64,000 bases of DNA from Allacma fusca (taxonomy: Eukaryota; Arthropoda; Collembola; Symphypleona; Sminthuridae): contig OX359245.1 of NCBI GenBank assembly GCA_947179485.1, positions 75,255,067 through 75,319,066 of the forward strand. The letters run 5' to 3'. Shown one piece after another: positions 1 through 64,000 of the stretch; within the stretch, counting starts at the first letter, position 1; each line of letters begins with the position of its first letter. The position numbers and the translations under genes are program-made. The notes beneath the pieces are model-generated. The model was given only the letters and a program-made list of their open reading frames with translations. It was not told the origin of the DNA and ran no database searches.

Positions 1-547
1 TATAAAACTTGTTGATTCACTTTTTTTACAGGGATATTCTAGTAGTAAAACAGAGAGCTGCATGCTTTCTCCCCTGACAAAATTTGACCCCTTTTTACCA
101 ATTGAGAAAATTACTGACAAATGAATTCATTGCATACAGTTTGCAGCAAATTTATTTCCAGAAACAAATTATTATAGTTGCTCAGCGTCATTTTGTGGAG
201 ACAAACATAACAATAAATTTTGTATTCCAATGAGTAGTTTAAAAAAGTTATGTAATGGCTGACTAAAAACTTCTTTTGTTGTTTGATTTTACGTGATAAA
301 CTTTGAAATGTCACGGATTTTTCGGATATTTAAGCATTGGATACAGTATTCAAATATATTTTGAATATTAATTCGAATACGGATATTTCTTTTCGATTCA
401 ATATAGATTTAAATACTTGAAAAAATATATTTACAAATACCAATTCCGATTAAAAAACCAAAAAATAGGAATGAAATACCGATTCCAATTCTAATTCCGA
501 TTCGAATGACCAGACCTGATTATTACTGGGTAAATCCGGGTGGATAA
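1..547. other. Non-coding AT-rich DNA with decayed repeat
   Basis: No gene seen. Positions 300-519 are rich in GAATTCCGATT-like words, in the style of the hAT MITE at 20784-21666, and stop at an edge reading GACCAGACCTG. They may be the right end of a related element whose left end is lost or outside the window. Confidence 0.4.
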
Positions 548-735
548 ATGAAATTAAATGTTATGTGATATACTCAATATTTCCTTTAAATACAAAATAA
601 ATCAATTGAATGTAATTTAAAAAGAAAGTACTCTTTTATTAGCAATTTTGCTGCAGCCATTTAGACATTACTCCTGTGACCTCAAACGGGTGATTTTGAT
701 GGGATATTATGTACAAATAAATCGCTGTAAATTGC
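548..735. repeat. Stray copy of the FKBP-unit 3' flank
   Basis: This stretch matches 4964-5145, the region downstream of the FKBP gene at 5223-6294, almost base for base. Shared words include GCTGCAGCCATTTAGACATT and GGGATATTATGTACAAATAA. The same flank recurs near 28030-28200, 39380-39560 and 54800-54970, and is split by a transposon at 17440-18545. It marks a further, otherwise lost, copy of the duplicated unit. Confidence 0.8.
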
Positions 736-2304
736 AATGTTTCCTTTCCCGATTGAATGCTCTCGAACTGCAAATCTGACCCTAAACCTAACCGCTGAAC
801 ATAAATAAAAGCAATTCAGATACCCATTAATGCAAATACGTTTAAATAATTCCAATTCCTATTCCGATTCTATACACGTAACCTATATTGATTGTTATTT
901 TTGTCATTTAAACTGTTTGTTTACTCAAACAAAGAACATATTTTGCAGGGATTTCTCCGGTAGTCGACCTAGGTTATAGTTTTAGGTTAAACGTAATGCA
1001 GAGAAGACTTCCCACAGCCACCTAGGTTACTGGAATACTTAAAATTACAAGTGTTACTTGCTGGAAAATTTCCGAAAATTTGGAATCATTCAACCACTTG
1101 ACTAATTCATTCATTTGTCCCTTGTGCGGTCCATAGTTGTTCCACAGAATACTTTTGGACTATGTCTTTAATTTTTTGTATTTATAATTTTATACTGTAG
1201 TCGTAGTAATAATGACCAAATGATTCTGTCCTTCTTTCCATTTTTGGTATTACTACGATAAAGAACTAGTAAATCAACCATGTAGAAGTGTAACGGGTAG
1301 ATGGTAAAGGTTCTATGTAAAAGATCATAAAGGGTTCTTTATGGCTGTATAATGCAGTGTCAGAAATGGAATCGGAATTCATCGGAATATCATTAACTTC
1401 TAATACCAATACCGACACTTGGTTTAAAATTAAAATTATAATTCCAGAGTCTGTCTCAGGATAGAATATCTCCCGAGGAAATATATCCTACCACGTAAGT
1501 ACAAGTCGGTCGATATAAACGTTTTTGTTATTTATAAGTACAGGCCAGGTTTGGTAAAAAATTAAGAAATACAATAAATGTCCTTCGAGTAAAGAATTTT
1601 TTCAAAGTGAAGAAAATCAGCACAAGTACAATCAATCAACTCATATGGCTTCCAATTGCCCTAACTGAGATACAGAATCTGAATAAAAAGTAGTAATTGC
1701 ATTGCTAGTTAAATTCCTGTAAAGAAGAGGTAAATCTCATTTGTAATTCAATAATTCCTTCAACAAACTGCAGAACGTCACGTTCAATGATATTACCTAT
1801 CAATGATCATTAGAATGTTTCTTCGACATTCGAGGTTATACAACCCCTACTGGCACTAAAATGACAATCTCCGAAATTTAATAATAATAAATTAACTTAA
1901 TTGGAACAGTGTAAAGAACTAGGTGTAGACTGGAGGGCGGAGGGCTGAATTCTTGAACCATCGAGGTCATAACAAGGATGTATATAACTTGTGAGTAAAG
2001 CTCGCCAAGGTAAAATAACAAGGACCTCTGTAAGTCGAGACGAACCCGTGCGATCAGATTTGATAGTACAGTGCGGGAATCGTTCCGGGTTCCATAATTT
2101 TGACAACTGTTAGCAGTGTGAAAAAACTGTTCAAATAATTATCGAGATTTTGACTCATATAGGGAACCAGGTTTCCCCAATAACAGTGATAAAAATATTA
2201 ATTGACACTTTTTAGTGCGGTTTGACTGTTGTGCGGATTGTTGAGTTTTACTGCTTATTTGCTTTTGGGTTTTTTGTTGTATTTTGGGGTACAAATAGTG
2301 CAAT
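736..2304. other. No gene recognised
   Basis: AT-rich sequence with no convincing coding region. Short GGAATCGG-type words near 840-880 and 1370-1430 resemble decayed transposon ends. Confidence 0.4.
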
Positions 2305-4120
2305 GGCAGACCATAATTTTGTACTAAAGCCGTTAGAAGTAGTTACACTTTCTGTTGAAGAATACGAATTCTTCATTATGCAATATTGGCCGTTAAATGG
2401 TTTTCGTGAAAAATATCGTCCTATTTTTAAGCTAATTGTTCCTGATGTTTTTTGTAGATGAAGCAACCACATTCAACTACGACAACATTGTATCGGCTGT
2501 TCTGGAAGATAAGACTAATCAACATTCTTACAAGAGGTGGCCCTGGAATAGAAAGGTAACATCTGATGCGAATGTTTTAATTTTACCAAAATAATATTGC
2601 AGTGTGGTTGCAAATTGTAAATATGATGTGAACAACTTTTATAATTGCAGAATTTCCCGTTCGGTTAGTCGGAGTGGACCGTTAAAAACGCAAAATTCAA
2701 GAATTCGATGGATTGTTTGCAGAATGTCATGCAACGGGAAAGGATATCGGTAAGTTCATTGAAGATGCAAGTAAGTTGAAAGTTCAATCCGCAAATGTTA
2801 TTAAATTTTCTGCTTCAAGGTCGACAAGAAATGGCAAGATCTTCCATCACCAGTCCCATCTGGATTCACCACTTAACTTTGCGTTGGAGAAAGGAGCGGT
2901 GACCGGAATGAACAACCAATTTTATACGTCGGGCCTCCTCATTCCGTTTCATGTTTTCATCAGGACAACTTCTACCAGTCGTGAACCACCAATTGAATGA
3001 TGGAGAGAAGTTGTGGATCATCATCGACCCGGATAACGACTAAAAAATGATCAAATTGTTAAAGAGCTTATCGGGTATTGCAGGTACGTGTTTTATGCTG
3101 TTTATTTTATATTCCACTGAATTATTGTCAGTAAACTCGTTTAGACAATGGCAATAAATTCCTGTATGTTTCGTTCATTTTAAAATTATAAATGTTGTAG
3201 ATGAACCATGTCCAGCGGCTTCGTACAACCGCGGGTTTCCGGTTCCAATGTGCACACTGAAGCATGCCGGAATCCGCATGTTCTCAACAGTGCAACGGCA
3301 GCACGAATCCATTTTACTAGGTGGAGGTTTATTCCACATGGTAATTAACCTAAAATTAAGTGTTAATCTTGCAGGAAACTTCATCGACGAAGATTAGGTT
3401 CAACAAGGAGGTTAACACTGTTGCACATGCGGGATAAACCATGCTTATGGAAGGCAGTTGGACGCAAAACAGCAGAAGAGGCAGTGGTTGGGTGCCAAAT
3501 CAGGTGCGTTAATGAGTTTGTCGTGATAAAATTAACGAATTAATGTAACTATTACTATTTTGTCTTCTAGGTATTACTCCTCCCAAACCAAAAATGTATT
3601 ACACTTGTGTGGAATGTCCCGGTTCTAAGGGAGAACTTAACAAGCACATCAGATAATACCATGGACCGAATACTCTTCAGTCCTCTCAGTGTCCCAAAGT
3701 ATTTACAACTCTGAAGCTGAAAAATCGACACCAGAAGACCCATGAGCGTAATATTACACTATGTATAATGCAATATGATTACAGCAGCCTGTGTAGTATT
3801 ATATGAGTTAATTATTTCCAGCAAAAAATTTAAAATGTGACATCTGCAATGCTTTTGCGACGAATGATCCGTCTAACCTGACGAGGCACAAGTAGGTTTC
3901 TTGTGGAAAGTCCAAGGGTAAGTTTAATTATTTCTTGTATATAGAAGTAGTTTAAGTATAATGTTGACAAGATGTTTTAAGAACTTTTACTTTGAATTAC
4001 GAAAACTGAAGTGTCTTTGTTCGCTTGCCCTGATTGTGGGGAAAAGTTTGGATCCAAGGAAGGGTTACAATTGCATCATTCTAAATGCATAGTAAATATT
4101 AGAGTCTTGAAGTGGCTTTA
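2305..4120 (+). pseudogene. Decayed JmjC-domain plus C2H2 zinc-finger gene
   Basis: Seen: around 2885-2970 one frame reads PILYVGPPHSVSCFHQDN. This fits the first half of a JmjC fold with the HxD iron ligands (HQD). After a frame change near 2970 it continues GEKLWIIIDP to a donor at 3083/3084. The exon from 3201 reads HAGIR, VQRQHE and GGGLFHMVIN, giving the distal iron-binding His and the SVNLAGNF end of the domain. Later exons (from 3571 and from 3832, and near 4020) carry C2H2 fingers such as CPDCGEKFGSKEGLQLHH. Intron phases still match, so this is not a retrocopy. In-frame stops at 3041, at 3395 and in the first finger, plus the frameshift, show it is dead. JmjC proteins are Fe(II)/2-oxoglutarate oxygenases, many of them histone demethylases. 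The N-terminal part (2305-2870) is unrecognised. Confidence 0.68.
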
Positions 4121-4339
4121 AACATTAAGTCAATAATGCAAGGTAAAAAATCCAATATATTCCAAAATTATACAAATCGATGTCGGCTAACTTGGCGGGC
4201 CCTAGTCGACTGACTTGCGAATTCAATTTTCGACAATCGCCAACTTGTGGGCTTTGGCGACTTTCAGACAGATACTTATTTCAGATACGGGTTGGCCCTT
4301 AGAAAATTATTATTAGAAAATTGACTTAGGACTTAATTG

Positions 4340-4860
4340 AACTTTGTTATCGCCTGATACATTCAATCAACTTTTTGAACAATTGATTTGAGATTAGTAT
4401 ACGCCTTGAAAAGGGTTCAAATGTTAACGGTATTATTGAACCAAAACTTTGCAAGCGTCGTAATTAGCTTGAAACTACTTTGCTTAAGTACAGCTATCCT
4501 AAATTGCTTCTACGCTTGCGGCACTGGCATCAGCACCACATCATTGCTGGGATTAATGATATGGCTGCCTTGGACGGTATACTCGTATTTAATGTGATGT
4601 ACGACAATGCTTTTAGCATCCCGAGCAAGATGAGAGAACTGAGGGAAGAGATACACTTGCAAACAATGACCTTAAAAGGGGACCCATTTTGCCAGATATT
4701 TCGAAGGAAGTTAGTATCCGTTCCGAATGTAGCTGTGAAAGTAGGGCATTTTCACTCATTCGAGCGTATTTCAACTCCGAACATGATCGACTACACGGCT
4801 ACACGAACACTTTGTCATTGCTTATCGCCTTCAAGTAAAAGATGGACCAAATTAACTTAA
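4340..4860 (+). pseudogene. Chemoreceptor-like pseudogene, unit A (last exon)
   Basis: The C-terminal part of a seven-transmembrane chemosensory-type receptor. One frame gives a hydrophobic segment (SLKLLCLSTAILNCFYACG). Another gives MYDNAFSIPSKM followed by VKVGHFHSFERISTPNM, resembling the conserved end of arthropod gustatory-type receptors. The two frames do not join cleanly and the upstream exons found at 15290 and 26862 are absent. It lies convergent to the FKBP gene at 5223-6294, a pairing repeated in units B, C and D. The family call rests on the C-terminal pattern and membrane segments, so it is moderate. Confidence 0.5.
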
Positions 4861-5222
4861 TGATGCTTTGTTGTAGTTGCAATATTGGAAAACATAAACT
4901 GTTTTTGACAATTGCGAAACCTTTGCTTTATTTATAAATACTAGCTAAATCCTGATAGCAAACTTAAATTAAGTGTTATGTGATATACTTAATATTTCCT
5001 ATACATACAAAATAAATCAATTGAATGTAATTTAAAAAGAATGTGCACTTTTTTCAACAATTTTGCTGCAGCCATTTAGACATTACTCCTGTGACCTCAA
5101 ACGGATGATTTTGATGGGATATTATGTACAAATAAATCGCGTGTTAAGTAAGTGTTTTATCGTACTATCCCTATAATTAATACTGTAAAAGCTTGAAGTC
5201 AGATCTTATTCTGCCGTTATAT

Positions 5223-6294
5223 TTATAACTCGTCTTTGGCATGGCTGAAAAATTCGTCGTCAGAGATGAATCCATCCTTGTTTAAGTCACGTTGCTGAAA
5301 AACAATTTCAGCAATTTTGTCGGGATGTTTCAGCATTAACCGATCACTCTCGCTTACGTCCATGTCCTTCCCTTCGGCTTTTCTCCTGTCGATTCGATTC
5401 TTGATGTAAGTGATCATCTGATTAAGGAATTCAAACAAGTTATTTTGTTAAACATCAAATGATTAAAGGCTATTTAAATTCGATGGATATGATTATTTTG
5501 ATGTTTACTAATTCTATTTAAACTTAAAAAGAAGTTAAATCGTGGCATAACCTCTTCTTGGGAAATTAGCTTGTCAGCATTAACATCAGTCTCTCTGAAC
5601 GTTTCCACCATTGGGTGAGTGCCTTTCTCAATCTTGAGTAGTTCAATTTCATATATTAAAATTGAATCTATAATGATTACACACACATGTATAGGTATAT
5701 ATAGGGGAACCATTAAATTTGCATTTGTATTGGATATTATAAATGGAAATTTTAAAACAAAGTATGGTAAATGTATTTTAGAAACATAGAAAAAATGGCT
5801 TGGAATTTTTTTTAAAATATTGATTGTTACCTTTCGGGGCTGGTATTTTATTTCCATTGAAGTGCTTCGCCAAATTTGAAGGCATAGTCAATTTCCTTTT
5901 TTCTCCTACACACATATCCAGAAGACCTTCGTCGAACCCCCGGATGGCTTTCCCTTTCCGTAACTGGAATTCGATGGGTTCATTTTTTTCCCAGCTGAAG
6001 AAGACGAGTTGAACAGTAATATGTATTTAAAAAAAATTAAAGGTTTCAGACCAAATATGTATAATGTAAAAGAAGTAATGTGAAAGTGTGATTTAACCTG
6101 GAATGGAACATCTTTCCATCGGAAGTAGTTCCCGTGAAGTGCACCATCAGTAAATCATAGCTCTTAGACTTGATATTGCAATCTGAAGGCTTGTAGATAG
6201 TCTCGGTTTTAAGTTGGTCCAGAACCTGGCTCTCTGTCAAAGCCAGGACGGAAAGAAATGTAACAATTCCGGAGTAATAAGTTGTCTTCCTCAT
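5223..6294 (-). CDS. ER FKBP-type protein with two EF-hands, copy A
   Basis: Four exons (6098-6294, 5831-5994, 5552-5667, 5223-5417) join in consistent phases to 223 residues. A signal peptide (about 1-22) leads into an FKBP domain with one full MCVGEKRKL motif, then EF loops DVNADKLISQEE (148-159) and DLNKDGFISDDE (203-214), and a KDEL tail. This is the layout of FKBP14/FKBP22, an ER prolyl isomerase and procollagen chaperone. Active-site residues have changed: HFTG for HYTG, FH for FD, and AIRGFD where VIKGWD is expected. Calcium binding and ER retention therefore look kept, while isomerase activity is doubtful. A sister of copies B, C and D. Confidence 0.85.
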
Positions 6295-6969
6295 TTTATC
6301 GTACTGTCAAAAGTCTTCAGCTCGAAGACGAGGTTTTATTTGGAGAAAAGAATAGAAAGTGTTTTTAGTGGAAGTGTTTTATTGATCATTGTTTGTTCAA
6401 CTTTTGTAGCCATTCTTATTTTTTATGTAATATTTCGAAAGTCTTTATCCGAATGTTTTTAGCTATTGTAAGTATGACTCACATGAAAACGAATGAAAAT
6501 CATGTTACCGCGACTCTCCCTAGAACGAAACCCCGTCGATTTGAATTTTTATTTTTGAATGGGAAAATCGGAGGGTGCCAGGAATAGTTTTTGGAGAAAT
6601 GTCTGGAGTATGCAATTATAGAATGCTGACTTTGACTGTACGTAACATCGGAAATACATACGTCAGAGTAGGGAGAATAGAAATTGCAGTCGTTTCTTCC
6701 ACAAATCACGTTACCCTGGCTTAAAATTGCTTCACTGTTTGTTGGGTTTGAATATTTTAGTTTTTGATATCCAAAGGAAATATTTTACAGGTCTTGGAAT
6801 GCACGAAACCAAATCAGGATTAATTATAATTTGATGGATGTGTTAGCCATTAAGTATTTGTAAGTAGTATTTATTTCAATCCTTAATTCAGACGTTCGTT
6901 CTATAAAAGTATGTCTACTCATATTACATTTGAAATTTCTGACCAAAGCTTTCTCCCCAAATAATTTTT

Positions 6970-7745
6970 GGATTTTCAAACTCGACATATTTTTTGTGTG
7001 CCAAGTCCATATAATTCTGCGTAAGACATAAACATTTCCGTTAATATCTTTACGTTTGAAGATTTTTTCAACGTTGTTGTCTACGTTGTCTAGCTTTGCC
7101 CGGATCTTATCATAGTCTTGGATACTATCCTGGTTTTGGTACCCACGCAACAGGCCCAGTATCTATATATAATTACTGGTAGAACGGAATAACAATTAAG
7201 GAATGGATGACAAACAAAATGAAGGGATGAGTAACGCACTATTACTATTAGTAATGGCAGCACCAGCAGTTGAGTCAGAAAGTCTTGACTCATGTATACG
7301 GTTAAGATAATAGTGACGCTTACGTGCACATAATAATAAATAGGAAGCAGGTACCAAGAATATTTGTAGATTGTAAAAACGATCTCACATGAATCATAGT
7401 TTCTAACAAAAATATCCGGATTTAGTGAAATCCCGTTGAGCATCTTAATAGTTTTTGGTAATTGAATAAGAAATTCACAGAATAAAACCGAATTATTTAA
7501 GCTCAATGGTTTTCTGGACCATGTGGTTTGTTTTGGTTTGAACCAAAAAACTGGACCAGACCAATGTTCTGATCTGAGCTTTGGTCCAGACCGGTTTCAT
7601 AAAATCTGGACCAAACCAGACCGCTTGCATCCTTACCACAAATTATGTATCTTAAATTTTTAATTAGGAAATGATAACAGTTTATAACATGGTGTCAAAA
7701 ACCTTGCCATTGAGGCAAGACAACAAAAACCCTTGAGGACCATGG
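6970..7745 (-). pseudogene. Relic of an F-type FKBP/EF-hand gene
   Basis: Positions 6970-7150 match the last exon of the gene at 56530-57857 (YQNQDS, KIRAKLD, VEKIF). A deletion after the second EF-loop start shifts the frame, and the stop codon after the DEF tail is changed (TTTTAA to TTTGAA). Positions 7640-7745 match pieces of that gene's first exon with an internal deletion. Exons 2 and 3 are absent. It lies between copies A and H exactly as F lies between D and G. Confidence 0.75.
7505..7625. repeat. Half copy of the GGACCAGACC hAT-MITE family
   Basis: Matches the end of the element at 43380-43815, with shared words such as TTTCATAAAATCTGGA and GGACCAGACC. Only one half is present. The matching place in the gene at 56530-57857 keeps the other half (57376-57500). 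Confidence 0.65.
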
Positions 7746-7998
7746 ACCTAACTCGTCAGGGCAGGGATTATTCTAAATCTACTTCACCCAGTTCTAACAA
7801 TAAGCGTAAATTCATAAACGTAATTATGTGACAACAAAATCTGAATAATTAAGAAGAGTTATTAAAAACGTAATAAAGCCAGAAACTGACGATTGAACAT
7901 GCACAAGGTTGTTTCGCATGGTTGTTTTTTTTTTGCTTGAGTACTTGCTGAGGTCGAGGTTACAAAACTTTCAGATTGCCCGTATTTGATATTAGACA

Positions 7999-9300
7999 CT
8001 AAAACTCGTTGTGCTTGGGTTTGATGAACTCATTGTAATCAATAATATCATCTCCATTTGCATCCTCTCGCTCAAAAAACTGTTGAATCAAATCGTCACG
8101 CTTTGAAAGCAATTTGGGGTCCACTTCATTGTCATCGAGTGCATTTCCATTTGTGTCAATCATTTCGAAATGCTTTTGCAAGTAGAATTTAACCTTCGGA
8201 CACAAAATACGCACAAAGTGAACCCCTTTTTAAGATTAGACAGCCGGATTTATTTATTTTTCTCACCTCATCCCTGGAGAGTTTCTTGTCGAAATTAGAG
8301 TCAATCTCCTTAAAAAATTCCTCCTTCTTAGGACCAACTTTGTCAATTTCAAGGAGCTCAATTTCGTACGATAAATCATATCCTATAGAAATCCATAATA
8401 ATTCATGCTTAGTAAGACTACGATGACCTGACATTTTCAGGTGGTTCTTAAGTGTGGGGTTTAACTCTCTTAGCCAATAGTTTTTACGGGATACAATTTA
8501 ACATTGAGACATGTACATTAAATTATAATTACATGTTTTAAATTAGCATTTAACAGTTTTGCATTATTATTGACTCACCGGAAGGAGCTAGGAATTCGTA
8601 GCCTGGCCTTGCCACAACTAAATGTTTAGGAACGAATAATGTTCGTTTTTCCCCGACACACATGTTCATGAGGCCTGTATCCCAAGACGCAGTAGCTTCA
8701 TTCATTCCTAGTCGAAATGAAACGGGATTGTTCCGGTCCCTGCTGTAAGATTTCATGTAAATAGGAAATTACTGGATATCCTCATAAATGTTCAGAATAA
8801 ACCCTTTCCACTGTAAGAGCCAAAACTAATTTGACAAGTTCCCAATTTCATCAAAGATAATTCTCCCCACGGAAGTGCAATATTAAATTTGACTTAAAAT
8901 CAAATTATGCTCCTTGCAAGGATTATGTTCTAGAAAGATTATACTGAAAGAGGTTCTAAACTCGAAAACAAATATATTTTCAACTAGGGCACTCCCTTTA
9001 GTATTAGAGACCCCTGAAGGCTGCATAGAATTAAATTCGGCACGTTACTACTGACAATGAGAGCGACAGATAGATATCGTATTTGACAATAAATTGCTGC
9101 GAATACCTGGAATCAAAAGCTTTGAAATCTAGTAAGTAACCATTGTAGTGTACCACGAGGCGGTTATGGACTTCGGATTTAATTGTGCAGTTTTCCGGCT
9201 TGAACGAAGTTGTAACTACCAGGTTGGGTAGAACTGCACATTGTCCCGTAGATAGAGTTGACATTAAACCTAGAAATATTGGTAGGAGGTAGATGTCCAT
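7999..9300 (-). CDS. ER FKBP-type protein with two EF-hands, copy H
   Basis: Four exons (9107-9300, 8579-8742, 8267-8382, 7999-8193) give 222 residues in consistent phase. A hydrophobic signal peptide (about 1-21) is followed by an FKBP domain with VVHYNG, AFDSS and MCVGEKRTL. EF loops are DSNFDKKLSRDE (147-158) and DANGDDIIDYNE (202-213), and the C-terminus is HNEF rather than HDEL. The residues that normally read VIKGWD read ATASWD, so two ligand-pocket positions are lost although Tyr, Phe-Asp and Trp remain. It is the third gene of the A-F'-H block, parallel to D-F-G. HNEF as a retention signal is an inference from position and likeness to HDEL. Confidence 0.83.
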
Positions 9301-10808
9301 TTTTTGCTAGAATTTCTGAATATCCTCCTGGATTCAATGATGCTGATTGTGAGGGAAGAAAAACTGTAACACTGTGCGAGTAAGGACTCTGTTGGACTTT
9401 TTACATCAAATGTCCAAATATGGAACCATAAAGCAGAAGTTTATTCCATTTTTACAAGCTTTTTTAGGGCTTAATTACTTCACTGTAAAGAGCAGCACAG
9501 TAGGGTAGGTTCGATTTGTTCGCTTTGGATTCTTTGCAATTAATGGATTGCTTTTAAAATAGATAGCGTTATGCGCTGGGTTTGAGATACTAGGATTGCA
9601 TATAGTAAAACCTATGGAACTAACTCCTCACGATTGCATGAGATATATGCCTGACAAATTATCAGTTAGGGTGTGAAAACACTGCTCAATTATGTACAAG
9701 GACATTGCTATATTGTTATACAATTTTACAATTACTACTCATGATTTTGCTGAGACTTCAATTTTTTATATACAATTGATGCCTGGCCTGAATGTATGTA
9801 AACATTAAATCTTCTAATATGCGCAGTGTGTGAGTTCTTGCTTGCCCCATGGATGATGACGGCAGATATTTAGAGACTTCAAGAATTAATTTAATACAAA
9901 TGTTTAATACACTAAGACACATTTAAATTCAAATCGATTTGTTAGGTTTAGATTACATGGAGAGCATGGCTGTAACATTTATTTTATATATATATATATA
10001 TAATGGCAAAGCTTATTCGTAAAATTGACCTATTTTCCTCATCCAGGAAATCTAACCTTTTGTCATTTCAAAACTTTTTGGCTTGTCCGTTGTTTTCCAT
10101 TGAGACTAAAACTCGTTGTGATAGGTCGGTAGAATTCCTTTCGATAGATTACACCATCCCCCAAAGATGGGCCCCCAGCCTAGATCTAGGATGGAATCTA
10201 GGCACAAATGCTAGGCTGGCTTACAATTGAGATAAAATATTGGCCAGCGTCTAGGATGGGCTCCACAAAGTCATGGTCGTACAGGGAAGATATAGGGAAG
10301 TTGCCAAATAATGGAACATTATGGGCCTAGAGTAGGCTAGGCCTAACGGAAACTATATTGCCTAGACGGAATATAGGTATAGGCTGGCATATATGACCCA
10401 CGCATACAGTCAGTTCTTTAAACTTTTTTTCGGGCAACTATTTGTCAACATCTACACCAAAACACTATAAGTTTAGTGGAGCAAATGGGAAATAATGATT
10501 GTTTGTCGTCCTTGCTATTACATAGGACTTCGGAGATATTTATTTTTCAAGACGAACTTATTTGTCTTCAAAAGTTCAGAATTATCATGGTAAATAGAAT
10601 ATATGGTAGCGACAATCCCCATAAGAGCAAACCGCGCGAAATAAAATCGAACGCGTGACGTCACCGTGGAAGATTCTTTAGACGAGTTCCCTGTATTCTT
10701 ATTGTTAGATGTGTTTAGTGGTATTTTATTAGAGTTTAATTACAGTTCTAATTCAAAGTAATTTTTTAAAAAATATTAATTTGTTCGCTGAAAAACAGGA
10801 TATTTAAT
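9301..10808. other. Non-coding, with a TA microsatellite
   Basis: No gene recognised. A (TA)n run lies at 9985-10002. Between 10160 and 10400 the word TAGGCTGG and relatives such as CCTAGATCTAGG recur on both strands, suggesting a decayed inverted-repeat element. Confidence 0.4.
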
Positions 10809-10916
10809 ATGTCGTACGCTTGTGCTGCAGCAACATGTCCCCGAAGAAAAACAACAAAAGTAGTGAGAGGGACGTCTTTGATGCTCCACACGTTTCCCAA
10901 ACATGATAAAAATTAA
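10809..10916 (+). pseudogene. THAP zinc-finger fragment
   Basis: An ATG opens 35 codons reading MSYACAAATCPRR and later HTFPKHDKN. The spacing Cys-x4-Cys followed by an HxFP-type turn is the start of a THAP DNA-binding domain, as in P-element-type transposases and THAP proteins. A stop cuts it before the C-terminal Cys/His pair, and the downstream codons (YQKFEEQVQKK) are only loosely continuous. Probably a transposon remnant. Confidence 0.5.
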
Positions 10917-11166
10917 AAATAGTATCAAAAGTTTGAGGAACAAGTGCAAAAGAAAACGGCAAATAAATTTAAGGATTTGTTCCAACCACTACTTCTGCTG
11001 ATTACGAAAGATATTTAAAACGTGAATTGATGGGACTACGGTCAAAGTGCTTCCTAATCCTAAGACAGCCTAGCAGACCTTATTAAAAAACCTTAGACAG
11101 TACAGACATTTGAATATGTAAGATTGAGATGAGATATATTAATTGAAATTGCTAACTTATATTTGT

Positions 11167-11230
11167 TTTGCGTTATCTAGTTGCTTTTCTTTGGGTTTCT
11201 TCCAAATGTAAAGCAACTAGATAACACAAA
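11167..11230. repeat. Near-perfect hairpin
   Basis: GTTATCTAGTTGCTTT (11172-11187) is repeated as an exact reverse complement at 11210-11225. The pairing extends outward by five more bases after one mismatch, around a 22-base loop. It could be a tiny foldback element or a structured transcript. Confidence 0.7.
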
Positions 11231-11856
11231 AAATATAAACTAACAATGGCCATTCAAAACTAATTTATTGCAACCCGGATCTATAGCCATAGAACCTTCG
11301 TCCACGAATCAAAATGACAGACCGAAAATCAATCTCTACTTTATTTTGCGGGATATAGTTCGTTTAAATCAAATAAAAAGGTAGGTACAGATAAATTTGG
11401 ATTTGCTGGTTGTTTCGGGTCAATAATAGGAACTTTATGCTGTCTCATAGAGGGTTTTTTAATTTGAGCAACTTGCGAAAAGCTGCTCCGCATTTGATTA
11501 TTCTGAAGGTATAGGACTGAAATAATATGTTCGAATTTTGAAAGGAAAATAAAACTAATAATTATCGATTTCTTTTAACTTTAATTAATTACTCTAAGTA
11601 CTAATTACCGTCGCAAACAATGGGAAGAAAGACACTTGTTTACAAGTGTATTTATTTGTATTTATTTATTTTTGGGGTCCTCTAGGCTTTCACCCATGAC
11701 CCGAGCTTGTTTACAAGTGTAGGGAATGGATGAGAAATTTCTCATCTTCCCCCGTGACGTCACCATAGTGAAACTCCGCCCTCTTTTCTGCTGTGTAGGG
11801 ATTGTCGCAGAATTATCCTTTTTGCTCGCTTTTATTCGTTGCTTTTTATTTTGATT

Positions 11857-12525
11857 CGAGAGTATGTTTTTTTGAGAACGGCCATTCCCATAGTGAATAG
11901 TGTTTTGCTTACATTGAATGATCATATATGCATTTGAACTGTATGCAGTGAACACAGCAAGCAAGCATGCAGTCGTATGCACATGCATAAGCCGCATGCT
12001 CCACAGTACGGAACGTCACACAGGAACGACGCCTTGTGTACGTATGTACATTAAATTCCCGCTCCGGTTTTACCCCGATTTGACTGCCGTCGGTCCCAAA
12101 TAAACGCTTTTTAAAAATTTTAAAATGAAGATTTTACTAGTCCTTACACTTTCCAGCAAAAGAAACCGTTTATTTGGGACTGGCGGCAGTCAAAAAAATT
12201 TGCGAAATTTTTAAATTTACCATGTTATTTTTTCAAAAAACTCGAAGTTTTGATTTTTTGGCTCGGGAAAAAAACATGAGTGTAGTAGAGGCTTAGACAA
12301 CAAATCTGAGATAGTACGATTTTCAATATTGTAAATAGTAACGCTGAAAAAAATTCCTTAAGATTTCGTGTTTTTTTCGGTTTACCAACCTTCCTTTTCG
12401 GTTTTTGGTGAAAATATTGTCTGGGAAATTTTTTCTCTGCATTATGCATCTCATGGCATATAAAAAAGTGTTTTCTGGAATATTGACTATCAAGGGTGGC
12501 CGTTCTCAAAAAAACAAACTCTTCG
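11857..12525. repeat. Nested inverted repeats
   Basis: The outer arm at 11857-11900 (with TTTTTTTGAGAACGGCCA) recurs inverted at 12481-12525. An inner pair, 12081-12106 and 12167-12192, matches 24 of 26 bases around CAAATAAACG. No coding region is seen inside. It looks like a foldback element, and no clear target duplication was found. Confidence 0.6.
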
Positions 12526-12825
12526 TTTACTTTCGGATTCACTATTCACTTGAAATGGTGGCTGAAGGCTGCGTTAAAAAATACAGAATGGATGACAATA
12601 CAACTGAACGTGTAGTAAGCACATGCACAATTACGTACAAAAGGTATTACAATTCTCATATGTATATGAGAGAATGAAGGGTACGAATACAGGTTTATGT
12701 AGGAAATATTGAGGGGCTGCCTTCTAGGCAATGGTTCGCTTGATTGCCTTTCCTATACACATTCTGGGTAGGCTAAGCGCTCTTGGATGCCATAAGTGGG
12801 GATGCTTTAATTGTACAAGCTCTGC

Positions 12826-14433
12826 TTATAGGCTATGAGGTGGGGCCGCCGATGATTTTTGAATCTGGGCAGGATATAGGCTGGGGTTATACAGAGGCCC
12901 ATGTTTGTCATCCCCGTTTACATTTTCTCGCTCAAAATGTTTTTGAAGTATGTCTTCTAACTCGAAGTTCATTTTGGCCCGGGCGTCCTCCTCATTGTCT
13001 GTATTTCCTTTTTGTATATCAATTTCCATGTTTTTTCTAATAAACTCTCATTTGCTGACAAAAAAATATTTGGACAAGTTTAAATTTATTTTTCAAAAAA
13101 ATACTTCAAAGTTTGTACATATACATATGTACACATGCATACAACTAATAGTTGATGTCATGTGAAGGGGGAGTATTGCGGTTTTACGCTATAATGTAAT
13201 TAAAAGCATATGATCTATGAACTTCTACATTACCTCTCCCTGGGAGAGTTCCTTGTCGAAATTAGAGACAGTCTCCTTAAAAAATTCCTCTTTGGAAGGA
13301 ATAGTTTAGAATCTATATTTAATTTCTCATTTCTTGCAAGGCATGGTTTTGCAATGTTAAAATTACCGATGCTGCAAATCGGCTGCGCAGGAAGAGCAAC
13401 TGTCAAAGTGGAAACTTTCATTAGTTTATGTGCCTAGCGTATTCTACCTAACTAGTTTCATTCATGTATGTTGAAACGTGATATTTCTATTTCCAGGCAT
13501 GTCGTTTTTGTCTATTTAACTACATCTGCATAATTAAGGCAAAGATAAATTTACTCTCCTTAAAATTTTGAAAATTATAGTTTATATGAACAAGTATTAC
13601 AAACACGAAATGGATTCTGCATGCTTAGCTAGGCATTTTGAAACTGTCATGCTGACCTCTGCAAGTGTGGGTTATTTCAGGGACTCTGATAAGGACTGTG
13701 ACTGACAGGGACTCATGGGAAACGACAAACGGACTGACTGACTCAAAAGAAACTTAAGACTGATTTTCACTTGGATTGAAAAAGGTATAGGCCAGGGGCT
13801 AGTAGATCCGCGCTCTCCCATAATGCATTACATAAAGCTTTCTATGTACATATATGTAATAAGCCAAGGAGTGGTGGCTGAGTGGTCTGAGCGTTCCGTT
13901 CCTTGTAGTTGGAGTCGGGTTTCGATTCCAGTAAAGCTTTGATCCTTTCTAATAATCACTGCTCTTTCTATCTTCTACTATAGCTTTGTGTGAGGTGAAG
14001 AGGGGGCGTGAAAAGGGTCTTTCACTATGATGATATAGCTCTGCGCTGACTAAGGGGATTCCGTGTGTACGATTACCAGTCAAGTGCAAGAATAAAATGC
14101 GCCATTGTGGGCCTCTGATGCTGCTGCCGCTATGTGTAATAAGCAGTCAGTCAGTTGTCAGTTCTGCTGTTGACTTGTGCTTGCTGTTGTGAAGTGGGCG
14201 GAATGAAATATAAAGTTTATGGCACGGCTAAATTAGTGTATTATTCTCATTGCTGCTAACTAATACCTAGAATCAAAAAAAGTTTCATCAGCGAAGTAAC
14301 ACTTGGAGTGTACAACGAGGGGGTTATGGACTTCGGATTTAATTGTGCAGTTATTTGGATAAATATTGCGCAGTTTGACTTTGTTATAGTTGAAATTAAA
14401 CCTGGAATTATTTGTAGGAGGTGCGCATCCATC
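12826..14433 (-). pseudogene. Relic of an H-type FKBP/EF-hand gene
   Basis: Three scraps in gene order match copy H: a last-exon piece at 12890-13030 (LQKHFERENVNGDD), a third-exon piece at 13232-13305 (EEFFKE, SNFDKELSQ), and a first-exon piece at 14262-14433, whose reverse strand begins ATGGATGCGCACCTCC. All contain frame breaks. Exon 2 was not found. A SINE-like element (13865-14134) lies inside. Confidence 0.65.
13865..14134 (+). mobile_element. tRNA-derived SINE (candidate)
   Basis: The left end carries a box-A-like TGGCTGAGTGG and a box-B-like GGTTTCGATTCC at tRNA spacing. The roughly 270-bp body is bracketed by a 10-bp direct repeat TGTAATAAGC (13855-13864 and 14135-14144), which looks like a target duplication. 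There is no A-tail; the end is GC-rich (TGCTGCTGCCGC). Confidence 0.55.
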
Positions 14434-15289
14434 TAGTTAACTACCTAGATAATGCTTGTATTATTTTCAAAAGTGTATTTGATTCAGTGAGATTGAGCAT
14501 TGGGTCTCTTGGGGCTCTTGACTTTTAGTTTTGGAATCAGAAAAGCTTACGAGGGTTAAATTTGAAGTATTTTATTGATAGTTGAGTTCCCCTGAAAACG
14601 TCAACTTTTTTTTCCAAAAAGGCAAATTATTTATTATATATTCTCTAAACATCAGATAGTGGGCGAAAGTGTTGAAAATTCTGTACGAATGCTCCCAAGA
14701 TTAAATGTAATTGAACGGCCTTGTTATGAAGATGCTTGAAGACTGCTACTGTGTACTCATGATTCGGAAAATTATGACTTAGTACATTAAAACAGCTAGT
14801 ACATGGATATATGTATGTATGCAAGGTTCTTACTGTATTGTTACATAACTTTATAAACAGTCTTAACTTGTTCATTTCGGAATTTCTGTAAACATGGAAG
14901 GCTATCATTAATTTAAACGATCTACATAAGTTGCTGTAAGAAAACATGGAAACTTCAAAAAACTTAGGATAGAGTGCTTAATATTTCACACCTGATAACT
15001 ATATCAACTATGTAAGAATTATGATTTAAAATAATGGTTCGACCCAGATCCAATTAAAAATTTCAGTACGTTTAAACGCAGCAAACCAACTTGGTATGAG
15101 ATTCAAAATTATATTATTTGTGGAATTAACTTGGCACGCGTTGTTTTAGTAATTATTCCTTCAACGTAATTACCCAGACGATAGGGGATTCATAAATAAT
15201 TGCTGCTACTTATTAGATTTCATAATTGATTCATCCATACTAGTTCAGTTCAAACATCAGCACGAGCTTTGAAATTACCGAATTTGGTA

Positions 15290-17320
15290 TGGGGTATTTT
15301 TTGTTCGCTGGCCAGGAACAACCATCACAATTTTCAATGAATTGTTTACGACTTCAGGTATAAGTATGAGGCACCGTTCGTTTAAAACTAGAAATTTCTA
15401 TCGTCTTGTTATGCAACGTAAAACAATATTAGAAAATCACATTTTATTCTAGAAAACAAAAATTTTAACTGGTGCCAATACACTCTTCAGGAGCTTTTAG
15501 CCATTATTGTGTCAGCCATTCCCTGCTGCTTGGGTTCTTTTTACATCCCAATGTACCTGCAGGAGCCGAACCTACTCTTTCGTTATTTCTCCCTCCTGAC
15601 TTCGAAGCTGCCTCTTTTTTCCTGGCCTGCTTGACACTTGAGTCCGTATTTGGAGCACTTCTTCTGCCCATTTACAGCTTCTGTTTCTTTGCACAGCTTG
15701 CTTTCTTCCTGAAATTATTTTCTGTAATTAAGGAGCAAATGGATTTACTTCGGTGAGGACAGGTTTCTTACAAAAGGACAAATAATTAATCCTCCTGAGA
15801 ATTTAGCACGCACTCAATCTTTACGAATATATTTAATTATAGAAACAGCAATGGAAGAATTCATTTGGGATTGGTAGCCGCCTTGAAAACTTGCCGAAGA
15901 GTTCAAATTTTAACGGATTTATTGAACCAATACTTTGCAAGCGTCATATTTACCTTCAAACTACTTTGCACAAGTAGCACCGTCCTAAATTTATTCTGCG
16001 CTTGCTGGCATTGACATCAGAACCCTATCATTCCTGGTATTAATGCTGGGATTGCCTTGGACTGTATATTCGTATTTAATGTGATGTACGACAATGCTTT
16101 TAGCATCCCGAGCAAGATGTGGGAACTGAAGGAACAGATACGTTTGCAAACAATGACCTTAAAAGGGGACCCATTTTGTAAGTTGTTTCGAAGGCAGTTA
16201 GTATCCGTTCCGAATGTAGCTGTGAAAGTAGGGGATTTCCACTCATTCGAGCGGATCTCAACTCCGACTAGAGCTTCCTTCGGGTTTCCGAAATCCCGAA
16301 GTTCCGTGTTCGGAAACGGAACGGAACAATTTCGGAACATTCTTTTTGGTTCCGTCATTGAATCGGGACAAAACCGGAACATGAGCACTTGTACCGATAA
16401 TATTGGGACCGGGACGGTTCAGAGCATCGGTACGAAAAATGTCCCATATAATTTATGACATCGGAAAGCGGAATCGTTCTGTTCCGTTCCGAACCGATCC
16501 CGGTACAATTTCTGAAGTGTTGCGCCATCGTTCAACTAGAATGGAAACACATTTCTTAACGCACTGGCTTGTAAGCAGTTTTTTGCCAAAATAACGAAAT
16601 TGGATGAACACAGATTTAATTTACGCAAATGCTTATATGTAATGCGAGTATCGTTTTCCATGAAAATCAACAGAATAACTAATTTGTTTAATAAACATGC
16701 GCATGGGCGATTTTTCTCGAAATGAAAATTCTGAAATCGAAATTACATATTAGCAGCAATGAAGCAAGCTTGCAGGAAATTAACACTGTTAGGCCATTGA
16801 AATCCACACGCTACAAATATTTATTGCTAAAAAATAATTAATAATAATTATATAATACTGCACAGTAGTTCTTTTCATATGGCCTAATTATTATTAAATA
16901 TTATTTTATATAATTAAATAATAGCAATCCCTAGCATTCAATCTATTAAAAGTATATCATGTATATTAAGTTGCCAGTAATTTGTGCACGCATTTCACGT
17001 ATATGTTGTGAACAATTCCGGGATATTTCGGAACGGAACGGGTTCGGAACGGAAAAACTAGCATAATACGGAACGGAACACAACCTGTAACGGAACAAAT
17101 ACTTTACTCCTTTGTTCCGAACGGTGTCAGTTCAAATGTTCCGATGTCCCGACAGCCGGAACGGAACCGGGACCAATATTATTTGAAGGTTTCGGAACGG
17201 AACAGAATTTCCTATGGACCAAAAATGTTGAACACATTGGAAGCTCTAACTCCGACAATGATCGACTTCACGACGAGGAACACTTTGTCATTACTTATCG
17301 CCTACAAGTAAAAGATGGAC
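15290..17320 (+). pseudogene. Chemoreceptor-like pseudogene, unit B
   Basis: Three likely exons. About 15302-15357 reads IFNELFTTS up to a GTATAAG donor. 15455-15755 starts after a TCTAG acceptor and holds hydrophobic segments (ELLAIIVSAIPCCLGSFY, then after a frame change ESVFGALLLPIYSFCFFA). The last begins near 16030 with MYDNAFSIPSKM and VKVGDFHSFERISTP. It is then interrupted by a 980-bp hAT MITE and resumes at 17249. The frameshift and the insertion make it non-functional. Confidence 0.55.
16269..17248. mobile_element. hAT-type MITE in the chemoreceptor exon
   Basis: Ends are TAGAGCTTCC and GGAAGCTCTA, flanked by the exact 8-bp duplication ACTCCGAC (16261-16268 and 17249-17256). Both halves are rich in GTTCCGTTCCGAACC-like words in opposite orientation. 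No transposase is seen. Paralogous units A, C and D have the uninterrupted site. Confidence 0.92.
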
Positions 17321-17465
17321 CAAATTAACGTTGATGCTTGGCTGTAGTTGCAACTTTGGAATGCATTAACAATCAATTATTTTTGACATTTAGGTAACCT
17401 TTGCTTTATTTGTAATTACTAGTAAATTCTTGATGGCAAACTTAAATTAAATGTTATGTCATATG

Positions 17466-18396
17466 TAGGGTTTGTGGATTTTTAAATGCCATGGCGTAAA
17501 TGGCAAATTAGGCAGGCATATTTGGCAGGCATTTAGGGCATTTATTCACATGGGTATAAAATGATTTTTTATGCCATTCTGGCAGAGTTGGCATATAATA
17601 TATTTTGCCTTGGCATATAATATATTTTGCCTTGGCAAAATTGGCATAAATTAACAATGTTCATGGAACGCTCTTTTTCCGCCATCATTGGTGCTTGGTC
17701 CGAACGTGGCTAATTTTAAAATGTTCAAAACTTCCGAAGTACCGGTATCTCCATGTACGCAGCAGCAAATTAAAACTCATCTCATTGTATGAGCTGATCC
17801 TTGTGTGACCATCTGTTTGTATTATTTTAATTTTCTGCGGCTTATCGCCATCTTATGTTACTGCCAGTTATATGGAAGCCAAAACGAGGGGGCGACCAGA
17901 AAATAAAATCTGGTTAAACACTGGACAGCAGTTTCAGGTGCAAGTTCTGGAACGTGTAATGTAACACTTATACAATATATAATTATATATACGGATATAT
18001 ATATTTGGATATACTTTAAAATAATTTTAGTATGCATCCAAGTGTTTATTACGGTTTGATTATTACAGATTGAAAACAAATGGAACAGCATTCCTATGTT
18101 CATTCAAAAATTTTCCCTTTAGAATAGTGACATTTTCGAAATTGTATTCGTTGTTGTTGAATCTGCTTGAGAGGTTTTTATTTCTCATGGCACAATACTG
18201 CATCTCAACATGTCCTGTAAAAGTAGATTTTTTTGGCATATTTTTTGCCCTTTTTGCCAATCATTTTTTGCCTTTTTGCCCGGCATTTATTTTTAAGGGC
18301 AGTCTGAAGGCATAAATGGTTTTTTTTTGCCTGGCTGCTGGTAAAAAATACAGGGCAGGCAAAATACCTAAGGCATTTAAAAATCGACAAACCCTA
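17466..18396. mobile_element. hAT-type MITE
   Basis: Terminal inverted repeats TAGGGTTTGTGGATTTTTAA and its near reverse complement end 931 bp. The exact 8-bp duplication GTCATATG lies at 17458-17465 and 18397-18404. The inside has many TTTTTGCC/GGCATTT words and no transposase. The matching place in unit C (about 28040) is empty. Confidence 0.92.
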
Positions 18397-18608
18397 GTCA
18401 TATGTAGGTACTCAATATTTCAATAAATCAATTTAATGTAAATTAAAAGGCAGGTAAACTTTTATCTACAATTTTGATACAACCATTTATAAATTGCTCC
18501 TGTAGTCCTGTGGCCCCAAAAAGAATTTAGTTAGGTATTTAAAAAAAAAATGTTCCCAACCCTATTACTGCATATTGATTGAAATCAAACGTAATTCCGC
18601 CGTTTGAT

Positions 18609-19682
18609 TTATAACTCGTCTTTCCAATGAATGAAAATCTCATCGTGAGCGATGAATCCGTCCCTGTCTGTGTCATGTTGTTGAAAAACAAATGCAGTCA
18701 TTTTTTCGGGATTTTTCAGCATTGTCCAATCACCCTCGGTTCCTGCCATGTCCTTCCCTTCGGATTTTCTCGCATCGATTCGATTCTTGTAGAAGGTGGT
18801 CATCTGCTTAAGGAATTCAAACAAATTATTTTGTTAAACATCAAATAATTAATGGCTATTCAAATTCGTTGTACATACATGATTATTGTGATGTACAATA
18901 ATTTTATTTAAACTTAAAGGTCAGTTAAATTGCGACATAACCTCTTCTTGGGAAATTAGCTTGTCAGAATTAACATCAGTCTCTCTGAACGCTTCCACCA
19001 TTGGGTGAGTGCCTTTCACAATCTTCAGCAGTTCGATTTCATATATTAAAACTGAATCTATAATAAGGGGAACCATTAAAATTACATTTATAATAGATAC
19101 CATAAATGGAAATGTTATCAATCATAAATGGAAATCATTATGAGATTTTAAAAAATGTACGGTAGATGTCTGTATTATAAACATGTAGAAACAATGGCTT
19201 GGAAAATTTGTTTTGAAAATATTGATTGTTACCTTCCGGGGCTGGTATTTTATTGCCATCGTAGTGCTTTGCAAAATTTGGAGGCACAGTCAACTTCCTT
19301 TTTTCTCCGACACACATGTCCAGAAGACCTTCGTCAAACCCCAGGATGACTTCCCCTTTCCGTAACTAGAATTCGATGGGTTCATTTTTTCCCCAGCTGA
19401 AGAGGACGAGTTGAACAGCAATATTTTAAAAAATGTAAAAGTTTCAGAGCAAATATGTATAATGTAAAAGAGAGTGATCTAACCTGGAATGAAACATCTT
19501 TCCGTCGGAAGTAGTCCCCGTGAAGTGCACCGTCAGAAAATCATAGCTCTTAGACTTGATATTGCAATCTGAAGGCTTGTAGATATAGTCTCGGTTTTAA
19601 GTTGGTCCAGAAAGTGGCTTTCTGTCAAAGCCAGGACGGAAAGAAATGTAACAATTCCGGAGTAATAAGATGTCTTCCTCAT
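18609..19682 (-). pseudogene. Broken FKBP/EF-hand gene, copy B
   Basis: The four exon positions match copies A, C and D (19484-19682, 19233-19396, 18942-19057, 18609-18803) and the splice sites are kept. Exon 1 has a 2-bp insertion near 19583-19586 that shifts the frame, and exon 2 has a TAG at 19366-19368 where the others have a Gln codon. The last exon is still open, with EF loop DTDRDGFIAHDE and a KDEL tail, so inactivation may be recent. Confidence 0.88.
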
Positions 19683-20084
19683 TTTACCGTACTGTCAAAA
19701 GTCCTGACTGAGTTGGAAGACGAGATTTTATTTGGAGGACAAAATAGAAAGTCTGTTTTCAGTTGTAGTATTTTATTGATCATTGTTTGTTCAACTTTTA
19801 GAGCCATTCTTGTTTTTTAATGTAATATTTTTAAAGTCTTTAACGTATACAACTGAATCTTGCTACTTATTGTACTGTAACCACTGTAAGTGTGACTCGA
19901 GTAATGTTTTAATTTTTGAGATCCGAAGGAAATGTTTTACTGATCTTGGAACGTACGGAAATTTTTTTTTTGGAAAATCAACATTAAAACTTTCTTCAGA
20001 CTGGATGGGTTTGAATATGTCATATAAACTCCCATGTTTAAACTGGAGGATCAATAATGGTCAGACTGTGTATATGTTTCCAAT

Positions 20085-20252
20085 GCTCGTTTTCATATGT
20101 TTTTGCCAAAATACCGAATATGCCTGCCCAAAATGCCGGGAATTTTCAAAGTAAGGCATTTTCAGGATATTTTCAGCGTTTTTGGCATTTTCAGGGAATT
20201 TTCAGGTGGGCATGCATAAAACCCAGGGTATTTTCATTTTTGCAACCCTGGT
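20085..20252. mobile_element. Right-end fragment of the CAGGGTTGGC hAT family
   Basis: Words such as GGCATTTTCAGGG and the terminus GCAACCCTG match the right end of the element at 53074-54179. The left end is missing. It abuts the start of unit C. Confidence 0.6.
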
Positions 20253-20783
20253 TGAGATCCCATGACAAACGTCAATTTTTGTTCAAAAAAGGCAAATTAT
20301 TTATTATAGACTCTCAAATCATCGGAGAGTGGGCGAAACTGTGTTGAAAATTCTGTAGGAATGCTCCCAAGATTAAATGTAATTGAACGGCCTTGTTATG
20401 ATGGTGCTTGAAGACTGCTATTGCGTACTCATGATTTGGGAAATAACTTTATAAGCAGTCTTAACTTGTTCATTTGGAGTTTCTGCGCGCATGGAAGGAT
20501 GACATTAATTTAAACGATCCATAAAAGTTGCTGTAGGAAAACATGGAAACTTCAAAAAACTTACGATGGAGCCAGACCTGAATAACCGAAAAATAACGTT
20601 TCCGTTTGTTCGTCATACGTTATTGTAATTTTTTCCCCGTTTTTGTTTTTGTCTTTGTTATTTTAAAATAGCATTATCGGTTAAGACGGTTTTCAATCAA
20701 AATGAATTTGGTTAAACGGTTAATAACGGTATTCAACAAATTATACTGATCTATTTTTAAATTCACTTGATTGGACTAATAAC

Positions 20784-21666
20784 CAAGGATGGGAAATCGG
20801 AAAAGTATGAATTATAATTCGAATTAAAATATTCAAGGCGAAGAATTCCGATTTAAAATACCTATAGCAATACTGAAAAATATGAATTCTAATACGGATT
20901 TAAATATCCTCGAGTAGTCGTTCATTATGAATTCCGATTTGAATATTTATTTGAATACTCCTAGTATACTGAAAATACAAAGAATTTAATTATGGAAAAA
21001 ATGCGACCTTAGAAACATGATATCATCAATATTTTGGGAAACTAGTTTCCCCCGCAGGCCGTTAAGTATCAATTTAAGTGTTGAAAAATACTTTCAACTG
21101 ATACTTGAACTCCAAACTCACTAATTGTGTTTTGGCCCATTTGTAGTCACCTAAAAAAACGTTTAGTGACCAAAAAAATCTTTAGTTACATAAAAAAATC
21201 TTTAGTTAGTAGTTTAGTATCAACGATTTATGTAAATTTCTTGAGTAATTAACGTGTAGGACAAACAATAGTTTTGAGCACAACCGTTAAAAGCCTATTA
21301 CAAGTGCTAATAACTCCCCTTTATTTTAAGTAGAATGCGGAAGCATGTTCATTTCGAATGAAGAAAACGTTCGCCAATGCTCTTTGATTAGCTTTACGTT
21401 GTAAGTAAAAATTACGACAATTTTTTTATATTTAAGTATGTACACTGAAAAATGAGAATGTGCCATTGAAAACAATACTTTATTTAATCGGAATTCATTA
21501 AAAAATATTTGAATACCAATTCCGATTTCAAAAAAATTTTTGAATGCAATTTTGAATTAAAATACTTCCTGGGAATTATTTCGGATTCCAATATGAATTA
21601 AAATACTCACATTTTCGAATATAATTCCGATTCCGATTCGGATCCGATTCCGATTCCCATCCTTGC
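20784..21666. mobile_element. hAT-type MITE nested in the larger hAT
   Basis: Ends CAAGGATGGGAAATCGGAA and TTCCGATTCCCATCCTTG. Exact 8-bp duplication CTAATAAC at 20776-20783 and 21667-21674. The body is GAATTCCGATTT-rich and has no coding capacity. Confidence 0.93.
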
Positions 21667-21723
21667 TAATAACACAAGTATTAACCAAGCATTTCAAAAC
21701 CACCGAAATTTCATAAGATATAC

Positions 21724-22110
21724 CATTCAAAATCCATTGGTTCGAAGGAACAAAACGGCGTTCAATACCACGTCCATCATACTGCGTCTTTCAGGTAGGA
21801 CAAATGCTAAGGCAGAAAACAGGCGTTTAACACTCACTTGAGTTGCAGAAAGGCAAATAATTACCCCAGCTATATATCTCAATGAAGTCGGACCAATACT
21901 GGCCCACCATTCGAATACATCACACTTTACGCCTTTATTTTTTTCACGCGGTATTTTCTCATATAAGGCTAAACCTTCCAACAATGCTGTTCTACTGGAA
22001 GCAGTAGCCGTATATGCAGATTCTTTGTTTTTGTCTTTATTCCTAAGAAATACTTCAAACGGGTCTTCCTCGTCATCGGAAACATTAGCGTCAGGCTGGT
22101 CGACAACTTG
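21724..22110 (-). pseudogene. hAT transposase C-terminal remnant
   Basis: The frame reads VFEWWASIGPTSLRYIAG and QVSVKRLFSALAFVLPERRS, then LFLRTN. This is the hAT dimerisation region near the C-terminus of the transposase (WW, then RLFS). The catalytic N-terminal two thirds are absent. It belongs to the enclosing element at 20573-24693. Confidence 0.82.
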
Positions 22111-22391
22111 TTAATAAAGTGGAACTAAAAATTAGCACTACTGTATTAGCAAAAACCAAAGTATGCTGAAATTGAAAAACAATTAGCAAAAGCAGATGCA
22201 TGTTTGTATGAAACTAACAATACACAAGTCGAAATACTCTTAAATGTAATGTATCTAACAATAAGCAATTTATGTGTACTAGGTAAGTAATCAACGTACC
22301 GATATGTTCATACATACATACTCATAAAATAAGTTTACAATTAGCCAGGTGTTCAAACGGCATATGTTCACATTGAGTTCAATCAATAGTT

Positions 22392-24492
22392 CCCAATCTG
22401 CAAAGCGTGTTTGCTAACAATTGGCCCATCATCCCCATGGTTGGGGTATCAAAACGTTGGTTAAACAGCTCTACGCTACGTTGGTCTCTCGTTGGCCCGT
22501 CAATGTTTGTTGTATCACAATAATTGCTGGATTCATTTTAGTTTACAACATTGGGGTAACGTTGCCCTAATGTTGGCCCAATTTTGGTTGTTCACGATGA
22601 ATTTGACCAAATTTAATCGTAGTACCCGCCAATATCAATGGCAGAAAAGGCGCTTTTTATTGCACGGATTTAAATTTGATTTATACCTACTGCATGGTCA
22701 GAACCATTTTCAATAAGTTGGGAATATTTGGTAGAAGAACAAAGTGAGCATTACTGGATCCTGCGGATTACTGTAGATTTATCATACATTCAATTATTTT
22801 TTCTTCAGCAAATATGAATCAGATCAAAAGTTTCGGTGTAGTGGAGTTTACAGGAGACGCGACAATTGAAGTTGTCCCAAAATCCTGGTTAGATAAAAAC
22901 CGGATTAATAATTGTTCTTTTCCTGTCAACACCCGAGAGAACATTTCAAAATTAAGGTATACTAAAAATTCCAAGCCGGGGAATTTGTTGCCCGCACACA
23001 CTGTTCGTGTTCGTCACAGCTCAGGCAAGAATTTGTTGTTCAAATTTATGAACATTATATACATTTACATACAATTATGTCATTGAAATAACTAAACTAA
23101 TTCATTTTTGATATTGAAATTTTCAAAATTATTCTTATGTAAGCTTTTTTATAGATGATTTCATAAAGGCCAGATTCGCAGCCGTAAAATTAGAGTACAC
23201 GTCTACTGTCAAATCTTCTGAAGATGCGGGGCATTTTGACAAAAAACGAATCAGAAAGCCAAAAGGAATTTTTCTCCATCAACCTCCGATGTGAAGCGAT
23301 CTAAACGAGACCCAATCACATCTTCTGACTGTTCGGACGATGATGTGGATACAAATTAACAATTTTCACATCTGCATCCATTGTTTACAGGTATAGTATC
23401 TTATAAAATATAAAACTGGGAGCAAAATGCCTTTATGTATTTATTTTAAACTATTGTAATTTAATCCAAATGTCTTTCTGTACAATATTTCATTAAAAGC
23501 TTCCGAAGTTGGACTAGAATTAAATGATAACGTTTCAGTTGCTAGGCAACTGCCTATAAGACGCAAATCCCCTCAATTATAGGAGAAGGTACAGTGTAGT
23601 GATAAGCCAATGAAAATTATCAACATTTCTTGAAAATTTAAGTATGTGGAATGAAGTAAGCGACGGAATATCGGATGACAACGTAATCCCAATGGACTCC
23701 AAGGACGAATTTCATCTTAAAAATTATTTGATAGCAAAGTGATTCTGTATTTTCGTAATTTAATACAATATGAAATTTACCAATATATCTATTTTTCTAC
23801 ATGTCCCTCATTACCGCCAGAGGATTTACATACTACTGCTTCTAGCTGTGCAGGAAACGTAGAGGAATTCAGACCGATTCCGCAGGTTTTCTTACAGGAG
23901 TTCAGAAGTAACAAGAACAACATTTAATTAATAATCAATAATCATTTCATTAGGATTATTTCTTAATGCAATTCTGTTGGCAGAGTTTCAGGAAACGATT
24001 TTTAAGGAACTTCAAGGGATCCGAACTGATGTGGAAATCCTTCGTTCAGTAGTGTTTCGTCGATCCAATGCAGTCCCAAATTGTCATTTACTATTCCGAT
24101 CAAATCTGAAAATGATCTCATTGCAGCTGAAGAAGCCTTCTAGTTCGAAAAGATATTCTAAGTCAATAATTAATGTGAAGTATATCCTTTTACCTTGGTC
24201 AAAGACCAAAGAATCTTACTTTTGTATTCCGTTGGTACATTCTAATGAACCCGAAGAAAAAATACCGACATTTATTATAAGTATATTGTATTTGATTGAC
24301 ACTCATACGCCATCTATCGTGATGCCCATTAAATGCTGGAACAATGTTGGCTAACATGTTACACATAGTTGGGCCATCGTTGGCAATATGTCTAGTTGCC
24401 ATGTTTGGGCCAAAGTTGTGCCAACGGACAAGCTATACTGGTGGGCCAACGTACCCGACCAACGTTGCGCCAAAATACGTTTGCAGATTGGG
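22392..24492. mobile_element. TIR element with GTTGGCC-rich ends
   Basis: CCCAATCTGCAAA at 22392-22404 is inverted exactly at the right end (TTTGCAGATTGGG, ending 24492). Both subterminal regions are dense in TTGGCCCA and CAACGTTG words. It sits inside the hAT element. No target duplication longer than TT is evident, so the superfamily is open. It carries the coding relic at 22814-24200. Confidence 0.68.
22814..24200 (+). pseudogene. Transposon-borne protein of unknown function
   Basis: Three coding scraps in order. 22814-23010 reads GVVEFTGDATIEVVPKSWL. About 23150-23350 is Lys/Arg-rich (KKRIRKPKGIF). About 23975-24150 reads FQETIFKELQGIRTDVEILR, probably a coiled coil. The opening VVEF...VVPxSWL recalls the N-terminus of arthropod proteins carrying DUF4806, which often look transposon-linked; that likeness is from memory and tentative. 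Stops separate the pieces unless introns remove them. No transposase catalytic motif is seen. Confidence 0.4.
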
Positions 24493-25009
24493 TTGGAAGT
24501 TGGAGTACTGATTGCCTTTACAGTTGAGGGAAAACCTAAAATAACCGCATTTTTTCCGTTTCCGTTTTTACTAAAACACATTTATTGTTTGTTTTTGTTT
24601 ATTGTAAATATTTTTTTTTGTTTTCGGTTTGATTTCAAAAACCCTTGTCATTTTTCCGTTAATAACGTTATACCATAACATTATCCAAGTCTGGATAGAG
24701 TGCTTGATTTTTTAAACCTGACAGTTATCAACTATGTAAGAATTATTATTTAAAATAATGGTTCAACCCAGATCCAATTAGATATTTCTGTACTTTTAAA
24801 CGCAGCAGAAATATGCAACTTGGGATGAGATTCAAAATTGTATTATTTGTGCAATTAAATTTGGCACGTTGTGTTTTGTTTAGGAATTAATTCTTGAATG
24901 TAATTAATTAAACTGACGATAGGGGATTCGCTAATATTTGCTAATTTCATAATTGATTCATCCATTCGAGTTCAGTTCAAACATCAGCACGAGCTTTGAA
25001 ACTACCAGT

Positions 25010-26860
25010 AAATTCATAAACAAACACCAGCCAATAATTCGAAGGGAAACTCATTAAGCCAATAATTAAATTTGGTCTTGGAATAAAAGGCTTTATTTTC
25101 TGTAATATGCAATTTAAGGGATTGTGACGAAAATTATAGGAACTTAATATTCACAAGCCGGCTGACAGTTCGAAACCATACACGCATCACTGCAGATTAT
25201 CAACTAATGAAGTGAACTACTTTTACTTACTGTAAAATTACCAAAGCTATCTTGTTCGTGAATAATTTATTATCCATGGCTCTTCCCGTCAAAAATTGGC
25301 GCATGTGAACGCTCGAAAATCGTAAAGCAATGTTTTCCCATTGAGATTCAGGAAGATTATGAGTAAATCCGTAAATTATCACCCTGGCAAGCCAAATAGT
25401 TCTTACGGTTAGTCAGCTTCCCAAGGAACAGAGCAAATTAGGCAATAGGTTCATGAAATGGTCTGAACAATGAATCCGAAATTTAGCATCTGACTCAACT
25501 GATCCAGTTTTTCTCAGCTTTATTAACTAATGTTAAACTCTGAGAAATAAATAACTTAAAACTTGTATTGAACTGAACTAAACTAGTAACGAGGAGTGAA
25601 TTAATAAAATATTTTTTACCCGGGCACTAGACCTCAAAAAGTCATAACGCAGGAGGGCATTTTCGCAGGTAATCTGACAATGAGTGCTTCATTTTACCCT
25701 TTCCCGGCCAGGGTGGGTCACCCCGTAAATCCAGCCCTGCTAATACAAAACTAAGTAAGGACTGATAAACTGAACTGCGGCATGCTCCGGACAAAATGAA
25801 CTGAGCCGAACGCTTGTAAAATTTCTGGTTAGGGAACGGAACTGAATTGAACATTTTACCCAAACTGCAGATCTGTCTCAAAATATGGATCAATACAAAA
25901 TTGCCCCTTATAAACGTGTATGCGTTTGGTTCAATTACCAAAAATAAATGATTTACTATGCATTTATCGATAGTTAACAGTTTTAACTGAGTGTTAGAAA
26001 AATAAGGTAAAGTATCACGCGTAATTAGTGATGCCTATGGTCTGGTCTGATCCAGATTTTATGAAACTGGTCTGGTCCAAAGCGCAGACCAGACCATTGG
26101 TCTGGTCCAGTTTTTCGGACCAGACCAGTGGTCTGATCCAGCCATTCGGACCAGACCAGACCAAAGACCATGGTCCGGACCATGGTCCAGAAAACCATTC
26201 AGAGCAATTGAATAATCACATTTTATCCAGTCAAATTTTTTTTATCCTCAGAAATGACATTTTTAATTTGTTCCACAGGATTTCGTTAACTCATAAATTT
26301 TTATTTTGCGTACTTTTGGGACCATGGTCCTGTGGTCTGGTCTGGTCCTGAAGCTGGACCAATTGTATCTGGTCTGGTCCAAGTGTTAGACCAGACCGGA
26401 CCAGACCAATAACGGACCATTATTAATGGTCCGGACCAGACCATTGGCATCCCTACGCGTAATCACGTATGTCTTTATTAAACTGAGTATTGTATACGGG
26501 CTTCGAAAATATTATTCGCTACTCACTCGCTGTCAGAATACTTGTCGGAGCCAAGACTGTGCTATTGTAAAACTTTACCCCAGAATGCTGGACGTGCATG
26601 AGTTAAAGCTGAATTTTATCTTTCTGAATTTTATGCCACGGTTAATCTGCTCCCTGTAAATGTAAATAAAAATACAGGGAAGCTAAAGCCCTCCAGCGCG
26701 ACCCGCCAGAAGATCTGAAATGTACTCTACGCTTGTTTCGTTTGTCATACAATTTTCGTGAGAACTCGTTTTACCCAGTCCTTAACTCAACCTGAATTTC
26801 TGTCTTCTCCGCATTTGTCCTTTCATTTTTCTTCACTTTTGGTTTCTTCCTTGGTGCATT
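25010..26860. other. Sequence present in unit C but not unit B
   Basis: Unit B is continuous between the words flanking this block (15285-15295). Apart from the MITE at 26026-26455 no gene or clear element ends were recognised, so it is either an unidentified insertion or a deletion in B. Confidence 0.5.
26026..26455. mobile_element. GGACCAGACC-family hAT MITE, copy 1
   Basis: Ends TAGTGATGCCTATGGTCTGG and a matching inverted right end (ACCATTGGCATCCCTA). Exact 8-bp duplication CGCGTAAT at 26018-26025 and 26456-26463. The body is packed with GGTCTGGTCC and its complement and includes the palindrome GGTCCGGACCATGGTCC. Nearly identical, in the opposite orientation, to 43380-43815. Confidence 0.93.
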
Positions 26861-26861
26861 T

Positions 26862-27910
26862 TGGTCCGGGGTATTTTTTGTCCGCTGGCCAAGAACAACC
26901 ATCACAATTTTCAATGAATTGTTTACGACTTCAGGTATAACTAAGACTCACTGTTAGTACACAACTAGTAATTTCTATCGTATTGTTAAGTATCGTAAAA
27001 CAATATCAAAAAATCGCATTTTATTCCAGAAAACAAAAATATTACCTGGCGCCAATACACTTTTCAGGAGCTTTTAGTCATTATTGTGTCAGCCATTCCC
27101 TGCTGCTTGGGTTCTTTTTACATCCCAATGTACCACCAGAAGCCTAACTTACTCTTTCGTTATTTCTCCCTCCTGACCTCGAAGCTGCCTCTTTTTTCCT
27201 GGCCTGCTTGACACTTGAGTCCGTATTTGGAGCACTTCTTCTGCCCATTTACAGCTTCTGTTTTTTTGTACAGCTTGCTTTCTTCCTGAAATTATTTTCT
27301 GTAATTAAGGAGCAAATGGATTTACTGAACCTGTGAGGACAGGTTTCTTACAAAAGGACAAATAATTAATCCTCCTGAGAATTTAGCACGCACTCAATCT
27401 TTACGAATATATTTAATTATAGAAACAGCAATGAAAGAATTCGTTTGGGATTGGTAGACGCCTGGAAAGCTTGCCGAAGAGTTCAAACTTTAACGGAATT
27501 ATTTAACCAAAACTTTGCAAGCATCATATTTAGCTTCAAACTATTTTGCATAAGTAGCGCCGTCATAAATTTGCCGTCACTGGTATCAAAACCCTATAAT
27601 TGCTGGGATTAATGCTGCGATTGCCTTGGACTGTATATTCGTATTTAATGTGATGTACGACAATGCTTTTAGCATCCCGAGCAAGATGAGGGAACTGAAG
27701 GAAGAGATACGCTTGCAAACAATGACTTTAAAAGGGGCCCATTTTGCAAGATATTTCGAAGGCAGTTAAATTCCGTTCCGAATGTAGCTGTGAAAGTAGT
27801 GGATTTCCACTCATTCAATTGGATTTCAACTCCGAACATGATCGCCTTCACGACGAGGAACACTTTGTCATTACTTATCGCCTTCAAGTAAAAGATGGAC
27901 CAAATTAACT
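26862..27910 (+). pseudogene. Chemoreceptor-like pseudogene, unit C
   Basis: The same three exons as unit B: FNELFTTS near 26880-26937, hydrophobic ELLVIIVSAIPCCLGSFY from about 27046, and MYDNAFSIPSKM from about 27654. One base is missing in a GGGGACCC run near 27736, shifting the frame before the conserved C-terminus. The end of the exon (near 27840-27890) still encodes the family's TLSLLIA-like final membrane segment. Confidence 0.55.
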
Positions 27911-28255
27911 TTTGTTGCTTCGTTGTAGTTGCAACTTTGGAATGCATAAACAATAAACTATTTTTGACAATTAGGTAACCTTTATATACTTTATTTGTAA
28001 TTACTAATAAAATCCTGGTGGCGAACTTAAATAAAATGTTATGTCATATAGGTAATCTACTCAATATTTCCTATAAATAGAAAACAAATCAATTTAGCGT
28101 AAATTAAAAAGCAAGTAACCTTTTGTCTACAATTTTGCTGCAACCATTTATACATTACTCCGTTGGCCCCAAAAAGAATTTAGTTACGTATTTTAAAAAA
28201 TGTTATGTTCCTATCCCTGTTACTGTATATTGTTTGAAGTCAGATCTAATTTGTT

Positions 28256-31200
28256 TTACAACTCGTCTTTCCAACGACTGAAAAACTCATCGTGAGAGAT
28301 GAACCCATCCTCGTCTGTGTCATGTTGTTGAAAAACAAATGCAGTCATTTTTTCGGGACTTTTCAGGATTGCCCAATCACCATCGGTTACTTCCATATCC
28401 TTTCCTTCGGCTTTTCTCCTTTTGATTCGATTCTTGTAGAAATTGGTCATCTGATTAAGGAATTCGAACAAGTTATTTTGTTAAACATCAGTTGATTAAA
28501 GGCTGTTTAAATTCGATGGAAATGATTATTTTGATGTACAATAATTTTATTTAAACTTAATAAGCAGATAAATCTCTAGCCTCTTCTTGGGAAATTAGCT
28601 TGTCAGAATTAACATCAGTCTCTCTGAACGCTTCCACCATTGGGTGAGTGCCTTTCTCAATCTTGAGCAGTTCGATTTCATATATTAAAACTGAATCTAT
28701 AATAAGGGGAACCATTAAAATTACATTACAGAGTTCGTGTAGAGTTCGTAGTGAGTAGACGTAGGTTAGTCGAGCTCGCTTATCACTTCTGGTATCTTTA
28801 AGTTTGAATATTCATATCTTTGAAGAATATAACGATAGAGAAGCTTTTCCAAGCTTGTATAAGTGTTAAGAACCACTGTGAGTAAGGGGGAAACCCCTGC
28901 TTTGTGAACGATGGCTCAGCCAAAAGAATACGGTTTTGTAATTAAAAATGTAGAAGGTGCTACACTAAATGATTATCTTGTTGCTATAACAAAAGAAGTT
29001 GGTGACCCACAAAAGATTAAAAATATTGGTAAAGTGAAACTAAACTACGGGATCTGGGTGGCAGATGAACAATCGGCTGAAAAACTCCGTGCCTTGACGT
29101 TTCTTGAAGTTAAAAATCAGTGTGTTACAATCTGGCCTTATATTACACCCCTAAAGCGGGTGAAACTGATAGGAGTCCCTCCATTCATTAAAAATAGTGT
29201 CCTAGAACAAGAACTGCAAAAGCATGGAATGGTTAAAGATAAAATTGAGTTTGAAAGTGTTTTTGGAGTAGATGAGTGCTTTAAGCATGTCATGGGCTTC
29301 ACAAGAAGCGTGTATATGGCCTTCGATGAAGGAAGGTTCTTACCAGAAACAATTACTATAGAGCAAGATGAACGAAAGTTTATTATTACTACACAAGTAG
29401 GACGTAGGAAATGCTTCACATGTGGGAGCTTCCAACACATTGGAAGCACATGTGAACTGAAAAAGATGATGTCGTACGCAAATGCGGTAACTGAAAGTGT
29501 CCCAGTCAAACTAGACCCAAAAAATTACCCATCATTATCGAAACTGCCTGAAAATCTTAAGCTAATTAACATAAGATCTAGACATTTAAGCAACCCTGAA
29601 AGTGCTAATAGTGCTGATGATGCCAGAGGTAGTAAAGATGATGACGAAAACACCAATAAGCGTAAAAGGAAAGTTAAACTACGTGTATTACGCAATGTCA
29701 AGACAAGAGGCACTCATGATTGGTGCTATGAGTACTGGAAAGACACAAAATTCAACAACGGACAACCTTGTAATAACAAGGAGCTATTACGATTTTTGCA
29801 AAGTATTCCCCGAGATAAAGATGGAAATATGATACTTATTCACCGAGCTGCAATGTCCTTCAAAAACATTCCTACGCTAACTACGACCTTGTTTGAACTC
29901 AGAACTTCTCTTAGGCCTGAACGACATGCTTTTGAACGGGACGGCATACAGTACATAATTGATGCCCTCCGAGGTGATGATAGTGATCTCATATAACGCC
30001 CAAGGACTAAGGAATATTAAACGAATAAATGAATTAAGAAACCTAACACATAAACTGTGCCCTGACGTTTTATGTATCCAAGAGACAAACATTGATCCTG
30101 CCATACATACTAAATGCAACGATAAAAAATACAGTGAATACTACAATCCACCTATATCTGCATTTAGTGGAACAGCAATCCTTATTAAAACCCAATATAC
30201 AACCACACATAAGATACTAATGCCTGGCAGGATGCATGCCATTATAATCACCAACGATGACAAACCCCTACATATCATTAATGTACACATGCCACACAAT
30301 GAGATAGAAGCCTTTAAAATGTACGGCATTCTTTCTAAGTATCTTCAAACCACAACATGCAATAATGTTATAATGTGCGGCGACTGGAATTATGTGCATG
30401 ACCCCAGCCTTGACAGAAAAAACTCTAAAGAAAATCGAATTAAACTTAAACGCAACATGGATAAATTAATAAAGAAAAACACATTCATAGATTGCTACAG
30501 GAAGCTCTACCCAAATGGAACAGCAATGACACACATAGGTACACATACTCACAAGCCTCAAGCCCGTCTCGACCGGGTCTATGTAAATGCCACCTTATCA
30601 GATAAAATAATAGCCGTTAATACTTATCCTGCATTTAGTGATCACGCCCTTGTCCTTGTAAAACTACAATTAAAGAAAACTTTAAAAAAATCCATTTGGA
30701 GGTTAAATAATAAGATTCTCAAAAATCCAATCTTTAATTGGCAAGTTGAAAACCTTCTACAAAATTTTATAAATAATGAACAACGAACGATACAAGATTA
30801 TGAAGTGCTAAAATTCAAAATTAAAGAGGCTGTTATATCCATCGAACAACTCATGGCTCGTGAGCTTACTAATAATCTGAGACGCATTGAGAGACAATAT
30901 GCAAATAGTACGGAAAGAATAACTACACAAAAGTTGTATGATGAGATGATAGATACTCTAGGCGGTAAGAGTGCACAAAGTGAAAGCCTTTCTAAAGTGC
31001 ATAACATTTACACAGAAACCTGCATTGAAAATGCCCTGAGCAATATGACAGACAAAAATAAATTGCTAAATGTACATAATTTTTTTTCAGAAAAAATACA
31101 GCCCACACACTAAAAACTCACAGATGTATGAAACATACCTACAAAAACTCAGAAAGCTATCTGACATTCAGAAACACACAATGAGCCAAGAAATTACAAT

Positions 31201-34200
31201 AAAAGACGTTGCTGAGGCAATACAAAATTTACAGGAAAAAAAATCTCCAGGTTCTGATGGTCTGACCAGTGAATTTTATAAAAAATTTGAAGACTATTTC
31301 AAAATAATAATCTTATGGTTAATTAACGTATCACTACAACATAATTTGTTACCTGCATCCCTGCGTACAGGTATTGTCACTCTAATATTCAAAAAGGGTG
31401 ATCCCAAAAATCTAGGAAATTACAGACCGATAACTCTCTGTAACTCTGATTATAAAATTGTATCCATTATCTTAAAGAACAAAATAATGCCGTACTTGTC
31501 ACATGTGATTGGAGAATACCAAACCTGTAATGTTCCAGGGAGATCAATTTATGATAATTTAAATTTCTTGCGAGACGCTACTTATGAAATGCATACTGGC
31601 GGACTTGTATCGCTAGATCAAGAAAGTGCCTTTGACAACGTTGACAGGAACTTTGGAATTGCTTGCCTACAAGCAATGAATTTTGCCCCTGCAGTGATAA
31701 AAATAGTTGAGCTACTATATAATGAAAACTATATTATTGTAAAAATTGGTGAGCTACTCACTACCAGGATTAAAGTTTTACGTGGAATTAAACAAGGAGA
31801 TCCTATTGCCAGCATATTCTTCATAATTTGCAGTGAGATCCTACTGTGCAGACTTAACTCGTGTCTGGAATTCGCTGGACCTTCTCCATACATCATAATG
31901 CCCACAACGTATATATCAGCCTATGCTGATGACACGCACATTTTAGTCAACAATGCCAAACACTTTGAAATTTTAGAAGAAGAGTTAAAAATATTTTTCA
32001 CGTTTTCTGGAGGGAAGCTTAACAGAAATAAGTGCAGCTGCCTCCTTTTTGGTGATTGGGTCTCAAAACCTCCAATATGTGACTTCCCTCTAGTATATGA
32101 TGGAGTTAAAATATTAGGTGTGTATTTCGGATCTACATCTTACATTAGTAAAAATTGGTCTGAATTGCGAGAATCAGTTGCCGTGAAAATGGAATTCTAT
32201 TCAAACAAATTTCCAAACGCTGGCTTAATCTTTCGATTGCAAATACTTAACACTTTTATAATCCCAATAATTTGGTACCGACTCAAGGTTCTGGATCCTC
32301 CTGAAACGTTCGTAAACAGCATAACGGATGTAATTGAAAAATTCCTTTGGAATGATCGGAAAAGGTGGGTAAATAGATTCTTCCTGCACAGCAAGAAATC
32401 ATATGGAGGCCTCAATGTCAAACATCCTATAACACAAGTCGAAAAGTTTAGAACAATACAATTAATAAAGAGCATTGAAGGGACAAAGAACTCATACTTC
32501 AATGAGCAGTGTTCAAAAAGACTACGGAATATTCTAATTGGAAGTGAAAAATATAATCAACTGCAGTACTACAATAAAATAGAGAAACTTTTAGAAAGTG
32601 CTCAATTCAGGATAAGACCAATACCAGACGACTTATTAAAACTAATACCGATTGATAATTATGTTTCGAAACCTCACAAATTGTTCCTACAGAGGATAGG
32701 AATTAGGAAGATAAATGAACTATTAACCTTAGAAAGCAATAATAATCTACCAAGCCATCAGTGCAGAACTGCCGAAATTCTAAAAACCCGATACAAAAAG
32801 GAACTAGGTGATATGCGCGTATCTGAAACCAATAAGTGTAACTATGAAATTTTCAATCATCTACAAAATGCTTTCTCCACAATAACCAGTGGTAATATGT
32901 ATATGATCTACGTGTGTAAAAACCTTAGGATGTATCTAAACGATGAAGTTAAAAAAAAGATTCATGACTACAATTGGAAAATTCTGGAAGTAAGTTTCAC
33001 CCTAAGTGAATATGAAATTGTATGGAAATTATGGCATAACGCCTTATGTAGTCCGGTTATGGCCCAAAAAATGAATCTAATAAATAATAACAAGTGCCTT
33101 TTCTGTAGCAAAGTCAACACACGTGCTTCGCACTACACTAACTGTGAACTTTTTATTGATATGTGGCTCTATTGCCAAAAGCTAGCCGACCTGGCCAAAC
33201 ACAAATGGGATGATAACACAAGACAACGAGGATCAAAAGTTTCAAACAGCTTTTTCCATGTTATTAGTGCAGCCTATTCAGTAATTTATGAGTATGTCTA
33301 CTTACATCTTAATAATGAAATCTTTAAGAAGGAACCAGTTACGAGCTTAAAACAAAAAATATATGAAATAATATATATTCAATTCCAACATGCTAAATGT
33401 GGTGGATCTATAACAATTCAACAATTTAATAAGTACTGGTCTCCTCTTAAGTTTCTGTATGTAATTGTAGGCTCAGAAATAAATGTTTGCCTCCCGAGGG
33501 CATAGCGTCTAACTATGGACTCGGTCAGACCTTTCACCAAGCTGGGAGAAATAAGCGACTCCTGTAACCCCTGAGCTGGGAGCATGTGAAAGTGGATGGT
33601 ATCAGTGCAGACCAAACAACCTAGGCCGGGGCCTTACCCTGTAATCCATTTGGAGGCCGTTGTTTGTGAATGCGCTGGAGAGACAACAATTTTAAGAATA
33701 ATGTGAAAGACGGGCTTTTGGTCACAAATAATTATGTTAAAAAAAAGACACCGGACATGTAAAATGTATTGCCTGAATAAAACCTTACCAATGATCTAAT
33801 GAAAAAAAAATTACATTTATAATAGATACCATAAATGGAAATGTTATCAATCATAAATGGAAATCATCATGAGATTTTAAAAAATGTGTGGTAGTTGTGT
33901 AATTTATAAACATGTAGAAACAATGGCTTTGAAAATTTGTTTTCAAAATATTGCTTGTTACCTTCCGGGGCTGGTATTTTATTGCCATCGTAGTGCTTTG
34001 CAAAATTTGGAGGCACAGTCAATTTCCTTTTTTCTCCGACACACATGTCCAGAAGACCTTCGTCAAACCCCAGGATGACTTCCCCTTTCCGTAACTGGAA
34101 TTTGATGGGTTCATTTTTTTCCCAGCTGAAGAGGACGAGTTGAACAGTAATATTTTCAAAAATGCAAAGATTTCAGAGCAAATATGTATTAATGTAAAAG

Positions 34201-34410
34201 AAAGTGATCTAACCTGGAATGAAACATCTTTCCGTCGGAAGTAGTCCCCGTGAAGTGCACCGTCAGAAAATGATAACTCTTAGACTTGATGTTGCAGTCT
34301 GAAGGCTTGTAGATAGTCTCGGTTTTAAGTTGGTCCAGAACCTGACTATTTGTCAAAGCCAGGACGGAAAGAAATGTAACAATTCCGGAGTAATAAGATG
34401 TCTTCCTCAT
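28256..34410 (-). CDS. ER FKBP-type protein with two EF-hands, copy C
   Basis: Exons 34214-34410, 33962-34125, 28581-28696 and 28256-28450 join to 223 residues without a stop. Signal peptide, FKBP domain ([26 protein letters not shown]), EF loops DVNSDKLISQEE and DTDEDGFISHDE, KDEL tail. Intron 2 is 5.3 kb because a LINE lies in it antisense to the gene. The exon 3 donor is GC (GAAGAG then GCTAGAG) where copies A, B and D have GT. GC-AG introns exist, but loss of splicing here is possible. Expression is therefore uncertain although the frame is intact. Confidence 0.75.
28911..29996 (+). CDS. LINE ORF1 nucleic-acid-binding protein
   Basis: 361 residues from the first ATG after the leader. Near residue 165-180 it has a CCHC knuckle, CFTCGSFQHIGSTC (C-x2-C-x4-H-x4-C), typical of LINE and retroelement RNA-binding proteins. 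A basic, Asp/Lys-rich linker (about 230-255) follows, then a 100-residue C-terminal segment that I do not recognise (WCYEYWKDTKF, IQYIIDALRG). ORF2 starts 38 bases before its stop, in the +1 frame. Confidence 0.85.
   Translation: MAQPKEYGFVIKNVEGATLNDYLVAITKEVGDPQKIKNIGKVKLNYGIWVADEQSAEKLRALTFLEVKNQCVTIWPYITPLKRVKLIGVPPFIKNSVLEQELQKHGMVKDKIEFESVFGVDECFKHVMGFTRSVYMAFDEGRFLPETITIEQDERKFIITTQVGRRKCFTCGSFQHIGSTCELKKMMSYANAVTESVPVKLDPKNYPSLSKLPENLKLINIRSRHLSNPESANSADDARGSKDDDENTNKRKRKVKLRVLRNVKTRGTHDWCYEYWKDTKFNNGQPCNNKELLRFLQSIPRDKDGNMILIHRAAMSFKNIPTLTTTLFELRTSLRPERHAFERDGIQYIIDALRGDDSDLI
29959..33505 (+). pseudogene. LINE ORF2: endonuclease and reverse transcriptase, one frameshift
   Basis: The first frame (29959-31113) is an APE-type endonuclease: SYNAQGLRN, CIQET, GDWN, LDRVY and SDHALV appear in order. 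The second frame (open to 33505) is the reverse transcriptase: SPGSDGLTSEFY, TLIFKKGDP, NYRPITL, VPGRSIYDN, the catalytic SAYADD, then a C-terminal Cys/His cluster (CLFCSKVNTRASHYTNC). The frames meet around 31080-31100, in an eight-T run followed by a six-A run; one base there separates them. It may be a real mutation or a homopolymer reading error. Otherwise all catalytic blocks are present. Confidence 0.87.
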
Positions 34411-34430
34411 TTTACCGTACTGTCAAAAGT

Positions 34431-34462
34431 CCTGACTGAGTTGGAAGACGAGGTTTTATTTG
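34431..34462 (-). promoter_or_regulatory. Candidate core promoter of FKBP copy C
   Basis: On the minus strand CAAATAAAACC lies about 25 bases before CTCAGTCAGG, which fits a TATA-like box and the arthropod initiator TCAGT. The arrangement, just upstream of exon 1, is conserved in copy B (around 19703-19736); copies A and D lost the initiator-like word. Confidence 0.35.
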
Positions 34463-35449
34463 GAGGACAAAATAGAAAGTCTGTTTTCAGTTGTAGTGTT
34501 TTATTGATCATTGTTTGTTGAACTTCTATAGTCATTCTTGTTTTTAATGTAATATTTTGAAAGTATTTAACGTATAGAACTGAATCTTGTTACTTATTTG
34601 CTTTATTGCTTCAATAAACTGCGGGCTCGCACGCTCACGGGGTCGCGGGCTCGTCTGGCTATTACTTTCCAGACCAGAGTTTTTACCGGTAATTTTGCGT
34701 ACCACTTCCACCTGACATACCACTTTACATACCACCTACCCGTAATTTTGCGTACCACCTACAACCTGACATACCACTTTACATACCACCTACCGGTAAT
34801 CTTGCGTACCACCTACCACCTTACATACCACCTTACCTACCACCTACCGGCTGTCTTACATACCGCCTACCACCGTCAGCTATCAAGAATGTAACAATCA
34901 ATCATTAAGCTGTCATTAATTTTAATGGTGTCGCAATGAGTTGATTCATTGTAAATGAAAGATTTAAATAGACGTGCTAAAATCAGAAACAATTTTTTTA
35001 CTTATTTCATTTAACAAATTAATACTGTCGAACGAGCTTTCAGTGTATTTCGACTATGTGGATTGGTTATCTTCAGAAAGGCAGGGAACATATCGTTGCT
35101 GAAATTTTAAAAGATACCATTTTCATTTCGTAAATTATGCCTTTTAAATGCGATCTCGGTTGAAAATGGTACGTTTCAGAATTTAACCGACGATATGTCG
35201 GAATCGTTTATTGATTCCCTTAAAAACAAATCTATTGAAGCAGATTTTAGGTGGAAGTGGTTCTCAAGAGAAATAATCTTTAGACGAAAATAATTAGGGT
35301 AACAAGCTTAAATTAAAAAATTAAATTTTTTGGACCATATCGAGAAAGCGTACCCTGGCCCTATATAAAAATTTACGTTTCATGAATTGAAATTAAAAGA
35401 GAAGTAACGTTGGGATTTACAATTTATTTTATGAATAGAACACAGAAAC

Positions 35450-35860
35450 ATACCGCCGAAAGGTACCCCCAACATACCACTGAAACATACCCCCAACATA
35501 CCACCAACATACCACTGAAACATACCCCCAACATACCACTGAAACAAACCCCCAACATACCACTGAAACAAACCCCCAACATACCACTGAACCATATCCC
35601 CAACATACCACCAACATACCACCACAAAATACCACCACAAAATACCACCAACATACCACCACAAAATACCACCAAAACATACCACCAACATACGAACCAA
35701 AACATACCACCAACATACGAACCAAATATACCACGAACATACCACCAAAACATACCACGAACATACGAACCAAAACATACCACGAACATACGAACCAAAA
35801 CATACCACGAACATACGAACCAAAACATACCACCAACATACCACCAACATACAACCGCAA
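35450..35860. repeat. CATACCACC minisatellite
   Basis: Tandem variants of ACATACCACC and ACATACGAACCAAA, with stretches of CACAAAATACCAC. One strand lacks G almost entirely. The open frames across it are products of the repeat and are not genes. Confidence 0.92.
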
Positions 35861-36329
35861 CATAGTGAAATGTTTTGCATTTTGTTTATTTCCTGTTGCA
35901 AAGAAAAAAACATCTGAATTAATATCACTATGAGTTTGCAAATGTTTGTTCATTACGTCTCCTGAGTATGAGACTTAGAGGAAACATTTTGCCTACTCCG
36001 TGGATCTTTTTTCCTTTGTTGAAGAAGAATTCCACCGAAAGCTCGTTCATCAGAATCAATTTGTTAAATAAATAAAATTTGTTGAAATAAGTAAAAATTG
36101 TTTCGGATTTTAGCACGTCTAAATCTTTCATTTACGAGGAATCAACTCATTACGAAACAATTGAAATGAATGACAGCTTAATAATTGATTGTTACATACT
36201 TGATTGCTGACGGTGGTAGGCGGTATGGAAGACAGCCGGTAGGTGGTAGGTAAGGTTGTATGTAAGGTGGTAGGTGGTATGTAAAGTGGTATGTCAGGTG
36301 GTAGTTGGTAGTATTCGAAAATCTGGTCG

Positions 36330-36585
36330 GGAAAGTAAAATCCAGTCCGCGGGCTCCCTCAATTAAATGCGGGCTCGCGAGCTCACGGGTTCCCTCAATA
36401 AAATGCGGGCTCGTGGGCTGCGCGCTCCCTCAATTCAAGTGAGCTCACGGGCTGCGGGCTCCCTCAACAAAATAGAGGTCACGGGCTGCGGGCTCCTTTA
36501 ATAAAATTAAGCTCACGCGTTGCGTGCTCACGGGCTGCGGGCTCTCAACAAAATTAGGCTGACGGGTTGCGGTCTCACGGGTTCA
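36330..36585. repeat. GC-rich tandem repeat at the outer end of the foldback
   Basis: About seven diverged units built on GCGGGCTCCCTCAATAAAAT and GAGCTCACGG. A shorter version stands at the other end (34615-34655). Confidence 0.75.
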
Positions 36586-37008
36586 CATATACAGCCCAAA
36601 ACTAGGCAGATACATTGTCTACCTTTTCCTTGCCTATTTTTCTCCGACCGCCTAGTAACACCTTGCCTGGTTTTGAAGTGCAGTGGATTTGTGCTACATA
36701 AGTTCTATTTATTTATCAAAGGGAGCACAAAATACTTTCATTGTTCCTTATTCTTATTCTGTATTTGCCAACAACCCCAAAACCAGATTCAAAACCAGAT
36801 AATTCCCGATGTCCTAAGGTCAACAGTTAAAAACGTATTCATCGTTGAACGTAGAGCCGCCCAGGGGTAAAAAATTATAAACTGCGCTGTGCAATCCAAT
36901 CGATATTTTACACACCTAAAGTTTAGCGTACCTAGTATTTGTGTTATGTGATTCATTTTTTAATTTTAGGAACTAACGTGAACAAGTCTCACCGAAAATA
37001 ACAAATTT

Positions 37009-37310
37009 TTTAATATTTTTAAATATCGGGTATTGTATTACCCGGGTGAAATGCCCGGACGTCATTACCACGAAGATAACCTGACGCCTAACAAGCATTT
37101 AAAAATATTGCTGCAGTGAAAATCACGAATTCTTTAATACTTTTGAATATCGGGTATTGTATTACCCGGGTGAAATGCCCGGACATCATTACCACGAAGA
37201 TAACCTGACGCCTAACAAGCATTAAAAAATATTGCTGCAGTGAAAATAACGAATTCTTTAATATTTTTGAATATCGGGTATAGTATTACCCGGTTCCAGT
37301 ACCCGCCGAA
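37009..37310. repeat. 124-bp tandem repeat
   Basis: The word ATATCGGGTATTGTATTACC starts at 37023 and again at 37147, and ATATCGGGTATAG starts at 37271, a period of exactly 124 bp. The first two units are nearly identical and the third is partial. Each unit contains the palindromic ACCCGGGT. Confidence 0.93.
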
Positions 37311-38819
37311 TATTTGCATTAACAGTAAAGCAACAGACTGTAAACCATAAGTGGGTTTGCATTTTGTTTGGTCCTAATTGGCCAACACAAACGGCAGTAA
37401 TCGTCATTTAAACATGCTAACCTAGGTCTGGTATCCTGTTACCCGAATGGGCCCTAAAAATTAATTTAAGCTCCTGGTATTATATGGAAACGATTCGTGT
37501 CGTTGGTTTTGCTTTAAACACAGTATTTCACAGAAAACACAGAAATAGCCCGAGGCGACACTTGTGTGACGTCACAGGGTCATCACGGGACGTCGCTTAT
37601 GGGAAATCTACACGAGGTTACACATGTCTGGTCATCATTCCACCGTGTGTACTGTTTACTACCTAAACCTTAAGGTTCTCTAGCTTAGAGGCTTGAATGA
37701 AGTATCAAAGACGGCTGATGCGGCATGATGCACTGAACTGATAGGAGCGAAACGTTTTCACTGTTTTTCTGCCGTGGTTGGGCACACGCTCATGTATTAA
37801 AATTACATTTTAGGTTACTAACTGATCTCACGAGTGTCTGATTTTGGTAAATTTAGAGCTACTAATTTTGGAACTTGACATTTATTGTCAAAATTGAGGG
37901 GGGTACAATCCATATACTGTACCACCCTGGGTACAATCAGGGGGTACACTGTACCACCATAGGGTTGTTTAGTCCCTGATCACTATACCATAATTTGAAG
38001 ATTATGAAAGGATTTTAAATCTTCGGGCTTTCTCCTAAGCGCGCTTTATAGGTTTGCCAGTACAAATTACCATAAGTCTAAATGGCTTATTACTGGTATA
38101 CAAAAGCATTATACAGTAGCATGGGTGGCGATATTGTCACTGGCTACATTTAGTACAATAACATAAACGGTGGTTTTTAGATTTTATATTTACTTTTATA
38201 TTTATATTAAACAGTGGACAGTTTCCTACAAGAGTATGCTCTGCACAGACAGTTAATAAATGTCGGGGACAAATTTTGGGTAACGTTGCCATTTAGTTTC
38301 ACAAAGACTTCTAGCTTATGTTGCATGTACGAGTGATACGTCTAAAGAAAATATCAAGGTCGTTGTAACTGATACTGCCAAACAAGGTGAAATAATGGGC
38401 AAAGGTGAAGGTAAATTACATACATACGTAATTGTATGTTGTTGTCGGCATATACCAACTGCTTGGAGTATACTGGAAGCTCGCCGTATTACGCAATTTT
38501 AGATTATCGCTTAAAAGCGCTAATCATAATTATTATAAACATTTGACATAAATCATCAAATTTGGATTAAATTAGGTCTGGTAGTGGGAAAAACTACATT
38601 CGGTTTCAGTACTGACGAATTTGAGGAGAAGAGAATTTTACTGACTGAACTTTGTACACATGAGTGTGGGATTTTTATTAGGAAAAAACAAATGGAATTA
38701 AAAGTACATATTGCAACAGTTTTTATATATAACATCAGATAAATTCTCAGAATTTGTATTGCTGAAGTTATTTGCTCACTATTTTTTAATTGCAAGTCTG
38801 TATGCATCCACACATTCGA
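37311..38819. other. No gene recognised
   Basis: AT-rich DNA. GTACCACC words recur around 37920-37970 and a CRE-like palindrome TGACGTCA lies at 37567-37574. No supported coding region. Confidence 0.4.
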
Positions 38820-39297
38820 TCTTTATATCCCCTATAAATATCATTAGGAATTAAGGATTGATTTGTAGGAACCATGGACTTTAGTAACAATTGAAAAATA
38901 TTGCGCTGAAATAAATTCCTTCCATTTTTCCTATTTTAAATTATCAGTACATCCAGTGTCTGAGGCTTCAGTTACATTATTACGGTACGAGATATATACA
39001 AATTATAATAACATAAATAATCATATTTGATCCACTAAGGGGTGAAGCACCATACAGTGATTCTACAGCAAGATTTAATAACAATGTTGGTTGGTACTGT
39101 ATAATTTGATCAAGCGATTAGTTAAAATCCCTGTTTATATGTCTTATATGAGATTACTTTGCCCAGCGAAGAGGGCTATTAATATTAAGCCTTCTCGACA
39201 TGCCATGATACGGGATCTAATAACAATTTAAATTTTTGTGTGTACTCTCACAATTCTCAAGTAATTGCCCCTGTGCGAAGCACAGGGCTTTTACTAG
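38820..39297 (+). mobile_element. Candidate non-autonomous Helitron
   Basis: The right end has a perfect 8-bp-stem hairpin (CCCTGTGC, loop GAA, GCACAGGG, at 39269-39287) followed by CTTTTACTAG and then host T. This is the Helitron 3' signature (hairpin, then CTRR). A 5' TC start with host A before it fits at 38819/38820 (TCTTTATATCCCC), but that end is only one candidate. Confidence 0.45.
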
Positions 39298-39607
39298 TTA
39301 ACTTTTATGCGTCGTTTTAGTTACAATAATGGAATACACAAACTGTTTGTTAAACATCAGGAAAAATTTGCTTTATTTGTAATTACTACTTAATTTAAAT
39401 GTTATGTTCTACAAGTACTCAATATTTCCTTTACAGACAAATTAAATCAATTTAACGTAAATTAAAAACCAGGAAAACTCTTTTCTACAATTTTGCTGCA
39501 GCCATTTACACATTTCTCATGTGGCCTCAAAAAGAATTTAGTTACGTGTTTTACCTATCCCTATTACTGTATATTGTTTCAAGTCAGAACTGATTCCGCC
39601 GTTTGAT

Positions 39608-39802
39608 TTATAACTCGTCTTTAAAACCACCGAGAAACTCGTCGTGAGACATGAATCCATCTTTGTTTAAGTCACGTTGCTGAAAAACAACTTCAGCAAT
39701 TTCCTCGGCATTTTTCAGCGTTTCCCGATCACTCTCTCTTAATTCCTTATCCTTCCTTTCGATTTTTCTCTTGTCGATTCGATTCTTGATATAAGTGATC
39801 AT
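39608..39802 (-). pseudogene. Lone last exon of an FKBP/EF-hand gene, copy E
   Basis: Open frame matching exon 4 of copies A and D: MITYIKNRIDKRK, EF loop DLNKDGFMSHDE, KDEL tail. Its 3' flank (39301-39600) also belongs to the duplicated unit. Immediately upstream (39803 on) the homology stops, so the exons for the signal peptide and FKBP domain are missing. A free EF-hand fragment is unlikely to be made. Confidence 0.82.
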
Positions 39803-40290
39803 CTACTTTTTTAACAGACTAGCTACTATTTGGGATCTACTAAGTCTACTATTTGATTGAAAAAGCTTCTACTCTACTTTTTTACATTTAATAAAGCCTA
39901 AAATAATTTTAAAATTATTCTGTGCTACGAAATGTAAGCCCGATCAAGTGACACCTATGCGACATTTTAGAACTTGGAACCTGTAAATTGCCGAATCATT
40001 AACGTCTTTCCATCTAAAAGTAGGTCTATCATTTGAACTCAAATTCTATTCATTGTTTCATTTCTGCAGCATACTGCAATAGTGCATTAATGTGAAGTAG
40101 TAGAAATCATAAAATGAAAATGATGTGGAAATCATCATTAAATTTTTTCATTGCAACCGTTAGTACTGAATAGTTGCTTTTATTTAAATGTAAATACTCC
40201 GTGTGCTATTATTTGACCTGATAAAATTAAAAGGGGAGGAGATTGTACATTCAAAAAAGTATCTAAAAGTAATTACTTTAGCATCTCAGA

Positions 40291-41021
40291 GTAAAGGCTT
40301 GGCCCGCGGGTAAAAAAACGGGTTGGGCCTCGGCCCGACGCGCAGGTGCGGGTTATGGACGGGTTTGGGCTGGATCTAAATATTTGTGTGGCCCGCAGGC
40401 AGCCCTCAAACCGTTTAAATTTCAATCGACGATGTTTACGATTTTTTCATTGCAATTATTGCTTCCATTTGTACTTGCTCACATGATTGTGCATTTGTAA
40501 GTGTTGGTTGCTTCTATTCCTGTTTCATCGTTTTCTCGCTAATCATGGTGTGACTTGTCGTAACGTTTTAAACTTTCTGCTCTCAACTTAAAAATGTTTG
40601 TTAATTAATTTTATTAATTGAATTATTACATTATTACTACAATATCTTACATTTGGTGTCTTAAGTCTTATTTATGAATTTGCTGAACCTTGACGTATTT
40701 AACTTTCACTCTGTAGCTGATCGTATTGTTACAAGTTGTACTACAAATAATAAAACTCGAGGTTCTTCGATCTTCCAGTTGAACGGTCAGTAATAATATT
40801 AAATAAATTAAATTGGTATAAAACACTTGCGGGGGACCGCAAGCTGGGTTGGGCCGTCTCAACTGAAACCTGGCGGGCTGCGGTCTGGTACGGGCCTAAA
40901 AATATATTGTCGGGACGGGGCGGGTTGATGTTTCAGAAATTGATTTTCGGGTCGGGAGGGCTGGGGCTGCCTGGCAAGACTCGGGTTGGGTTGGGAAATG
41001 ACCTGCGGGCCACGCCTTTAC
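40291..41021. mobile_element. TIR element with GGCCCGCGGG ends
   Basis: GTAAAGGCTTGGCCCGCGGGT at the left pairs with ACCTGCGGGCCACGCCTTTAC at the right, with three mismatches. Subterminal regions are full of GGGTTGGGC words. Non-coding. The flanks do not show a clean 8-bp duplication. Confidence 0.65.
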
Positions 41022-43379
41022 CGCATAGTCTGCGAGAATACGACAGTCCTAGTTGAGTACTTACATTCGCTTTCGAGATAAAATTCTTTCGACATGTTTT
41101 TTTATAAAATTGTCTTGGTAGAAATATTTGTGGCAACACAAACAGGGTTCCGCTTCATTTCAGGAACCAACGCGTATTTGCTTTTATCAATAAATTGTGG
41201 ACGCTGGTGAAATCTAAAATGTCCATGGAACTTCTGGAAGCAATGATAGCTGTAAAAGTCATTTTATGATATGATTTTTGGTGACACAAATTTGTTGAAG
41301 CAAATTAAATTCCTGGGTTACTAGTATTAACATACACAATCAAGAAGTACTTACCAATAATCAATATAACGTAGTTATTTTCAGAGAATGGTTGTTAAAT
41401 CGCTTTAAGAAAATTTTACCGGTAGAATTGATCAATTGTTTTTATACAACGAAATAAATTTTGACATAAAATTAAGAAGCCTACTATTTTGATTATTTGA
41501 ATCTGGCAGCTTTAGTTATATATGACATATTTTGCAAAGCAAAGATTCATGTTAAGTATTAGAATAAAACTTAAAAATCAAAACTGATTCGTTCGTTCTG
41601 AAAGAAAAATTTACTAACTATACTGCACTGACCATAACATAGAAATCCCATGACAGAGTGTTTTCATTCAAAATGAAACTGATATTTACAAACGTTTGCA
41701 AAAGGAAGTAACCAGAATACATCATTCATTAAATATCTGAAGAAGTGATTTTTCAAGTCCTGAACGTCTGATTGCTTGAAACGGGTAGGTCAAATAATAA
41801 AAGATGACAAGCAAATTGAAGATTCTGAATTTTGATAATATACTCTGCCTGAAGACGGAGGCAGGAACAGTGGGATGTGTATTACAATTTGAACCAGGGA
41901 TTTCCAATTTGTAAACTTTGAGAATATAAGGTGTGAGCCTATTCCATTATACTCCTGAGGCTCAGTCAGTTGAATCAGATACCAAATGCAATTCTTCAAT
42001 CTTTCAATGGTCGGCGGCAAATCCACAGTAATTTTGGCTGCGCCCACAATTAGTATTTCTGGTGCTATGGGGACGATCAAAATAATCAATTTAAAAATAG
42101 TGGTCATTACTATCTCCCGTTAAAGGTTTTCAGAGAACAATTTAGGTAATCTGTTTCATAGTTGGCGAAGCTCAGACCATGGAAGACGAAAACATTCGAT
42201 GTTGTTCATAAAATTGAATTCCAACTGCACGGTGTTAACGCTCTGACTATTCAGTTCTGGTTTAAACATAGCTAAATTATTTTTTAAATTGACAGGGAAC
42301 AAAATGGCTGATCTCAGGAACTGCTGTATACAATTTTACGAATCCAAGAATACGAAAACTGGAACTGTAACAGTGGGAAGTAACCTGGTGTATACTGAAT
42401 TATTTGCATATAACTATGGTAATGATATTTACCCAACCTTAAAAGTTTTTGCCCACACTGTTGCGAAATAACTTGTAACTAAATATTTATAAATTGCAAT
42501 TGTCTTATCTTGATAGAAACATTTAACCTAGACGTCATAATAGAAGCAAAATTAGATTTTTATAAAAACGAGAAACAAGTTTTTATGCTGGTTTAACCCG
42601 ATTATTTATAAACGCATTGGTTACTAAAGAGCAGAGAGTAGACCTATGCAGTTTTTATAAATACAAATTTTGAGTCCACAACGCATTGAGTATTTTAAAG
42701 CCCACAAACCGTTGTCAAGTTTTTTCTACCTAACTCTTAAAAGCGTGTAAGTACAAAATTTTTTTGTACTTACTTACTTTCAAGAGCATGACAAATGTTT
42801 TTGAATGAAGTGTTTGCCTGAAGATACTATTTACCAAAGTGATTATGACTGTGACACTATATATTTTATACGATGTGTAATATATATCTGCAAGAACGTT
42901 GTTCCACTTAAGCAATGGAATAATATACATTGGATATATATACAATAATGCACATTGGACTGAATCCTTTTCACTGCATTAAATGCATTCAAGCTGACGA
43001 TATTTAGTATTTAAGAAGACCAACTAAATTTAATTTTCACACTCATGAAATCCTTTCTATTACAATTATTCTAAAAATACATTAAATAATAAATAAAGAC
43101 AATTTGAAAGTGTTTTGAAACGGTCAAATCAGCTGATTTTTGATAGTTAAACAATTCGGTGTGTAATTACACTGAACTGGCTTTATCAGTAACAGTTGTA
43201 AAGATTATTACCGCACAAATCTTATGCAATCCCTGAAGTGTTTCGTAATTTGATTAAGGTTGCTTATAGCAACTTAAAGCTAAATAGATATACACAGTAA
43301 ATCCTCTTTATGGTCGCAAGTCGCAACGCAGGGTACCATATATAGAAGTTGACTATAGAGAACGTTGACTACTCGGAAC
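41022..43379. other. Mostly non-coding; two unsupported small ORFs
   Basis: An ORF at 41790-42107 (minus, 105 codons) starts with a hydrophobic stretch (LIILIVPIAPEILIVGAA), and one at 42289-42471 (plus, 60 codons) is unremarkable. Neither resembles a family I know and neither has supporting splice or composition signals, so I do not call them genes. Confidence 0.4.
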
Positions 43380-43815
43380 TAGGGATGCCAATGGTCTGGT
43401 CCGGACCATTAATAATGGTCCGTTATTGGTCTGGTCCGGTCTGGTCCTAGACTTGTATGGTCTGGTCCGGTCTGGTCTAACACTTGGACCAGACCAGATA
43501 CAATTGGTCCAGCTTCAGGACCAGACCAGACCAGACCACAGGACCATGGTCCCAAAAGTACGCAAAATAAAAATTTATGAGCTAACGAAATCCTGTGGAA
43601 CAAATTAAAAATGTCATTTCTGAGGATAAAAAAAAATTTGACTGGATAAAATGTGATTATTCAATTGCTCTGAATGGTTTTCTGGACCATGGTCCGGACC
43701 ATGGTCTTTGGTCTGGTCTGGTCCGAATGACTGGATCAGACCACTGGTCTGGTCTGCGCTTTGGACCAGACCAGTTTCATAAAATCTGGATCAGACCAGA
43801 CCATTGGCATCACTA
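43380..43815. mobile_element. GGACCAGACC-family hAT MITE, copy 2
   Basis: Ends TAGGGATGCCAATGGTCTGG and a matching inverted right end (CATTGGCATCACTA). Exact 8-bp duplication CTCGGAAC at 43372-43379 and 43816-43823. Near-identical to 26026-26455 in the opposite orientation; both are non-coding palindrome-rich elements. Confidence 0.93.
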
Positions 43816-43823
43816 CTCGGAAC

Positions 43824-45025
43824 ATATATACAACTATTTGCTGAATACGCTATTATGGAACTGGACTATGCAAAATTTAAAAAATGCTAATCTAAAAAAG
43901 TAATAATTGACTCAATCAGAAGTTGAAAAAGTAAAAATAATCTCAAAACAGTTTGTTTCATGACTTGAATCTTGCGGTGTCCTACAAAGTCGTCTCAGAC
44001 CTCCTAGGCTTGTTAGCATAATATATGTACTGAGGTTTTCTCAACGTCGGTGAAACATTCGAGTCCTAAATTATAGTATAAGAACTGGAAATTTGAGGGA
44101 AAGGTTTTGTTTCAACAGTATGATACAAATTCTTATTATCACCTAAAGCTTAACTGAATATAATGGACTCATTTTGTCATGAAAAATTTAGGCATCAGTA
44201 CTCACATAAGTGATGTATTCCCTGCTTGGATTATTGTTTAATAAACTGTTATGTGCTAGCAATTTCGTAATGAGCCTCTAAATACAGGTGATATTTTGTA
44301 GCATTACGTTAGAGCATATAGGTAACAATTCGGTAAATTGTAATGCTAAATTAAAGCAGCCACTCCAAACTGATGTAATTTCTGCTGGTAATACGGGTAT
44401 TTTTGCAGTAACCAAGCTCAATAAAAAAACTTAAGTACTAAAAATAGAACAAATTATGTACAGGAATGATAGGCGTTTTTGTATTCCGATTGTGTAGTTT
44501 TGCTATAATCATTGGATGCCTTGGAAATCCTCTTGAACGTACTGCTGGCGCAACAAAACGTAAAAGAGTTCTTTATTAATTTAATTGCCTGAAATAATGT
44601 TTAATAACAATAAAATAATTGTAATTATAATGAAATAGTGGACCGAGCTACAATATTTTATTTACTTATCCGATATAACTCCTCCTGTAAAACTTGCCTC
44701 TGAAATATACCAACTCCTTGAAAGAGTCGAAACTTCCACAAATCCACAGAACAGAAGCAAACTATTCTTTTAATTAATGAGCCCTACCTTACTGTTTGTT
44801 TAATGCTCCGCTCACTGCTTTTAAAATCTTGAAAAACTTTAAATTTGTGTGGTTTTAATAACCAAAGTTTTATTTTTCTGGGCATATATGTATCATATAT
44901 TTATTCGACATATATTTCTCTGAATATGCATATCAGAAAATTTAAAGAAAAACAAGAAAAATCAATTATTTTGGCAACACATACATACATGCATTCGTAT
45001 TTACATTTTTATCACAGGAGCTTTG
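43824..45025. other. No gene recognised
   Basis: AT-rich intergenic DNA downstream of the chemoreceptor gene. No element ends or coding signals seen. Confidence 0.45.
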
Positions 45026-46550
45026 CTAATGAACCTTCAACTTTAGAAGTAGAATTAGGATTGTCAGGATCTGCTCCATCATGCTTTGTGGGGTTGTAAT
45101 TGTACAATATACAGTGAGGATCCGGGCACCGCAAAATCGAAGACTTCTCACCGTCATCAATAATGACTTAATGGCCATTTTATCGACGACTGAATTACCT
45201 TGAAAATCAAGCGTTGGCCTACTGTTTCCCGTGTAAACCTGAGCTCTCAAAATGATATTTGTTCTTTCGGATATCACCCTTATGTAGCCAATTTGGGTGA
45301 ACAATATACAAATAATGAAGAGCATTGCACAAGCAGTTACTGGGAACAACATGTACACATAGAATTCCAGGGAATCATAGGCTGTGATAGCAACATACAA
45401 GCAGATTGTAGTGATTCCACACACAATGAATACCATGATTGAAAGTAATTCATAGAATAGCTCATTGAAAAAATTCGTGAGGAGGTAAATTTGTTGAACT
45501 GTTTTCAGTTTCTCTTGATAACGCTTCCGACAAAAGACCATGGAAGGACCATCGTCCTCTGGTTTTCTAAAATGAGATTTCATTTTGAAGCGTTAAAGGA
45601 AAGTCCAAGTTAGAATTAACACATAGGGTATATAATGAGTAATTTTTTATTGTTAATTTATTTTGACTTGAGCCAAACTCTTACTGTAATTTTGGAAGCC
45701 ACTGAAGTATATTCACAAAATAACAGCAGAATATTGTCATTGACAACATGCACACGGTGATGCAGTGGAACGAAATGTAAAATTCATAGACACCCAAAAT
45801 ACAACGAACCAAGTAATTAGAGTATATTTCTGGTTTCAGCTGGGATCCCACAAACATGGAATAGTGCGGGAAGATGATACAGGTCAAGGCGAAGACAGAT
45901 GAGAAGGCAAAACTTTGATATATTAAGCCAAGTATTGGAAGTATGGCAGCTGGCGATTCCCACCAGAATGACATTTTGTAACCATCTCCTAATCAAATAC
46001 TTTTAATTAAATACAGCTTTCACATCTATTTTATAAAATGTAGTTTCATAAACAATAAACACGAAAATTATTATATTGTTGACAAAATATGTAGCATGAA
46101 AGTATCAGCAGTACGTGTCATCTTTTTTTGAAGCGAATCTAAACCATTTAAAATTTCAACCAGAGCCTCAGGATGATACGTGCACATTATCAACTGGGTC
46201 GATGCAGCCGATGTAACTACAAGCTTTACCAAATGAACCGCCACTTCCGTCCTGATTTTTCCCAATGATACTACCTGGTAAAATGTTATCAGGATGTAAA
46301 TAAAGTAAAGGTGAACCTGAAAAGAACTCAAGTAAAATAGGAAATACGATGCGGACTGAGCCTTTTGTTTTCTTATTCTAATGGTGTTAGCGTTAGGAGA
46401 TTTTATTCGAGCGATAGGAACTGCTTTGAGCCGGACGGCAATATCAATGTAAGATTTGATCAGAGGTAATATTTTCTTGCCTACAATGTCGGACAGACTA
46501 CCGTCTCTAACCCGATTGATATCCAATGGTTTTTTGGAAAATTCGGCCAT
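45026..46550 (-). CDS. Seven-transmembrane chemosensory (gustatory-type) receptor
   Basis: Three exons (46115-46550, 45685-45988, 45026-45566) join through GT-AG introns with matching phases to 426 codons, the usual length of arthropod gustatory receptors. The cytosolic N-terminus (about 1-75) is basic. Hydrophobic segments follow, including HLYFIYILITFYQVV, AAILPILGLIYQSFAF, FYISFHCITVCMLSM, LLSIMVFIVCGITTICLY and FPVTACAMLFIICILF. The tail (MAIKSLLMTVRSLRF, then TTPQSMMEQIL and a hydrophobic end) matches the conserved last segment of the family. Such proteins are ligand-gated cation channels of sensory neurons. A dead sister exon lies at 47226-47715. The ligand is unknown. Confidence 0.75.
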
Positions 46551-47225
46551 TTGTGCGCTCTCAAGTTTGATTGCTTTACGTACGTCTAATGGTTATTCTG
46601 CATATTATAGTCTTCTCTTATCGTAGTCTGGAAGTTGACTGGGCCCAAATATGCGAGGCTCTGGAGTATATTTTATGTGCTCACAGTTTACTGCCGACGC
46701 AAAATGCAAGGGAACTTAAATATATACCTTTGGTGTCAATGTCGATGTACATAAGTAATTATTCCTATAATGCTTACATTGCCATAGATTGCGAGATATC
46801 GGATTGCAAATGACTGTAGCCATAACTAACTAGTTTTCCATGTAAATCAAAATATAATTTTGTAATCTTTTAGTTGAATTGGTAGGTAGTCAAAAATTGT
46901 CTCGACAATTGACAACTTGCGATTAAACGTCCAGCAAATTCAAAACGTCAAGAAAACACTGATTATTCGCGTTAGAAATATCTTATTTGCTATCTCAAAT
47001 TAACAGGTAATTGCCAAATTTTGAAATAAATTTTGTTAAACTATTGCGTGGGTCTGGAAACATTATTCTGAATGGATCAAATCTTTCAACCCGACAGTAA
47101 ACAGGTTTGTTCCACTCCCGGCGCTACCAACCCATCTTTTTTCATACAAATGTCTGTACTTAATAAATTCCAGCCAGGATATCTATAGATACTAAAAATC
47201 ATCTCTGTCTTTATATACATGGAAA

Positions 47226-47715
47226 TTATAATATTGTAATCAAAATATCCAGCATAAAAGTATCAGTAGTACGTGTCATCTTTTTTTGAAGCGAGTCTAA
47301 ACCATTGAAAGTTTCATCCAAAGCCTCAGGATGACACGTGTACATTACCAACTGGACCGATGCAGTCGATGTAACTATACAATATTTACCAAATGAACCG
47401 CCACTTACTTCCCAATGATAAAACAGCTGGTACAATGTTATCAGGAGGTAAATAAAGTAGAAATGAACTTGAAGAGAAGTCAAGTTAAATACGAAAATTC
47501 GATGTAGACTTGTCTTTTTGTGTTCTGATTCTAATGGTGTTAGCGTTACGAGATTTTATTGGAGCGATAGGAACTACTTTGAGCCGAACGGCATTATCAA
47601 TGTAATATTTGATCAGAGGCAATGTTTTTATCTCTCTATCCCGATTGTTGTCTAAAGGAATGTTATCGGAAAATTCGGTCATTTGTGGGCTCTCAATTTT
47701 GACTGATTCATACAC
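47226..47715 (-). pseudogene. First-exon relic of a sister chemoreceptor
   Basis: Closely matches exon 1 of 45026-46550: IRTQKDKSTS, QVHFYFIYLLITLYQ, CHPEALDETFNGLDSLQKKM. The frame breaks after NFRI (near 47485) and part of the middle is missing. Exons 2 and 3 are not found to its left, so it is a truncated tandem copy. Confidence 0.78.
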
Positions 47716-49155
47716 GGTGATGCGAATCTAATGGTAGCTCCACATAAAGTATTATTTTGATGTAGTCTAGAAGTTGACTGGTGCCAGACACTGAAGTAAA
47801 TAGTATGTATTAACAGTTAACAGCTCACACAACTTTATTATTGATATTCCGTGCGAATGGCTACTGGGTAAGTAGATAATTATTGGCACACATGTCCATG
47901 TACATATGCAATTATTCCTATAATGATGAAATTTACTGAGATATTGCGAGATATTGTTTGCAAATCACTTACTTAATTTGTTTTCCAAATATATACATAA
48001 ATAAGGCATAATTTGGTATTCCAATATGCCCAAGAAACCACTGAATATTTGAATGCGTAAAACATTATTGCATGCTTCAAATATACAAGTATATAATTTC
48101 TAAATGTTCAATGGTGAATAATTATTGAATGGTTCGTTGCCACAACAATTATCACTATTAAATTATTTTCAAACGAGCTATTTACTGAACACGTGGTCTC
48201 GTCCAAAATTTAGGAATGAATTCAATTGTCAGGCATACATTTATAACAGAATATTTTGAATGGTATAAAACTTTAAACCCAACAGGACTAAACCGTTTCG
48301 TCCACTCCCAGCACTCCAATCCACATTTTCCAGAAATCATTCAGTAAACATAATCTGTCAGGGCACCCATTTGACACATAATCGTTGTCATAATTTATCA
48401 AAGAATATTTCTGTGTCTTTCTCCAGGTTGAGCACTATGTATATGTCGGGACAAACAAAATTATGTGTATAGTAAATATTAGCAAATTATTGCACTCTTT
48501 GGCAGAGCTATTTAAAATGAAATACCTAAAATAGTGAGGATACAAAATACAAAGTAAAATACCTGAGCTCATATTATTAAGATAAAAATACAACACAGAT
48601 AGTCCAAAACACTCAAAATAAAATATATTTCTTAAAATACTCCTAATGCCCACTTGTTTCAGTTTCTAAAGTAGATATAGCTTAAACAAGCAACCTTAAT
48701 CAAAGAGTAAAACGTTTTAAGAACCTGTATGACCTGTATGGTAATAATCTTTACAACGGATACAGATTAAGCCAGTCCAATGTAATTACATTTCTAGATG
48801 TTTAGCTATCCTAAATTAGCTGATTTGGCTGCCTAAAGTAAGTAGGCTTTAAAATAGAATTTGTATCATTTATTATTTAATCTATTTTTAGAATAACTAA
48901 TAGAATGGAGCTGAGCTATAATTTTTACTACCCAATTCATCAAAATGTTTTACATGAATTTTCACCTCAAGGCAAAATTATCAATTTAACTTAAGCTCAA
49001 ATGTGAGTTTGAGTGAAATTCAAACTCAATTTTGAACTTAATTGTAACTTCGAAAAAGCTTCGAAAAGTAATTAGTGCACTTCCTCTATGACATTGTGTC
49101 TTGACCATATTATCTTCATTTTATTTTGTAGTGCATGTAGATAATTTCTGTTACA
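47716..49155. other. No gene recognised
   Basis: AT-rich. A minus-strand frame at 48435-48653 (ILYPHYFRYF) faintly recalls exon 2 of the chemoreceptor but is too weak to call. Confidence 0.4.
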
Positions 49156-49233
49156 GTACTCATATTACATTTGAAATTTCTGACCAAAGTTCCCCCCCCC
49201 CTAGTAAATAATTAGATGATTTTAAAACTCGTC
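49156..49233 (-). pseudogene. 3' tip of an F-type FKBP gene
   Basis: Matches the 3' end of the gene at 56530-57857: CATTTGAAATTTCTGACC, a run of Cs, then TTTTAAAACTCGTCA, the reverse complement of the last codons and stop (DEF). The match ends abruptly at 49233, where sphingomyelinase-like sequence begins, so this is a breakpoint of the duplication. Confidence 0.7.
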
Positions 49234-49234
49234 A

Positions 49235-50024
49235 ATGGCTTCGCTCACAACTGAAGATCACTTCACGTGGAATTTCAAGAATCCGTACATATTATCAGTC
49301 ATGCCCCCCAAGAACACATTCAGCGTTCTAAAGTCTTCAGTCGACAATGTAATTGCCAAGTATAATCCAGTTGTTAAAGGTCAGTTCTTTGGTCATACGC
49401 ACGTATCCGGTTGTTGTACAACCAAACTGGTCAGCCCATTAGTACGCAATGGGTATCACCATCTCTCACACCGTTCCGAACCAACAATCCAGGATATAAA
49501 ATATACCACGTAGACCGTCAATCTTTTGAGGTTATTGAGCATGAAATTTAAATGTTTGACCTTGCGAAAGCCAATGCTAATGAGATGGATGAACCAATAT
49601 GGTTAAAGCTGTACTTCCGGATGTCAGACGTGCCAATTTCGGATTAATAATTGACAAGATGGCCAAAAATGAGTAGTTATTTCAAGAACATTATAGGGGT
49701 CGAAATTCCGTTCTTGTTTTTGCTACATGTGCATATAGATACAGCAGATACTGATATGCATAAACCGAATTTGAGAACCATTGAGCTATTCTAAATTCAC
49801 ACTAAGTGACTATGTATACGTCTTATAAACATTATTTATTTTATTTTTAATATTTTTAATTAATTAATTGTTTTAATTTTGTTAATTTTTATTTTATATT
49901 TATCATTATTATTTATTATTTATTATCATTTTATATATTTCAGGTTACACAAAAAAGGCATCGATTCTCAGTAAAGTGAACCTGGCGGACTCTACTGCCG
50001 CCTGAGGTCGCTCGCAGAATAGTA
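49235..50024 (+). pseudogene. Decayed acid-sphingomyelinase-like gene (3' part)
   Basis: One frame reads NVIAKYNPVVKGQFFGHTHV, with the metallophosphatase GHTH metal-ligand motif. After a frameshift near 49480 it reads NNPGYKIYHVDRQSFEVIEH, then MFDLAKAN and IIDKMAKNE. A second exon after a TTTCAG acceptor (49944) reads LHKKGIDSQ and EPGGLYCRL, matching the Cys-rich C-terminal region of the family. Order and spacing follow acid sphingomyelinases, secreted or lysosomal enzymes that cut sphingomyelin to ceramide. Several stops and frameshifts show it is dead. Because the intron is kept it is not a retrocopy. The N-terminal half is absent. Confidence 0.75.
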
Positions 50025-50364
50025 ACTCCTTAAACTTCGGCGACACAACAGAGTGCAATCGAATTCAATTGAAAATAGATGGAGAAGTTGTTCCAATTTA
50101 CTACAATAATCCTCTTTGAATTGAGTTTGTTTCAAGCATACGATTGTATTGATTATAGTTCTATAACATCATCTATAGTATCATGTTTTAGTAACAAATT
50201 GCCTTTGTCTATTATTACGTTAAATACTATGCAATAATCTCCAAATGCAATACATGGTGAATGCCATTGTTATAAAATAGGTAACAACTTCCACCAAATC
50301 GGCTGCTGTAGAATTGTTACAAAATTACTACATTCTATATAAACACAGTTGGAGCAAAATTTCC

Positions 50365-50436
50365 GCCCTCGCAGGGACTCGAACCCTGGACCCCGCGGTT
50401 AAAAGCCGCGTGCTCTACCGACTGAGCTACAAGGGC
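50365..50436 (-). tRNA. tRNA-Lys (anticodon UUU)
   Basis: A 72-nt cloverleaf. The acceptor stem GCCCTTG pairs with CGAGGGC with one G-U. The D-arm is TAGCTCAGTCGGTAGAGCA, the anticodon loop CTTTTAA, and the T-arm GGGTTCGAGTCCC. Box A and box B of the internal Pol III promoter are intact. No intron. A T-rich terminator is not obvious. Confidence 0.96.
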
Positions 50437-50700
50437 TCGTTGAGAAACCATCGCTATAAAATTAGCTGTGAATCCGAACCCTTTTACTATCTGTACCACC
50501 AGCTAAAGATGAAACTGAAAGGTCCAAGAATTTTACTAATCGTTCATGATTGGGTCAACGGTTTACACTGGCTGAAATGGGAATTGAAAATCTTCCCAGT
50601 TGCTGTATTCGATAACCAGATTTACGAGATGGTCCAAACCGGCAACAAGCAGGGGGTATCATTTGATGCTTTCAAAGCTGCTTGCAGTTGGAAAAACTAA
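50437..50700 (+). CDS. Unrecognised open frame after the tRNA
   Basis: About 85 codons stay open (LKGPRILLIVHDWVNGLHWL, FPVAVFDNQIYEMV, ending in a stop at 50698-50700). The nearest ATG is around 50510. It has several Trp residues and no repeat character, so it may be an exon of an unidentified gene. No splice acceptor clearly defines it and I do not recognise the family. Confidence 0.25.
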   Translation, partial: SLRNHRYKISCESEPFYYLYHQLKMKLKGPRILLIVHDWVNGLHWLKWELKIFPVAVFDNQIYEMVQTGNKQGVSFDAFKAACSWKN

Positions 50701-51570
50701 AGGAATGACTAATTTGCAAGGATTCATATAAATCTGCATTAATCGATTCTTTGGATGCACATAAAAATATTGTAGGCAAAAATCTTGCAATGAATTCTCT
50801 GCAGGCCCAAATTATTATTTCATTCCAACCAAAAATTAATTATATAATAAAAGAATATTTATAACTAAAAATTGGTTTACCATGGAATCTTACGTAATTA
50901 TTGTTTAGTGATGTCTTATTAGCGCACTTCTTATCATGTATAACCAGTAATGTAATGTAATGTATTTAGAATTTAAAGGTGGGCACATATCCTATATTTA
51001 TGCATAAATATACGCAGTTTTTTATGTATGTTCGCACATTTTCCGAATATTTATATGCCATATATGTAGGCTGCAAGTTTCCACTAAAAAAATGTATGAT
51101 ATATGTATGCTGTGAATTCTGTGTGTACGAGTATGCATATATGTATAAAAGGCGGGAGATTTAGGTACGTATACACCGTGTATGTTCAGCGAGCTCCATC
51201 TGTATTTTCCTGGCACGGTCTGTGTCTATTGGTGTATTCGCATTTGTTGTTTCCTGATACAATGCAAACGATTTCTAGACGTTTTGACTGAAACCTACGA
51301 CACTAGAAGTAAATATTTTTAAACTTATTAGGTAAGTTGTAATTATTTAGTTTCTATAAAGGTTCACAACGTTCAACATACAATTTTATAGGCACGTGTA
51401 CATATATTTATGCATACATTTATTTATATGCTGCATATATGTATGATTAAATTTCTGGAAAAATTTATGTATGCAAAATGTATGCTCTTTGAAAACTATA
51501 AAATGTATGTACGATTTAGGATACGCAATTTTTTTGCCCAGCTTTGATTTAGATACATATTCCTTATAAG
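50701..51570. other. Non-coding, ATGTATGC-rich
   Basis: AT-rich DNA with scattered TATGTATG and TGCATATATG words. No gene seen. Confidence 0.45.
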
Positions 51571-52996
51571 CAGGCACTCCGGAACGTCCAAAAAAGTGGG
51601 GGGACAACATATTAAAATTAGTTTTCGTTACTTTGCTATTGGCCACATACAAACGTATAGGGTTACATATTATTTTTCGTTAGTTAGCTCATATAAGCAT
51701 GCAAAATATGGAACTTTTAATGTTTTTTCAAATTTTTTTTTAAAGAACAGGTTTTCATAGAAGACACTAACTAAATCTCATATACTAGAAACATTTTCTT
51801 ACACATACTTAATACTATCAAAATTTTACTGATTTCAAATAGAGGGATCAAAGAATCATTGAACTGATTGGTGATCTATTTCCGGGAATGGTTCAATCTG
51901 TTCTTTCATTTTTGGTATGGCATGGTCCAAACGTAGAACCATTCCTCCAGATCTGTTCCACAATTTTCGTCCAAGGAACATTTTCCAGTAGATTTGCTGG
52001 TTTAGAAGTGCATGGCCTTTTCCATCCGTTGGAACAGACCAAATTTTGTGTCGGTGAATTTTTTGAAGTAAATGTTTCACCAACCACAATATTTCATGTT
52101 AATTATTATTATTCTGAAATAAACTCCTTGGGTGACGTTTTAATACTCACTTGTACTCTTTTCAATAATATTGGCGCGCTAAAACCTATTGAGTTTATAA
52201 ATTGCTTCTAGAAAATTTTCCGTTATGCTCGTAATATAGGAATGGTATTATGTCTGGTCTGACATTTTGGAACAGATTTATTGGTCTGGCATGAAATTGG
52301 AACGAAATTCAAAGTAAAAGTTTTAAAATGTTCAAACTTTTGATCCAGGTCAAGATTTTGGCCTGGAACAATCTGGCAAGGGGAGGTCAATATGTTCGGC
52401 AAATGTAGTGGGAAATAACATTCCAAATTTAACAAAAGTAAAGAATGTTAAATAGAAAAACATCCTCTAATTTGTTGATGGGCAGCGTTGCGTTGAATAC
52501 CTAAGTTACTGTTTGAATAATCACGCTATCACACAATTTCAACCCTGAAAGTATTGAAATACTGGCATAAAATCGTTTGAATAAGTTCAAAATCATTTTC
52601 AAGGACGAATGCGGTGGCTTTAAAAAATTTAATTCGGGCTGCAGTATTATCCACTACTTTCACTACTCAATTTTGGTAGTTACCTAGATGAGCCGATCTT
52701 CACATGCATGCATAAACCGGGATAAAAATCATAAATGATATAAAATATATTTATAACTTAAGTAAACATTTTTGTTTAGAAGAGATAGTTTGTTGCGAGT
52801 TTCTTAAATACACCTAACAGCAGTTTGTGGAGGATTTAAAAAAATGAAGCTTCATAGGACTTTTGAAATCAAAAAGTTAAGAAAAGGCTCATTTGATTCT
52901 TAAAAGTGGGGGGGACAGCAGTATAGTCTGTCCCTCCCTGACTTTTTTTTGGAGTGACAATGTCCCTCCTGTCCCCCCCTTATTCCGGAGTGCCTG
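51571..52996. mobile_element. hAT-type element with palindromic target duplication
   Basis: Begins CAGGCACTCCGGAA and ends TTCCGGAGTGCCTG. The 8-bp flank CTTATAAG stands at 51563-51570 and 52997-53004. Because it is its own reverse complement, it reads both as a target duplication and as an extension of the inverted repeat. 1.4 kb, no transposase recognised; a run of GTGGGGGGGAC-type words lies near both ends. The central ORF at 51888-52211 resembles no known protein. Confidence 0.82.
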
Positions 52997-53073
52997 CTTA
53001 TAAGAGCATACCGTTATAAGAGCGTTTTTGGAGTGCTTTTAGGGGTGCTCTTAATAGAGTGTATTATAATAAC

Positions 53074-54179
53074 CAGGGTTGGCCAATTGAAAATGTCATG
53101 GCATTTTGCCTGCCGAAAATGTCCGGGCATTTTCAATTCATGGCATTTTTGGCATATATGGGATTTTCGGCATTTTTGTCATAATCCGCGTAGGGCAGGC
53201 ATTTTGGGCATATTCAATCATTTCTTGGAATACTTCTGCCTGGACTCTTTCTATTATTTTTTCAGCGAGGTAAATTTCGATACATGTTTTGTTTGAATCA
53301 ATGCAAATATCTTTATAAATGCATACCTGAAATTTCATTATTGTAGCGTGTCGCGTGTCTTGATTCACCATACTAACATTTTTATTATCATTATTTTAAA
53401 TCTCATTCAATTTTCTTAATTTTCACTTGAGATTTAATCAGGATACCTCGAATCAATGACAATATTCAGCTTCATTGATCAGATATCGGTAAAAATAAAA
53501 TGTTGTGTAATTACTTTCATAACAAGCAGTTGGATTATACCATAAAGTGGCGTGCTCGCACGCAAGTTTAAAAGACAAAATGGAGGTAAAACGGGAATTA
53601 TCCAAATTTATTACCAAAACGGGTATTGCTCTGGAAATCAATGTGACCAAAGAAATCGCTTTAAGTTCACAAGAATCAGCGTTGGTAAAATAATTCTCAA
53701 CAAAGCCAGAACCGAGTTCATCAAAACAAATTAGACATGATTATCATTTTTATAAAATATCACTGCATTCCCTGAATTGGAAAATAATATTTTAGATGGC
53801 GAAAATTATAGTTTTACTTTTCACGAGTCCGAAGGTGAGTTGATGTTGAGGATATTGTTGAATTAATTAGATTAACAATACATAGGGGAAAAACGATGTA
53901 GGAATACTAAGAGTTTACAAATTGCGAAGCTTTAGATTAATTCATTCTGTAAAATGTATATTTTTAAATGAAGTTTGACATTTAAAAAAATCTTTAAACA
54001 AGAGCGGTAAACAATGATTATTTACAAAAAAAAATCGAAAATGCCCAAAATGCCGGGCATTTTGAAAGTAGGACATTTTCGGCATTTTCAGGGCATTTTC
54101 AAGCGGGCAGGTATAAAACCGAGGGCATTTTCAAGCGGGCAGGTATAAAACCGAGGGCATTTTCATTTGGCCAACCCTG
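53074..54179. mobile_element. hAT-type MITE, CAGGGTTGGC family
   Basis: Ends CAGGGTTGGCCAATTGAAAA and TTTCATTTGGCCAACCCTG. Exact 8-bp duplication ATAATAAC at 53066-53073 and 54180-54187. The right side has a short tandem repeat of GGGCATTTTCAAGCGGGCAG. Non-coding. A right-end fragment of the same family is at 20085-20252. Confidence 0.93.
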
Positions 54180-54299
54180 ATAATAACCGTTAAAAATGCC
54201 AACATCCATGTTGAAACGAATTCCACGTCGTCTGCAAGTACAACTTTGAACTTGTAGATGAAAGAGGAACGGGCGTGAATTGAATGAATATTACTTAGT

Positions 54300-54690
54300 G
54301 TGAATTGAATGTAAAACTACTTTGCATAAGTAGCGCCGTTCTAAATTTATTCTACGCTTGGCTGCACTGTCATCAGAACCCCATCATTGCTAGGATTGTT
54401 TTGGACTGAATATTCGTATTTAATGTGATGTACGACAATGCTCTTAGCATCGCGAGAAAGATGAAGGAACTGAAGGAAGAGATACGCTTGCAAACAATGA
54501 CGTTAAAAAGGGACCCATTTTGCAAGATATTTCGAAGTCAGTTAAAATCCATTCCGAATGTAATTAGTTGTAAAAGTAGGGGATGTCCACTCATTCGAGC
54601 GTATTTTCACTCCGAACATGATCGACTTAAAGACGAGGAACACTTTGTCATTAATTATCGCCTTCAAGTAAAAGATGGACCTAATTAACA
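54300..54690 (+). pseudogene. Chemoreceptor-like pseudogene, unit D (last exon)
   Basis: Matches the last exon of units A-C (MYDNALSIARKMKELKEEI, then SRGCPLIRAYF in a shifted frame). Small insertions near 54560 (GTAATTAGTTG for GTAGCTG) break the frame before the FHSFERIST-like motif. Convergent with the FKBP gene at 55035-56035. Confidence 0.55.
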
Positions 54691-55034
54691 TGTATGCGTC
54701 GTTTTAGTTACAATAATGGAATACATAAACGATAAACTATTTTTGACAATTACGAAACCTTTGCTTTATTTTGAAATACTAGCTAAATCCTGTTGGCAAA
54801 CTTAAATTAGATGTTATGCCATATACTCAATATTTCCTACAAATACAAAATATAACAATTCAACGTTAATTAAAAAGCAGGTAAACTTTTGTCTACAATT
54901 TTGATGCAACCATTTATACATCACTCTAATGGCCTCAAAAAGAATTTATTTACGTATTTTAAAACATTTGATGTTCCTATCCCTATTACTGTATATTGTT
55001 TGAAGTCAGAACTCTGATTCCGCCGTTTGATTTA

Positions 55035-56035
55035 TTATAACTCGTCTTTCCAACGACTGAAAAATTCGTCGTGGGATATAAATCCATCCTGGTCTGCGTC
55101 ATGTTCCTGAAAAACAAATGCAGCCAATTTTTCGGGATTTTTCAGCATTGCTCGATCACCCTCGCCTACTTCCTTATCTTTCCCATCGGCGTTTCTTTTA
55201 TCGATTCGATTCTTGAGGTAAGTGATCATCTGATTAAGGAATTCAAACAAGTTATTTTGTTAAACATGAATTAACTAAAGGCTATTTAAATTCGATGGAC
55301 ATGATTATGATGATATACAATAATTTTATTTAAACTGAAAAAGCAGTTAAATCACGACATAACCTCTTCGGGGGAAATTTGCTTGTCAGAATTAACATCA
55401 GTCTCTCTGAACGCTTCCACCATTGGATGAGTGCCTTTCTCAATCTTGAGCAGTTCGATTTCATATATTAAAACTGAATCTATTATCAATCGTAAATACA
55501 AGTTTTAAGAAATTTGTGGTAAATGGGTGTTTTGGAAACATGGAAAAAATGGCTTGGAAAATTTGTTTTGAAAATATTGATTGTTACCTTCCGGGGCTGG
55601 TATTTTATTCCCTTTGTAGTGCTTTGCAAAATTTGAAGGCACAGTCAATTTCCTTTTTTCTCCGACACACATGTCCAGAAGACCTTCGTCAAACCCCCGG
55701 ATGACTTCCCCTTTCCGTAACTGGAATTCGATGGGTTCCTTTTTTTCCCAGCTGAAGAAGACGAGTTGAACAGTAATATTTTTTAAAATGTAAAGGTTTC
55801 AGAGAAAATATGTATAATGTAAAAGGCAGTGATTTAACCTAGAATGAAACATCTTTCCGTCTGAAGTAGTCCCCGTGAAGTGCACCGTCAGAAAATCATA
55901 GCTCTTAGACTTGATATTGCAATCTGAAGGCTTGTAAATAATCTCGGTTGTAAGTTGGTCCAGAACGTGGCTATCTGTCAAAGCCAGGATCGAAAGAAAT
56001 GTAACAATTCCGGAGTAATAAGTTGTCTTCCCCAT
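55035..56035 (-). CDS. ER FKBP-type protein with two EF-hands, copy D
   Basis: Exons 55839-56035, 55588-55751, 55364-55479 and 55035-55229, all with GT-AG splice sites, join to 223 residues. Signal peptide, FKBP domain ([29 protein letters not shown]), EF loops DVNSDKQISPEE and DADQDGFISHDE, KDEL tail. As in A and C the FKBP pocket has His for Asp after Phe and Phe for the floor Trp. It is the least disturbed of the A-D subgroup and has no insertions. Its neighbour to the right is copy F. Confidence 0.86.
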
Positions 56036-56529
56036 TTTAACGTACTGTCAAAAGTCCTGAGTTGGAAGGCAAACTTTTATTTGGAGGACAAAATAGAAAG
56101 TACGTTTTCAGTAGTTGTGTTTTATTGATCATTGTTTGTTCAACTTTTATAATCATTCTTTTTTTTCATGTAATATTTTGAAAGTCTTTAACCGAATGGT
56201 ATTAGCTATTGTGGGTTTGACTCACATTATGAAGACGAACGGAAATCTTAGGCTTAAAATTGCTTGTTTACTTATAGGGTTTGAATAATATTCTAATTCT
56301 TGAGATCCGAAGGAAATGCTTTACAGATCTTGGAATGCACAAAAAAATCAGGATTGAATTATAATTTCATGGATTTGTTATCCAAAAGTATTTGCAAGCA
56401 GTATTAATTTATTTCAATCCTTAATTCAGAATTAAGCACTGTAAAAGTACAGATACTCATATGACATTTGAAATTAAAATAGTTGACGAAACGTTTCCAC
56501 CCCCCCCCCCCCTTAATAATTAATGGATT

Positions 56530-57857
56530 TTAAAACTCGTCATATTTTTTGGGTACAAGTCCATATAATTCTGCGTAAGAGATATAACCATTTTTGTCAA
56601 TATCTTTACGATTGAAGATTTTTTCAACGTTTTCATCTACTTTGTCCAGCTTTGCCCGGATCTTTTCATAGTCTAGGACGCTATCCTGGTTTTGGTACCA
56701 ACGTAACAGTTTCTTGACATGAATGCTCATCTTCAAATAAAAAATAAATACATATTTATTCTGGCAATATTTCAAAGAGCTCTTCCTTCAAATTACATCT
56801 ATCAAGTATACATACTGACATAGATTTAGAAGAACTTAATAAAAAGTACTAACATTCGTCTAACCTCGTCTCGGGAGATTTTCCTATCCGAATTTAGGTC
56901 AATCTCTTTGAATACTTCAGCATTTGAAGGAGGAGATTTGTCAATCTTGAGCAATTCCATCTCGTATTGCAGGACTGAGTCTAAAAAATAATTATAAAAG
57001 TTTAATCAGGAGTCACGTCAATAAATTTTACTAATTTTGGAATAAAGCACTTTTTTTTTACTTACCTGAAGGAGCCACTGTTTTGTAACCAGGTTTTGCA
57101 ACAAATGCTAAATTCGGGGGTACAATCAACATTCGTTTTTCCCCAACACACATATTTATGAGGCCCTCCTCCCAACCCATCATTGCTTCTCCAACTCCTA
57201 TTCGAAATGTCACGGGTCGATTCTTCTTGCGGCTATTAATATTACAAGGGGAATTAAAATCGGTGTAAATAATTGTAAAAAGGTATTCGTATTGTGCTCC
57301 TGAGTAAGCTCCTATAGAGTTTACAGAAATAAATAATTTATTTCCTGCAATTTGATATTAATGGGTTTGAGAACCTGTGGTCATAAATTTCAAAAAAAAG
57401 TCTGGTCCAGCGTGGCCCTAGTGTTGGACCGGTCCAGAAACAATTGGTCCAATATCAGGACCAGGCCAGACCAAATCACAGGACTCTGGACCTAAAATTT
57501 GCAAAATAAAATATCATGTTTTAGACCTTACTACAAATTAGAGCCAGTTTGGAAGCCTAACCAAAAATTCCAATATTTGATACTGCCTATAGATCCTTCA
57601 CTGTCTCTACGTGTCTTAATTATTTAATTTGGAAATAATAACAGTTTTGTTAACCTGGAGTCAAAAACCTTGCCATCAAGGGTGGTTCCGGTGTAATGTA
57701 CAGTTAAAATATTTCGGTGGACCGATTTCTCTGTGCAATTTACTGGTTTGTGTAGCGTCTCAACCTGAAGTTTGAGTACAATAGCATCTACGAAAATTAT
57801 TCTTGTTAATTGTAGGACAACAAAAACCCTTGAGGAAGAATAAAACGCACTACTCAT
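56530..57857 (-). CDS. ER FKBP-type protein with two EF-hands, copy F
   Basis: Exons 57655-57857, 57066-57232, 56865-56980 and 56530-56730 join to 228 residues. A hydrophobic N-terminus is followed by an FKBP domain with VHYTG, VFDSS and MCVGEKRMLIVPP. Tyr and Phe-Asp are kept, but VIKGWD reads AMMGWE. EF loops are DLNSDRKISRDE (151-162) and DIDKNGYISYAE (205-216). The C-terminus is YDEF, close to but not a standard retention signal. Intron 1 holds half of a GGACCAGACC MITE (57376-57500). Dead relatives lie at 6970-7745 and 49156-49233. Confidence 0.84.
57376..57500. repeat. Other half of a GGACCAGACC hAT-MITE
   Basis: Words such as ACAATTGGTCC and GCAAAATAAAAT match the half of the 43380-43815 element that is missing at 7505-7625. 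It lies in intron 1 of copy F. Confidence 0.6.
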
Positions 57858-58711
57858 GTCGTATATGTTTATTAAAATTAAAAATTATTTAGGAGCGATA
57901 TTAAAAAGAAATAAAAACACAAAAGGGAAAAAGGAGCAAGTAAGGCAAGGCGTAATATTACAATGAAAGAATAAGAACTCATTTAATGTTTGTACGCCTG
58001 AAGAACTTGTTAGGATCTTTATTAATTTGTAAAGCTAATTTCTATTAATTGCAATTCCCCTATATAGTTGCTACAAGTTAATTACTTGTTTGTCACGTTT
58101 TTAAATATTGATACCCTTGAAGCGAAATTGAAGCTAAATTGATTTTTTATCACTCACAATATGTAAGTGTGAAAAGGACTTTTCACCATTGTTTCCGTAT
58201 AGTTTTACTTCCAACGTAGGTTTTTAACTGTTGAAAGGTGTCTATTTAAAACATAATGCTATTTCTATTTGATTGCTAAAATTTCTAATTATTAAAACAT
58301 GTCTTTCAAACACGCGTCGATAAAAATTCATCCGTGGATGTTGAATATTAAGTTAAAATTTTTCTCGGAGTAGACACCGTGTTTATTTATCATCATAAAA
58401 TTGGGTTTATCTTTTTGGGGATGCATTTGTATGTTAGAAAGGAATTTGATGTATGCTTCTTTTTAGAATAAATAATTACAACCAGACCTTGCAATCAATA
58501 GTTTGTGCATTTTATTTTTAAAATTCACAATTTTACTTGCAATGTAAAAATATTGAGATATAAGGAGCCCCTAACGTTTTACTTTAGGAAGTGCCTTAAA
58601 GCAAAAAAATTTTTTTTTCAACTCTGTATAATTTAACCATCGGTAAAATAATGTGCTCCATCCCTAAATTAAGTTAATTTTTGTAATGAGCAAGTTTAAA
58701 TTAATGTGTTC
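57858..58711. other. Intergenic between FKBP copies F and G
   Basis: AT-rich, no coding region or element ends seen. Confidence 0.5.
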
Positions 58712-60124
58712 TCAAAGCTCATCATGCTTTGGCCCGGAAAATTCTTCAAAGCTAATGATGCTGTTTTTGTCCTTGTCTTCGTGCTGGAAGATCTCTTCTA
58801 CAAGTTTGTCATGCTCTTCCAAAGCCTTCCGCATCTCTTCCTCATCCTCTTGGATATCTTCCGACTCCATTCCTTGCAGCTGTTTGTTCAGGTACTCACT
58901 CACCTGGGAAACCCAGCGGACATATTAGCATTTTTAAAACAAAATTTCCGGCCTTATTAGAGCCTATAGGCAGGCTCTGTGAAAAATATTATCAATAATT
59001 ATTATATTTTATATTGCATTTGAGAATTTCATGGCTGGTCTCAAGGACATAAAAATCCTTGCCTATTAAAAACAGTACAAGTAGAAACAATTCTCATTTT
59101 GAAACAATTATTCAAAGACATATTTCAATGGGTAAATTTCATGCACACGTATGTTTTGAGTACATGTGCCTTTGTAAGTGTACAACAAAAGTTATAAACA
59201 AACTTGGAAACTCATTTCTTTGCAATAAAAACTTTCGTTTGTTAATAACAACGCCGCATCATGCCTCACGTTTCCTCAGCCTTTTTTCTACAAGAGCAAA
59301 AATGAAAAAATGCTGCTGCTTCATTAGCCACAATGCTATTTTTTATGAGGGGCATGCTATTATAAGATTCACACTTGGGATCTGTCAAAGTGACAATTTA
59401 AAAAAAATAACTCTCTTACTTCATCCCGATTAAGCTGCCCATCCGAATTAGTGTCAATTTCCCTGAAGACATTTAGAGTCGGAGCGGATTTTTCAACCCT
59501 GAGCAATTCGGTTTCATAGAAGACAGTGGTGCCTTGGTTTAAATTAGAGCAGATTTTAAAAATTATACTCTGGTAATTGAAACAAGTCAGCTTCTGTAGT
59601 TAAAAAAGAATAGGAATTACACCCGGGTATTTATTACCTGGTGGAACAATGTCCCCAGCCCCAGGCTCACCAAAGGCTAAATGAGGGGGAACTACTAATT
59701 TCCGTTTCTCTCCCACGCACATGTTCAGGAGCCCTTGATCCCAGCCCTTAATGACTTGTCCCACACCCAATTGGAATGTAAAGGGGATGTCCCTTTCTCG
59801 GCTGCAAAAAAAAACAGGCATTGTTTACAAAGTTACATAATTCCTGACACATTCCTAGAGAATCTTATCATTACAAGTAGAATGTACGTAGATGTATTAT
59901 ATCTAAACTCTACCGTATTTTAACGCTCACCTGCAGTCAAACACCTTCCCATCAGCAAAAGTCCCAGTGTAGTGCAAAGTCAAATGACTCCCTTTCTCCG
60001 CCTTCTCCAAGCATTTTTTGGGCTTGTACGTAGTTTCAACTTGGAGCTTCGGAGCGGCTGAGGTAATCACCAAAATGTAAGCCAGGATCAAGCCCAAAAA
60101 AGTTGCACGGAAGGCCTGTCTCAT
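58712..60124 (-). CDS. FKBP14-type ER prolyl isomerase, copy G (canonical)
   Basis: Exons 59931-60124, 59638-59801, 59420-59532 and 58712-58903 join to 220 residues. Signal peptide about 1-23. The FKBP domain has all expected pocket residues: [39 protein letters not shown] loops are [12 protein letters not shown] (146-157) and [12 protein letters not shown] (200-211), with an acidic linker ([10 protein letters not shown]) and an HDEL tail. Members of this family catalyse proline isomerisation in the ER and help fold collagen. Of all copies here it departs least from the family, so it is likely the parent gene. It is head-to-head with the calcium-channel gene, 2.1 kb away. Confidence 0.92.
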
Positions 60125-62245
60125 TTTCGAATCTTTTAAAAGAGCTCTAATGATGGAATGAAATAAGACCTAATTTAAGCCTGTCCCAAAATCCTTTCAA
60201 CAATATTCCACAACTTCTGTATGTACTTTGAGGCAGGCAGGAGGAGTGGCCGGCCACAATATTACAATGCAACGTGTCACTTTCTAAGTCAATGTGTACA
60301 ATCCGTTTTGTAAGAGCCATTTTATAATTATTGTATAACATTGAGCCCATACAGCACAATGCTTTGAATTTTAAAACATTGCATTGTGTTTAATTTCTGA
60401 CGCGACAATTCAACAAAAATTTGTAGGGAATCAAAGAGTCTTAAAAACAAATTTACTCAGGGAAAAAAATTAACTCTTCATGCCCAAAAATGTATTTGCC
60501 TTTGCTTGTATGAAAATGCTTATGAACTGTCATGATATGGGGTAAAGATTTACTTTCACATTACATTTACATCATGTACATTTTTACTCCTCATAAATAT
60601 AGCAAGAGCGTACTATTAATTATATAGCAATTTCTACATTATGTCAGTTGCAGGAGTAAACTAATGAAATAATTATTGTAATAAAAATGATTAGAAATTT
60701 TTTCCCATCATTCGAAAAATCTGTTAATTGCAAAAAGGGTAAAAGGACACACGGAGGTATATAATTCCCTATGGAACACACCCTGTGTATTGAATGATTC
60801 GGATAAATGAGATTTTACGAAGCGCTGACTTGTTTCCTTCCGCCTCATTGACTTTTCATTGTCCATTCAATGTTGAATGTAGTTTTTTTTTAATGCTAAA
60901 GGGAAAAAAGTAGGAATCTTTGGATCTCGGAAGATCCCGGCCTTGATTTGATTAAAACTTTTACATATGTTGTAAGTACGTATGTATATACGGGGCTTGT
61001 AAATAGAGCATCACCTTTCACCAGCCTATATGGGACAGATGGATGTTTAGGATCTGTAGTATAGGGGGCCATATATAGGATAGGAGCACATGTGGTGTGA
61101 GGAGCATCTGAATGTGACTTAATTAATGACATTAAGATCCTTTTGGGAAAGTTAATTGGGGTCAGGAATTTGGAGGGACGCCAGCCTTCCCTTCCCTTTC
61201 CCATATCAAATACTTGTGGCATTCTTCCGACAAAAAAAAATTCCCCTTCCTTTCTTCTCTCTCTCCCTCCGAACTCTCCGACCATCCGAGAACAATGAAT
61301 TAGTTGGCTTGCGGATCTTCAATAAAATATACCCCGCAAAAATCTCTCCGCTCCGTATTTATGGCAGTGCATCTTTTTCCTCTCATCATATTTATAGCGG
61401 GTTTTTTAGCCAGAATTGTAGGGCCTATTACATAGGCTACTCTCTTGGGGTTCTTTCTTATAAATATGGAAGCGGAAGAGCAGCGTAAGAACTTGTATTT
61501 TTTTTTTCTTTCTACAAATTTAATCACTTAAACATTTCGTGTGTGTCATTTATTATAGGGAGAGTCACAAAATGGCTTGTATACAGTAGTTAGGGTAGGC
61601 TAACCTTCCCCGTTGTAACTTCGTAGAGGTTTCTTCCTTGGCAATATATTTTAACTTTTTGCTTTTTTTTTTTCTTCTTCCTTGGCAACAATTTACATCC
61701 GAGTCCTTGGATAAAAAGATGATAACATTTTTTATATTAGTAGTCGTGGGTTTGTCTGTACAGTACACTCTTTCTATTAGAGACTCCGTCTATTAGAGAG
61801 TGTACGAGGAGATTCTCAATATGGGGTATTGTGGACCCTTTTTCCACGGACATTTTTCCTCCTAACATAAGTTTGCTCTTAAGAGGATTAAAACTTGGTC
61901 ATTTAAAAAAAATAATCTGATGCAAACTGTCCTTGCGAAGTTTATTTGTATACATTTGAGCACTGACAGTTAATTTTAAAATTACTCTTACAATAATTCG
62001 CGGCATGTATCAGGCTGCCCCAAAATATTTACATGGCAGAAATACTTCAGCGGGGTGGGTTGCGAAGATGCGCTTCTTAAGAATCCAGGTATTCATGTTG
62101 CGCCAGGATCCTACCAGGGGATGTTCTGGTGGCGCTTTTGATGGAAACATCGTTAGGTTATAGGTTTCTGGCCGCGCCTGGTAGCCCTAGCCCTTGGGGA
62201 ATGAAATTTGCCTTAAAATGAAATAAATCGAATATAATGTTTCAG
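60125..62245. other. Intergenic or 5' region of the calcium-channel gene
   Basis: No exon recognised. A short inverted pair (ACACTCTTTCTATTAGAGAC and CTATTAGAGAGTGT) lies at 61765-61803. The N-terminal exon(s) of the channel, with its start codon, may be here or in a skipped first intron. Confidence 0.45.
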
Positions 62246-63949
<1,704 letters not shown>

Positions 63950-64000
63950 GTAAGGAATTATGCCTCTAGAGTAGTCTATACCTAAAGTTATGTGTGTAAA

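Follow-up and report, generated by a model that had tools for sequence, protein, structure and literature searches.

Chromosome 1 of the springtail Allacma fusca carries a real tandem family of FKBP14-type genes, in which the birth and death of copies are both visible and a changed isomerase pocket is common to all open copies of one line. The window, the whole stretch of 64,000 nucleotides that we analysed (C1:75255067-75319066, where C1 is chromosome 1 and C9, below, is X2), holds ten loci on the minus strand: six with four-exon open frames (A, B, DE, G, H and R), as an earlier note on this DNA had claimed, and four relics (C, F, X and B2). That note had confined the cluster to positions 4300..60124 of the window. 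Up to 28.5 kb to its left (to about C1:75226539) we found four more open copies (K1, K2, K5 and K6) and two relics (K3 and K4), giving an array of ten open copies and six relics, with the open copies within about 89 kb. The note's single strand likewise holds for the window but not beyond it, where K5 and K3 are inverted among the six loci. Its tally of eleven or more loci, at least five of them relics, exceeds ours for the window, probably because fragments of DE near 28 kb and 34 kb had been counted separately. Identical exon boundaries (about 195, 164, 116 and 195 nt) had also been proposed; four exons do recur throughout, but across the ten open copies their lengths vary (188-203, 164-167, 113-116 and 192-201 nt, stop included). 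The central suggestion, a tandem expansion with birth and death still visible, is borne out by the open copies, the relics and a LINE retrotransposon in one copy. The expansion may also be lineage-specific, as the note took it to be.

Searching with the R protein by tblastn returned other copies far above chance (E-values such as 5e-24 and 1e-29); the remaining copies were located with a spliced aligner, and ends were fixed from the reading frames, with start and stop present in the open copies. R itself (58712..60124; exons 60124-59931, 59801-59638, 59532-59420 and 58903-58712, or 194, 164, 113 and 192 nt) encodes 220 amino acids with the architecture previously described for it, namely a hydrophobic N-terminus, an FKBP domain, an EF-hand pair and an HDEL end. 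H lies at 56530..57857 (exons 57857-57655, 57232-57066, 56980-56865 and 56730-56530) and ends in KYDEF; the A-type gene G lies at 55035..56035 (exons 56035-55839, 55751-55588, 55479-55364 and 55229-55035) and ends in KDEL. F, a relic at 39608..39802, consists of an open exon 4 ending in KDEL; upstream of about 39808, no stretch shared with other copies reached 120 nt in the self-comparison. C (18609..19682) is an A-type pseudogene with a frameshift in exon 1 and a stop in exon 2, and X (12907..14432) is a decayed B-type relic comprising part of exon 1 and pieces of exons 3 and 4. B occupies 7999..9300 (exons 9300-9107, 8742-8579, 8382-8267 and 8193-7999) and ends in HNEF, B2 (6978..7153) is a frameshifted relic of an H-type exon 4, and A occupies 5223..6294 (exons 6294-6098, 5994-5831, 5667-5552 and 5417-5223), ending in KDEL. 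Left of the window, in coordinates relative to its start, are the open copies K6 (-3626 to -4695), K5 (-10207 to -9143, plus strand), K2 (-25285 to -26430) and K1 (-27213 to -28527), and the relics K4 (about -17491 to -18977) and K3 (about -23829 to -23450, plus strand).

The remaining open gene of the window, the A-type DE (28256..34410; exons 34410-34214, 34125-33962, 28696-28581 and 28450-28256), is split in intron 2 by the LINE (about 28728..33806, plus strand), which has endonuclease and reverse transcriptase frames (Exo_endo_phos, 1.9e-16; RVT_1, 4.7e-27), an A-tail and a target-site duplication of about 10-11 bp. Copy C is uninterrupted where the halves of DE stand apart and keeps the empty site, with the short LINE target present once. 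We rejected the alternative of two relics, one at about 28.26-28.70 kb and the other at about 33.96-34.41 kb. The donor of DE exon 3 is GC, not GT, which makes its splicing doubtful.

Fragments of a second gene, with long hydrophobic stretches, are repeated across the cluster. Three successive frames of it occur at -21785 to -20451, and within the window plus-strand fragments lie downstream of, and tail-to-tail with, A (4382..4812), C (15288-16281 with 17249-17308), DE (26582-27888) and G (54314-54668). This gene had no match above cutoff in Pfam or NCBIfam and none among PDB sequences; we presume a likeness to arthropod chemoreceptors. From the sequences we infer that the array copies multiplied as duplicated blocks, those of the A line probably carrying along pieces of this membrane-protein-like gene.

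To place the array in its genome, the assembly (392,743,791 bases in 91 contigs) was searched with the R protein, as the earlier note had proposed, and with the A and B proteins. These searches gave at least 26, 37 and 27 matches for R, A and B, respectively, counts that are lower bounds, as only the best candidates are scored. Among these matches, FKBP14-like sequence was confined to the array stretch of chromosome 1, beyond the window as well as within it, and to a separate FKBP14 on X2 (C9:14143199-14145247, matched over C9:14143220-14145244). A few further matches (C9:1439k, C12:53.4M and C5:25.3M) are other FKBPs, as judged from their alignments; the one on C9, at 1439222, is a likely FKBP2. 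The X2 gene has four exons as in the array (191, 164, 113 and 192 nt) and is 50% identical to the mature human protein, compared with 35-41% for the array copies. With R it shares 63% identity, and with the remaining array copies 39-46%.

The open copies fall into four lines, R alone, H alone, B with K1 and K2, and A with K5, K6, DE and G, which are just 31-47% identical to one another in protein sequence. R groups with X2 in the tree (SH-aLRT 98.6, ultrafast bootstrap 90). Trees in which R (p 0.32) or X2 (p 0.08) instead joins the other array lines were nonetheless not rejected by an AU test. Exon 3 is one codon longer in the H, B and A lines than in R and X2 (116 versus 113 nt), so these three lines may form one group; the deep nodes have SH-aLRT values of 38.9 and 52.1, and the tested alternatives to them were not rejected. 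Within the A line, 5′ halves show higher identity than 3′ halves in 13 of the 15 pairs (96.2% versus 86.8% for C and DE), for which we considered gene conversion. The group of C, DE and G is recovered from both halves, and K5 and K6 join in the 5′ half only (99/100). The FKBP14 closer to the human one would have been kept on X2, with R as a second FKBP14-like gene beside derived H, B and A lines; either X2 or R may be the older locus.

The domain architecture is retained across the array. The FKBP_C profile scored above the Pfam cutoff in all four copies scanned (R, A, B and H), and the other six open copies align throughout; the Pfam EF-hand model was above cutoff in R, A and H, and below it in B. 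Both EF loops are present in all ten open copies, with D, N or E at all 80 ligand cells against a background of 37% D, N, S or E in that region. The FKBP cysteine pair and a hydrophobic N-terminus (12-residue Kyte-Doolittle maximum of 2.07-2.98) also occur in 10 of 10. Tails are more variable. The earlier note gave the end as (K/H)DEL, and six copies do end in xDEL (HDEL in R; KDEL in A, K5, DE and G; NDEL in K6), but four (H with YDEF; B, K1 and K2 with HNEF) end in EF instead of EL. R matches human FKBP14 (PDB 4msp) across query residues 24-220 with an E-value of 2.2e-37. The copies most likely enter the ER, fold as FKBPs with the cysteine pair, use the two EF-hands to bind calcium and are retained by their C-terminus, though the four EF endings speak against this last step.

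We then compared the isomerase pocket at nine core positions of FKBP12. X2 keeps eight of the nine FKBP12 residues, R seven, K2 six, K1 five, H and B four each and the A line two to three; human FKBP14 keeps five. All five open A-line copies carry Y26F, D37H, W59F, Y82K and F99Y. F99Y is common to all ten array copies, and Y82K is the least certain replacement, the alignment being loose around positions 82-91. Averaged over the ten copies, identity to X2 is 0.37 at the nine pocket positions and 0.53 over the FKBP domain. In the A line the values are 0.20 and 0.51, and the pocket value is equalled or exceeded by 98.7% of random draws of nine columns; the B line gives 0.52 and 0.48. The comparators gave 0.56 and 0.53 (human FKBP14) and 0.89 and 0.47 (FKBP12). 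By these comparisons, it is in the A line that the pocket has changed more than the remainder of the domain, with moderate change in B and H. The designation of the family as a secretory-pathway chaperone is consequently only partly safe, as the pocket is altered in three lines (H, B and A), with the greatest change in the five A copies. D37H was considered as proof of inactivity and rejected, as human FKBP14 also has a histidine at 37. Human FKBP14 is described as an active isomerase (PMC6965642), and since it is so with five of nine pocket residues and H37, a changed pocket is no proof of inactivity.

Substitution patterns indicate weak purifying selection overall, clearest in the FKBP domain. 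Pairwise dN/dS was 0.41-0.67 in the A line (10 pairs) and 0.35-0.44 in the B line (3 pairs). Under codon models (F3x4, with the best of seven kappa values for the omega = 1 null), the A line (223 codons) departed from neutrality with a 2dlnL of 7.77 at an omega of 0.63, or 6.77 without DE; the B line gave 18.15, and R, X2 and H together 138.56. The FKBP part gave 6.70 in A and 18.02 in B, but the EF-hand region as a whole was indistinguishable from omega = 1 in both (1.04 and 0.89). Pooled pairwise ratios for A and B, respectively, were 0.36 and 0.31 in the FKBP domain, 0.71 and 0.43 in the EF1 part, 0.93 and 0.52 in the linker, and 1.23 and 0.79 in the signal; the second EF loop with the tail gave 0.16 and 0.20, on few changes and pooled pairs that are not independent. 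Codon bootstrap ranges in A were 0.31-0.76 for exons 1-3, 0.31-1.01 for exon 4 (ratio for the whole exon, 0.55) and 0.46-2.15 for the linker. Between R and X2 the FKBP domain gave 0.08, with the synonymous distance saturated. Exons are less divergent than introns in all 15 pairs of the six A-line sequences (C included), though A-line exon 4 has diverged about as far as the introns; Jukes-Cantor exon distances are 0.06-0.16 with C and 0.10-0.16 among the five open copies.

The account we think probable is that these genes are FKBP14 paralogs which arose by tandem expansion, remain under weak purifying selection and, in the A line, have an altered or lost isomerase function, with client binding or holding in its place. 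We infer ER location, calcium binding, the change or loss of isomerase function and client binding from the proteins as predicted. Since the A-line pocket is replaced alike in five open copies, these proteins are most likely not acting as isomerases and would most likely be calcium-dependent client-binding or holding proteins. In human FKBP22, the FKBP domain is reported to carry the isomerase activity and, its authors argue, collagen binding, and disruption of the EF-hands left isomerase activity unchanged (PMC6965642); by analogy, the A-type proteins may retain client binding at the domain surface and a response to calcium.

The same array might instead be a surplus of redundant FKBP14 copies under relaxed selection, heading for loss with no new function, which we regard as possible if unlikely. 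Six relics beside ten open copies, the A-line omega with its linker and signal ratios near 1 and its EF-hand part not different from neutral, and the LINE and GC donor of DE all suit this explanation. Against it, five A-line copies are still open at their exon distances, in two lines the ratios for the FKBP domain and the EF2 loop fall well short of 1, and the five pocket replacements are identical across five copies. A bolder extension of altered function, put forward only tentatively, would make the A line a functional class not seen before: pseudo-isomerases that bind calcium in the ER, with an FKBP pocket that was replaced a single time and has since been maintained in five copies. It is improbable that the extra copies serve dosage, supplying more active FKBP14-type isomerase, for instance for collagen-rich secretion: human FKBP22 (FKBP14) is reported to fold and bind collagens (PMC6965642) and R keeps most of its pocket, but the low identity between lines and a pocket that differs among them are unlike a dosage array. 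An assembly artefact, with a single locus assembled as several or haplotypes placed in tandem, is very improbable even though curation removed 23 haplotypic duplications from this assembly (PMC10427803), given the divergence of the A-line exons, the LINE, which sits in one copy while another keeps the empty site, the lack of any N in 144 kb of sequence, and the 80-fold HiFi coverage and QV of 58.7 reported for qeAllFusc8.1 (PMC10427803).

Ten copies in which the pocket changes by degrees and the calcium loops persist, next to neighbours in decay, would offer a natural series for studying the role of the FKBP fold in the ER once its standard active site is gone. In addition, an expansion on an autosome is paired here with a relative on an X chromosome, in a species described as having unusual sex-chromosome elimination (PMC10427803). 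Drosophila is reported to have one FKBP14 among eight FKBPs (PMC5870485), and Locusta 10 FKBPs in all (PMC10006077); a literature search of titles and the openings of abstracts found no FKBP array described for springtails or any other arthropods. Like FKBP14/FKBP22 (human PDB 4msp; Drosophila CG9847), the proteins have a hydrophobic N-terminus, an FKBP domain, two EF-hands and the cysteine pair, with an HDEL-type tail in R and X2 and an alignment that spans the mature protein. Unlike it, they belong to a tandem family; its H, B and A lines carry altered pockets, and EF takes the place of EL at the end of the H and B lines. The ER protein FKBP2/FKBP13 is also similar, as PDB 4nnr matches R residues 8-135, but that match stops short of the EF-hand part. 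Arthropods have other tandem families that evolve by birth and death, gustatory receptors among them, and the array resembles these in its tandem arrangement, relics, inverted copies and co-duplication; it differs in that the protein amplified here is an ER folding factor.

At its left edge, the tandem FKBP14-type array ends with K1, an open copy lying left of the window, and immediately to the left of this last copy is a 355-residue cysteine-rich open frame on the plus strand (L011:9831 to L012:895; L-labels denote sequence stretches, each with its own numbering). Long minus-strand frames at L009:3–6839 look, by eye only, like an LTR element, and within the window a minus-strand frame at 21730–22110 resembles a hAT dimerisation domain at a score below the Pfam cutoff (E = 0.0021).

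The stretch separating DE, a copy with a LINE in its second intron, from F, a relic retaining exon 4 only, includes dense minisatellites at window 34684–36581, with units of 54, 24, 48 and 34 bp, among others. Further along, minus-strand frames with long hydrophobic stretches (window 45029–47969) contain a direct repeat, 46055–46815 being 73% identical to 47213–47969. A Pfam search of these frames returned nothing over cutoff; by eye, they resemble chemoreceptors. The array also encloses a minus-strand tRNA-Lys (TTT) at window 50364–50436 (Rfam, 71.3 bits).

The right flank is formed by plus-strand ion-channel exons, at window 62618–63982 and L015:1241–1753, with Ion_trans matches of 9.1e-15, 4e-11 and 2.5e-26, which we take to encode a voltage-gated calcium channel alpha-1 subunit.
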